A stretch of 64,000 nucleotides of DNA, from NCBI GenBank assembly GCA_033439295.1, contig JAVTLE010000016.1, forward strand, positions 434,001 to 498,000, in the 5' to 3' direction. The notes beneath the pieces are model-generated. The model made no database searches. It saw only the letters and a program-made list of their open reading frames with translations, and was not told the DNA's origin. The first letter of the stretch is position 1. Every line of letters begins with the position of its first letter. The position numbers and the translations under genes are program-made. Of this stretch, positions 1 to 64,000 are shown in pieces. The DNA comes from Deuterostichococcus epilithicus (taxonomy: Eukaryota > Chlorophyta > Trebouxiophyceae > Prasiolales > Stichococcaceae).

Positions 1-1741
1 GTGCACCCGCGGGAGGGGCCGTTCCACAAGCGCACCTGCACCGTGTGCAGCCGCTGGCCGCCTGACAACGAGCTTTGACGCCGCCTCGGCATTCGCGGCT
101 GGTGGGCCGCCCGGCTGCGCGGTGTGACGCCGCCTCAGCATTCTAAGCCGCTGGCCGCCTGGCTGCGAGCTGTGACGCCGACTCGGCATTCGCAGCCGCT
201 GGCATTGGCAGCAAGCAGTGACGCCGCCTCGGCATGGGCAGCCGCTGGCTGCCCGGCTGCGGGCTGTCACGCTGCCTCGCAACTTACGGCCACCAGCTGC
301 CCGACAGCGAGTCTTACGAACGCAGCTGCTGGCAGCGCCATTCGCCGCCGCTGCCGCCGAGCCCCCCCGCGCCCAGTCATGACGGGATGACGTGTCGATA
401 CATGCTGCTGTGGGGCGCGTGAGGGGGCCGCTGAGGCTGCAGCTACGGCTGCAGGGCGGCGGCGCCGCAACGAAGCGTGGCTGTGGATGACGAATGCGGC
501 GGGCAATCATCAATGCGTGACATGCTGGACGACGGCCCGACTGTCAGCGTGCATTCGCGGTTTGGCAGAGGTCGTGAACTGATCCGTGCTTTGGCAGTAG
601 GTGTGAAGTGGTTTGGCAGCGGTTACAGTGCGTTTTGCACGTCAGATGGCTGTGAACCCGTATTGACTGGATCAGAGTGTGCAACAGAGTGCTACCGAGG
701 AAAGAAAACCTTCCGAGAAGCTATCTAGGTTTAAACCTCAACGCAAGGCGGCACCATGGAACAGCCACCATTTGCAGCATCAGTGGCGTTGTGGAACCCC
801 AGCTCGTATCAGCAGACCCCATCCCCCTCTGAGGTAACAACCTCCGTGGTGGTTGCGCCTCTGGTGAGCAATGTCAGCTCCTTCAACATCCCTCGCGTCA
901 GCGCGTCGTCTTGGAACAGCACACACGTTCGCAGCGGCGCCCACGCGCCTACGAGTCGCTAAGGAGATCCATCTGGAGCGAGGGCCCTCAATGCCAGAAC
1001 ATGCCTTGAAGCAGGATTTGATCCTCAAGCTGACAGCCTCACGGGGCTTGCGGTCGTGCATCCGCGCCGTCGCACTAAGACGCGCTCATTGGTTGTCATC
1101 GCCTCAGCCGGACCACAAGCGCCCGCGGCCAGAGCGCCACACATCGCGCTGCAGGCCTCCACTTTCGGCCCGGCAAGACGCACAGGCCCTGCCGGCTGAC
1201 CAGCGCCTCGGTTGGTGTGGCGGGAGTCCTGGAGGGTTGAAGTTGCAGCGCCCTCTTGTTCCAGCCATCGCCACACGGGGCCCACCACCCAGCGTGCATC
1301 ATCCCCTCCGGTGCCCCATGCCCATGGCGCGGCACACCCCCCGATAGTCCAGGTTTGCCCATGGGCGGTTGCAGTGCCCGTCGGGCGGGGGTCGGCGCCG
1401 CCCGGCAGGCGTCGCATCAGCTGTTGGCTGGCGGCCGCATGAAGCCGAGCTGGGAGGGTCCGCTGCCCTGGCGCGCCGTGCCCTGCTGCTGCAGCGCCTG
1501 CGGAGCCGGACAGAGAGCGGCGATCAGCAGCAGGCGGAGCCGCAGCTCGCGGAACGGAACCGGGCTCTCGGCACCCCTTCCCCAGAACGCTTGCCATGTG
1601 CAGCAGAGCTGGCACAGTGAGGGTGCGCCGTTCCGATGTCTGCTGCACAGCTTGGGCCGCATCATGTTGCAGCGATGCGACGTTTTCAGCCACCATACAG
1701 TACCGTCTCTTTGTCTGCCAGTGTACAGGTAGAGGGGCAAA
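1..1741. other. Region downstream of the bHLH gene, no supported gene
   Basis: No conserved protein was recognised on either strand. The first 315 bases are a degenerate tandem repeat. A plus-strand ATG at 756 in a good context opens a 26-codon stretch ending at a GT donor near 834. It could be a first exon, but I found no matching later exon, so it is not called. Confidence 0.5.
28..315. repeat. Degenerate minisatellite, unit about 46-49 bp
   Basis: The phrase TGACGCCGCCTCGGCATTCG recurs with changes at about 76, 125, 173, 219 and 264, a period of 46-49 bp. Each copy is followed by a CCGCTGGC-like stretch. Copies differ by about 10-30 %, so the array is old. It may extend beyond the left edge. 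Confidence 0.75.
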
Positions 1742-4440
1742 TCAATAGCTCGCCGGCGGCAAGGGGTTGGGAGACACTGCCTGGAGTGCAAGTTGCGGCA
1801 CCTGCGCCAGCTGGGTGAGGTGCGCCCAGGACGGCAGGTTGGTGTTGCCGCCACTCTCGCCACTCGCCTGGGACGCCGCCTGCGTTTGCCAGGCCTGTGC
1901 CAGGTCAGGCTCGCGGCAGTGCCGGCAGCGCGCAGAGGACGTGCGCGACAGCAGCACAAGGACTCCTGTTGCACTGACGGTTGCCTTGCTCCAGTGACAA
2001 CGAGCTGAGGGCGAGCGGCAAGGGATTGCATGGTCAGCAGATTACGTGTCTGCCACGGCTGCCAGGGAAACACTCAGGTCGCTGCATGTGGGGGCTGGGG
2101 CGGCACCTGCTGCGCCGGGGGCGGCTGCGAGGGCGCCTGCTGCTGCTGCTGCGCCTGCTGCTGCTGGCTGGTGGCGCTGATCCAGGCGGCCAGCTGCTGG
2201 AAGTTGGCGGGGTCCATCGCGCCCGCCATGCTGCCGGCGGCCGCCGCGGCGGACGGTGCACCCGATGCCAGCTGCGGGGATGCACACAAAAGGTCAGCGG
2301 GTGAGGCCTCGTGCGGGACAGCAGTGCCCGCCGCGTCCGCCACGCTGCTGCCGTGCTTTGGAGGTGGGCTGCGCAAGAGCACGACGAGCGCCAGCGGGGA
2401 GGCCCTCGCAGGGAGGAGCGCCTGACGCCATGTCACAGAAAACGGCGACCCGCGCATGCGTGGGCACTGGCGGTGACCGCAGGGCACACCCCTCCAGCTG
2501 CGAGCTCTACCGTGAGTGCCCCTCGAAACGTTCGGGTTTGTGTGCAGGAACAGTGCGTTCGATATGCGCGCATGCATGCCTATGTTAACCGGGGCACGAT
2601 CTCCTGACAGGCAAGGCGCATTCGCACAGCACAGGCGAGGAGGCATGCGCCGCTGTGGAGGAGTTTGTGGGGAAACCCGCTAGCGTTGCCGCTCGTACCT
2701 GCGCCATCCAGGGGCTGGCAATGGGACGTGCCGGCTCCGGCGCCTGCGGCTGCTGCGGCGCCGGCTGGTGCACCGGCTGCTGCGCCTGCTGCGGTCGTCA
2801 AACCGTGAGTCAGGCAAGGAGAGCACAAGCATGCAAGCCGCTCCTGGTCTGGGAAGCCCCCGACTGCGCAACCACAGGCGCCCAAGTAGTGAATCGGGGT
2901 CCAGCCATGCAGCCTGTCGCACGTACAGGTGCCGCTTTGCGGAGGCGTTCCATGGTCGAGGGTGCGGATGAGGGGGGAGGGGGGTGGGGTGTGTCTCAGC
3001 AGGTGTTCAGGCTGCAGCCGCTCACCCCTGTCATGACCTGGGCGACCATGGTGTGCAGTTGCGCGGGCGGCATTGTGGACAGCAGCGTCTGGATGTACTG
3101 CACCTGCGCCGAGTCACCGCCCGGCGCCGCCTGCTGCGCCGCCGCCTGCTGCTGCTGCACCGGCTGCGGCGGCAGCGCATGCCGCTGCACGGGGTAGCCA
3201 GCACAGGGGCGTCAACGCGGTGGGCGCGCACGAAGTGTCGGACAGAGTGTGTCGGAACGCTTCTGCTGACCGAAGCTCGCTGGACAGAGCTGCAGGAGAG
3301 TTCTGGCCTCTTTGCTGACGGTCGGTGACTGTCGTGACACCCACTCGCCCGTTGGATATGTGAAACATGGGGTTGGACATTTGGCAACTCGAATCAAAGC
3401 GCGGCAAGCCGAAGCAGGGCCTTTCTAAAGAACAAGTGATCACCTGCAGCTGCGCCTGCGGGGGCGGGCCGCCGGAGCTCATCGCGGCGCCGCCGCTGAC
3501 GGCGCCGCAGGCGGGCGGGCCAAACAGCGCCGATGGCGGCTGGCCGTCGGGCCGCGTGCCGACGGGGCGCCCCCCAGGCACCTGCCTCGGCAGCAGCATG
3601 CGGACGGTCCACTGCAGGTCGTCGCTGAGCGTGGACACGACGCCCATGTCCAGGAGCTGCTGCAGCACGCCCTGCAGGAAGCAGGGGACCAGGTTGTCGG
3701 TGATCGAACATAGCTGTGCAGCCCTTGAGCGTCGCACTGACGGGCGGGTCAGCATTTGCAACGGTTTCTTGCTGAGCGCGGTGTGCCCCAGCCCGTACTG
3801 CTGTGGTGGAGAGGCGCATCCGGGGATGCAAGCTGCTGCGGCAGACAAACCAGGCGAAGAGAATAGCAGGCTGCCTGAGTCTGCAAAAGAACAGGCGCGG
3901 CACCTGCAGCTGGCAGATGTAGTCGATGGTCTTCTGCAGGAAGGCGGCCTTGTCCAGTTTGTCCTTGTGCGGGATCAGGTCGCGCAGCTGGTCGAACCTG
4001 CATCGCGCAAGCAGCCGGAAGATATGTCAGCATGTGTAAACCGTTGAGGCATGAGTGGAGGTGTGCAGCGCTGGAACCAGCTGCAAGGAGAGCAGCCTGG
4101 TCGTGTGCACCGGCTTGTGTGCGAGCATATAGTTGTCGAAAGGCGGCGCAGGCCTCCGCGGGGTTGTTGCGGCGGTGCGCCACCGGGGCAGCGCCAGGGC
4201 ACTGACACTGGCGTCGTTGGTGAACGCCAGGGCACTGACGCACCCGTCGTTGATGCGGTCGCGGCGGCGCTGCTCGGTGGCGACATGGGAGCGGGGCGCG
4301 CGTCCAGCGGAGGCGGTGCGCTGCGCCCGCGGCCGCTTGGCGGAACGCCCCCGGTTGCCCGCCTTGGAGGGAGTCCCTGTGGAGCCGCCCGACACGTCGC
4401 TCTCCTCGTCGCCACTGCAGGGCAAGGCACGGAGGGGCAT
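1742..4440 (-). CDS. bHLH transcription factor, BIM (BES1-interacting MYC-like) type
   Basis: Sequence-specific DNA-binding regulator, nuclear. Exons on the minus strand: 4440-4244, 3997-3904, 3671-3444, 3184-3026, 2788-2699, 2271-2107, 1894-1742; all join in phase and give 361 aa. The basic region RSHVATEQRRRDRIND (residues 50-65) holds the E-box-reading Glu and Arg residues. The split helix-loop-helix follows as GFDQLRDLIPHKD, KLDKAAFLQ and KTIDYICQLQ. This pattern is typical of plant BIM proteins. The rest is Gln/Pro/Ala-rich and looks like an activation tail. The N-terminus is uncertain: ATG 4440 is the first in frame, but a CTGCAG acceptor lies just inside it, so an upstream exon is possible. 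Target genes and brassinosteroid links cannot be inferred, as algae lack that pathway. Confidence 0.88.
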
Positions 4441-6550
4441 CGGTTGGTGCTGTCGAGGGGTGTGGGTGAGATATTGCGAGTGCGGTGGGCTGCCGCCGGC
4501 GGCGGGGTGCCGGCCGGGCGTGCTACAGTTTAAGGTGTAGGCTGCCCCGCAAACGGAACAGAGCACAACTGCCAGGATCGCAAACTGGCTGTGGCTGCTA
4601 AAGCGAGCAGCACCCCGGGTGCCATCCCTTTCGGATCGAGGGGTCTCAACTTCGTGTGCAACCTGCTGGTGCAGGGTCGAAGCCGGGGCGCTTCTCTGGC
4701 TGTCGCAGGTGCAGTTACTGCTTCAAGGCCACGGGGCCTGGGTCACGAGGTCTTGTACTACAGACGTCAGGGGAGGGCTGGGCCGGCAAATGCTGGACTG
4801 CAGGCTAGTAAGGGTGCAAGTTGCAGTACCAACCAGCTTGCAGCCTCTGCAATGCATTGCAACATTGCTGCGGCTTGCGCCGGACGCACGGAAGGAGTGG
4901 CTGCGTGAGAGCGTGCTGTAGCTGCTGCCTGCCTCACGTGCGGCGTGCTGCCGGCCGAGCCCCAGCCAGGGCGGCCACGCATCAACGCGCAGTAAGCCGT
5001 TCCGAATGGCCGGCACTAGCCACAAGTACAAGCAACATGCGTGAGCAGCGGTGCCGCGCCGCTCACGCGTCAGCAGGCTCGGAGCAACTGCGCCAGCCGA
5101 AAGTTGACGAAGCGCACAGCCAAGCCTAGCCAACTCTTGCGAGTGGAAAGAGAGAGAGAGAGAGAGCTCCGAGAACGCACGTGTTGTCCCGGGGCGGAGG
5201 CCGTGGCACCGACGCGGCGTCTGCCATTTCTGCGAGCGGAACGTCGGCCTTCGCGGCGAACAGGCACGACACTGGCTGTCGCGCAACCTCGCGAAAGGTC
5301 GACTCCCCGGCTGTCTCTGCTGTTGCTTACAGCTGAGCGAGCGGCTGACTTGACGCTACTGAGGCACAGCTGGGCTGCAGAGGCTGGCTGCTGAGCGAGC
5401 TCACACAGGGCTCACAATGGTGTTTGTCCCACCAAGCGAGTAGTGTGAGCAAACCCCAACCCTCAACAGCAACACAGAGTGGGCGAACAGGTCATCGGAC
5501 AGGTCGTCGGGCAAGAGCAACTGCTGACGGAAGGTGCAGGAGGAACTGCGGCCATCAGCGACAGCTCAGGTTTGCTGTAACCGGCCACACCGCGCGCAAC
5601 GGTCGCCGGCTGAGTCAGCTGCGGTGTCAGCGTGAGCTTCAGCTGGTGCAGTAGGGCGGTGCAGTGCGCGGCTGGGGCTGAGGAGAGCAGAGGAAATCTG
5701 GCAATGCACGTGCGGGCTGTGCGCTGGCAGGCGTGACTCGGTGACAAGTCGCTTGTCCTGGAGACTCTCCCGGGAGAAGTCTCCACATGCATTGTCCAAT
5801 GTCCATGGAGACGTGCATGCAGCGTTCCGTTCTCATCCAATCCCGTCTAGGTGCATTTCGCTTACGTTTGCGCTCGACAACACTCTCTGTTGCAATCGCA
5901 TTCGCATGTGCAGCGCTGCTGGACACGAACATGTGTAGACCCGCACAAGCACACTAGTCGCACGACCTGCTCGCTTGCCAGACTGGCGAGTTGATATAGC
6001 ACCTTCTTCGACGTAACCCGATGACGGGTTGCTGTCAGCATGGCAGCTCGTCCATCATCTGTGGAGCAGCTCGTGGTTCCCGAGGCATGGCGCAGCCTGC
6101 GGCACGGTGCATCGGCGCCCCCAGCATCGGAATCAGCACCACCAGAAAAGCTGCAGTCAGTTCATCATCAGACAAAGCCTCCAGCCTTCGGCAACTGACG
6201 GCCGCGCGAACATGCTGGCAGTCCCTGGCAGTCCGCAGGGTGAGGCCGCGTCTTGCTTGACGAATGTACCGTCCTCCCTATGCACGCTCGCCACGTGCAC
6301 CATGCACCTACGTCTCCGCGAAGGATCAGAAAATCCAGTGCACATCGATTCAGGCAAGCACGTTCGGTGACAGGTGTCGAGACGACATGCCTCCGGCATG
6401 CACTGGTGTGTCGCCGCCACTGCGCAGAACGGCAGCAGTGCGGCAGGCGGCCAGCGCGGGCCCACCATCGTAAGTTGATGAGACTTGCAAGCCCCGCGCC
6501 ATTCTCAGCCTCGTGATGCAAGCCTCTTTACACGAGTTGCTCGGCTCCTG
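4441..6550. other. Divergent intergenic region between bHLH and fusion gene
   Basis: Lies between two genes transcribed away from each other and presumably holds both promoters. No conserved exon was found. It contains an (AG)9 microsatellite at 5149-5166. First exons or transit-peptide exons of the fusion gene could lie at the right end. Confidence 0.5.
5149..5166. repeat. (AG)9 microsatellite
   Basis: Uninterrupted AG dinucleotide run in intergenic DNA. Confidence 0.95.
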
Positions 6551-9500
6551 ATGGCTTCCACTCCTGTCACTGCACCGCAGGTCTGGCTGAAGCACGACCT
6601 GCGGCTCGATGATCACCCCGGGCTCGCGGCGGCGCTGGCGCGGCACTCGCGTCAGGGCGGCGGCGTCATTGCAGCTTTCGTCTTCGACCCGCAATACTAC
6701 GCGCACCTGCTGTCCACCCACAGCGGCGTCGAGGGTAATGCATGCTGATGCAAACACAATCCATAGTCCTGCATATGCGGTCTGGCTGCAAGAAGACACA
6801 TTCATTGTTACGTGGAGTGCAGTTGTGTGTCCGCCCGCAGCACAATGCACCACAAAGTATAACATAACACCTGGCTGGCACCTCAGCGCGTCGCGGCATG
6901 CGCAGGCCTGGTGCGGGCGGTGGCGGCGCTGGGGGACGCGATGCGAAGACTGAATGGTGACATGCTGGGCTGCGGCAACTCGCATTCCACCCTGGTCCGG
7001 GTGTCTCGCTGGACGCAGGCCTGGTGAGGGCAGTGGCGGCGCTGCGCGACGCGATGCGGCGGCTGGGCGGCGACCTGCTGCTGCGGCGGGGGCCGCTCGC
7101 GCCGGCGCTGCTGCAGCTGGTGGAAGAGGCGGCGGCGGCGCATGTCGTGACGGAGGAGGAGGTTGAGTACAGGCGAGCTGCTCAACCCTATGTCGTAAAC
7201 CCTGAAACCATCAAAGCCGGGTGCCATGGTGGAGGATTCGATGCTGTGGGTGTGGCACCCTGCGCGGGCCAGCCCCCGCGCGCACCGCAGCCTTGACCTT
7301 TTGCGGCGGCTGCCCGGCGCGTCCCATTGCAACTGCAGACGCGTCTCCGGCATGAAGCGCCGCCCTGCGCCAGGCCTGCAGCACTGGCGCCCGTCTAATT
7401 GGTGTGGACGCTGCACGCTCCGCTGCGGCCTGGGCTGGGCGGCGGCCAGGTTTCTGCAGCATGGCGGACGAATTGAACCTGGAGGGAGGCATGCCAGACA
7501 GGCGAACATGCTCGCCCGGCGCAACCCGCGCCACATGTGTGCGCTTCCTGAGAGTTGGTGCTGTCGGGGTCCGCAGGTGGCACAACGGTATTGAGCACAA
7601 GTCAGCGCTGCTGCGGGGGACTGTCGTACGCTTGGGAAAGTAAAAACAAGCGTGATTGACGAAAGGGGCACACGGCGGTGTCCTCTGTCAACACGGAGCC
7701 GCGTGCCGTGTGCACCTGCCATGAAAAACACCCGAGACATGTACATGTTGTGCCGCAGGTGGCACACGGCGATGTCCGCCGTGCAGGCGCAGCTCCCTGA
7801 GGGCATCGCTCTGGAGCGCTGGCGAGTGGACGGCTATGCAGACGAGCCCTACTGCGAGAACTTTCGGGGTGCGGTGCTCAAACCCGCCCAGGGTCTTTTG
7901 CAAGGCTGGGCTCGGGCTGGCCAGCGAGCAGCACCTGCATCCCGGTACATGGAAAGGCGCCGGAACCTCACGGCGCCGGCTGCGCAGCTGCCTGATGGCG
8001 GCAGCGCATGCGATGTGCCATTGCACGGAATCGGCTTGCCGATCGTCCTGCGGTCAGCAGTCGGCGCCCCATGCATCACACCATGCGCTGTTCCATGGCT
8101 GGCGCACTCCTGCAGCTGACCCCTCGCTCGGGGCTGCAGACTTCCGCAGGCGGCGCGGCGAGCGGCTGCCGCCACTGGATCCGCCCGGCCAGCTGCCAGC
8201 GCCGCCCGGCGGCCTCGACATGGGCTCGCTGCCGCTGGCGGCAGATTTCGCCGCCGAGGTCGCGAATGCCGCCGCCGCCGGGTGCGCTTCCAGCTTCCAC
8301 CCTGCGATGTTGGGCGGACGGAGTCTGTGTTCCCATCAGGCCGCTTAGACTGTCATTGGATCCAGGCTGTCGTCTCTGGCCCAGCCGGGCTTTCTGTGCA
8401 GCTGCCGTCCATGGTCGCGGGTGGATGTTGCACAGCCGGCACGCGGGCCCCTCTTCAGCCCAGCTGTGTCACCTCGGGCTGCAGCACTTGGTTCGCTGCA
8501 GTGTGATGAAGGGTTGTTGTGAGTCATGCAGGCGGTACCCGGGCTTTGCGGGTGCCGCCGGGGCGGCGCTGGAATCGCTGGAGGCCTGGCGCTTTGACAT
8601 CTCCGAGGCGCTGCTGGGCGGCGAGCCCGTCGTGCAGGAAGCCTTGGACGCCTACCTCAGGTACCGGCTGGGCCGTCCGAAAGGGTCTTGCAAAAGTGCC
8701 TGCAAGGCAAACACACTGTCCCTCGAGACAGCAGCAGTGTTTGCCCCTTGTTTCACGGCGTAAGGGCAATGACGACGCACCCTCCTCGTGTGTCTCGTGT
8801 CCCTCTGTCTTCCTCTCCGTCTGACCCTCATGTCTCAAGGACCCGCCTTTCGGAACGATCTTTGACGTCTCCCCGGCGAGGCAGCGATTGGATCACCACC
8901 CGGTTCCTGTGTGCGGCAGCTGCTCCAGCCCCGCGGCTGCTGCGGGAGCGCCGGGCATCGCCGGTGCCGTCGCGGCGGTCACGCTCGCGGCGGAGCTGCC
9001 GTCCTGCCCGGGCGGCTCCTTCCCGGCGGTCTTCGGCCAGTGGCTGGCGCTGGGGCTGCTGTCGCGGCGGCGGGTCGCTGCGCTGGCGAAGGCGGCCGCG
9101 CAGGTGGGAACACACGGCGTCACTCTCACTCACGAACAACCAGAGTGTCCGTGCCAAGTGTGCTGCCGCCTGCTGCTGATCGAAGATGGAAAGCTTGCAC
9201 GCGCTGACCCTAATTCGAATTCCACTTAGCGATGGTGCCGTGCGCCAGCTCCTCCAGCTTGCGGTCGAACAGCAGGCGGCAGCCCACCGACTTGTGTCGA
9301 TCATGCAGCAGTTCCAGCTCATGAGCCGTGTGCAGATTCATGGCGGCATGTGGCGCCTGCCGCAGCGACTGCAAATGCGCCAAGCACATCTGTGCTCATG
9401 TCCGACTGGCACTGAAGCCCAGCACCTGGCTCGCGCGGCCCTGGCCACCGTGCATTCGGCTGAGCCGCATGGCTCTGGCCCCGCAGAAGCAGCGCCGCGG

Positions 9501-12500
9501 CCAGCTGCTGCCGGCGCTGCAGCCGCTGCCGGTGGGCATTAGCGCGGCGCGGAAGTGGGCAGAAGCAGCAGACTTCCACTGGCACCTTGCCGCCACCGAC
9601 CGCATCAGGTGTGTGAGAGCCATCAGGTAGATTCAAAATCCTCTCCAGCGTTCGAGGCGGCTAGAATCTTGTTTGCAGTGGATGCCGCACACAGGCGCCC
9701 GCTTCCATACCTCCCGCCTGCTGGCACAGGCACACTGTGGACCGACATGTCTCAGGGACGAGACACGCGACCTTGTATGGAAATCCGCCAGCCATCCCGC
9801 CAGCAGGCTGCTGTCTGGCTCTCAGAACCTGCAGATGCGCTCGGACCAGGGCCTGCCACGGTGGCCTGCCGCGGCGCCGACGCTGATGCGGCGGCCCCAA
9901 CAGGGTGACCTGCGGCAGCAGAACCGAGCTCGCTGGGCCCAGCCGCAGGCCGCGACTCGTCCAAAGCCCTTGGCCCGCTGTGTGCTGCCGGCTGCCTGGC
10001 GAGGGGAACAGTCTCGCATCACGGACATGCAAACTGTGCAGGGGCCACAAGGACGGCGAGGGCGCAGCGGCACTGGCGCTGGCGCGGCGCCTGTGACCGA
10101 CCACTGCGCTGCGGGGGCGGCCTTTCAACCCAAACCCTGTATCCTACCAGTAAACCCTGTCACCTGCATCCGGCTCTAGTCATTCAAATTGCGTGCAGGG
10201 ACACGAAGACGGGGGAGGCGCCGCGGCACTGGCGCTGGCGCGGCGCCCTCGTGGACTACTACACGGCGGAGCCGGGGCCGCTCGGGCAGCAGGAAGCACC
10301 CCCGCGGCCCGACGCCCCGGCGGCGTTGCTGGTGCACGGCTTTGGGGCCTTTGGGGAGCAGTGGCGGGGGCAGGTCCGCGCGCTGACGAAGGCCGGCTAC
10401 GAGGTGCGTCACTGGGCCCTTGCGACGACGCTTCCAGACTGAAACTCCTGGTTTCCGTGCGGCCGGCGTTTTGCGGTGCTGCCGGTGCACGGTTCTGGCG
10501 CCTCTGGCGAGCAGTGGCACGGCAGGATCAGGTCCGGTCGATGCCAAGGGCGGCCCATGAGGTGCGGTTGAGCTTGTTCATGCCGGTATGCGCCGCGCGC
10601 AGCAAGGCATGGGCACAGGCTTGACGGTCCCCAAGCCGAGCAGCTTGGAGGGTCCGGCCATTCGCCCAGGCATCCAGGGCTCCCCACACCCCTCACGCAG
10701 CTCTCTTTGCAGCATCTGCAGTGAAGGCGCACAGACCGGGAAACCAAATTAGAGATTTGTATCAAACGGAAAATGAAACGCTTGCCGCCCCGCAGGTGTT
10801 TGCGCCCACTTTTCCCGGCTACGGCCGCTCCGAGAAGCCAGCGGTCACCTACTCGGCAGAGCTGTGGCGCGATTTTCTGCGGGACTTCGTCCTGGAGGTA
10901 GCGCGCAAACCCGTCGTCGTCGCCGGCAACTCCATCGGCGGCTACATCGGCGCAGCACTCGCCGCGGACTACCCCTCCCTGGTTGCAGGTGCGGTCTTGC
11001 TCCAGGGCTTCTGCACCAGACTTCAAAACTCTTTTCATGCAGCAACTCCACCGGAGGCTGCATTCGCACGGCGCTTGCGGCCACCTACTCCGGCCTGGCT
11101 GCGGCTGTGTGTAGCTTTTGAAGGTTTCTGTGCAAGGCGACTGTGACACCTGCTGGCAGCGCGTCATGCACAGGTAAATTTGCAGCCAGCGGGTCAAGCA
11201 CCCATACCGGTTGTGCTACTGGGCAGGCAAAACCCAGCGCCTTGTCCTGCCATCCCCGAGGCTGCTTTCGTCATGTGGCGTGCATCCTTCTCAGCCATAC
11301 CTGCCCGGGACTCCACGGCACTTCTCCCGCTTGCAGGCCTGGTGCTGCTGAACTCGGCGGGGCAGATACAGCCCGACTACGCGCCGCCAGCGGGCGGCAG
11401 CACAGATGTCACGCCTGCAGTGTCGCCGCCGCCGCGCCTGCTGGTGGAGGTGGGTTGGCCGTGCCCTCCAGTATCAGTCCGTCAAGTCAGTACAAATCAG
11501 TACAAACCCCAACATGCCAAATCCACATCGCGAGGTCAAGATGCAATGCATCACTGTTGCGATGACCCTGGAGCGGCCCATCGGAGGAACCTGGCGCCGT
11601 AGGGTTTTAGAAGGCAAACCCCTCCTGAGGCTGACCCCGGAAACCCCTCCGCGCCGCAGGGCCTGAGCCGGGGTCTGTTTCTGTTCCTGGAGCGGTCGAT
11701 CAGTTTCAACCTGGCGCGCCTATACCCGGGGGACCCGACCAACGCTGACGCCTGGCTGGCGGACGAAATCTACCGCGCCGCTTGTGATCCCGGCGCCCTG
11801 GGCGTCTTCCAGTGCGCAGCTTCTCTCGCCCGGTTCTCTGTGCTGAGACCCGCTTCTGCAGCCTGCGCCACAGGGGTTTCCATCCCACGGCTGCACTGCG
11901 CTCGCATCGATTGTGGTTTGTGGTCAGTCTCGTCTGGGCCATAGCCATGCGTGCATCTCGAGCCTCTCGATATCCCTGCAGTGCCAGGCCTTTCTCCTGA
12001 TAATGGCGCCCCCCACAGCCACACCTGGGGCCTCGCTGCTCGTGCACAGCTTCAGTTTGGCAGCCCTTTCCCGCAGCAGCAGCAGCAGCAGCAGCAGCAG
12101 GCCCTGAGGGGCGGCACAGGAAGTGAGTGTGCCTGGTGGGACCTGCCGCAGGAGCGTCTTCTACCTGCCGAAGCCGCGACCGCTCAGCTACCTGGTGGGT
12201 GACCTGTGGCGCGGCCCGACGCTGGTGCTGCAGGGTGCCCTCGACCCGCTCAACGACGCCAAAGGTGCCGCTTCGCAGCGCGCATCCGCCTTGCACACCG
12301 CACCCGTCGGTGGTGCCCTTCTGCGCCAGAGCAGGGCGCTGCCATCCGGGAAGCCAGTGACACCATTGCTGCACAGTGCAGTGGACACTGCAGGATGCGA
12401 GTGTGACATGCGGGTTCCGGGTGTTTGCAGCTCAGTCCTTGACCACTTTTTGCACCTGTGCGCAGGCCGGGCGGAGGCGCTGCGGCAGGCCTGCCCCAAC

Positions 12501-12644
12501 GTGCGGGTGCAGCTGCTGAACGCGGGGCACTGCCCGCACGACGAGGCGCCGGAGGCCGTCAACGCGGGGCTGCTGGAGTTTCTGGAGACAGTCTCGCTGG
12601 GCGCCGACAAGGGGCCCACGGCAGAGGCGCTGCTCGCGGCTTGA
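6551..12644 (+). CDS. Photolyase N-terminal domain fused to alpha/beta-hydrolase
   Basis: Exons 6551-6734, 7019-7172, 7759-7868, 8140-8281, 8532-8660, 8920-9103, 9487-9608, 10199-10403, 10796-10988, 11337-11449, 11660-11811, 12152-12264, 12466-12644; all in phase, 659 aa. Residues 1-130 are the alpha/beta antenna domain of the cryptochrome/photolyase family (QVWLKHDLRLDDHPG; VVTEEEVEYR). The long helical FAD-binding domain is not recognisable; only GSFPAVFG and ALGLLSRRRV recall it. From about 345 an alpha/beta-hydrolase follows: LLVHGFGAFGEQW (oxyanion loop), AGNSIGGY (nucleophile Ser), LQGALDPLND (acid) and NAGHCPHDE (His). The order matches Arabidopsis AT4G25290, probably chloroplast-targeted, substrate unknown. 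Intron 2 is GC-AG. ATG 6551 is the first in frame; an upstream exon is possible. Confidence 0.87.
6898..6960 (+). repeat. Decayed copy of exon 2 start inside intron 1
   Basis: Matches 7013-7075 with scattered changes, including the CGCAG acceptor and the first codons of the exon. An ATG-to-TGA change and lost phase show it is not used. Confidence 0.8.
9210..9341 (-). other. 43-codon antisense ORF inside intron 6 of the fusion gene
   Basis: Reads ATG 9341 to TAG 9210 on the minus strand. The product has a natural-looking composition (HELELLHDRHKSVGCRLLFD, then RKLEELAHGTIAKWNSN). I do not recognise a family. It may be a gene relic, a short exon or chance. Confidence 0.25.
10042..10099 (+). 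repeat. Decayed copy of exon 8 start in intron 7
   Basis: Resembles 10199-10256, including a near-identical 22-base core starting at GCGGCACTGG in both. A TGA follows where the exon reads on. Not usable as an exon. Confidence 0.85.
10449..10566 (+). repeat. Decayed copy of exon 8 end in intron 8
   Basis: Parallels 10290-10407: GGTGCACGG, then TTGGCG-like spacing, GAGCAGTGG and finally GAGGTGCG, which is the donor junction of exon 8. Internal changes destroy the frame. Confidence 0.85.
11041..11105 (+). repeat. Decayed copy of exon 9 end in intron 9
   Basis: Parallels 10926-10989, the part coding for the nucleophile elbow (GNSIGGY): GCAACTCCACCGGAGGCTGC against GCAACTCCATCGGCGGCTAC. Confidence 0.8.
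11571..11604 (+). repeat. Decayed copy of part of exon 11 in intron 10
   Basis: TGGAGCGGCCCATCGG then AACCTGGCGC parallels 11689-11722 in the exon that follows. Confidence 0.65.
12074..12102. repeat. Intronic CAG run
   Basis: About nine CAG triplets in intron 11 of the fusion gene. Non-coding here, unlike the coding CAG runs at 18988 and 20180. Confidence 0.9.
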
Positions 12645-13485
12645 CTCGATTTTCGCATGGCTTTGCAGAGGCGGCAGGCGTGCGAGGGCGCTGCTGCCAT
12701 TCATGGTTGATGCTAATTCATTTTTGCCGCGTCATTGTTCAGCGTTCAATGGGGTTTGGGTGGGACAACACCCTTGCAGCAAGGCATTGAAGCGGCGTTT
12801 CGTGTACAGCAGGGACGAAGGCAGTTTCCACGGAGTGACCTGCGATCATTGTGGTTGGAACTGCACTGCACCGTTTGAAAGTCGAGCAAATCCTACTTCG
12901 ACGAACTTATTCTACACCAGTACGTGTTGTCTTCGCTTATAAATGGTCAGCAGCCTGCAAATGTATACTGTATCTCACGACCTGAAGCACGAAGCAGACC
13001 ACTTGCAAGCGGAGAAGCGAATGTTGTGTGGTGCGCAGCAGGCACCTGCCTGCTGCCACTGCGCCTGCGCAACCCTGTGGCTGCGCGTTGATGCAACGCC
13101 AAATGCTGCCACCCGCCGCTAGCAGGGTGGCAGAGCGCGCAAGCAAGGGATGGCAGGTGCCACATGCGCTGGTACTCCAGCTGCTGTCGCTGCCGCTACT
13201 GCGGTCGCTGCCGCCACGCTCCCTCCATCCCAGCACAGTTTCGGGCCCACCGCTTGCATGGCTGAAAGAGGCACGACCGCTGCGGTGCGACTGCCAAGCG
13301 CAATGGCGACCCGCCAGAGCGCCGTAGGTCCCCATGCCCAGACTTGGGCCTCCACGCAGCAGCCAGCTCAGGTGGCGCGGCTGCCCGGTCCGCCGCAGCC
13401 TGCTTGGCTGTCGCTGCCGCCCGGCGCCGCAGCCGGCCGGCTCCAAAGAGCTTCTCCCGGGACCAGGGCGCCCCGCAGCTGCGGC
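12645..13485. other. Convergent 3' intergenic region
   Basis: Lies between the tail ends of the fusion gene (+) and UBC12 (-). No conserved exon is visible; presumably the two 3' untranslated regions and polyadenylation sites. Confidence 0.5.
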
Positions 13486-15685
13486 TCAGGAGGCGCGGCA
13501 GGGAGGGAAGTAGCCGCTGCCGATGTGGGCGCCGCGCACGATGGCGGACTGCACCTGCCGCTCGAAGACGCCGCGCTGCGCGACCAGCGCCTCCGCCGCC
13601 TCCTTGTTCAGCGGGTCGTCCGGGTTGGGGTCCTGCCAGCAGGAAGACAAATCCCTATTAGATGTGGGAAAACCTGAATGCCAGCAGCTCGAGACCGAAG
13701 TTTGGCAGAGTTTCGGCCGCCAGCGCCTCCTCTGCCTCGTTGGTCAGCAAGTCGTCCGGCTGCTGGTGTGGGGAAGTTGTAGGCAAAGCGGAGTGAACCC
13801 TGTGACAAAAGTTCCATTGACTTTATGGCAGGGAGACGAGGGTGGATGGAAACCAGGATGGTTTGGAGTCGAGGGTTAGGTGGCAGCCAGGAACAGGAGT
13901 TCAAGGCCAACACCCAAGGACAGAACACATGACATTGGGGAAGGAGTTCATGACTCAGGATGGAACAGAAAGCTGATGCCGTACACTACAGGTTTGATGG
14001 AGAGGCTTCCTGCCTCCCGCTTGGACCGCAGGTTGGGGTCTGGGATTTCATGAATATGCCAGGAACAAGATGTTGAGGCCGGACACCACGGATCTGAAAC
14101 CCAACACCGGATAGATTCTGGGCAGTGTGGATAGGGTGTAAGAGTTCAGATGGTGCCAAAAAAGGACCGCACCAGGAACAGGAAGTTGAGGCCGTACACC
14201 ACGGAGTTGATGCTCAGCACCGGCTTCCAGTCCTCCCGCAGGATGTTGAGGCAGATGTTGCCCTCCGTGTCGATGTTGGGGTGGTACACCTACACACGCA
14301 GGCGCCGGGGCCCCAGATGTCAGGTACGTTCGTTAGGCGGGTGTCACCCAAAACACCGCCGCCCATGGCGGAACGTCAAGGCGGTACGGGCTTGCGAGCG
14401 ACGTTCAGATGGCGGCATACCGAGCTGCATCCAGGTGCGCTGGTCGGCGTCTGATTGAAGGCTCTGCGGCAAGGGGCAAGGCTGCAACGCCTCGAGGGGC
14501 CCACCTTTGTAAGGCACTTGACCTTGGGGGCGTCGTGCGGGTAGCCTGTCGAGATGTTGAAGTCGAAGACAAAGGCGCCCCCCCTGCAGCGGCGCATGTC
14601 GGGGCCGTCAGATGCTGTGCGTGCGAGCAGTCCCCTGGATGCCAGACTCATGCAGGGTGCAGGGTTGCGCACGGTGCCACAGCAAGATATGCTTGGTGCT
14701 CAAAGCATAGGAGCCGGCAGCAGCACCCCACAGCAGCCCAGGCATGCACATGAGGTAGTAAGTCATGTCTGACACTATGGCCTTGCAGACCAGCAGGTTG
14801 GCTCATTTCGAAAGCTGCGCATGATGGGGGATATCTGGGCCACTCCAACACCTGCAGGCGACCCCGCACAGCAGCGGGCAGGCATGCCACGCGCCACTTG
14901 CCTGTAGATGCCCTCGTCAGGGCACATGGTGATCTGGAAGTGGAGCAGCTTGTCCTTGCCGTCCACAAAGGAGATGGTCGCCCCCCGCGGCAGGTTCAGC
15001 TCCGATATGTCTGCATGCAATGCGGCGCGCAGATCCATCCAGCAGCGGAGGCGGGAGAGCGTGCCATGGGCACTGCATGTTCTGTGGTACCCTGGAATGT
15101 GCCGTTGTCGAATGGGTTTCTGCTGCAAAGGATTCGAGTCTGCGTGCATGCATACGCATGATGCGGGTGCGTGCACGCTGTGCATACCTTTCTGCACTCT
15201 GAGCTCGCCCGCCGACTGCCGCACACCCTTGCCGTTGTTGGCCGCAGCGTCCTTCTTCTGCTTCTCCTGAGTCGGAACAACACGCAGCTGCTTGTCACCG
15301 CTGGATTGATGGCTTCTATCTGGTCCACCCGTATTTGCTGGGTGCGGCGCACGCGAAAGCTTTCGTGGCAGGCTCCCGGTTCATCGGTCGTGAGGACACA
15401 TTCGAGCTGCTGCTTCACCGGCTGATCTCAAAAGCTGGCAGCAGAAGCCGCTGCGGTCTCCCCCAGCGTGGCAAGCCCGGGTAGGAACGACCACGTGCTG
15501 AGCAAGCGGGTGGACCATTGCAGGCGAAAGCGGGCTGACAGGTCATGCTGTGAGCATGTACAGACGCAATGAATGACACTGCAGGCCATGCGGGAAGTTT
15601 GCTTGCAGAAGGCTCGACTAGGCGCGCAGGAACCGTGAAGCAGTTGTGCGTGGAAACGCACCTTGACTGAGAATAGCTTTATCAT
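13486..15685 (-). CDS. UBC12: NEDD8-conjugating enzyme E2 (UBC12)
   Basis: Accepts NEDD8/RUB1 from the AXR1-ECR1 E1 as a thioester and passes it to cullins. Exons 15685-15662, 15266-15188, 15010-14902, 14583-14505, 14289-14173, 13632-13486; all in phase, 184 aa, the usual family length. It starts MIKLFSVK, the E1-docking N-terminal extension that marks UBC12 among E2s. The UBC fold follows, with [33 protein letters not shown] carrying the catalytic Cys (about residue 110), and [14 protein letters not shown] near the C-terminus. Intron 3 is GC-AG with a consensus GCAAGT donor. Intron 5 (540 bp) is largely built of decayed copies of exons 5 and 6. The first exon codes for only eight residues. 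Confidence 0.96.
13710..13772 (-). repeat. Decayed copy of UBC12 exon 6 in intron 5
   Basis: On the plus strand CAGCGCCTCC, then GCCTCGTTGGTCAGCAAGTC, parallels 13586-13638 in the exon. The acceptor region is partly kept. Confidence 0.85.
13887..13910 (-). repeat. Short decayed copy of UBC12 exon 5 end
   Basis: CCAGGAACAGGAGTTCAAGG parallels the exon 5/donor junction at 14171-14194. Confidence 0.65.
13958..14036 (-). repeat. Decayed copy of UBC12 exon 5 in intron 5
   Basis: Runs parallel to about 14175-14250: GAACAG, GTACACTAC, TTGATG, GGCTTCC and CTCCCGC blocks keep order and spacing. Confidence 0.8.
14058..14120 (-). repeat. Second decayed copy of UBC12 exon 5
   Basis: GCCAGGAACAAGATGTTGAG and then GACACCACGGA, CAACACCGG parallel 14170-14233 in exon 5. 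It lies next to the true exon, with the same orientation. Confidence 0.85.
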
Positions 15686-17941
15686 GCTGCCCTACTGTAC
15701 GAAGGCGCTAGAGAGCGCGTCGGTGGTGTCGCGTGCGCCTCAGGACTGAGCACGGAAGACAGGGTTGGCAAATCCTCGACACCTGTGAGGATTCCAGTTT
15801 GTCCGGCCAGAAACACGACGCGCGCCACTTGTTGGGAGCTGCCGTCAGGGTACGCGCAACCGCCAAGAAAATATAGACACGTTAGCTGAGCGCGAATCGG
15901 CGAGTACGAGCTGAGGGAGTCTTGTGCGAAGCCATTCAGACTGGCTGCAGGGTGGGCCAGGGCCGCTGTTTAGCCATTCGGCGGTCGAATGCCGGACCGG
16001 CCCGTTGAATGCTTCTGATCTCCATCTTCATGCTCCCAAAGACTCTGGACAGAGGAAAACCGTGGCGACGATCAAGTGTGCGAATGACGTCCTGCGCACC
16101 GCCCGCTTGCAGCTGCCCCGCATGCAGCAGTGCTGTTCAAGCTCAGATCCGGTGGAGTGCCTCCAGGGCCGCTCAGAGTTCATGACTGTGATTGCAACAT
16201 GGTGATGCGAAGCGAGGCGATGCTGCGCAAGTCCGTGCGGAGCGGCATCCTAGGGCGAGGGTCATCCACCTCCCAGCTACGCGAGCGTTCGATGCTGTGA
16301 CTGCAAACGCCTGCAATGCATGAGGTCACAGTTCAAGACGGCTGAAGTTGAGCAGAGGCTTGCGATTGACACACAAAGATGAGCGAGAGGGAGGTTCACC
16401 AGTTTGTCGATCGAGCACATACCGGGTGATACACATTTGCAGCCGAACATGCCCATAGCATGTAAAGCAGCAGGTGCGGTCCGTGGTCGCGATGGCGGCC
16501 ACCTGATGCTTGTATCATATCATCGAAACCTTTGCCTCCGCCTGCACATGAAATGCCTGCCTGAACACTCTTCAGGGTAAATGCCTGCATGCTGTGACCC
16601 AATGGAGTTTGCCGATTCAGACACAGTGGTTTACTATGCTGATGTGCTATGCCCATGGAATCAAGATCCATCGTGAATGACTGCAGCTCAAAAGCCTTGC
16701 AGCCTACTTCAAACACACATGGGCGCCAGAGGCCTGTCCAGCATCACCGACCCCATGATTCAACTTCATGCCGGTCATGCATGTGAACAGCGTCGATGCG
16801 ACGGGGCGGCATTTTACCTTGTGCACCAATATACTGCTCATGCCTGTGCGTCACTCATACTCTTTCCCCTCCTGCATCCTGCAGCAGACATATGCAAACG
16901 GCTGTATCACTGGTTGAGGCTCCCCGCCTGCCAAAATGGTTGGTCAGTGCCGCCGCTTCTTCCTTGAACAAGCCCAGAGCTCGCCAGAAGTGCACAGGAC
17001 GAGTTCGGGGCTGGTTGTGGCGAAATGCAAGACACTAATGCCGTTGTGTGCAATCTGCATGGACATGCAATGCTTGCCATCGCGCAGGAAGGCTCAGCGT
17101 TCGGATTTCGACATGCCGCAAGCGCCTGCTGTGCGATTACCCCTGGACGGGCCCGTGCAGCGGCACAGCTGTCTCAGATAAGATCAAGTAGAAGTCACTG
17201 CCTTCCTGCGTCCTGAACATGGAGCACTGGTGCATGCGTTGCTGTTTCAAATCCAAGGCCTCACCTGAAGATTCAAGCTACCTCGAACACCGCCTGCATG
17301 GCGGCAAGGCGCGGCTTGCGCGACATGCCTAACAGACGGTCCGTCCGACGCTGCACAGATGCAAAGGAAACTTTACTTGCTGTGGTGCGATGTCATATCC
17401 TATGTGTCGGAGATGCCGCGTCAGGAGAGCGGCAGAGCACGCTATGTCATTTGCCCTCTTTCAGCATTTTGATCACTCCTGCGATCCAAAAGGCATCACG
17501 ACTCGCGTTCTGCCGTGCCTTGAGCTGGCAGCCACGTCCAACAGGGATGAGTTGAGCACCGGGGCCCACCCGGCCCTCGAGTGCTCTAGCGCTGGGCCTA
17601 TTGTTCTGGCTGCAGAAGCCGCGAAAGGAACAGGCCATCATGGTGAGCAGCCTACTGCCCGCCTGCTGACTGATTGCCGTCCAAATCAGCAGAAGGCATC
17701 ACCTAGCTGGTGGCAGCTGCATGCAAGCAGTTTGGCCTGCCAACGCGCAACATCCACAAGCAACGCGCTCGCGAAATATGGCATTTTCCTTGACCCGCAG
17801 CCCGCCTGTGCTGAATGATGTGCATGCAGGGCTTGCATGCGCACCGGCCGCTTCTGCTGCAAGTGCTGCTGCCACCCTTGCTGCTCCGGCCGTCAGGGCA
17901 TTGCTGCCTCACGCCCAAATCGAAGGAATTTGTCGTTGCAG
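15686..17941. other. Divergent intergenic region, possible hidden 5' exons
   Basis: Between the UBC12 start and the first exon I can support of the demethylase gene. A possible 27-bp microexon at 17616-17642 (KPRKEQAIM, AG before and GT after, phase 0) could lead into that gene. The true start codon of the demethylase gene was not found. Nothing else is recognisable. Confidence 0.45.
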
Positions 17942-20900
17942 GAACGAGCTGACGAATACCGACAGGCGGCCATCACGGCGCACGAATCGTACAGCTCCAT
18001 GCGCCAGCGCATTCTGGAGGATGCTGCCGTGCGCCGCATGCACCTGGACGCACACGTGCAGGTCCGTAGCGGAACGATGCATCGCAAGTGTCTGCCTTCC
18101 GGCAGGGTGCACATCTGCGCGCCACACCCAGGAACCTGGGTACGGACGAGCTTGCCGACGTGGTATGCATGATATGGTAAGGGATCTTGCAGCGAACATC
18201 GGGTGTTTCAGTCCAGGGCGAGCCCGAGCCGAGTGTCAAGTGCCAGAATTGAGCCAACCCTCGACTGTACTCTGCGCAGGCGGAGGAGCGTGGCATAGGC
18301 AGCATGCTGGAGCGGGCGCGAGGCCTGCAGCGGCAGGAGGAAGACCTCGCAGCCTGGCTGCAGGACGAGCGTGGCCCACCGCCGCACGTGAGCCTGCCGC
18401 CGCCGCCGCCGCTGCGCGACGCTGTTCGGGGTCCTGTCCCCGGCAGCCGGAGGCCGTCGGATGACGCAGAGGACTCTGCGGTGAGGAGAGACCACTGGCA
18501 GTCTGGCGTCGCCATGCATGCCTTTGTCATGGCTAGAAGAACATAAGAATGAACGTCGCAGAGTCCAATCTATGTATCGCACATTCGTAACCATATCCAT
18601 TCCTTCAGGCGGCGCTATCCACTGATCTCGATGCGGAACTCCGGCATACATCCCCTACAAAGTTGCCTATGGCGTCCTGACCCTCGTTCACAGGCGGAGT
18701 ACTTCTCAGACGGACTTGAGGGCGAGGAGCACGAGGAGCCTGCGGGCGCGCCGCGGCTGAGTGGCCACTCCCCCGCTGCCGCCGCTGCCGGCGCAAATGA
18801 AGCTCCACAGCCTGACACCGATGCGCCGCCCGGCATGCTGCCGGGCAGGGCGGCGGAGTTCGCCGCGCCCTGGGCGCCGTCGGAGCTGCCGCCTGCGTTA
18901 GCAAGCTCGGCGCTGCTGGCGGGCGGCCCGCCGCAGGGCACCCCTGGCTCTGGCGGCGCCGGCGGCCCGGACGCATCGCCGTCAGAGCAGCAGCAGCAGC
19001 AGCAGCAGCCAGCAGGTCAGCAGCAAGCCGCGGAGCACCGGGCACTCGAGGAATTGCCCCAGCAGCAGCAGCCTGCACAGGCGGAGCCACATGTGGAGCC
19101 GCCGCTTGGCTTCATGGTGCCCCGTGCGGTGGCGTTGCAGGTGCAAGCTTGTACCGCAGGCGTGCAGAACGCAGAGGCTCTGTTTGCCATTGCAGCAACC
19201 CTGATCGCCTATCGGAGCAGAAGTGCTTGCAGCTCCACGCCCGCCACCCTGGGGCAAGCACCACTGTTTACACTTCTAAGACTAGCAGGCTGCATCCTGC
19301 CTTTAACTGGAGTGAGCTGCGGTCATTATCAGCACGCAGAAGCCATTCAAGCCTCTTGAAAAGCGCTGCCTTCTGCATGGATCAGGAGCCGGGCAGCACT
19401 GGCAGCAGCCCACGATCTGGCCGCCGCGAGTCGCGCGGCGTGGGCGGGGGCGGCATGTTTGCCGCCGCTTTTGCCGGCGTGCAGAAGAACCGCAACCTCC
19501 AGCAGCGTAACGGCAGCAGCAGCCGGCCCGGCAGCGCTCCGACAAAAGCGTGCACTGCTACAGCCTCGCCCAAGAGCGAGGTCGACGGCTCGAGGAGCAG
19601 TGAGGCGGGCTTCCAGCGTGGCCGGCCTCGCGCCCCGCCGGGCTTCGGCGACAGTGCCTCTACGAGCCCTGCGCCGAGTATCGATGTATCGCAGCGGCGG
19701 GGCTCTGCCGAGGCCAGCGGCGGCGGGTCAACCACGCCGCCGCCCGGGCCTGCTGGCTGGGGGACAGCAGCAGCGCTCCCCCGGTCCACCGCCGGGCTTT
19801 TCTGGCCCGGCGTTCACGCACAGCCAACACGACGACCTCGGTGGCAGCGCCGGCATGCCGCCGGGCTTCGAGGGGCGCCAGCAGCCCGGCGACACATCGC
19901 GGTGGCAGCAGATGGACCGCTATGGGGGCAATGCCGGCCTGGCGGCCATGAACGGCGGCAATGGCGCTGTGGCGCCGCCGCCGCGGCGCCACCCAGCAGA
20001 GGCGCTGCGCCCGCCGATGCGCGATGCCATAGGTAACGTCCTCGGCGTCGGCGCCACCATGTCCGACATACGGCCCGCAGCCCAGGCGCAGTTGTCGGCG
20101 GCAGCGCCATCCTTCCAGCAGGCGGCGGCGTCGCCGCCACCGCGGCGCGNCCCGCCGCCACCGTTGTCGCCGGCGCAGCAGCAGCCGCTGCAGCAGCAGC
20201 AGCAGCAGCAGCAGTCGGCGCCGCCTGGCCTGATGCACCAGCATGCAGCGCTGCTGCCGCCGGCCACAGCGGACGACCAGCCGCCGCAGGCGCAGCCGAA
20301 CTGGCAGAAAGGCCAGTATCATGGCCAGTACCTGCAGCACCAGCAGCAGAGCGGCCGGACGGGGCGGCCGCTGTCGCCCGGCGCATCGGACTTCGCTGCG
20401 CCCGGCGGCATTCGCTCGGGGGCGTCGCCCAAGCCGCTGGACGCCTTGTCGGCACACGGCGGCAGCGCTGGCGGCGGCGGCAGTGCCAACGGCAGGACCG
20501 GCGGCAGCGTGCGTGGCAGCTCGGCCAACGGCGGCGGCGGTGGCAGGCCCCTTTCCAGGGATGGATCGTCACAGGGTGTGCCTGGCTCCGCGGCCCATGC
20601 GCCAGAGACATGCCCACCCGACGGGCTGGCGACCGCAACCGCGCCGCCGCCCGTCAGCCTGGCAGCCACCGAAGACGGCATGGAGCCGGACAACGATGCC
20701 GAGGTGCTTTAGGGTTTGGGGTCTGGGGTTCTCTCTCATTCGTGCTCGCAGCCCCAGTGCAGAAGCCTCAGTGCTGACATCATCTGTCGGAGCCGGGTCA
20801 GCACAGGCGCGCGTGCCTGCAGCGGCAGGCTTGGCACCGCTTCCCAGCCGCCGGCAGCATGCCACCACGTCGCAGCACCAACTCATGCTGCAAGTGTCCG

Positions 20901-23900
20901 CTCTTCCGTGCAGGGCTCGCAGCTGCACATGCAGGACTGCGGCAAGGCGCCGCCGGGCGAGCTGCCGCAGCCTACCTGGGCGCAGGCCCACAACATCACG
21001 CACGACCCCGCCCTCGGCGGCGCCGAAGGTGTTCCAATGGACCCCCCCTCCAGTTCCCCACCGACCCACGGCGGAGCTCCTGCCCGGCCCCGCCTGCTCT
21101 GCTCCTTGGGCATGCCCTGTGTACGGATCCAGCAGCAGTGCAAGGCGCCTTGGTCGAAACGGTTTCAGGCTGCAAGCCCAGCCGCATGCCACAAGGTGCT
21201 CACATCTGGCACAACCTAGTTGACCTCGGGCGCTGACCAGCTGCTGCTGGTCACCAGACGCTCTGCCCTTATGCGCAGGCGATTGGCCGGCAGGTGCGGC
21301 GTCCGCAGAGTGCAGCTGGGCAGACACTGTTCACATCTGCACACTGGCTTAAGACGACGTTCACTCTGTTCAGGCGGGCGTCCGTCGAGCGCGGCCTCCG
21401 CAAAGCGCAGCTGGGCTGACGAGTTCTACGACGATGACCCGCCACCGCTTCCGGCGATCGGCGACTTCCCCAGCCTGGGCGGCGGCGCCGGCGGCCCGGC
21501 GCCCGGCGGCGCCTGGCGCAACGCCAACGGCCTCAAAAACGCGAGTGAGGGCTCGCGCCTTGGTTGCCTCAAGGGTTTCTGGGACACTGCTTCAGAGAAG
21601 CGTCAACAGGAAGGGCCGGGGGTTACCATGCGATGTGATTTGCATGCGCAATTGCAGAGGTGGTCCGCGCCCCCATCGATGCTATCATTGCTGGCTCTGC
21701 TGACGTTTCTCTGCTTTCCGTGGTGCATCAGTGGGCACCGATCAACACTGCGCGTGTACTCTGATCAACGAACTGTCGGAGGAGGGCTGCCAGCACGTTC
21801 TGGACAGCAGATGTTCCGTCATCTCCAGCTCTGGGGCGGCGGCTCTGCCACGGCTGCACTCTGCCAGGGCAACCCCTTCCACGCGGGGGTTTCGTGCAGG
21901 GCTCGTGTAGGGACTCGCTCAGCGGACGGGGCGCCTGCTTTGCAACCTCGGTTCCCACAATCTCGTTTCCGGCACCGCCCAATGCGCCAATCGCCGCCTG
22001 AGGGCCTCGATGTGGATCCCGTCCGCGCGGCAGCGAGTCCCGGGGGCCTGGACGCACGGCCGGCCGCGCCGCAGCGGCGGCCCCCGCCGTCGCCCGAGGA
22101 GGTGCTTCGGGAGGAGCGACTGGCGCAGCTGCGGGTGCCCTCCGACGATGCGCCTGATGCTGAGCGTCGCAAGCAGGTGCAATCTCAACACTAAATCCTG
22201 AACCCTGAAGCTCAACAATTGCGAGCTGGCCGGACTGCAAGATCGTCTGTTGGACTTTTGGAAGCCGCCATGCCGTGCCACCCTGTGATGCCGCCCCGCA
22301 ATGTCCAGCAGCAGAGCCCTCTGCTCGTACCGTGAAGAACGGCAGTGACAAGAGCCGTGCAGCGGGCGACACGCATGGCTGGTGTGCCAGACGGGACCGC
22401 ATAGCTCGCTGCTTCGCTGTCGACTCTTGCACCTCCAAACCCCGAAACCCATTCCCGATACAATCTCACGATATTCACCGACCGCAGGTAACGGCCATGC
22501 GCAGCTTCGAGGGGGAGGAGACGATCCGCGGGCGGCGCGTCAACGTGCTGGGGGGCCTGGAGCTGCACAAGAACCTACTGTCCCCCGCGGAGCAGGATAA
22601 CATGATAGAGCACATCCGCTCCTGGGTGGCTGCGGTGCGCCTCCCTGCCGCCTATGCACGGATGATGTTCCCTTGGGTGGTGGTGGCACTTCGCCACCCT
22701 GCCGCCTGTGATCGACGATGTTTTCCTGGGTGGCGGCCGTCGCCAGAGTGCCCGGCCTCCGTGTTGCATCACTGCACGCTGGAGCACGAGCTTGCGTGCA
22801 GTGATGCGACACGGCGGCCGGGCACTCTGGCGAGCTCGTGCTCCAGCGTGCTCAAGTGCGCCGCCGGATGCCATGCGCCGCTGGATTTCCGCAGGATACT
22901 GGCTGCGCGGGGCTGGCAGGCGCACCACACTGGCGCACATAACACACAAACAGCGTACGCAGTCGACAGTGAAGTCGCCAAACCCTCAAGCAAGCCAGAC
23001 TCTGTTTTGTTTCTTGATTTTCTCACCATCTGTCTCACGGCGGTGCCGCAGGGGCGGAGGGGCGAGCTGCGGGGGCGAACCTTCAGCGCCCCTCGCAAAT
23101 GGATGCCGGGCAAGGGCCGCGTCACGGTGCAGTACGGCTGCTGCTACAACTACGCCACTGACCAGCAGGGCCGCCCCAAGGGTGCGATTCACTTTTTTGG
23201 TTTATGCACTCGTTCCCCTGGTCGCTGCTGGCAGTGGGCTTTGGAATTTTTTGCAGCGCCCCTTGGCAGGGAGTGCACGGTGCATCACCTGCTGGGTTGT
23301 CTAGCTAAAGCTGCCGACACTGTGAGGCAAAAGATGCGGAGCCGGTGCCGGGCCGCGTTGGCAGCCTGCATCTGGGAAGTGGAACGGCCACACTTTCCTG
23401 TGATGGACTGGCGGAGCTTCATCAGCCGTCCAAGGTCGCAGCATCCAGCGTCCTGCAGCAGGCGAGGAGAACTGTCGACCGCACGCTCATCTCACCGGCT
23501 CCAACCCAATGCGCACATCCCCGTCCGCCCAGACACGAGGTTGAGGACCGTCGTCTCGCAGGCATCATTGCGGAGGAGGTGGTGGAGCCGCTGCCGCCGA
23601 TCCTCAAGGCGCTGTGCAAGCGGCTGGTGCGCTGGCGCGTCCTGCCGCCCGACCGCGAGCCCGACACCGCCATCGTCAACGTGTACGACACCGGTGCGGC
23701 CCGCTGCTCCCTGCTTTCGCAGCCTTCATGCGCATGTGCAGGTGATGCAGCAGCCGTTGCGCTTGAACTATACACCAGGAAGGAAGCGTTTTGATGATTT
23801 GTGGGTAAGGGCAGCATGGATTTCCTCACATGGATGAGAGCCCAGCTTCTAGGCCCTGGCAGATCACACTCGCAAACCATCAAAGATATTCCGGCAAACA

Positions 23901-25574
23901 TCATCACAATTGGACATACGGTCTTCTCCGCGTTGTTCGATGCCTCGACCCTGATCAAAGCCTGAGTGAGGCTAGAAGTTGAACCTCTCTCCCTCGTCCC
24001 TCTCCCTCTCCCTTTCCGTCTTGATCAGCATACCTATATTTCATCTCTTTGTCCGCAGGCGACTGCATCCCGCCGCACATCGACCACCACGACTTCGTGC
24101 GCCCCTTCGTGACAGTCAGCCTGTAAAGCGAGCAGCAGATCCTGTTTTCTGAGCGCGTTATCGCCCTCGACGCCGGCGTCTTCTCGGGAAAGGTCAAGAT
24201 GCCATTGTCGCCGGGTGCGCCCTCGAACCCCCGAGCCCGCCGTCAGAGTTGCTCTGGTGGACCTCGACTCGAGCGCGCTGGCTGCCTTGGAGGCTGCGGT
24301 GCTGTCTTCCGGCTCGAGACGCTGCTGTCGTGGAGTGCCATCTCTGTGCGGTTATACGTGTCAGCTCTCCAGCGCTGGGTATTTTGAAAATCCCTCGGTG
24401 CGTGTCTGATTGACACCGGTTGAGAGTTGGCCAGAATTTCAGCCGCATTGCCCCGGCTCCTGCCATGCGCTGCGCTGCCGGTGGCGCCGAGCGTCGGTGA
24501 ACAGGCGCCCGCCTGGCGGTGCCGCCGTCCCAACAGAGCTGTGCACCGCGCATCACCCTAGCCGTGTTTTCTACCCACTTATCCTGCAGCCATTTGTCCC
24601 GTCGTCAGGAGAATCCTGCTGTCACATGCCGACTGGCCCTTGCCGCCGCAGGGTCGGTGCTGGTGTTGAAGGGCGCCGGCGCAGACATCGCCCAGCACTG
24701 CATCCCGCCGGTCTCCGAGCCGCGCATGAGCATCACGCTGCGGTGCATGGCGCCCAACCACGCCGCCCGCGTTGCCGCCGAGGTGCGCGCCCAGTCGCTG
24801 CTGGTTACACCCTAGACCCACCATGCCCCGACGCATGCAAGTCCCGCTGCAGGGCCTGGCTTGCCTGCGGGTTAGCTGTCGCGGGGTGGCAGGGTGTGCT
24901 GCCTGCGCTCGAGGCGCCCACTGCATCCGTCCCCACCTACCGCAGCGGCACAAGACGAACTTCTCGGTCGTGTGGACACGCCCAGGACGGTTGTGCCCCC
25001 TGAAGCAGGACGAGATTTGGGACAGACCGCCAATGCACCCATGTGTGATGCGCCGCGCAGGCAAAAGCGGTGCTGGCGGGGATGGCGCCGGCGCCGAGCC
25101 GCGGGCTGGACGTGAGGGACCTGCCACGAGGCCCCCGCGGGTGGCTGTCCGGCGCAGATGCCGTGAGCCCGAGCGCAGGTGCGCACCCATGTCTTTGGAG
25201 GATTCATGTGATGGGATGTCTTGAAATAGAGGCTCATCTGACTCTAAATATGCTCGTATCTGGGGTTGGCTTCCGTCCAGCCGGCGGCAATTCTTGCGGG
25301 ATTCCTGAGTGTTCTGGTCCAGCCTGTGGCGATGCCACGGGCGCCCCCCCTGGGCCTGCGGCTGCGCGGGAGCGCGCCTGCCTAGACCGTCCACACCTCA
25401 GCAGCAGCTTGAATGTGCCGACGCGGCACCATCGAGCCCGGACGGCTGGATCTGATGCGATGTTCCTGCTGCAGCGGCGGCGACGGCGAGCGGTGGACGG
25501 CGCAACCCGCGAGCGGCAACAACGGCTGGGGCACCAGCGTGCGCGTCACGGCCGCGAAGCCGCGCCATAAATAG
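17942..25574 (+). CDS. AlkB-type RNA demethylase (ALKBH9/10-like) with long disordered N-terminus
   Basis: Likely Fe(II)/2-oxoglutarate dioxygenase removing N6-methyladenine from RNA. Exons seen: 17942-18061, 18280-18480, 18694-19140, 19386-20703, 20914-21028, 21374-21544, 22034-22176, 22488-22634, 23052-23181, 23562-23693, 24059-24214, 24652-24782, 25061-25178, and probably 25475-25574. The first half is low-complexity with poly-Gln (18988, 20180) and repeated PPGF/PPGL motifs. The catalytic part has LGGLELHKNLLS, GRTFSAPRKWMPGKGRVTVQ, VQYGCCYNYA, WRVLPPDREPDTAIVNVYD, the iron motif PPHIDHHDF, the distal His in AQHCIPP and Arg in EPRMSITLR. Two faults: an in-frame TAA at 24124 between VTVSL and SEQQILF, and a one-base frame change near 19761-19765 (G5). 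The start is not found. The disordered half and catalytic half join in phase but could be two genes. Confidence 0.8.
22621..22744 (+). repeat. Tandem copies of an exon/intron junction
   Basis: The exon end TCCTGGGTGGCTGCG and following donor recur in altered form at about 22671 and 22722, a period of about 51 bp. Each is followed by a CCCTGCCGCC(T) block. The copies lie inside the intron after the exon ending at 22634. Confidence 0.75.
22741..22850. repeat. Two interleaved inverted repeats
   Basis: Arm A 22741-22779 pairs with A' 22794-22832 (37 of 39 bases). Arm B 22775-22792 pairs with B' 22833-22850 (18 of 18). The order is A-B-A'-B', so the two hairpins compete instead of nesting. Lies in an intron of the demethylase gene. 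Confidence 0.9.
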
Positions 25575-26797
25575 GCAGTGGGGACGCCCAGCAGCCGGAG
25601 GCGTTTCTGGGATTGCCCTGAGCGTTTGAAAGAGCACAGCTGGGCAACCACAGGCAGAGCCTCAAAGGAGTCCGTGGGGTGAATCAACTTCATGCGGGCA
25701 GCCATGAGCGCACCTCCGGGGCGAGGCGGAACCTCTGCTGCTGGCAGCGTCGCTGGTGCACTGCCAAAGGACAGCGCGCCAGGGGGGCCGCCGACATGCG
25801 CACAAGGCCGTGGACAGATGCGTTGCAGCAATGCAAATCCAAGACGAACAGGATGAATGGTCTCAAGGTCACAGTGGTGTTGCTATGCTGGCGTGCTACC
25901 GGCGGCCGCGCGTCCCGGAGATACCTAGGTAATGGTGTTGATGGTGGTCAATTGCTTGCTGGCGTTATGTATCAGAAGCTTGCTCAGGTTCATGACAATG
26001 TGGTGGACAAACCAATGGGAAGAGCCTTAAGATTGCCGTGATGATGTAAGCAGCTGCAGCTGCATGTTGATTAGAAGTCGGGTATAGGCTACCGGCAGGG
26101 CCAAACGGGCTCTACAACAGTTAAGGCTGTCAGCCGGCCACAGGTAGGGCATATAAGGTACAACTATATCATAAGGCGACAGCGACCAGGAAATGACAAG
26201 AAGGGATCGCTGCTTCCTGGAATGTAGCCCGGAAGCGAGTTCAGTTCAATAATGCTGAGAAGCTGGCTAGACGGTCATGGTCAGATGTCATCCGAGCTGC
26301 AGCACGACCTAGTGGCTTTCGTACATATAGCGCACTGCATAGCCTGCGCCGCTGCCGCCACGGCAGCGCCTGGCCACACTTGTCCAATTCTGTTGCTGTC
26401 GCATTTCCACGGGCTAGCTACGTTTTGACCGACCAGTTTGTCAGCCTTGCAGCACGACCGGACAGTAAAATTCCCTGCAAAGGTGGCTCCAGCAGCGCGT
26501 GCTTGCCGGGGCCACCCTTGCAGGCTAAAGAATCCTTTGGTGGCTGAGAACGGCCATGTGCGGCACCGTCGCATGTGCTGCCAAGATGCCGGGTGCCCTA
26601 CCTACACCTTGCATGCCTTGCCACGAATGCAAGGGCTAGTCCATACGACCGAGAGCGTCCCGCGGCGCCTGTCTGGCTCGCACAGGAGGCCCTCGGCAGT
26701 GCCTGACTTGTCTGGCGGCGCCGCCAGTCAGCGCCACCGCTGGTGCGCCTGCACTGCCGGAGATTCGTGCTCCCGGCCAGCGCCGGGAGCGCCCCGC
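25575..26797. other. Convergent 3' intergenic region
   Basis: Between the tails of the demethylase gene (+) and the SRR1-like gene (-). Open frames here show no conserved motif. Locally less GC-rich around 26000-26250. Confidence 0.5.
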
Positions 26798-29141
26798 TCA
26801 GTCCGAGTCGGAGCCCTTGTCCGGCGCGGCCGCGACCTCCGGCGCCGTGATGACGTGGAGCGTGACGTCGTTGAAGGCGCCGGTGACGCCGAAGCCGGCC
26901 TCGGGGATGCGGATCTCTGTGACAGCACCGGCGCGGGCGAGCGCCAGCACCCGCGACGGCCGCGACGCAAACACCCGCCGCATGGACTTCAGGCCCCAGG
27001 TGTCGGCGCACGCATGCATGCTGTTCCCTGCGCAGGGCCACGGCACGAGCCTGGGTGTGGGCTGGGGGTGAGAAGATAGTGATTTGCCTGGGTGGGCTTG
27101 CAGATAAACTCTGCGTCTCCCGAGGTGTCCAGCGCAGTCGGCCGCAATGAAACGAAAACAAGTGCAGGCTCTGCAGGAGCGCCTTGCAATCGCCGGGCAG
27201 ACGGGCGCCGTACCGATGACGGCAAAGGAGGCGAGCTGCGCCGGGCTCCAGTTGGCGTCCAGGAGCGCGTTGCCCAGCTCCGGCTTGCAGTGCGCCAGGT
27301 ACACCAGCGCTGAGGCAGGGCCGCCGCTGCCGCCGACGCCGCCGCCGCCGACGCCGGCGTCAGCTGCCGAGCCTGCGGCAGAGCTGCTGCCGCTGCCGCC
27401 GCCGAAAACGCGGCGGCCGTGCTCATTGCGGGGAATGAGCGCGCAGCCTACATCGCGCAGCAGCAGCTTGTCCACCTGCATTGCGATCGGACACAGGGTG
27501 GATCAAGACGATCAACACAGGGTGGGCCTTGCAGTGGGGCTTGCAGGAGCCAGGGCCCCAAGGGCGCCCGAGGAGACGGTGCACAAGGTTGCGCATTGAG
27601 GTTGTGTCGGACCCTGCGACGCGGCCGGCCCCTTGCCGGAAGCCATGGCGAGCCAGTGCAGCAGCAGGATTGGACCAGCCCAGGTTCGCACGGCACTGCA
27701 ATGCAGGAGAGGCGATGTGAGAGGGATGAGAAATAGCCAAGGATAAGCAAGGGGAGAAGCGGAGGATGGCGGACCTCTGTGAAGGCAGGGTCGTACAGTT
27801 GCGGCGGGGTTGCGAAACGTGGGCCCGCCGCCTCCGCCAGCAGCAGCGTCAGCGCCAGCTGGCACCTCGGCACCGGCCCTGCGCAGGGGGCCGCCTCCAC
27901 TGGATGAGAAGGGCTTCCACAAGACGCAGGATGTGCGAGCCGCAGAGCCGCGGCCGATGCTTCTCGTGCAGCAGATTTTTATGCAGGCAGGTGATGCTTC
28001 ATGCACAGGGGATATCTCTGAGGACCTTGACTGAGCCCTGGGCAGGCCCGCCAGACGGCACACGGCCACCTGTCGTCACGGAACTAAAAGTGACTACAGG
28101 ACCAGCACTGCCATTCGTCATGTCCAGTGGCTCACCTGACTCGAAGGAGCCGAGACCATAGACCACCAGCTCCCGCACGGCCGCCCACCGCCAGCGCGAC
28201 TGCCGGCCGCTGCCGGCTGTTGCTGCAGACCGCGCCGCACCCGCCCCTGGCGGCGCCGCTGCTGCGGCGCTGCAGCCACGTTGGGGACCGCCCTCAGCAG
28301 GCACGCTCGCCCCCCGCCGTGCCTGCCCGCGCGGCGGCGGCGCCTCGGCCAGTGCTGACTCCTGCGCGTCCGTCGCCATCGGTGAGCCGCTGGGGTGGCG
28401 GTCCATTGACACGCCGCTGCTGCCATGGCTATCCTCCCGAGTCGCCACGTGCTGCAGCCCATCCACGGCCGCGGCCCGCGCCGGCTGGCCGGCGGCCCGC
28501 CGACAGCTGCTGTCGAGGCGGCGCTCGCCAGTGCCGCACGCGCCGCCGTCATGCATGCTGCCGCTGTCGTCGCTGTCACCGGCCTCGTCACTGGCCGCTA
28601 GTGCCGCCATGAGCGACCTGAAGAATGACGACTCGGCCACATCCCTCTTTGCCTCCAGCACGCTGCGCTTCAGCGACTCGACCTGCGGCCATCGCCACCA
28701 AGCTCTCACCGAGCGGGCACAGGATGAACATCTGCTTGCAGCGCCCCGCACTGACATGTCAAACCCGTTCCCCTGCTGCAAAGGCTGACACAGTCCCGTG
28801 GCATAGGCCGTCCGTTGCATGCGGCTCACTCGTTCAGCCGGCGACCGCTCGATCCAGGCCTGCCGCCGCTTGACCCGGCCGGCCCGCCCGTTCACGGCGC
28901 CGTGCCCACGGTTGCCGCCCCAGCCTGGCAGCGGCTCCGCCGTTGCCGCGCCTGTCGCCACCTGGCCGTCCGCTCCGTCATCGCAGGTTTCCTCGTCTGC
29001 TGGCGCCTCCGCAGACCGCCTGGCGCTGCGCGGGCCGGCGGCCGGGCTGTGGGAAGCCTTTGTGGTGGCGCCAGCGGCAGCGCGCCGCGGTTTGCGGGGC
29101 CTTCCCTTGCTGCCGACCACTGTCCAGTCATCGCCTACCAT
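26798..29141 (-). CDS. SRR1-like protein
   Basis: Member of the SRR1 family. Arabidopsis SRR1 acts in phytochrome-B and clock signalling, and yeast Ber1 is related; the biochemical activity is unknown. Exons 29141-28830, 28682-28136, 27878-27775, 27475-27214, 27027-26798; all in phase, 484 aa. The start MVGDDWTVVGSKGR matches the family's WTVV opening. The core has VESLKRSVLEAKRDVAESSF, ELVVYGLGSFESG, CQLALTLLLAEA, LYDPAFTEVDKLLLRDVGC, LIPRNEHGRRVF, YLAHCKPELGNALLDANWSP, FAVIGNSM and YADTW-like ADTWG. Two low-complexity inserts (about residues 135-265, and a Gly/Ala loop before LVYLAHC) lengthen it beyond the 275-aa plant protein. It shares an 830-bp divergent promoter region with the ROMO1-like gene. 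Confidence 0.9.
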
Positions 29142-29970
29142 CCAGAGTATACGCCGGCCGTCGCATCAGCCGGCGCACAGACCGTGTCCTTGGTCGGGCG
29201 GGGACCAGGGCTGGGCGGATGGCCGACTTTGCCTGTCGAAACAACCGGGCAAAACAGTCAGCCTCTAACGACTACGTGAAAAAAAGTGATGCAATTACGA
29301 AGCCATCGTGCAGCGACACACAGAGATCAGCCTGTACTGTGTTGTGTCGCCCGAAGGATCCGTGATCTGTGTGATGGCTACCGCTCACCGCACGAGGTTG
29401 ATCTTCAGGCTTGGCCGTTCGCCAGGCTAGCGATTTTCGCACGTTGAAGATGCAGAACGCCACAGCTGTGCACAGCTGGGCGACTGCGTCAACTGCACAC
29501 AGCGTTGTCAGGCGATCATGTGTTTCCGGGACAGCTGCGCTTGCCGTTAGACATCCTGCCGGATCCGGACAGCAGATGCTATCATGAAAGAACTCAGTTC
29601 GGAAACAGTGAGGAGAGAACGCAAAGGTGTGCTGTGGTCATGAGGCCGTTCGGCGGGAAATCGGGAACAATGACATACTTGTGTGTTGTCATCGAATTTC
29701 AAAACCCTGAATTCAATTCAGAAGTATTGTCGTCACCTGGTCGCCACTTTGCTAGCTCCAAAGTGATGGAGCAACCTCGGAGCACGGATGAGTTGTGCAT
29801 TTGCTGTCTGCCTGAAACCTGAAACTCGCGAACCATTTGCACATTCGGCAAGCATAGAAGACAGCTCGTCTCTGCCACAGCACCGAAAGATCGCACACCA
29901 ATACCTCCTCAAGGTCCGAAGTAGCGGAGCCTGTGACACAGGAGTCATCAAGGCCGCAGGGCTTTGCAGC
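29142..29970. other. Divergent promoter region, SRR1-like / ROMO1-like
   Basis: Non-coding as far as I can see. Lies between the two start codons and presumably serves both genes. Confidence 0.5.
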
Positions 29971-30655
29971 ATGGGCATTGACAATCGCTGCGTAAACCGG
30001 GTGGCGACAGGTGCCAGCGTCGGCGGAGCTCTTGGTGCATCAATAGGTGCAGTCGATCCCTCATCTGGAGCGGCCTTGCTGTCACTGGGCCCTGCAAGCT
30101 GTCAGAGATGGCGAGCACCGTCGCATCCGACCAACTTCAAGCATTCGTATGATGCATGCAGCCAGCATCAGCCTTGCTCCGAACTTTCCAGATTACGCCG
30201 TGGCACTGTCCGTGCGTACATGCTTAGATGCATACCTACGCAACCATGCCCGGCCTTTCGCTCAGCAACCAAGCCCTTGCCAATCTCTTTTGCACCTGCC
30301 ATCAGGCCAGCAGGGTAGTGCGCTTTAAAGGGCCCTGGCAGCGCCACTGACACCGCCGTTCACATGCCTGGCAGGCGCATTGTATGGCACATACGAGGCG
30401 TTCCGGTACCGCGTGCCGGGGCTGTACAAGATTCGCTACATCGGGCAGACAACCCTCAGCAGTGCAGCGGTGAGCAGTCCGTCGGAAGCGGCTTGGAGCC
30501 AAGTCGACAGGGAGGCAACCATGCTGGCCCCTGTTGTGGCTGTGCACATCTCAGAGAACAGCAGGCTCACAATGCTTGCTGGTGCCTCGCAGGTCTTTGG
30601 GCTGTTCCTAGGGGCGGGCTCGTTGCTACACTGCGGCAGGAGCCAGGGGTACTGA
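29971..30655 (+). CDS. ROMO1/Mgr2-like mitochondrial inner-membrane protein
   Basis: Small subunit associated with the TIM23 presequence translocase (Mgr2 in yeast) and linked to reactive-oxygen control in animals (ROMO1). Exons 29971-30046, 30375-30469, 30593-30655; all in phase, 77 aa against 79 in human. Two hydrophobic Gly-rich segments are visible: VATGASVGGALGASIGALYG with GxxxG spacing, and AAVFGLFLGAGSLLHC. Between them lies the basic loop EAFRYRVPGLYKIRYIGQTT, close to plant homologues. Complete and short, with ATG 29971 the only sensible start. Confidence 0.93.
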
Positions 30656-31422
30656 AGCGGCGCCGTGGCGTTGACGGACCCAATGACAGTTTGTCTTTCA
30701 GCAAACGTGTACACAAGTCTTGTCATTTTTGGGAGCATGGCCAAGTGCTCAGTCGCATCCCAGGAGAGTACTTCACGCGCTTAGCATGAGACTTTTTGAC
30801 TGGATTGTTCCTGCGAACGTGCACAAGCGTGTACAAACTGCAACATGTGGAACGAACAAAGTCCAGGTCCGCATCGATTTTCAAGGTCCCCTCCACTCTT
30901 CAGGACCGCAATGTGCAATGCCGTCAAGCCGGCACATGGGCCAGCGAATCTCCTCTGCCGCTCCCCCCATTGCTACCGCTGCATGCCCAGGCAGCTTTTT
31001 TCGCCGTCCCTGTTTTGCAGCCGACACGGCCACCCAGTCCCAGGCCTCAGGCTCCCCGGCGCAGCAGCTGGCGCCAGCGCCGCAGCTGCTGGCGCCAGCT
31101 GCCGGTGGGCGACAACCGCTCAGGCCTCTGGAGACCGCCAAGCGCCTGCCGGGTGACCGCCTTGTGATACTGTTGCTGCAGCACCGCCGCCCTCACACAC
31201 TAGCCGCCCCTGCCTCTTGACAGCGCACGGCGCAGCACTGCCGCAAGTCCTGCCACTGCAACGCCACCGCCGTCATCGAGCCACTGCCGTTGCCGCTGCC
31301 GCCGCCGCCGCCGCCTTGGACCTCGGGCGGGCGCCTGCCGCACCAGCTGCACCAGTGGCCAGGCGCAGCCCCAGGGCAGCGTCAGACCCGCGCTGCCGAG
31401 GCGCCGCCGTCCTACCTTCGGC
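30656..31422. other. Convergent 3' intergenic region
   Basis: Between the ROMO1-like stop and the D-amino-acid oxidase stop. A GCAGCTGGCGCCAG motif is repeated with its complement near 31060-31102, forming a small hairpin. No exon seen. Confidence 0.5.
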
Positions 31423-34400
31423 TCAAGCAAGCGCCTGCTGCACGTGCTCCAGGGTGTCCAGGGCGCAGCCCCAGGACAGCGTGATGCCGGCGCCGCCGTG
31501 CCCGTAATTGTGCACCACCGGCAGCCGCGTCGCCTCGCCGCCGCCGCCGTCGCCAAACTGCACGACCGCGGAAGGCGCAGGGTGTGAACACAGCTTTGTG
31601 ACAGCCGGAGATGCCGCGCCCGCATCAACCTCAATGTAGTGAGTGCAGCACTGCAGGACTCGGCCAGCAGGCTCCTCAGCAGGGCTGTCGAGGCAAGCCT
31701 GTGCGAGATCTGCGGATCACCTCTTCCTCCACCATCTCCAGGCGCACGCTGGGGCGTCCCGGCCGGTAGCCAACCCAGTCGTGGAGGATCTCGGCCCTGC
31801 AGGCGGCGGCAGGGTTCTCCAGTGTGCCCGAACTACAGATTTGCTGCTGCTCCTCCCGACGTTGGCACGACAACTCGAGCGCCCCAAGTATGCCTGGGCA
31901 TGCCTCATCGTGAGTGCCTGGCGACCCAGCCTTGCGGCCAGGAATAGGACCAATGCAGCGACAGGCACATTCAGGCTGGGGCAGAGCTGTGGCAAGTTCG
32001 GGCGAGCGGAGTAGACACCACTCACTTGCGCAGGCTCGGCAGATGCGCGCACACGTTGTTGAGGATCGCCTGTCGGTCCGCTGCATCTGGCAACCCATCC
32101 CCGTAGGTCGGCTGGCTCGTGCCACCCAAAACCACCGAGTCTGCATGGACAGGCGAAGCCCGACACAGCTGAGTGAGAGGCAGTGGCAGAGGTTGCAGGG
32201 ATGCGTCCACTCGAGTTTCGGGCGAGCTGCAGCTCTGCTGCATTAGCGACCAAGACGTGGCTGCCGTTGCCTGCCGCTGCCAAGGATTGTGCCTGGACAC
32301 AGCCTGCGGTTCATGCAATTGCAACCCAGGTCGGATGGAACGCACCAATGTTCGGTATGACGTAGTGTGCTCCGTCAATGTTATAGTACGACTTGATCCA
32401 TGGCGCCCGCACACGGATGATCTGGGGAACAAGGTACAGCTGTGTCAGAGCTTCTTCAAGGAGGTGCAGCGCCGGTGACATAGCCCGAGCAGTTTGGCCA
32501 GCACATGGAAGGACGTCCGCCGTGCGGTCCCTGCGGCCGCCAGCCAGTTGAAACCCCCCTGCGAACCTGGGCGCAGAGGCACACGATGCTGCACACGTGT
32601 GACAGGCACCGCAAGACAAACACTTAGGAGGCCATGCGTAGTTTTGTGGCGGCCCTCAGGACCGCCTCAAGGGCAAGGCATGGCACCAGGCCTTCCATGG
32701 CACGGCGCCTGGCACTCCAGATGCATCCGCGGCGCCACAACACCCGGCTGTCCAGACTCCAGAGTGTGCAGTGCTGCTGAAAGGGGCCAATAGATCCAGA
32801 TCTCCATAGAGTTCGTCCAAAGGGCACCTGGCCACGGATGGGGTACACGCTGTCGTCCCCGAACAGGGTTTTGGCGCCATGCAGCCCGGTGCAGTTGACC
32901 AGCAGGTCGCAGTCCAGGCGGTGCTGCTTCCAGCTCCCTTCGCCGCCCCGCAGCGCGGCCGCCAGGTCGTCCCGCGACTCGAACTCCGCCACAGCCAGAC
33001 GCCCGCCAGCCTGGCGGTTTTATGAGCTGGCGGTTATATCATTATAAGCCTGTCCTGGGTCCGGGGGGGTGCGGCTTGCAGTGCTTGACGAATGGTGTCC
33101 CTTGCAAGCACTCCGCCGCCGGCCGCCCGCTTCGCACGCCAGGGCTGCACGAGTCTGAAACATGCAGCAGAGGATCTGCCGTGATGCGGTGCGTAGCACG
33201 GGCTGCAGCTGCACGCCAGCATGGTGCCAGGCGGGAGGCAGTAGGCAGAAAGCGCCGCACCCGCTGGAAGCGGGCGGTCAGCCACGGAAGGTACCGCCCG
33301 CCCTCGCAGACGAGAGTGGAGTACGCCCAACCCCCTGGCGACAGCAACAGGCGTGGACCAGGGTAGCTTGTAGGCGGCAGCCAGTTGAAACGAGGGGCTT
33401 CTGAAGGCTTGGCCTCATGAAGGCGACCTGGCAGGGGTTTCCGTCATGATGCGCGACTGCCAGAAACGGACGCCAGGCATCACAGTTCCATCCGCGCGCC
33501 AACATGCGGCCGGAGACTGAAAGCACGCCAGGACCGGAGCTCAGCAAACCAAGAGGCATTGCACCTCAGATCGTTATCTGGTGCTTGCACAAAGGGCACG
33601 GCACCTGCGTACGGCTGCGCGTAAGCGGCCAGCTCCATCTCGGAGAGGCGGTGGAAGTGCGGCACCACAGCGCGCCACGTCGGGTCCTCCACCTGCGGGG
33701 TTTCCCAGAGTCCATTTCCCCTTTGTGATGTAACTGCACATGCACTCGTCGCATTTCCAACACTTGGCGCTGATGGCCTCGGCCTCGAGGCGTCAAGACC
33801 CATAAGGCGCTGGAGGCTGGCATGCTGGAGTGGCTGCCGCGGCGAGCCGGCGCCGTCCGGGGGCGATCGATTTCGAAGCGTGGCTGCCGCAACGCGGAGC
33901 GCAGCCAGGCCGCATAGAAGACCGGCTCTGTGCGGCAAACAAAAAGCATGCATTGACGACACCCTTCCACGGTGTCGCGCGTACCGGCGTCTCATTGGCG
34001 CCTCCAGTCCAAAGTGCATACCCCGTGGTCGCAATGCAGCCGGCGGCGAGCGCGTCCGGCGACGCGTGCAGGCGCGAGAAGTGGTCGTACGTTGTGCCGA
34101 ACCACCTGCTGATGAGCCCTGCGTCCTGCTCAGCGCCTGCGGATGCGTGACGGGGATGCCGTGAACATGATGTCGACAGTTCCAGGAGATTGAGAGTCTA
34201 GCGGCGTTGCATCGACCAGGTCGGAGAGTCTAGTAGCGTTGCATCGACACCGCGCAGCCTACACGATCTGTCACAACAGATACAGGTGCTGCTCTGCTGC
34301 ACCATGCTCAGTGCGATGGGTGCTCGCATGCTGAAACACCAAATTCTAAAAACAGCTTGGCGGTTCAGGAGCATTGCTTCACTTTACAAGCATCACATCA

Positions 34401-34876
34401 TGGCATCGCCATGACATTCCCTCTCACCTTGCGCAGCAGCAAAGCGAGCAGCAAAGCAACCGAGTAAGAGGCAACGTTGGTTTCGTTTTTGAAGTTTCTG
34501 AACTTAAAAATGTTGGCGCGCGCCTAGTTTGTAGGGTTCTAGGAGCCCTGCTGCGCCCCAGCTGGTGGTGTCCTGCAGGAAGCTGGAAGCCGCCACCGTC
34601 ACGCTCGCGCAAGGGTACGCCTCGGCGATGAGCTGCGCAGCACGAGAGGCCAGCGTCTTGGCAAGCAGCAGACTGTCGATGCAAATTTCGTTTTCGTCAT
34701 GCTGACAGCCGGAACTTCGTCCATAATGCAAAAGCAAGCGCTGGATCATTCTGGATCATTCTGGGCGATTGCTCTTCTTCGCACTGGGCAAAGCAGATCG
34801 ATGCAGGCTCGCTCACCGTCGCGGCTGACAGACCGACAACCCCGCCGCCGAGGACCGTTATGCGCGGTCGCCTCAT
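31423..34876 (-). CDS. D-amino-acid oxidase (DAAO family)
   Basis: FAD flavoenzyme oxidising D-amino acids to keto acids with H2O2, normally peroxisomal. Exons 34876-34817, 34632-34524, 34136-33985, 33692-33605, 33334-33261, 33010-32828, 32421-32346, 32140-32026, 31796-31721, 31557-31423; all in phase, 355 aa against about 347 in mammals. Motifs: [16 protein letters not shown] (FAD-binding GxGxxG-type loop) at the N-terminus, [67 protein letters not shown] and the family signature [17 protein letters not shown]. The C-terminus ends QQALA, not a clear peroxisomal SKL signal. Intron 2 appears to use a weak GC donor (GCGCGC). The acceptor of the last exon is chosen by the match to FGSSNTEVIHNYGHGG in mammals; a GAG acceptor about 60 bp upstream is an alternative. 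Confidence 0.93.
34188..34250. repeat. Tandem duplication of about 31 bp in a DAAO intron
   Basis: GAGAGTCTAGCGGCGTTGCA and GAGAGTCTAGTAGCGTTGCA follow each other about 31 bp apart, each followed by TCGAC. Lies in intron 2 of the oxidase gene. Confidence 0.85.
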
Positions 34877-35793
34877 CCCACTCCGGGATGCCGTCGCTGC
34901 ATCCGGCAGCGTGCTGTCGCCTGCAGCGCCGCCACTGGCCACAGCGCCGGTGGCCTTGCAGGATCTACGGCATTGTCGCGCAGCGGGTTGTGCCGTGGGG
35001 TTGACGCCGCGCCGCGGCAGACCGCCACTGAGCTCGGAGCATGTCGGCAGTCGTTCAGCGGGAGCAGGCTGCTGGGAGAGAAACAGAAACTCGGCTCAGG
35101 AAAGATTGCGAATCACAAATTTTCGTCCGGACTGCAGACTCGTGTGTGTGGACGCGCAGACGCGCCGGCACGATCACGATGCATCACCTGGAAAACCTGC
35201 ATCCTTGCAGCCTGCAATAAGGAAATTCAGATGCCTTCAAGCACTTGTTTCCACCTCTGCGGCGCTCTGTCTCAGCGAGTCTGACCCATGGCACCGGGTC
35301 GTAGTGCGGTGTCACAAATCACGCGGAGACAGCCTCGCTTACGATGATACAGGGCTAGTCTCGAGGCTTCAAGGAGCATGCAATGCTTGTGCTCTACTGA
35401 TGGGCGGAGCTGGCATGGGTTGTTACAAATTTAGGGACGTGCAGGATGGACGCTGTGCAACAGCGCGTGGCCTTTTGCTGTGCAAAGCTTATACAGCGTT
35501 GATCTGAGGTCTGACTTGGAGCAATGCAACGGGGATGATAGCTTGGGCTTATTGTTGTGCGATTGTCAACTGTTCCGCGATGGTAAAGGGGAATTTTCCT
35601 TGGAAATTCATTATCTGTCATCGCCGGTCAGCGCCCGTCGCATCGCAGAGCAGAGCTGGCTGGCCTGCAACGCCACGCGCGCGTCGGCCTGCAGCGCGAC
35701 AGTAACATACATTCAATGCACTGAGATTTGTCAAACAGGCCACCGATGGGCTGCAATTAGCCAGCAGTTTGAAGGCGCGGGGCGATCGGCAGG
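34877..35793. other. Divergent promoter region, DAAO / prominin-like
   Basis: No conserved exon seen. Lies between the two start codons; likely both promoters. Confidence 0.5.
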
Positions 35794-38700
35794 ATGCGTT
35801 ACGGTGCAGCGGTACTCGCGATCGTCGCAGTGATAGTTGCCGTGGCAGACGCTGGAGAATGCAGACAGGATTCATTTTCAGCTTCGCCGCTTTTGCAGCA
35901 GCATCACAGACGACGCCTGACGGCGTTCACCGTGGAGGCGGTGGGTGGCCCGGTCAGCCAGAATTGCAGCGCAGCGCCGTGGCGGGTGCGGCACCAATTA
36001 GACCAAAAGGAAGCAAATATGTTCTTCTATCGTTGCTGGCAGCCTCGATCCGCTTTCGCACACGGTGATGGGACGCACGGACCGGACCGGCGGAGCGGCT
36101 CGGTGTCACCGCCTTCGATGCGGCGATGAGCTTGGCGAAATGGATTTGCTCAGCTTCGCACTGCCTTACTCAGGGCTCACCCATGGGTTCATTCGCACGG
36201 GGCCGAGAAGTCGGCGCCGTGGCGTGCACATCTCGAGCAGGGTTCTGCACGGCCAACCTTGAATGAAAAAGCGTTTCTGCAAGTCACATTTCCAGCTGCA
36301 TGCTTGCAGGGCAGTCTGAGATCAGTGTTGCGCTCTGAGATGTTGTGACTACTGAGTCTCGGCAGACACTCAATGCTCGGTAACAGGCAACGTGCATGCT
36401 CTGGCCCCGATATCAAATCCTGTTGTTGCATCACCTCTTAGAACATCCCGATCCATTAGGAACGCTCTCAGCATACAGCTGATACTTAGCGAGCCGCGCA
36501 CGGTGGCCAGTGACAGCCTGCAGCAGCTGGCAGGGCGCTGCGCGATCCATGCGCGCTCTTCAGTTCTGCGCAGCAATGTAGCTCTGTTGACCATGCCAGG
36601 ACTTCGGTGTCATCTTGAAGCCGACGCCCAATGCGGCCTTTCGGCCGGAGAAGATCGCATATTACAAGGAAAGGGTGCTGCCGCGGCTGTATGGCTTTGC
36701 CGCGGTGCTGGCGCTGGCGCTCGTACTGCTGGTCTTCTGGATCGCATGGTGCGTCAGAACGAGATGCTAAGTGGCGCAGTATTCATCACTGGATCATAGT
36801 GGAAGCTGCAATGCAGTTTGCTGCTCATGGATATGATGGTGCCGACGTCGCTGCATCTGCAGTGCAGGGCGTTGCCACACATGCAACACTATCCGAGCCT
36901 GCATCGAGACCTTGATAGGAGGAGATGCCGCTCATGACCGACCGGTTTCGCATGCATTCTCGCAGGCGGGTGCTGCGCTGCTGCTGCCGGTGCTGCTGCC
37001 ACTGGTGCTGCATGCGCGTCTCGCCGGTGAGTCACTGCGGCACACAACGGCATCAGCACATCACAGCATCTGCACATTCGAGCGACATCTGCTCTCAAGT
37101 CTGCCTGCCTGCTCTGCAGCGCCTTCGGACCATATTGGCACCTGCAAGTAGCACCACCTGCACCTGGAATAGCACCTGCAAAGTAGCCGCGCTGCATCAC
37201 CTGCGGACAGCCGTGGCAGCTGTAAATGGTCGTGCTGCAGCAGCGAGCCCTCATTGCAGCGTCGCAGCCCTTGCCTGCCAGAGCTGCGGTGCTGCCCCTC
37301 TCAAATGCACCAACACGATTGTGCAGGATCCGCTTGCGACGCTACGCGGCGGCGGCATGGTGGCCGCCAAGGTGCTCGTCTGCGTCTTTGGCGCGACGGT
37401 GCTGGCGTTGTGCGCCTGGGGCATGACGCGCACGGACCCCGGCATTGTGGACGGCGCTTTTGGTGTGGTGCTGCAAGTCAGGGTGAGTACGATACAGGAT
37501 TCCTGTACCCCTTCGAATGCACCCTGACGATGCGCAAGCGTCGTGTTGCCAATTTGCGGAATCAGCAGGCAGTTATCATCCTGGCGTGCTTCCCAATCTG
37601 AGTCCAGTCACCGCGCACCAGGATGCAGCTCGTGGCCTGGACGTACCTCCTGGTCAGCGTAAATTCAGATCGCTGTGAATGTGCTTCCGTATTATATGTG
37701 ACGAGGCTGCTTGACGAGTCGGACGGCGCGGAGTCGAATGCGGCCACCACTATGGTACAATCAGCAGCATTTAATTGAGCTGGCATTCCTGCACAGACGT
37801 ATATGGCGAGGCTGCTGGACGAGGCGGACGGCGCGGTGTCGGATGCGGCCACCATCACGGTGCAGCTGGCGCGGGTCGACAATATATTGGACACTGACGT
37901 CAACTATACCGACATCACCGCCCAGATCGAGGTGGGGCATCGGACAACCCAGCCTCTGAGCTGAGCCTCTGCCTGCGAGGGCGACTGTGAATTCGGGCAA
38001 CAGGCGCGGCATGGGCGGAAGAAAATCAGGGATGCGAGAGCGGCGGCGGTGATCCGGCAGGCGGCGCAAAGCAGGGTTGAGGAGGGAGCCATCTAGGAGG
38101 CGCTTGGGGTGCTCGGTCGAGCTTCGGTCGACCCATGACGCTGCGTGACCTTGCTCGCCAAGTCGTCGTTCAGTCATCGCCAGGCCGGCAGTCCCGGCGC
38201 TGTCCATGACGAGATGCGCCCAAGAGGCAAACCCCGAACATGCAGGAAACTGTTCCCTTGGTTTCATGACGGTCTTTCCTGCTGCCTGCAGTGCCTGGCG
38301 CCATGGCTGGACGGCCTGATTGACCCAGCACAGCTCAAGCAGGAGATCGTGGACCTGGGCGGCACGCTCAGCGGCACCCTGGCACCAGCGCTGGCGGCGG
38401 TGGCCAACGACACGGGCAGCCTCGCGGTACGGTCGCAATATCGAGACACAGTCTTGGCACGTCAGGGTCAATCGCACACGCTGGCCGGCACCCTGGCGCC
38501 GGCGCTGGCGGCCGTGGCAAACAATATCCGCAGCTAGCAGTGTGATCACGCTTTTGAGAACCTGCATCAACCTGGGATGCAATGTGCGCACTGGCCGGCA
38601 GCCTGGCGCTGGCGCAGGCAGCCGCGGCTGACCACACGCGCAGCCTCGCTCGATGTGTTCTCCCATATGTATTCGAGGATCAGCGCTTCGAGCTTGACTA

Positions 38701-41700
38701 TCCAGAGCGTGGGCACCAAAGGGTCTGCCCCGTTGCAGCGGGTCGCAGCTGCAGTTGCAGCGGCTGCCAAGGCTCTTGCATGGTTTGCCATGCTGTGCGC
38801 TGTTGGGGTGCTGCCCCCACTGCTGTGGGTCTACAACCCAGCGCAGCACCGCACACGAGGACGACCTGCAGAACCATCTACGGTTTTGCAGCTTGACGAG
38901 CGCACGAAGCAGTGGTGTATCTCCCGTCGCGCAGGCGGAGGTCCCCGTGGTGCAATCAGCTGTCAGCGCCATCGTTGCCGCCGGACCCTTCCTGGCGTCC
39001 TACCAGCAGCAGGTGCGGGCTTTGAAGGATTGGTACAAGCCTCCCAGTCGAAATGGAGGCTTGTACCTGTAGGAGCAACCGCTGAGGAAATCTGCTCCAT
39101 CCTGTGACTCACGAGTGTCAGTCGGGCATGCTTGATGCATGTCTGGTACACAGCCGGCGCCAGCCGACCATCAGCCATTCGGCTGGTCTGCGACAGAGTG
39201 GTGACATGGTCTCGGCCACCCACACAGGTGGCCAGCTTTGAGGACGCCGTCAGCGGCCTGCCGACGGCGCCGCCAGGCAGCGCGGCAGCTCCAGTCGCCG
39301 CCCTCGGCGACGCGCTGGCGGCGATGATGCCGCTGGCGGCCAAGGCGTCGCAGTGCCGCGCCGTTGCGGACAGCCTGACGGTGCTGCAGGACCAGCAGAG
39401 CAGCCCGTTGTTTGGCAACACCATCGGAGACGTCACCACGTGCGCTCCTTGGCTCACAGGAGGACAGGCGGTGGATGCACCGCCTCAAGTGCGAAAGTGC
39501 ATGCAAATGTTTTTGAGACGCGCAGGTGGCGCCAGGTTCCAAAGCAGAGGCCTCTGCCTCGAGAGGTAGTCGTCCAAATCAGGCCGGTTGACAGGCGATT
39601 GCTGCACAACTGGGTCCACAGCAGGCAAGCGAGGCGCATGTCCTCTGGCCCGCCGCAGGCTCAGCAGCGTCACGACAGCCCTGCGCAACACCCAGATTCC
39701 GGACCTCTCCGGCCAGCTGAGCGGCGTGGACGCCGGGTACCGCGCGGCGCGGCCCTGCTTCATCAGCCTGCTGGACCGCATCAGCCACATCAACGCCACC
39801 GTGGTGGAGCTGCCCGCCGACATCGCGGTGCCGGCCGCTGTCATGCACATTCCCACCCCGCAATGGAGTGCGAATGTGCACGATGCTCGGGAACAGCGGC
39901 ACAGCGGGTGCAGGCCAGTGGCTGGGTGGCGCAGCGCTCCACCAGACTGCCACAAGCTTGACAGCCGGCATGCCCGCCTGTCGCTTTCATTGACAACCTG
40001 GAGCCCGCAACAGAGGGAGCGAGTGCTGCGGCACTGCAGCTACCCACACATCAACCCTAAACCCTAGACAGCCTGCGCCGCAGGACTCCAATGCGCTGCT
40101 GGAGGAGGCGCACGCCAGCCTGGATGAGGTGGTGTTCGGGGACCCTATTCTGGCGCCGGCGACGCTGGCGGCGCTGCTGGACTACGAGGCAGGCCAGCTG
40201 GTGCTGCCGCCGGAGGCCGCGACCGCCGTCTCGGTGCTGACTGACATCCAGGCGAGTGGTCCCGGTGACAGACTGTACTGTTGTTTCCTGGAAAACTTGG
40301 GCTCGAGCTCGCCTCCTGCATGTTTCATCGTCTGATGCAAGGCGGCCAGCCGGCGCTTGGGTGCTGCGGAGCGCTGTGCCTGCTGATACAGGGCGCTAGC
40401 CGGCCCTGTAGCATCGACACACAGCAGGCAGCCAGCAGGTGCTGCCGCCAGGTTTTGCAGCACGCGCCTCCCAGCATGGGGCTGTGTGACGTGGATATCC
40501 TTTCCCCATCACGACTATTAATATCCTGACCACCGTCGCACAGGCCTCACTGGACACCTCACCTGACCCGCAGACGACCATCGACTTCTTCAACGACCTT
40601 GCTGACGGGACAGACGCTGCCTCTGGTGCGTGCAAAGTGAGCGTGCAGCTTGTCAAGGGGATGCACCCTGCATTGAGGCAGTTTTCTTTGCGGCCGCGGA
40701 TGTGGTGACGCTGCCAGGGCCTGGTCCGATTCGTGGAGTTGCAGATGCAGCTCAAAGCCATTCAGGAGCCCCGAGGCACTACGCGACGTGATGTCGACTC
40801 AATCATACATGCCCCATTCTGTAGGCCAGATCAACCAGTGCAAGGCAGCCTACGACGCATACATGGCCACCAAAAGCGGCGCAACCGCGGTAAACGCGCA
40901 GTACACCGCAATGAAGGCGCAGTGCAGCGCCGCCGGTCTGGCCATCACGCCAGTCCGAAGCGTGAGCCACAGCCCTCTGGGGATAAGGGCACTCTGCTGC
41001 CCTCAGAACGTGCACTGCCCATCCGGCATCCTCCTTCATCTTTCGAGATGAGCATTCTGGTTGGTCCTCTCGGCAGCTTTGCTTCCATTTGTTCGTTCAA
41101 AAGGTTGAGTTGGCACCCAGCTGCACGCTGTGTGCCGCTCGCAGGGGTTGGCTCCGCCTGAGACGGCGGGCGTGGAGGCCGCGGCAGCCAGCATCGACTC
41201 GTCCATGGGCGGCCTGCCCGACCTGCAGGTGGGTAGCAGCAACAGCGCACTTGATGGGAATCCACTTTCGCATGCGGCACAGACGAACGGCTGCCCCTCC
41301 ACACTCTCCCGGGCAATCTTCGGTTCCGCTTGAAACATCTTCAGTTGATGTGCCCTGCTGTGCTTGCTTCGCACCGCCTTACCTGCCCCCCCTCCTGCCC
41401 CCCAGTCATGGACACTGCATGCTTCATTCGAGCCCGAGTCGCGGCTCCAAACTCACATCCACATCCACATCTACACCCGCAGGCGCTGTCCAGCAGCATC
41501 AACGCCACGGCGACGACCGTCGCCGGCATCCCCGACTTCTCGCCCTACCTGGACGGGCTGGACCCCGCAGCGGCGGCCTATGCGGCGCTGCCGACGCCAA
41601 AGTCGCAGGTGCTGACGAGCGCGGGCGCCTCCATCACCGACCTCGTCGACAAGATCTCGGAGGTGCGCGCCCCTTGGCTGCTTTGGCTGTCGTCACCAGG

Positions 41701-44700
41701 CTGGCCGTGCGAGGCTGTGGCACATCGGGCCGACCGATCATCCGGCATCACCTTCGACTACAAGATGGCACTTCAGCCAGGCCCTGCATGTGTCAGGCTG
41801 ACCACCTGCCTCTCTGGGGCTGAGATGCTGCTGCATGTCATCCTCATGCGCAGGGCCTGGACAAGGTGAGGACACAGGTGGACCAAACTATCGAGGAGGT
41901 GAAGGACAAGATGCTGCATGCACGCGCCGACACCGTGGGGCGTGTCAACAAGTACTCCAACAAGTACCGCCCAAAGGCCGACGAGTACAACAAGTGGTGC
42001 GTCGGCTGCGCTGCCATGATTGTGTGGTATAGTACAAGACGTGGTGCAGTCTTCGTCTCGTCCAGCTCGCTGGGATTGTCGGTGTGATGGGATTGATGCA
42101 TGTGCATGCCAGCAGCCTGCTCGGCGCTGGCTGGCAGGAAGCACAGGCATCAGCACCGCAGAAGGCGACCATCGCATGCAAGCCGAATGGGCGCCCGGCC
42201 GGCACAGCTGCCTTGATGCATTGTCGTTGTCTGCTGTTGCACACCAGCACAGCAACCCTGGCGCCCAGCACAATTCTGAGGCCATGCACAGCCAGACACG
42301 TCCAAAATTCGACTTCAACTCCCTCTGCAACAGGCGGGTGGACGGCATGTTCGGCTTCTACGCGCTGGTCATGGCGGCGGTGCTGGCGGCGGTTGTCGCC
42401 GTGCTCATCGACTGCCAGTGGCTGGCGTCGTTTGCGACTGGCGTGCTGCTGGTGCTGGTCGTCATTCACGCGCTGCTGGGTGTGGCCGGAGCCGCCATCC
42501 TGGAGGTCGGCAGCGACGGGTGTGCCTCCGCTCGGAACAAGGGCTTCATCCGCATGATCATTGTCAGGCGTCACAATGCCGGCACAGGCAACTGCATAGT
42601 GGAGCTTGTTCGCACTGGGTCCGAGGGGTACTTCACAGGTGCATAGCTCCAGTCCGCAGGGGCACACGCGCATGTCGCTTGGACGGGGAACCGCTGGCCG
42701 GCCGCTGACGCCGCCTCCAGGGGGCACGCCTGCTCTTTCAGCTCGCCGTATCTGACACCTGCCCTGGCGAGCCAATGACGCGTTGAAGCTCCTCTCGAGT
42801 AGGTTTTCTACTGGCAGCTCAAACGCCATTCGACGCTTCATCTCTGTCTTACATACGGCTGCAGGTGCCAGAACCTGGAGGGCCAGATCCGGCTGCGGCT
42901 GGCAGAGAACATCAAGGACCGCGCCACCCTGGACCAGTTCATGCCGCTGGTGAACTATTACCTCGACGGCGCGGGCGGCAGCCTGATAGCTGTCGTGCAC
43001 ACCGCCTTCAACATCGACATCCTGAAGCTGCTGAACGACCTGCACAAGACGCGGGACGACCTGCTGGATGTGAGTGACCCCTCACCTTATCTAAACAGCA
43101 GACGCTCGCCGTCATAATCGCAGACAGTAGTGAGAAACAAATCGAGTGCTTGTGAAGGCGGCCTCTGCCGTGCTGAACAAGGGGTCCCATCGCCAATGGC
43201 TGACGGAAGCTTCAGCAGAGGGCTCACCGAGCTGCGGAGACCAAGCACTGGCAGCATCCAGACGCGTCAGCTCTGCTTCCTCCTTCCAGGCAGCAGCTGC
43301 CAGCGCAGTCTGCGCCCTCGAGCTGTGTCAATGAGCCAAGCGGGCAGTACAAACTGCATTAGCTTTATTTATCAAGTACCCGTAGCTGCACCTCGTGGCG
43401 GCGTCTGGCTGGTCCGGGCGCCAAACTCCTTCCTCCTTCCCCTTCACGGTGCGCATGGCGAGCAACCGTGACTCAAAACCCTCGTGTGCGCAGGACGTGG
43501 CGGCGGGGTATACCCTGCGCGCCGCGCCGCTGTCCGTCGTTGCCGCGGTGGACGTCATCGCCAACCTGCTGGAGGCGCGCGTGCACACCGCCATCGGCCT
43601 GCTGTCCTACCAACAGGTGTGTGGACCTGGTATCATTCACACCCAACGACGCTCCGTGTCACTGTACGTCACTGCCATCCTGGCGTTGCTGGAGAGTGGC
43701 CGTTGGATGGTCGGCCCCCCGATCACCAGCGTGCCGGAGGCCTTCCTGCATACTCCCGTCGACCTGCTCGTCGTACCAAGAGGTGGGGGCGCAAACCACA
43801 GCAGATGCTCCGCAAGGGTCACGCTGCGCTGCCGGCCTTGTTGGGGACAGGCCGACAGCGTTTGGCAGTGGCCGGTGCGGGCTCAGGTCACCGCCGCGGC
43901 TGCAGGAATGCACCAAGGCACCAGACTCGCCGACACGTCCAGCGAGCGCCTCAAACAGAGAACAGCGGCGCCGGCAGCCAGCGGCTCGCTGCTGCCTCGA
44001 CGCGTCATCGGCGGCCCTCTCCCTCCGGGATTCACTCCTGGACTCCTTCTGATACGTGTTGACATGTCAACCCGCAGGCGCACCCGCTGTACGTCAGCAC
44101 CAAAGGCTTCCTGTGCTGCCGCGCCCTCAACCTGATCGGCGACCTGTGGTTCGCGGTGTGGCTGGGCGCCATCGTCGCGGTGCCGCTGCTGCTGTGCCTC
44201 TTCCACTATGTCGCCCGCCTGGACCGGCTGCCGCCCCGAGCGTGAGGCCCCTCGATGTGCTCCTCAGCCATCTGTAGCGAGAGCTGGAGCGCCGGATCCC
44301 AACCTGCGTCCTGTCGTGTATGGACTGAGCTCGCCTTGCACATGGCGCGGCTTGTGGACCATCCTGCCAACCTGCAGTACAAAGATCATTGCTGCTGCTG
44401 AGCTCGTGCGCAGGTCGACGTTGAACCTGCGCGATGCCAACGAAGAGGCCGCCGCCAAGGTCCATCTACTGACGGTCTACAAGGCGTGATGGGCACAGGT
44501 GCTGCGGCTGCGGGCGGAGAAGGCGCCGCGAGTTCGAGCGCGGCCCTGGCGCGGAGCTGCCGCTGCTGCCGCTCGGCGGACGCAAGGGACACAAGGCCGG
44601 AGGCCCAAATGGCGCCATCGTCAGCGGCTGGCCGGAGACGCTGCCCGTCACGCCGCTGGGCAGCAAGAAGTGAGTGTGCCGGCGCTCCGCTGCAGTTGCC

Positions 44701-46023
44701 GGACCCGAGCTGCTGCGACCGCTGCGATAACGCATTGTGCTTTGACTGGGTGAACATGGCTGCAGCCGCTGGTGCTGATGGGTCGGCTTGCTGAGCCCGA
44801 GTTGGCCAGTTGTCAACAATGCTCTTAAACACGGGACCTTCAATGCAGGGGCGCCTTTGATGACGGCGGCAGCACCAGCGGCAGCGGCGACATCCCCGCC
44901 GTGCTGGCGCCGCCGGCGACACAGAGTCTCACCCGCGCCGACAGCAACGCCAGTGCCACCTCTGGCCGGCCGCTGCTGCCACATGAGCAGGACCCCGTCA
45001 GCCCGTCGGCTGTCAGCATTGCCGCGGACACACGAGCGGGGAGCACCCTCGGCAACGGCGGCGTGGTCATGCTGCTGCCGGCATCCGAGACGAACTCAGC
45101 GCCTGCGGGCGGCGCCGCTGCGCCTCGCAGGCGGTCGCTGTTCTCGGCCATCCCCTGGCTAAGGCCCAGCCCGCCCGCGGCGGCGGTGGTGGCGGGAGGC
45201 GACGTGCTGCCGGCGGCCAGCCAGCGCACCAAGTACTTTGCGGCAATCCCGCAGATGGGTGCCAGCGTGGGGCGGGCACTGAAGAAGACGCTGTCTGGTG
45301 ACTCATCCGATTTGCCTGCGCTCCGCGCCCCTGTTGCCTGCCTGCTGTCACAGCTCGATCGCTACCATTGTGCGTTAGCTCTGCTCAAGTTGCCTGGTGA
45401 TCATTTGACCAAAACTACCATGGCCAAGTTGTGCCATTGAGAACCGATGCATACAACTCGAGACTTGTACCCCATAGATGCCATTCATCCAAAGAATCGG
45501 ATTCCGAATCTTTGATCGTGCTGCAGGCCCCTCAGCGCCACCGCTGCCTGCACAACACCTTCCACCGCGTGCCGCAAAGACGACCGGCACCAGCAATTTT
45601 GCAACGCTCATGCGAGAGGGCAGCGGCGGCAGGCAAGGAGGCCAGGGCGGCCACGCTCGCAGCAGCCCGGATGGCGGCGTCGGCAGTGGCCCCGGCACTG
45701 CGGCGTTCTGCGGCAGTGACGCCGGCGGCGGCGCGCGCACTGTGGGAGGAGAGCTTCCAGGCACTTCTGGCGGCACCGCCTGGGGGCAGCCCTTCTATCC
45801 TCCCGCCTATGGCTCTGGCAGCGCATTCCTGCACAGCTACGCCAATAATGGTGCCGCATACAGAGGCGGCGGCGGCGGCGGCGGCGGGCAAGGCACCATC
45901 CTGCGCGCTGGCAGCGAGGCGGTGTCGGCCGGCAGCTTCACGGACAGCCCGCGGGCACAGCTGCTCGGTAGCAGCGGCATGTTCAAGGTGATGCCCGGAC
46001 AGAGACACCTTGGCTACTCCTGA
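35794..46023 (+). CDS. Prominin-like five-span membrane protein
   Basis: Probably in plasma-membrane or ciliary protrusions, as animal prominins are. Exons 35794-35985, 36600-36748, 36966-37026, 37327-37482, 37797-37931, 38292-38426, 38935-39012, 39228-39439, 39659-39827, 40084-40251, 40544-40625, 40825-40961, 41145-41228, 41483-41662, 41854-41996, 42334-42519, 42865-43069, 43494-43616, 44078-44241, 44499-44669, 44849-45297, 45527-46023; all in phase, 1291 aa. Signal peptide (RYGAAVLAIVAVIVAVADA), TM1 (GFAAVLALALVLLVFWIAW), Cys cluster LRCCCRCCCHWCC, TM2 (AAKVLVCVFGATVLALCAWG), long loop, TM3 (LVMAAVLAAVVAVLI), TM4 (GVLLVLVVIHALLGVAG), second loop, TM5 (VWLGAIVAVPLLLCLFHYVA), then a 370-aa disordered tail. 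Two large loops and five spans fit prominin, whose Cys cluster sits in the same place. Intron 10 is GC-AG. An exon between 35985 and 36600 may be missing. Confidence 0.72.
37689..37763 (+). repeat. Decayed copy of prominin-like exon 5 in intron 4
   Basis: Parallels 37797-37865: GCTGCTTGACGAGTCGGACG against GCTGCTGGACGAGGCGGACG, then TGCGGCCACCA in both. Lies just upstream of the true exon. Confidence 0.9.
38477..38536 (+). repeat. Decayed copy of prominin-like exon 6 end in intron 6
   Basis: CCGGCACCCTGGCGCCGGCG parallels 38369 onward (AGCGGCACCCTGGCACCAGC). It ends in a TAG where the exon has its donor. Confidence 0.85.
38586..38652 (+). repeat. Second decayed copy of prominin-like exon 6 end
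   Basis: TGGCCGGCAGCCTGGCGCTG, then ACACGCGCAGCCTCGCTCG, parallels 38365-38426 and the exon's 3' end ACACGGGCAGCCTCGCG. Confidence 0.8.
40053..40066. repeat. Interstitial telomere-type motif
   Basis: Two CCCTAAA-type units (AACCCTAAACCCTA), the plant/green-algal telomere sequence, 18 bp upstream of a prominin-like exon acceptor. Confidence 0.75.
40414..40452 (+). repeat. Short decayed copy of prominin-like exon 10 in intron 10
   Basis: AGGCAGCCAGCAGGTGCTGC parallels AGGCAGGCCAGCTGGTGCTG at about 40189. Confidence 0.6.
43664..43696 (+). repeat. Short decayed copy of prominin-like exon 18 in intron 18
   Basis: ACGTCACTGCCATCCTGGCG and TTGCTGGAG parallel ACGTCATCGCCAACCTGCTG at about 43555. 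Confidence 0.55.
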
Positions 46024-46815
46024 AGCCTTCGCATTCAACTGCCTATGCGCCTTTGGTCATGCGCTGTAATTCGCTGCACATTTGTAGAGCCAGTGCCGAC
46101 AACAACGTCGACAACGCAACAAGGAAGTGACTCTGCTGATGTGTCACTGCAGGGGCCTGGCGCCTGACCCACCATGGCTACGATCGACACGGGCGATTGC
46201 CTCTTATTTGCCAGCAGAGATGGTTGCGGACACTGCCGTCGTGTTGATCGTCCACACATGATACAGTCCAGCCGAGGGTCCATGCTGCTACTGGCGGGAT
46301 GTGGCATGGACAGAGGAGCTGCACCATACGCAGCTTGCGGGCTTGCTGTTCACATTCAAGCGAGCGCTCAGTCGGTGTTAGGGGCAGGGAGCAGGTTTTG
46401 GCGGAAGGTGTGAAACGCCTTGTACACTGCACATTTTCGTTGCATCATCAGATTTGCGGTTTATCATGCGAAGGGGCAAACTTTGAGAGTCTATGAAAAT
46501 ACGGCTAGCTGATTGATGTTGCTAAAGAACAGGTTTATAGGGCGGACTGTTGGAACGAGTGTAAGGCCGGCCTTCACGTCCTGTTTCTACGGTTCGATGA
46601 ATGATGACAAAATCAGTAAACCCTCATTCATTGGACGGGGTAGGAAGCCCGATGCTTTTCCCAGCACCGTCGTCGCACAACTCGCACTTTGCGCGCGACA
46701 CTGGCTAAGACAAGTACATCGATCAACTTGCTGTTGTCATCAAGCAAAACTTTCGAGCAAGGTTCATCTCTAGCGGCGGCCATATCATCGGCGGCGTTGA
46801 ATCAGGCACATCACA
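46024..46815. other. Intergenic region before FDH1
   Basis: No exon recognised. Locally AT-richer from about 46430. Holds the prominin-like 3' end and presumably the FDH1 promoter. Confidence 0.5.
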
Positions 46816-49800
46816 ATGACTTCCTTAACCGATAAAGCCAAGGCAAGCACAGAGCTTGGCCACCATGATCATAAGATAATGCTATCGTCTGCACGCTCAA
46901 CGAGACAGACCACGAGAGTAAGCTCATCTGACTGATGGAAAGCTGTCGAGGACCCCTTGTGCATTCCTTTATATTCTGGGGCGCAGAAAATGGCAGAGCA
47001 GGTGAAGCAGAAGGCGCAGGAAGCCACGCAGCGAGTCAAGTCCGACTTCACCCCAGAAGTCAACAAGGCAGGAAACTGGCATCCAGCTCTTCATGCGCTT
47101 CTGCTTTTTCAAAAAAGGAATTCCCCTGGCAAGCTACCTTTTCATTGATCCGTCAGGCCTGCTGACAGGCTGCTGACAGCCAGGTGTAATCGTTCTGCAG
47201 CACAGATTTTGCGATTTGGCAGAGGTTCCGCTGCTGTGAGCCAACAAGCAGCAGCAGCTGCCGCTGGCATGCACAACAAGCGTAGAACAAGTGTCTAGGT
47301 AGACTTGAGGCACCATACATCATGGTCTCCATCTGCTTTGTGTGTGGCGCAATATTTCAGATTCAAGGCGGAGACAAGCTGCTCATCCTGGCAGCGCTGC
47401 CCAAGGGCGGCTCGGCAGCCAAGAATCCCAAGTACCTGCACTGCGTCGAGAATGCGCTGGGTCTAACGGACTGGACGCGCTCTCACGGCGCCACGCTCAT
47501 CGCCACAGACGATGTCTCCCGCAGCAACTCGGGTGCGGCGCCCAGCAGTCTAGCTTATCTGAGCGCGCCTGCTGCAGCTTGTTGTGCCATTGCCACCCTG
47601 CCTGCCTGCTGCTTCAAGCAGTTGGCAGGCCGCCTTTCTCTATCACTTTGTGCCTTCCCGCACCCACCAGCCTCTTTCAAGGCTTGCCTTGAAAGCCCTG
47701 TTTGCTGGCAAAGCAGAAACCCGTGCTGCAGGCTCGTTGCTGACGCTGCCGTCTGCCTGCAGAGTTCGACAAGCAGCTTCCAGATGCTCAAGCCGTCATC
47801 ACGACGGTGACTTTCAAGACCCTTATGTCCACTAAGCAGCAGCTGCTTCATCTGCATTTTTTTTTCGTTTTGTTTGGCACCTTGCGGCTGCCGTATACTG
47901 ACGTGACTAAGTTGCACGCACACCACCTCAAGCTGACATATTGTTGAGCAGCAGTGTTGTGCCCGCTGCAGCCCTACTACCCGGTGTATCTCACAAGTGA
48001 GTGCCGCTTCTGTGCAGACAGCAGTGTGCGCTCGAAACTGCTCTCAGTGAAATTGATGCCGCCAGCACTACATGAGGAAGTCTTCACCCTGCTTCCGCGT
48101 AATGGCAGGCGAGCGCCTCGAGAAGGCCAAGAAGCTGGAGCTCGTCATCAACCTGCGAGGCGGCAGGTGCGGGCATGATTATTAGGCTGCTCCAAGCGTC
48201 TGCCCTGTACTAATCCGCCTGCGTACATACTGCCTGGTCGTGCATCCTCATGTGAAGCCTCGAGCGTCCTGGGTGTCTGGCCGTCCTGAAACTAGATCGC
48301 GCATAGAGGCGAGTAGTCTGATCTGTTAATCTTCACTGTCGTTCTTTTCCCTGCAGCGAGCACATCGACCTGCAGGCGGCAGCTGACCGCAAGCTTACCG
48401 TTATTGCGCTGTCTGGTAATGTCTTTCCCCTGCACTTGCCAACTGCTGCAAAGCGACTCTTAGCAGGCTTCCTGTTGTGAACTATTCTGTGGACACTCAC
48501 AAGTTGACCAGCCAGTAGCCATCCGCGGTTTTAGGTCTGGCGGTATCAAAGCCACGCACTGTCAGCTGCTGCTCAAGCCTCGTGCTTTATCAACATTGGT
48601 TGTTGGTTGTCACAACAGTGCGTGTTGGTAGTGATGTCCCGCTTGTAGGCTGTATGTGGTCTATTTGGACCAGCCAGCATGTCCAAGAACACATGCCCGC
48701 CAGTGTGCAGGCCCGTACGTCGACAGTGTGGCAGAGGACGAGATCATGCGCACGCTGATCATCCTGCGTAACTTCATCGAGGGTGTGTGCGCGGCCAACA
48801 TTCCCGTTACACTACAGCCTCGCTCTGCCTATGTGCATGCAGATGCGTGCTGCTTGCGCACTGCAGGACCGCTCCTTTTGAACGCCTAAAGCTCGCGCCA
48901 GGGCACCCATCCGAGCTGCATGCGAGACCAAAAGCCTGTCGTTGTGCAGGCCACAAACAGATTAAGGCGGACGAGTGGGATCCGCCATCTGTCACTGCCG
49001 ACGCATACGACCTCAAGAACAGGGTGTGTTGCCGCTTTGCAAGCGTCATCTGCATCACGAGCTTGCCCACATCCATACAATAAGCCCTTTGTTCCACGTC
49101 ATTTCCTCGACACAGACAGCACTAAAGCATTGGTTCAGAAGCAGGTCGGTGTCGCGCGTCTGTCTTCTCGCGCCCAGAAACTGCCGCTGCATGTGTTTGG
49201 CACCACCGACGCCGGCAGCTGGTTTTCCGGCTGACGCATGCAGCGGTGGTGCCTGCCATTCACACGAACACGGCTGCGCCGCAAGCACGAGTGGCTGCTG
49301 GTGCGCAGGTTATCGGCACGGTGGGCGCGGGCAAGGTCGGCACCGCCGTCATGAAGCGCCTCCAGAGCAACTGGGACGCTCAGAAGCTGGTGTACCATGG
49401 TAAATGCAAACTCTCCCTGTCTAAATCGTGCCTGCCAACCCGCATGCTCGAGAGTTCCTTCTTTGGCATACATGTGCAGCCTCGGGTCGCGTTCTGCAGA
49501 GGCTGCAGCCCCACAACATGAGGCTGCAGAGGCTGCAGCCTTATGTCTTGCAGATGCTGCAGCCTCGTGGACATGAGGCTGCAGAGGCTGCAACGCCATG
49601 TCACGCCTTATGATGGAGTCATGTCACGCATCGCCTTTGCTGTGGACTCATGTCACGTCCTGCCTCTGCTGCTGCTGCAGACTCATGAATCATTCCATCT
49701 CTGCTACTCCTGCAGACTTCAATAGGTGTCACATATTGCTAGTGCATAGAAACTCGTGCCAAGCAGTTTGCAAAATTGCAAGTCCTTTCAGTGCTCCTCC

Positions 49801-51424
49801 TGCAGACAGCAACCGCAGCTCGCACCTGGACGACATGGGCGTCAAGTACTGCGGCGATTTCGACCAGTTCCTGGGCTGCTGTGATGTGGTGCGCCGCCGC
49901 AGCACAACGATCGGTTCCCCACATAAGAGTGTTTGTGCGACTCTGAGACATTCTGGTAGGTGAATCATGGACGTGCAACGGCAAAGCCCGGCGGCTGCAG
50001 CCAGGGCGAGGAACGACCTCACAGCATGCGCTCTGTGGCCGCTTGCTGCTGACACCAGAATTCGACATTCAACACATACACAACTCCAAGCTTGGCAAGG
50101 AAATGAACCTGCAGTGTTGAAACTCTCGAGTGCCTGCCGTGCTGCGGCAGCACTGCTGCCTGCTTGGCTCACTACCCTGTCATCTCCTGCAGCGACATTC
50201 TTGGGGAATCGCGCCGCAGTGTGCTTTGTGCCCCCTGATGTGCCCAGATTGCAGTCCAGCCTCGGCATCGCTGCACTGCCCTCGCTCCCGCACGTCGGCT
50301 GGCTGCCGAGCAGCGGGTCTCTGCACCACTGTCACCATCGAACGATGACACGCCACCCTCGATGGATCTGGACTACAGGTGCTGGTGAACGTGCCACTGT
50401 CGGACAAGACGCGCGGCATGTTCAACAAGGAGACCATCGGCAAGATGAAGCAAGGGGCGGTTCTGGTGCGCTACTTTCGAACATCTCCCGTCTATAAGTT
50501 GTCTCGTCAGATAAATTTAGCCAGCAGGCAGCACTGCGACTGCTGCGCATCTCAACTTTGCACGGCGTGCTGTGGCACCGGACATGTGCAGCAAGTGCTT
50601 TCTTTCCTAGCAATGGGTAGTGACTGCAAGCAGGTGAACGACGCGCGCGGCGCCATCTGCAACACGGACGCAGTCGTTGAGGCCCTCAAGTCCGGTCACC
50701 TCAAGGGTGCGTGACTCAAACTTTTTAAACATCATCCAACCGCTGAGAGGAGGTGTTCACTGGGATATTCGGATCTGCATCATGAATTGGGACTGGCAGT
50801 GGCAAGGTGCGTGAACGAAAAGTCTAAAAGATGTACTCAAGACGATCTGTCTGGAAGGTCCAATTAGAATATACCAACTGTCGTGCTGTCCTGACTCAAC
50901 CTCAGCTAGTGACGACGCTTCAAGTGTAGGGTACGGCGGCGACACGTGGCCGGAGGAGCCACCCCAGGCCAACCACGTGTGGCGCACCATGCCCCGCAAT
51001 GCCATGACGCCGCACATGGCCGGCCTCACCATTGACGCCCAGGTGCAGAACATGCGACATGCTTTGATGCTTATTCTGCGCTATACCTCCTCCTCTTAAG
51101 CCATGCCCTCTACATAACTGCACTCTGCGCAAGCAAAAGCCCACCATCCCCCGTAATTGACGGTGGCTTGCCTTGATGATGAGGGACTGCCACTTTATTG
51201 CTGGTAGAACGCATGCTGCACCTCAGCAGATGCTCCACACGAATCGTCACCAGACCGATCCTGCTGACTCTCGTCTCTGTCTGTGTCTCTCTCGGCCATC
51301 CGCGCAGGAGCGCTACTCGGAGGCGATTCGCATGGTGCTGTCCCGCTTCATCACCAAGGAGGGGCTGCCCAAGGAACACCGCTTCCTGGTGCGTGAGGGC
51401 AAGTTTGAGCAGCCCGCCGAGTAG
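46816..51424 (+). CDS. Formate dehydrogenase paralogue 1, divergent active site
   Basis: NAD-dependent formate dehydrogenase family (D-2-hydroxyacid dehydrogenase fold). Exons 46816-46842, 46987-47067, 47361-47532, 47763-47806, 47972-47996, 48109-48166, 48357-48415, 48711-48782, 48950-49023, 49309-49399, 49806-49888, 50379-50465, 50634-50706, 50930-51042, 51308-51424; 391 aa, in phase. Visible: CVENALGLTDWTRSHGA, GTVGAGKVG (Rossmann loop), VYHDSNRSS (NAD-selecting Asp), [20 protein letters not shown] (Arg kept), GDTW, TPHMAG (His kept). Lost against plant FDH: the Ile of TAGIGSDH (here NLRGGSEH), the Asn of GSN (here GPY) and the Gln of PQPAP (here PEEPPQ). Formate oxidation is therefore doubtful. 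Introns 1 and 2 are GC-AG. Tandem with FDH2, same length. ATG 46816 is chosen because FDH2 begins with the matching short exon. Confidence 0.88.
49493..49610. repeat. Minisatellite, about 30 bp x 4, in FDH1 intron
   Basis: Units built on CTGCAGAGGCTGCAGCC followed by a variable 8-12 bp link. Lies in the intron after the exon ending at 49399. Confidence 0.85.
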
Positions 51425-52141
51425 TCGTCACAGCGGCAGGGCCGCCACGGCGGCAGAACATGTAGAAGGTTCAGGACTCGGGGAAAGAGCAGCACGACGA
51501 CTCAGCAGGGCACCTGCCAAGTTGATGTAGGAGGGGTTTTTGAACGTGCTAGGGCAGATGGCAAACTACTGCTACTACTGGCTTCCACTGACAGCAAGGA
51601 TTGATGATCGTTGAACGCGTATATGAGCTGTTGAAGAAGTTGTCTCGACACCTGAACTCCTTGAAAGTCCCAAACTTGCTGCTGCAAGATAGAAGTCCAA
51701 CAGGCAATATCACCCAGTAGTATTTATTCTGGATTGCCTCATGAAGAAGGCCAGCAGGTGCAGGTCTTCCCCATGCAGTGCATGTCAACCATGAGGGAGT
51801 CGTTGGAGTTGTCACAAAAGGAGGGCTGACCCCGCGAGTAAATTCTACCCACTCGCACTTTTGGAGCGCTGGGAGGAGCAGCCGCATTGGTTTTGTGGTG
51901 GTGCTGGCGGATTGTGCGGCGGTCCCTGCTTGGGGAAGCTGGGCAAGTGCCTTTGGTGAAAAACCCGCAGTGAGTAAGCGCGTGAATCATTCGGCTTTCG
52001 AGAGCCTCTCTCTCGTCTACCTTCAGACAATCTCCTCACCTGATTGTTGGTGTCTCGCTCCCAGGTCCCAGCAGTGATATCACACGCTAAGTCGCTCGGT
52101 GCTCTCTCGCTCCATCTCCCCACCACCGGCAGCCAGCCAGG
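51425..52141. other. Spacer between the tandem FDH genes
   Basis: No exon seen. Contains the FDH1 3' end and probably the FDH2 promoter. Confidence 0.5.
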
Positions 52142-55100
52142 ATGGCTTCATCCATCACAGTGAAGGCCAAGGTCAGCCTATGGCCGTATGGCCGCAGTCC
52201 CGAGGCAGCCGCTGATGAATGCAGTGAGGCAGCTCGAGCAGTGCGAGGTCTCGAGCCCTGAGCTAGCTTTCTGAGGGACACGGGACTTGTTTGAGACGAG
52301 GTCCCTTGGTCGTTTGCATGGATCTGTGTGTGCAGGCAAGCCGTGGCAACTGAGTATAAAGCGTAGGTCTCATCTCAAAGGCAGATGTTGCTAAACCTGC
52401 AGGCGGCAGCGGAGCAGGTCAGACAGAAAGCCACGGATGCGGTGCAGTTCGTCTCCCCGGGCTATTGCAGCGTCGCGGACAATCAGGCACGCCGTCGCAA
52501 CCCAATTTTCTTCGTTTTTCGTGAAACAAAGTTGATGAGTGGAGCGACGATGCGTATTTGTGCCGTCGCCCCGGGGGGCTGCGCCTTCCTGCAGATAGCA
52601 TACGCAGGCACGCAGTTAGGCGAACTTATAATGCTGTCGTGCTTTGACAGAGTCAGTCTATTCTTTCTAGCGCCGCACGCTCGCACTTGAATAGAAGGCT
52701 GTACAGCGCTTGCCATGTGCGCTTGCAGATCCACGGCGGAGACAAGCTGTTTGTGCTGGCGGTGCTGCCGCGGGGCGGCACCGCCGCCAAGAACCCACAG
52801 TGCGACATTTGTTCTGCTTCTGGCACTGTGGCAACCATGTCATGCAGCAGTCGGCACATGCACCGTGCTGAACTAGAGGTCGGTCAATAGAGAGTTGCCG
52901 CCGTCCGGACTACCGCTATGACAGCGTGAACGAGACACGCGACGTTGCAGGTACAACAGCCTGATCGGCGGTTCGGCTTGCATCAAACATATGTGACGCT
53001 GTGCACGCAGGTACCTCAACTGTGTGGAGCACGCGCTGGGCCTGGGTGAGTACTTTTTGAATATCTTGAAATATTCAGAAGCCACCTGACACATAAAACA
53101 TATGCTCGTTATTGCAATCAATACATGTCATGTTTCCTCAAGACATCGGGCTGCCGGATGATTGTGTACAGGCGACTGGGCCAAGCAGCATGGCGCGACA
53201 CTGTTCGCGACCAACGACAAGGATCGCCCAAACAGCCGTGCGACTCTGCTGCACCCGCTCCATTTCTGGCCCCTGGGGTCTTAGCAGTAACCATGCTTGA
53301 GCGGAAGGCTGAATTGCATATCCAGGTATGCGCAGGCGGCACTGCTGCTGGTCACTCTCTATCTGGCCGATGGGCCGACACGAGTCGTGCTCGTGCTAGT
53401 GGAATTTTTTTGCATCCTTATTAGAAGCGTCTGTCCCAGCTCGGGTGGCAATAAACTCTGATATCTCATGCATTTCGCTCTGCAGCCCTTCCACCCGGCA
53501 TACGTGACCCGTGAGAGCACTGCTCGGCTCCTCCTCTGCTGCAAATTCCTCGCAACTTTGCATATGACTGGCTATCATGCGGCCTCAAGCTCACAGAAGC
53601 ACTGCCATCATTTCCGCTCGTTTTCCTGCGCACTGAGCGACCACCAGATCGACCGGTGCTGCTACTGTCCGGCGCATCAACCAACAAGGTTTCAAGTGCG
53701 TGCTGCTGCACCAGGCGAGCGCATGGAGAAGGCCAAGAAGCTGAAGCTCATCATCACCGCCGGCGTCGGCAGGTGGGCAGGGTGGCAGAGTACGTGCCTG
53801 TCTGTAGCGGCTGTTGTGATGTGATGGTCATGATCAGGGCAGGTCACGAGGCTCGCCATGGGAAGCTTGCTGTCTCCGCAATATATAACCAAAATATGTC
53901 AGTGGCCAGTCAGGTCTGGTGATTCGACAACCCGAACACGAGCAATAACGTATTGTTGGTGATGGAAACATTGGCGCTTTGCGCGTGCAGCGACCACATC
54001 GACCTGCATGCCGCCGCGGACCACAACCTCACCGTCGTTGAGATCACGGGCAAGAAGGCCTGCTCAGCACTACCCGGACACATGCCGCGTCGTGTGGCGA
54101 GGCATCTGCGTGCACACAAACAGACTCACGGCGTTAGTCCCTGCTGGCCTTGTGCGTAGTGCTTTTCAGCTTGTATTGGCATGGCCGCTGAATGATGAGC
54201 GTCGCTGCTGCACCAGGCAGCAACACCGACAGCGTCGCGGAGGACGAGATCATGCGCGTCCTCGTCATACTGCGCAACTTCATCCAGGGTGCGCTATAGG
54301 AGGCACATTCGTTTGCACATGCACCATCGATTGTTGTCCTGCGAGCTGCGAACTTTTGGACCACAGGCCCGGTCCACCGCAGCCATATCTGCATGCAGCG
54401 CTCGTTTCAGCAGATTGAGACATGATGTCATCGGCCAAGTTGAAAAATGCGACAAGCATTGACAGCCTGCTGCTGAGCAACTCTGTTTAACCACTTGCTG
54501 CGCTGGAACTTGCGCCCAGGAAGACGAACCTTTAATGTTGCAGTTGACTCAGTTTCTGGAGTTCCTTCTCTCCTCCTCGCTCACGCAGGCCACGACCAGG
54601 CTCGGAAGGGAGAGTGGGATGTGGCGGCGGCCACCGCGGATGCCTACGACCTCAAAAACAAGGTGTGCACTCCCAGAAACCATTAATGTGTATGCATGCA
54701 GATAAATTAATGTGCATCAGCACCTCATCTGCCTATGTCATGCACTAGGAGTACGGCATGATTGCGGACCCAAAATGCATGCTGCGGCAGTCGATCGGGC
54801 ATGCAACGGCGTGGCGTGCTGTGGTGTGGCCAGGTCATTGGCACTGTCGGCGCCGGACACATCGGCCTGGAGTTCATGAGCCGCCTGCAGAAGGCAAGTC
54901 TCGACCTCCTGCTGGCAGCTGCTTCAGGATGGCACATTTTGCTGCATGTCAGACGCTCCTGGTGGTGATACTAACATCCGTTCTCATCCATTGCTCATCG
55001 TCGAATCGAGTCGACAGCTTTTCAGCCGCAAGCAGCAGCTTGTGCACTACCCAATCCACTCGGGCTAAGGCGGATGCATCATAGAGGCATTCGCGCGGCA

Positions 55101-56673
55101 CATAAGTACTGCAAAACATCGCTGCAGGGCTGGAATGCTTAGGCCCTCGTGCGCAAGTGTCGCTGCAGGGCTGGGATGCAAAGAATCTCGTGTACTATGC
55201 CCGACACCAGAAGCCAAAGATCGAAGAGCTGGGCGTCAAGTTCGTCGGCAACTTCGATGAAATCCTGTCGCAGTGCGATGTGGTGAGCTGATATGTCTCA
55301 TCATGATGGGTTGTCGTCATGTCGTGTCGAGCTGGCTTTGGGATCAGCACCTTGTTGACTGAGCCTTGCCAGACTTGCCGTCACTCTGGCGACCTGTGCA
55401 GCATCTCACCACCGGCATGGATGTCAACGGCTGGTCTGCTGCCCGTCAAGCCTGCGGCGTGTATGCTGACTTTGCCGGCATGGCACATGAACCATCATTG
55501 CATCCGATGGAGGCTACAGCACACCAGTTTGAACGAGGAAATGGTGCACATTACTAGACTAGACGACCTTGCAGGTGGTGGTGAACGTGCCGCTGTCGGA
55601 CAAGACGCGCGGCATGTTCAACGGCGAGAGCATCAAGCAGATGAAGAAGGGGGCGGTGCTGGTGCGCGATCCTGCACGCCGGTCGTCTGCGCTGCTGCCT
55701 GTCACCCATCTGACATGCCGTGACCTGCTGCCGGTTGAACCACGCATGGCACTGGCAAGTCAGGAGGGCCGACCCCAGCGACAACTGCCACTCTCTCACC
55801 ATTTCAGGCTGTAGCGATGCACACCCGCACTTTCCTAATGACAAGTGGGTGCCATTCCCCTGCCGCAGGTGAACTGCGCGCGCGGCGCCATTTGCGACAC
55901 CGACGCCGTGGTGAAGGCCTGCGAGAGCGGCCACCTCAAGGGTGCGTAGTCATGGGTCCTCCCCCTGCAAAACCCTCTATTGATGTGCAGCTCGTTGCTC
56001 GGGACGGATTCCACACATTTCCATGACACTCCTGGCTGCACTCTCCTGTCCACGACACCCAGCACCCTTCTGAGTCAGCGGCAATGCTGCTGCTGTCAAC
56101 GGCCATCGGGGCTTCGTTGCGCGCGTGCCCTGCCAGTTGTCGCTCCTGCCGAGGCTCCTGCTGCTGGTTGAAACCGACTGCAAGCCTCTGGCGCAGGCTA
56201 CGGCGGCGACGTGTGGCCGCGCCAGCCGGCACCGCCAGACCACCCGTGGCGCTACATGCCGCGCAATGCGATGACGCCACACATGGCGGGCCTGACCATC
56301 GACGCCCAGGTGCAGGTCATTCGCATCTCGTCCTGATTTCGACCCTTCATCCGGCTGTGTCATGTGTGAGCTGCGCCCTTGAATCGTTATGTTGCTCAAG
56401 CCACACCTTAGCGGCTTCTGCAGCTTTGGGTTGCTGTCAGGCGTCGCCGTGCCTGTCGCATGTATGAACGATTAAGCCGGAAGGAAACGTCCTCACCAGC
56501 CGCCGCAACACATGACAGAAAGCCCAATACCATGCTTGATCAACCTCCTGACGCCGCAGCACCGCTATGCCGCCGGCACGCGCCTGAGCCTGAGCCGCTG
56601 GGTGACTCGCGAAGCGCTGCCGGAGGAGTATTACATCGTACGTGAGGGCAAGCTGGCTGAGGCCTACACCTGA
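52142..56673 (+). CDS. FDH: Formate dehydrogenase paralogue 2
   Basis: Oxidises formate to CO2 with reduction of a nicotinamide cofactor; plant FDH is mitochondrial. Exons 52142-52171, 52403-52486, 52729-52799, 53011-53045, 53172-53237, 53285-53325, 53486-53510, 53715-53772, 53991-54049, 54217-54288, 54589-54662, 54834-54893, 55169-55282, 55575-55661, 55869-55941, 56197-56309, 56560-56673; 391 aa, in phase. Catalytic set largely kept: TAGVGSDHIDL (Ile to Val), [11 protein letters not shown] (Asn), NCARGAI (Arg), [15 protein letters not shown] (Asp, Gln), TPHMAG (His; the usual SGTT is AGLT). The Rossmann loop is GTVGAGHIG, but the NAD-selecting Asp of YHDR is Ala in YYARH, so NADP use is possible. 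Exon 6 (53285-53325) diverges most. GC donors at introns 2, 9 and 12. No clear transit peptide. Confidence 0.92.
55118..55157 (+). repeat. Decayed copy of FDH2 exon 13 start
   Basis: TCGCTGCAGGGCTGGAATGC lies 40 bp before TCGCTGCAGGGCTGGGATGC, the true acceptor and exon start. The first copy runs into a TAG. Confidence 0.9.
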
Positions 56674-57396
56674 TGATGATGACAAGAATGCCGTCCACGC
56701 CGGGCATTGTCAGCTGACAGTGCCGCCGGCGCCGCCGCCGACCAAGCCAGGGTGGACCGGCCGGCAAAGCCAGGCCACGGCATGGCCCAAGACGATAGTA
56801 GTGGCCACGGCGGAATGTTGGCGAACGCAGCATCCAGCGGCCCTGCCCAGCTGTTTAGTGTGGCAGCGTGGGCGCTGTGCAAGTCTGGGTTGTCGCCTCA
56901 TTTGACAGCGGCTGCCTACTGATGCACGGTGTAGGACGAGGATGATGGTGTACGTAGGTCTACCGTGTTTGCATTCGGCTGCAAGGATGAACGGTCACAC
57001 TGCAGCGGGAACAAGCTTCGTGACCATCGTCACGGAGCGCCGGGAAATTAGCTGGGTTGCTGCCGTCCGTCAGTCGACTTTTGTAGCCAGTCGATGTTTG
57101 AGTGGTCGAAGTTCGCCATCAGAAAGGGTTTGCGCTTTCGATTGTCTGCATCCATCACGTTTCATTAATGGAGCATAGTCTCCACCTCGACAGATTCGAA
57201 TCATATCACAATGAGATTTGCACTCAAGGCTCACAAGCTACTGTTTGTCCGCAACTCGCAATTTGCATCGTCTCTTTGAAGGTTGAGAATATCATTAGCA
57301 CGATGCCAGTGTTTCACCAGCGGCAATACTAGGCAGCACTTTCAGCATCAACCGCCGACCACCTTTTCTGCAACAGCACTGCTGCAGCTACCATCC
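56674..57396. other. Convergent 3' intergenic region
   Basis: Between the FDH2 stop and the pseudouridine synthase stop. No exon seen. Confidence 0.5.
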
Positions 57397-60300
57397 TCAG
57401 TGCGGATCACCATCAGCCGTGCTCAGCTCTGGGCACGTGGCAGCCAGTGCAGCCTGCCGCGGCAGCCTGAGGCGCAGTGGCTCGCCCGTCACCGGGTGGT
57501 CCAACCGCACTTCGACAGCCCACAGCGCCAGGCGCGGCCACGGAACACCTTGCGGCGGCAACGCCTCCTCTGCTGCATCGTCCTGGCTGTCCTCGCCTCC
57601 CTCTTCTGGCTCTTCGCTTCCTCTCAGGTCTGCCACTGTGCTGCTCACCGCAATGCCAGTGCCCGGCGGGTGCTGCTGCTCGTCAGCCTGGACTGTGGTC
57701 CGGACGGCCGCCTCTGCAGGACTCGCCCCGGCAGCCTCCGGCGCCCCGGCACCAGCTGTGGCCACTCCGGCTGCTGGGGCGTCATCAGCCGTTGCTGCGC
57801 TGCCGGCAGACTGCCCAGCGGCGCCCTTTGCCGCTCGCCGGCCCGCAGTGGCAGTGGCGGCGGTGGCAACCGCGGCGGGCAGGCCGCCAGTGTGCTGCGT
57901 GTCGCCCCAGATGGGGTGCCCCTGTCGTGCCAGATGGCGCCGCAGCTGGTGTCGCCGACCTGCACGTGCAACCAGGTGGTGATTGTGATTTTTCAGAAGG
58001 TCTTGAAGATCTTGCAAGTGCGAGCCAAGAGTCGGGCCGGACCAGCACTGCATGCTGGACACTCGGAGCAGACAGCGACGCCGCCCCTGCGACCTTGCGC
58101 TTCTGTGTGTGCTTCGAGAGGCACCACAGTGTTTGCTGCATGCCATACTGCGCCCAGCAGCAGGCCTAGCGCCGGGAGCAAAAGATCTAGGCAGCTCGGC
58201 AGCCCACCGGTGTGCGGCCACAGGTCCAGGATGGTGACCTCCTGCCCGGCATGCCGTGCAGCGTTGCCGTCGCAGGTGTCGCGGCTGCACCCGCCGCCGC
58301 CGTCGACTGCTGCTGGGTCTGTGCCGCCGATGCTTGCTCCGGCGCCGCCGTCGCTGCTGGGTGCGCTACTGCAGAGCGCATCACCATCAGCTTGAGCGCC
58401 TCCGTTTGCACCGCAGTCGTCTGCGGTGGCGGCGGCAGCGTCATGTGCCACCTGCGCGTCGACCATGGTGGAAGCAGGAAGGTGCGCGACCGCAGCCCAC
58501 CGCGTCAGCGCCGGCCTGCCGCCGACGGGCTCGTCAATCTCGCCGCTGCCCTCCAGTCTGCCGTAGACCGCTGCCCGGTACCGCTTCGTGACCTTCCTGT
58601 CGCTCGACAGCAGCAGCGCATGAGCACGGGGCGCTGATGCCATGACGTTGCAGAGCCAAAGCAACAACGAACAGCACTGATGTCAAGACGATGTCCACGC
58701 AGCCATCCAGATGCCAGCGCCAGCCACCGACAGAGGCACCTGCACAAGGCTGCGTCTGATTCCTAAACATCACGAAGTCGGGCGCTGGACAGGGGGAATG
58801 AACACGCCACCTGTTTGCAAAGGCGCGCGTGAGCCCGCGCAGCGCTGGCAGCGTTTTGCCCGCCAGCAGCAGCCCGCCGGTCGGTGCATCCAGGCGGTGC
58901 GCGTGGCGTGGCCGCGCCAACACCCCTGGACCTGCCGCCGGCGGCGCCACGCTCGCCAGCAGCCGGCTGAAGGCGTCCGGCACGGCGCCGCCGCTCGCCT
59001 GCGGTCGGAGCGTACTGAGGGTCTTGCCTGCTTGCTGTGTGCGGGTGCAGCACTGGTCGCTGCATTGCCAAAAGGAGGCTGCTCTGGGTGGTGCGCCTGA
59101 GACGCAGTGCTGGGCCGCGTCGGCCGCGCCGTGATAGTGGCTTACATCTCCTTGCGGGTAAGGCCCACAGAGGTCCAGGAGGAAGTGAAAGCCGCCATCT
59201 GGACCGTGCCATGCAGTGTGTCCGGCCGCCCTCCAGGACTCCCGCATCCTTTATGAATGTGTCAACCGAAGGCCAATCGGCGCAGGCACATGCATGTGCA
59301 TGGCATGCCGCAAGCCTGCATCATCTGCCCAGCAACGCTGTCACATGACGCATCTTCGCCGCCAGACGTGGTGCGCAGACTCGGGTTGCAAATGTCTTGA
59401 ACAGGACCACCTTACACGTTCCTGAGTAGTCAAGCATCTCACCTGTGTGGGCACCCCCTGCGGTTTAATGACGCAGGCAAGGTGGTGGTCCTGGAAAACC
59501 ACCTCCATGGCGGGGATGAGCAGCTCCCCCCGACCGCGCCCCGGCGGCGGCGCTGGCAGCACCCGCTCCCGCACCTCCAGCTGTTGACCCGGCCGCGCCA
59601 GCCTGGCCCGGAGTGCAGGAACATCATTGTGCAATTGCCGCGTGCATGATCTGTATGAGCGGCTTGTGCTTGGTGCAACCACATCATGCATATGCAATCT
59701 TCATGTCCCGACAGCGCCGCTGTCAACCTGGAATTGCAGCTGCACCAGAGATCACAGAAAGGGTTACACGGCTGCGAACGGTGCTGCAGGCCGGAACGCT
59801 GCCGCGGCATCCATCCTGAGCGCTTCCGCACGAGGTTTCGTCCACATGTTGCTGCAGACGCCCGGGTCCCGGCGCTGCCGCCAGTGGGTGTAGGGAAGGC
59901 ACGTGGGCGGCCCAGGAAGAAGAAAGTACAACACGCTGCAGGCCGTGCGCCGTAGCACTTTGCTCACATGTCCGTCTTCGCCTTGCGTCCGTCCAGCAGT
60001 ATGTGACCCCTCCGCACGGTCCGCTTCGCGGCCGTGATTGTCGGGAAGCGCTCCGGCAGCAGCACCGCCAGCGCGTCTGGCACCCTCCACCCCATGCCTG
60101 GCTTACTGCCGGTGCAGCCGGCGGGGGCCTCCGGCACGACGAGCGAGGCCGTCACGTCAAACAGTTGCTTTGGGAGCTGACGCTGCTGCTGGTGCTGCTG
60201 GTGCTGCTCGCCAACGACTGAGGCACGGCTACTGCTGCTGCTGCTGCTGCTGCTGTAGCACGGACGTGATACAGCCGCGCCCACTGGCGGCGCAGTGGCA

Positions 60301-60449
60301 TGGTTTGCCCACAGCGGCGGCACGCTACCAACCGCCTCAGGCGATTCGGCGAGCATGCAACCGCGCATCGCATATCCATCAGACGGATCTGATGCGGGTG
60401 ATGCTAGTACGTGTCTCTGAGCCTGGTCGGGCTTGGCCACATCCGCCAT
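57397..60449 (-). CDS. RluA-type RNA pseudouridine synthase with S4 domain
   Basis: Converts uridine to pseudouridine in RNA; a plastid, mitochondrial or nuclear target is not clear. Exons 60449-59968, 59602-59443, 58998-58811, 58596-58208, 57959-57397; all in phase, 593 aa. An S4 RNA-binding module lies near residues 115-175 (LPERFPTITAAKRTVRRGHI, LLDGRKAKTDM). The catalytic core follows: MEVVFQDHHLACVIKPQGVP, then the active-site Asp in HAHRLDAPTGGLLLAGKT (about residue 251), VTKRYRAAVYGRLEG, VTILDLWPHTGRRHQLRRHL and GHPIWGD. It closes with VEVRLDHPVTGEPLRLRLP. Two long low-complexity inserts (about 350-430 and 465-560) are not usual in the family. A serine run at 60230-60256 comes from AGC repeats. 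ATG 60449 is the first good start, but an upstream exon cannot be excluded. Confidence 0.9.
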
Positions 60450-61307
60450 GCACCAGTGCCGGCGGTGAGGAGGTGCGACAGCAGCACACTGCAAGAGCTG
60501 GGGACTTCTGGCAGCGCCTGAAGGTGTCGTTGATGCCCGGTAAATTCTCATCAGAGGTACATCGCACGTCGACTGGCCTGCTGTTCGGACTGCGCCTTTC
60601 GGCTATGCGTGCACAACAGGTGCAATTCACGCAACGGGGCAGTGGTTTCGACTAAGGATTAGGCCGTGAAGGACGTGTGGTGAGTGAAATAACTCGTCAA
60701 AGAGAGTGCCGATTTCTGAGCGCCTGCATTCATATGCTGTACCACTTTGCAAAGAAACAAATGCACAGTTTTCGGAGCTAGATATATGGAAAATAGCTAA
60801 ATACTTCTTAAAATGATTTCACTTGCGTAATTAGAAAAGTTGAAATTTTTCCAAGTTGCATTTCAATATTCGAAGATTCACAGAACGTTCGGCTGTCTGC
60901 AATCGTTAGGAAATGCGAGTCTCGGTACTCGTAGGCGGGTAGGGAGCAATGTCAACATGCTCATGTTTTGCACAGCAACATAGATCCATTCTGAATCAAG
61001 TTCAGATCACCAACAAAATCAACAAAATTGCTCAGTGATCGCCTATCGCGTGCTGAAACATCTTCTCGCTCTGATTCGGTTCGTATCACCCAACGAATCA
61101 ATAAAATGGACAAGTCATCACGATTGCTCAGTGATCGCCTACCGCGCGGTGAAATTGCTTTAGCTCAATTTCTCGCTGTGAAATTTGCATACACGATGTC
61201 GCCGGCAAACTTCTATTCACCACTGGCGGCTTGCGCAAATCGGCCGACTGTCTCGGCCTCGTATGTGTTCAAAGACGGACGCCCGTTTTGTGCTGAATAC
61301 CGCTGTG
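60450..61307. other. AT-rich intergenic island
   Basis: Between the pseudouridine synthase start and the mannanase stop, both minus strand. From about 60720 to 61170 base composition drops sharply to AT-rich, in contrast to the rest of the window. Contains an imperfect duplication at 61000-61155. Confidence 0.7.
61000..61155. repeat. Imperfect direct duplication, offset about 96 bp
   Basis: TTGCTCAGTGATCGCCTATC at 61028 and TTGCTCAGTGATCGCCTACC at 61124, each with a GATCACCAACAAAATCAA-like block upstream. Confidence 0.85.
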
Positions 61308-64000
61308 CTATCCCCGTTTCGTGGGCCTCTTCTTGGTGGGCCTCTTCTTGGTGGGCCGACGCTTTGTGGGCCGCCTTTTAGTGGGCCGCTTCTTTGTTGG
61401 CCGCCGTTTGGTGGGCTTCCGTTTGGTAGGCTTCACCAAACTAGCAGAGGGTATGGGCGGCTTTGTCGGCGCCTTGGTCGGCTGCTGAGTTGGACTGGAT
61501 GTCAATGGCGGCGGCGGCGGTGGGGGCGGGAGCGTGAGCGCGCTCAGCTGGGCTGTGGCCGTGGGGCAGGCATCAAATGCAGACCCGTTGCACCTGAGGA
61601 GCAGCGGATTGACAAATTGAAGAGAGTGCTGCAGACACGGTGCAAGACTGTTTTGCTCTGTATCGCGGCGAGTGGATGCGAATCAACGACTGTCAATTGC
61701 TGGCTGTACCACCGTACACACGTGACTCTGCAGAGCTTTGTTGGGTAACTTTGATGACCTGATGATGATAACAGATCTGGATGTTCGATGGTGTTTGACC
61801 GGCAGCATGACAAGTTGGCGCACCCGCAATGGTTGCAAGTGGCCAAGCAGAAGCCTCGGGTGTTGCTTGGGTTCCCAACCTGAACGAACCTCTCGCAGCA
61901 CTTGCCGAATCCTTTCTGCGACAGCAAGCAACACAGATGGTTGAGATCGAGTCTGTGACCACAGAGATCAGAGAAACATGATTGCTACCGTGATGGCTTG
62001 CGCACCTGGTCAGCGCAGGAGAAAACGCTTGGATCGGGCCACCCGGGTGGGTTGTCCTGACATGCTGCTGCACAATCGTAGGGGAATGGCGACGCTGCGC
62101 CCTGTGCCTGTCGAAGGAAGACAAGCAAGCAATCATGGATAGGTCTAGCAAGTGCTAAAAGCTTGCGCAGTACACTTTATCCACTTTATCCACCCGGATC
62201 ACTACAGCATATTGTGATGCATGCAGGCAGCAGTCATGTCTCGTGAGGGTACAGCCGGAGCACCTTGAAAGCAGGTTGGGACCCAACATATGTGCTCCAG
62301 GGCAGAAAGCAATTTCCGTTCAATGTGAGAGCAGATCGTCCTCACCCGCTGGAGCGAATATGCCAACTGCGTCAGCATGGTCGGACCGCCCGCCTGCCGC
62401 GGAAAGGAGGATCATCAGATCTCAGTAACCTGCTCATGGTCAGTCGGGGATGCTGAGCGTTTCCAGGTTTCAGGAATGGACGCAGACGCCTTTCCAGGTT
62501 TCGACGCAATCCCTCGTCTGCCAGCAGTTTCAGGCGTAGAGTTCTGCCCAAGCAGCATTGCAGCGGAATGTTGAAGCACCTGGGTGGAGCTAAAGCTGGT
62601 GTACACGTTTTCAGCCTCCGAAACTTGTGTACGAAATTCCCAGACCAAAGATCCGGGCAGGCCATATGCATTTGCTGCCGACAAGATGCTGCAGGGCACA
62701 CAGGTGTCGGTCATTAAGGGCACCCCACAGCTACAGATGTCCTCAGCCTTTGTATGCGCAGGTCTGAGAAGACCGGTATCGGCTGGCCATCCTTTTAGGG
62801 TTTGCTGAGCGAGCGAGCACAGCATTAGCAAGCATGAGTGTACGGAGGCACGCACGCCTTAAATGTCTCCAACAGGCAGCATGGCAGCGCCTCGAACTGT
62901 AAAATAGCATCTCCCCCCCNTCTCNTCGGGCAAAACCATGGAGTATGGCAAGGTCCTAAAATGTGCTGCAGCCGCCACCGAGATCACCTCTGGAACACGG
63001 TGTCGCGCGGCACGAGGTAGTCGCGATCTGCACCAAACTCCTCCAGCAGCAGCGGCTTGTTGGCGCTCCTGGCGAGTGCCTGCCTGTCGCCTGCAGGCCA
63101 GCAATCGCAGCAGCTCCGGTCAGAGAAACCCTTGCACAAGTCTGAAGTCGAATCGATAGCTGCAGACAGGCTGACTCAGACTGCAGTCGATGACAGCAAC
63201 ATTCCAGCGGGACATGGCGGGAGGCGCACCAATGAAGAAGTCGTTCACCCATCCGACCGTGGTGTTCGGGACTCCAAAGCTGGATGGGTACACGTGTATG
63301 GTGGCGAAGTCAAGCGTCGTGATGTACAAGTTGCGGTTGAAGTCTTCGCCTGAGAATGGAGCGGTGGGAACCTCAGCAGAAGCTGCATGTGAACGAGTTT
63401 CCCGCAAGGCGGGCAATGGTTTGCAGTTGCTATCGGCCGCCATGACATCACAGGCCGAACACAGAGCAGGCATGCCTCGTTTCGGCATGGCAGTGCAGCA
63501 GTCGACGTTGAAAGCATACAGACAGAGTCTCTCGATCCGTGTTCCGCCACTCACCTTTTAGACCCGTGTTTGCCCTGCGACCGCGAGTGCAACAAAGACG
63601 TCACGGCAGCCAGACCAAGCAGCTGCTCACCACACCCATCTTCACAAGTGTTCTTGCCAGCTAAGAAACAGTCGTGCAGCTAGAGATGCAGTGCAGTCGT
63701 AGCACACCGGAGATTGTGGGCAGCCCAGGGTGCGCAGCAGCACTGAGGCTTTTCATCTCAATTCCGACTTGTCCCTACACAGATGCTTACATCCTGAGGC
63801 ACGCACCATTGCAGATAGGGGTAGCTGACGCTGGCGTAAGGGTCGTAGGTGCCCTGTACACGATACCCCTCGTTGCCGTTGCTCACCATGCTGCGGACCT
63901 TGATCTCGTTCTTCAAAAACGCCGAGAACTCCACCTGCGGCGTCAGCACAGCATGCAGCCACGACCGCTGCTCCAAGCGAGTCCGCCGCTGAGTGTGCCA
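61308..64000 (-). CDS. GH5 endo-beta-mannanase, 5' part beyond window, basic repeat tail
   Basis: Secreted-type beta-1,4-mannan hydrolase (GH5 subfamily 7-like). Exons seen: 63934-63803, 63371-63230, 63090-62988, 62688-62625, 61915-61824, 61593-61308; one or more exons between 62625 and 61915 are unresolved. Motifs: SAFLKNEIK and MVSNGNEGYR, then GEDFNRN, LDFATIHVYPSSFG, and KPLLLEEFGADRDY, whose second Glu is the nucleophile. ANAYGLPGSLVWEFR closes the barrel. The general acid (NEPR) should lie right of the window. After the barrel comes a Cys-rich module (GFGKCCERF, GFCLATCNHCGC) as in algal wall proteins, then a poly-Pro linker and a tail of repeated PTKRR/PTKKR units ending at the stop. 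N bases at 62920-62925 fall in an intron. Confidence 0.82.
61317..61440 (-). repeat. Coding minisatellite, PTK(R/K)(R/K) repeats
   Basis: About eight units of 15 bp, each coding Pro-Thr-Lys plus two basic residues, at the C-terminus of the mannanase. Confidence 0.9.

What the first reader, a model, noticed from the sequence alone, without database searches (positions are those of the whole stretch)
6898..55157. Introns across the window carry decayed copies of the neighbouring exon
In at least four unrelated genes (fusion gene, UBC12, prominin-like, FDH2), introns hold partial, mutated, same-strand copies of the exon just before or after them, often including its splice site. About 15 clear cases in 64 kb is too many for chance. 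It suggests constant local tandem duplication of exon edges in this genome, followed by decay, as a source of intron sequence. I know of no named process that describes this pattern in green algae.
Basis: seen in the sequence. Interest (0 to 1): 0.85.

Follow-up and report, generated by a model that had tools for sequence, protein, structure and literature searches.

The report
Old tandem duplications across exon edges
Several introns in this alga-like stretch of DNA contain worn-out copies of the edge of the neighbouring exon, left by old duplications of roughly 100 bases that lengthened the introns; the process is of a familiar kind, but the density, the narrow size range and the similar age of the copies are unusual.

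Summary
Local same-strand repeat pairs number 25 at score 100 or more, against 2.2 expected and 4 inverted. I count 16 decayed copies at 13 exon edges: 7 acceptors, 5 donors and 1 stop codon whose copy lies in the 3'UTR. First copies sit 41-166 bp from their exon; 10 of 16 steps are 94-116 bp. Homology runs past the splice site into the intron (permutation P 0.0002-0.0024; without the stop-codon case 0.0004-0.06), and the three best cases abut or nearly so. So these are genomic tandem duplications crossing an exon edge: the edge nearest the exon body stayed in use and the other copy decayed. By offset they make up 16-78% of nine introns. 'Constant' duplication is not supported: copies are similarly diverged (65-85% identity) and none is young, which suggests a past episode. 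The bias to exon edges may be survivorship, because the exon preserves its copy; my simulations cannot settle it. In the nine introns measured no offset equals intron length, so this is intron growth, not the known intron gain by tandem duplication. No genome or algal relative was available; nothing genome-wide was tested.

The parts
6883..6983 (+). decayed copy of acceptor side of exon 7019-7172 (photolyase part), offset 113, splice AG kept
   Evidence: gap to second copy 12 nt
7657..7705 (+). copy of acceptor side of exon 7760-7868, offset 94; weak further copy at 7571-7614
   Evidence: only p=0.04
10024..10121 (+). copy of acceptor side of hydrolase exon 10199-10403, offset 155
   Evidence: p=0.19 on masked sequence
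10473..10566 (+). copy of donor side of the same exon, offset 153-158, donor GT kept
11040..11116 (+). copy of donor side of hydrolase exon ending 10988, offset 116
13682..13789 (-). copy of acceptor side of UBC12 exon 13486-13631, offset 136
14059..14112 (-). UBC12 donor-side copy c1 of exon 14173-14287, offset 113
13962..14020 (-). UBC12 donor-side copy c2
13883..13920 (-). UBC12 donor-side copy c3 (short)
21256..21325 (+). copy of acceptor side of exon 21374-21544 (ALKBH-like gene), offset 95, AG kept
31298..31398 (-). copy of the last coding bases, stop codon (31423) and 3'UTR start of the DAO gene, offset 100, abutting
37695..37759 (+). copy of acceptor side of exon 37797-37936 (ab initio gene, no Pfam hit), offset 105
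38477..38549 (+). donor-side copy c1 of exon ending about 38425, offset 114
38570..38649 (+). donor-side copy c2 of the same exon
43722..43789 (+). copy of donor side of exon ending about 43616 (ab initio model 43455-46023), offset 165, GT kept
55119..55149 (+). copy of acceptor side of FDH2 exon 55169-55283, offset 41, AG kept

Best explanation
Short tandem duplications of genomic DNA, most often 94-116 bp, occurred across exon boundaries (acceptor, donor, and once a stop codon). In each case the boundary nearest the exon body stayed in use, so the protein was unchanged; the second copy, now inside the intron or 3'UTR, was free of constraint and decayed. Repeated events at one edge made short arrays (UBC12, the prominin-like gene). 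This lengthened existing introns. Shown here: the copies, their orientation, adjacency, inclusion of intron sequence, one-sided decay and similar divergence. Inferred: that splicing ignores the copies, that they date from one past episode, and that the duplications arose by break repair with fill-in synthesis or by slipped synthesis.
For: Excess of local direct over distant and inverted repeats. Own-flank similarity above shuffled exons and other genes' exons for a minority of flanks. The unit is duplicated whole in the best cases: gaps between copies of 1 nt (DAO), 10 nt (FDH2), 12 nt (photolyase). Intron bases beyond the splice consensus match their own copy better than permuted copies (P 0.0024, 0.0020, 0.0002 for 20, 30, 40 nt; without DAO and with hand-corrected edges 0.045, 0.060, 0.0004), so the source is DNA, not spliced RNA. 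Decay at all codon positions (76/312, 61/307, 84/315) with an excess at fourfold sites (61/199 against 137/619 at positions 1+2, P=0.017): the copy drifts freely while the exon changes mostly at silent sites. All 22 indels are of lengths not divisible by three. Splice dinucleotides at the exact offset are kept in 6 of 15 copies (about 9 expected from 23% divergence, my arithmetic), so no sign of upkeep. UBC12 and FDH2 hand-spliced without the copies give near full-length Pfam domains, and the hand-spliced hydrolase aligns over residues 3-293 to a cyanobacterial relative. The stop-codon case shows splicing is not required.
Against: No copy is young, though a continuing neutral process should leave some. 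Under a uniform-location model with 20-22.5% divergence, more intron-only and intergenic pairs should be seen than were. The narrow length range is unexplained. Two edges (7759, 10199) are weak in the shuffle test. Gene models for the prominin-like gene are ab initio only. Nine other first copies leave 26-64 nt between the aligned parts and the 43616 case about 98 nt, so full duplication of the unit is inferred there. Edges were hand-adjusted.
Confidence: 0.83

Rival explanations
1. Intron gain by tandem genomic duplication: an AGGT-bearing exon segment is duplicated and the stretch between the two AGGT sites becomes a new intron.
For: Known mechanism (PMC3443670 and PMC2891723, passages read); FDH2 has an intron before GWDAKN that FDH1 lacks.
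Against: It predicts copy offset equal to intron length and copies of the far exon at each intron end. In the nine introns measured (255-749 bp) the first-copy offsets are 41-158 bp, and copies lie beside their own exon. The edges at 37797, 43616 and 31423 have no measured intron.
Confidence: 0.06
2. Survivorship only: ordinary tandem duplications fell anywhere in non-coding DNA, and only those overlapping an exon remain recognisable because the exon copy is preserved. This is a sub-case of the best explanation rather than a different event.
For: At 28% divergence with 4% indels the simulated edge fraction is 0.84-0.92, matching the data; a non-edge pair exists at 61016/61112.
Against: At 20-22.5% divergence with 2% indels, near the measured value, non-edge pairs should be more common than seen (P 0.018-0.024 for introns only, taking 11 of 12 pairs as edges; 0.0006-0.0009 with intergenic DNA, taking 12 of 14, the counts are mine). 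At 25% with 3% indels P is 0.16 and 0.027.
Confidence: 0.55
3. Copies inserted from spliced RNA or cDNA.
For: Copies are of exon sequence and same-sense.
Against: Copies extend into intron and 3'UTR sequence next to the edge and lie beside their source.
Confidence: 0.03
4. Functional alternative or decoy exons under selection.
For: Some copies keep splice dinucleotides (6 of 15); my gene finder took three copies as exons.
Against: 22 indels, none divisible by three; mismatches nearly even over codon positions; splice sites lost at least as often as drift predicts.
Confidence: 0.03
5. The copies were made by an error-prone process and were diverged from the start.
For: Homogeneous divergence (P=0.42 for 16 copies), no young copies, only slight third-position excess.
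Against: Fourfold sites are more diverged than positions 1+2 (P=0.017), so time has passed; I know of no process that makes about 20% errors in such copies (recalled, not searched).
Confidence: 0.04

Closest known systems
Small tandem duplications from break repair (CST/Pol alpha-primase fill-in with NHEJ; PMC8355091, passages read; the rice study of Vaughn and Bennetzen seen only as a reference there)
   Same: Direct, adjacent copies; that paper speaks of insertions under 100 bp.
   Different: Here old and decayed, concentrated at 94-116 bp and at exon edges; junction microhomology can no longer be read.
Intron gain by tandem genomic duplication (PMC3443670 and PMC2891723, passages; PMC4974935, search listing with start of abstract)
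   Same: Tandem duplication of exon sequence with a splice site; one copy becomes intronic.
   Different: Here the intron already existed and grew; offset is not the intron length in the nine introns measured.
Introner elements (recalled, no call)
   Same: A source of intron sequence in some algae.
   Different: The only distant same-strand matches within this window join the two FDH paralogs.
Minisatellite or tandem-exon arrays (recalled)
   Same: Two or three units at steps of about 72-114 bp in UBC12 and the prominin-like gene.
   Different: Arrays start at an exon edge; copies are partial exons.

Membership tests
Small genomic tandem duplications | direct orientation, copies adjacent, unit length equals offset | tested here: met
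   25 direct against 4 inverted; gaps 1, 10 and 12 nt in the three best cases; 26-64 nt in nine other first copies and about 98 nt in one, where decay is assumed
Small genomic tandem duplications | junction microhomology or fill-in signature | not testable with these tools
   junctions too decayed
Intron gain by tandem genomic duplication | intron length equals duplication length | tested here: not met
   nine introns of 255-749 bp with first-copy offsets 41-158
Intron gain by tandem genomic duplication | intron absent in relatives | not testable with these tools
   no algal relative found; FDH1/FDH2 intron positions differ
Introners | near-identical introns repeated over many genes | tested here: not met
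   window self-comparison, (64 kb only)
Introners | target-site duplications at intron ends | not tested
   none
Tandem alternative exons | whole exon copied, frame and both splice sites intact | tested here: not met
   partial copies with frameshifting indels and lost sites

The most novel reading that the evidence does not exclude
The introns are a fossil record of a past mutator episode in this lineage that made tandem duplications of a preferred length of about 105 bp, preferentially at exon edges, and so lengthened many introns within a short time.
Probability: 0.27. Interest if true: 0.72.

Novelty: new variant of a known kind. Interest (0 to 1): 0.47.

Why it matters
Where intron sequence comes from is poorly known. 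If this holds genome-wide, exon-edge duplication is a measurable source of intron growth, and because the exon keeps the original, the event stays datable long after both halves of an intron-only duplication would be unrecognisable. It also warns that ab initio gene finders take such copies for exons, as mine did at 6906-6956, 10042-10086 and 21279-21293.

Tried and rejected
Distant relatives: two viral-contig scans gave no relative; the genome-contig scan gave 310 relatives, of which 80 were kept and the titles listed are cyanobacterial, useful for checking exons but not introns. Rfam: 0 hits at gathering threshold; no tRNA. Two early gene-finder settings failed, one splicing nearly everything and one finding nothing. 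The models lost UBC12 and merged neighbouring genes, so the curated set (first used) mixes by hand.

Candidates not counted: 40332-40492 and 11554-11597 (both p=0.005), 7402-7470 and 42084-42171 (both p=0.015), aligned; 20798-20904 and 37035/37123. They are weaker or not placed at the edge, so my count may be low. Pairs in low-complexity exons at 18-20 kb were not counted. The minisatellite at 31-311 was masked before but not. The UBC12 acceptor case (37/105 mismatches, exon boundary then wrong) was dropped from the first homogeneity test (P=0.90), restored (15 copies, P=0.35) and joined by 43616 (16 copies, P=0.42). The offset list (11 of 16 at 94-116 bp) had included the non-edge pair 61016/61112 and left out the UBC12 c2-c3 step; the edge-only recount is 10 of 16.

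Literature: ten searches listed no paper on decayed exon-edge copies as intron sequence in green algae. I saw titles and abstract starts only, several lists were cut (for example 15 of 655), and the library holds open-licence papers only.

Full report
What was checked. The window is 64 kb of a eukaryote with about 62% G+C; no genome is held for it. I built gene models with a small hidden Markov gene finder, corrected them by hand and checked products against Pfam. Curated exons measure 69.1% G+C and introns 60.8%.

The repeats. blastn of the window against itself gives 19 same-strand pairs, 11 of them under 1 kb apart, and 4 opposite-strand pairs, all local; the other 8 same-strand pairs join two FDH paralogs. 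A diagonal scan with low-complexity sequence masked gives 25 direct local pairs at score 100 or more against 2.2 expected from distant offsets, and 4 inverted (Poisson P about 3e-18, although pairs of one array are not independent). The excess is largest at offsets 90-120 (11 against 0.1), with 4 at 25-60, 0 at 60-90, 1 at 120-150, 4 at 150-180 and 5 above 200. Listing these pairs, I assign 17 of 25 to exon-edge cases; the other 8 include short intron repeats, low-complexity exons and the pair at 61029. In 142 intron-flank comparisons, 9 have shuffle p<=0.006 (binomial P 2e-7) and 10 have rank <=0.02 against exons of other genes. Most flanks show nothing: own exon beats its own reverse complement in only 72 of 142.

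Anatomy. Sixteen copies lie at 13 edges: seven acceptors (7019, 7760, 10199, 13631, 21374, 37797, 55169), five donors (10403, 10988, 14173 with three copies, 38425 with two, 43616) and one stop codon (31423). They fall in seven of my gene models, or six if 37803-43117 and 43455-46023 are one gene. Acceptor copies lie upstream and donor copies downstream of the exon. The DAO stop-codon copy aligns over the whole 100-bp unit and abuts its source (gap 1 nt); photolyase and FDH2 are nearly abutting (12 and 10 nt); nine other first copies leave 26-64 nt between the aligned parts, and 43616 about 98 nt. Intron bases outside the splice consensus also match their own copy beyond permuted copies, more weakly without the DAO case. 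This points to duplication of genomic DNA across the boundary and against insertion of spliced RNA copies.

Decay. Over 15 copies, 221 of 934 aligned exon bases differ: 76/312, 61/307 and 84/315 at codon positions 1, 2 and 3. Fourfold sites differ more (61/199) than positions 1+2 (137/619; Fisher P=0.017). So most change is in the copy, and the exon has changed mainly at silent sites. The dinucleotide AG or GT is kept at the exact offset in 6 of 15 copies. UBC12 copies c1, c2 and c3 are each about 81% like the exon, while c1 and c2 share 38/55, as expected of independent decay; the two copies of the 38425 edge are closer to each other (45/58) than that, so one may derive from the other.

Age. 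All 16 copies are compatible with one divergence (chi2 15.5, df 15, P=0.42). None is under 15% diverged by my alignments (blastn trims one to 89% identity). Uniform ages give such a lack of young copies in 0.025% of 20,000 simulations of 15 copies. The simulation assumed a detection limit of 36% and its cut-off was set at the lowest observed divergence; local alignment also trims to the best core, which narrows the spread. Collapse of near-identical tandem copies in assembly could hide the very youngest, but hardly those of 5-14% divergence (inference). I therefore prefer a past episode to a constant process, with moderate confidence.

Place and length. Of 16 edge steps, 10 lie at 94-116 bp (P about 1e-5 under uniform 40-200, a post hoc window). 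Whether exon edges are preferred depends on the true divergence of unconstrained sequence: at 20-22.5% the seen edge share is too high for uniform placement, at 25% it is borderline, at 28% it is as expected. The measured divergence comes from trimmed local alignments and is likely an underestimate, so survivorship remains a good explanation.

Effect. By offset, duplicated units amount to 16-78% of nine introns, most in the UBC12 intron 13632-14172 (this counts the weak copy at 7571 and takes each offset as a full unit). Since offsets differ from intron lengths in these nine, existing introns grew; they were not created by these events. FDH2 has an intron where FDH1 has none, whose origin is open.

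What is known. Reviews treat tandem genomic duplication as a genuine route of intron gain (PMC3443670, passages; PMC2891723, passages), and small tandem duplications arise from break repair with fill-in synthesis (PMC8355091, passages). I file this as a variant: tandem duplication over exon edges causing intron growth. The mechanism of duplication itself is inferred.

Noticed in passing
47322-51053 and 52698-56336: Two tandem FDH-like paralogs (2-hydroxyacid dehydrogenase domains) with differing intron positions: FDH2 has an intron before GWDAKN that FDH1 lacks, FDH1 has one after LVYH that FDH2 lacks.
   Followed up: partly
6551-12644: Photolyase-type domain followed by an alpha/beta hydrolase that my gene finder joins into one gene (two); the hydrolase is about 40% identical to cyanobacterial proteins.
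   Followed up: partly
22740-22851, 31064-31102, 49516-49601: Local inverted repeats (near-palindromes) found by self-comparison.
   Followed up: no
47-279: Minisatellite with units of 48 and about 95 bp at the window start.
   Followed up: no
61016-61172: A 96-bp-offset direct pair (47/62) with no annotated exon edge nearby.
   Followed up: partly
49614-49718, 34192-34248, 4186-4255: Short tandem duplications of 29-35 bp in introns or unannotated sequence, one at 23/25 identity.
   Followed up: no
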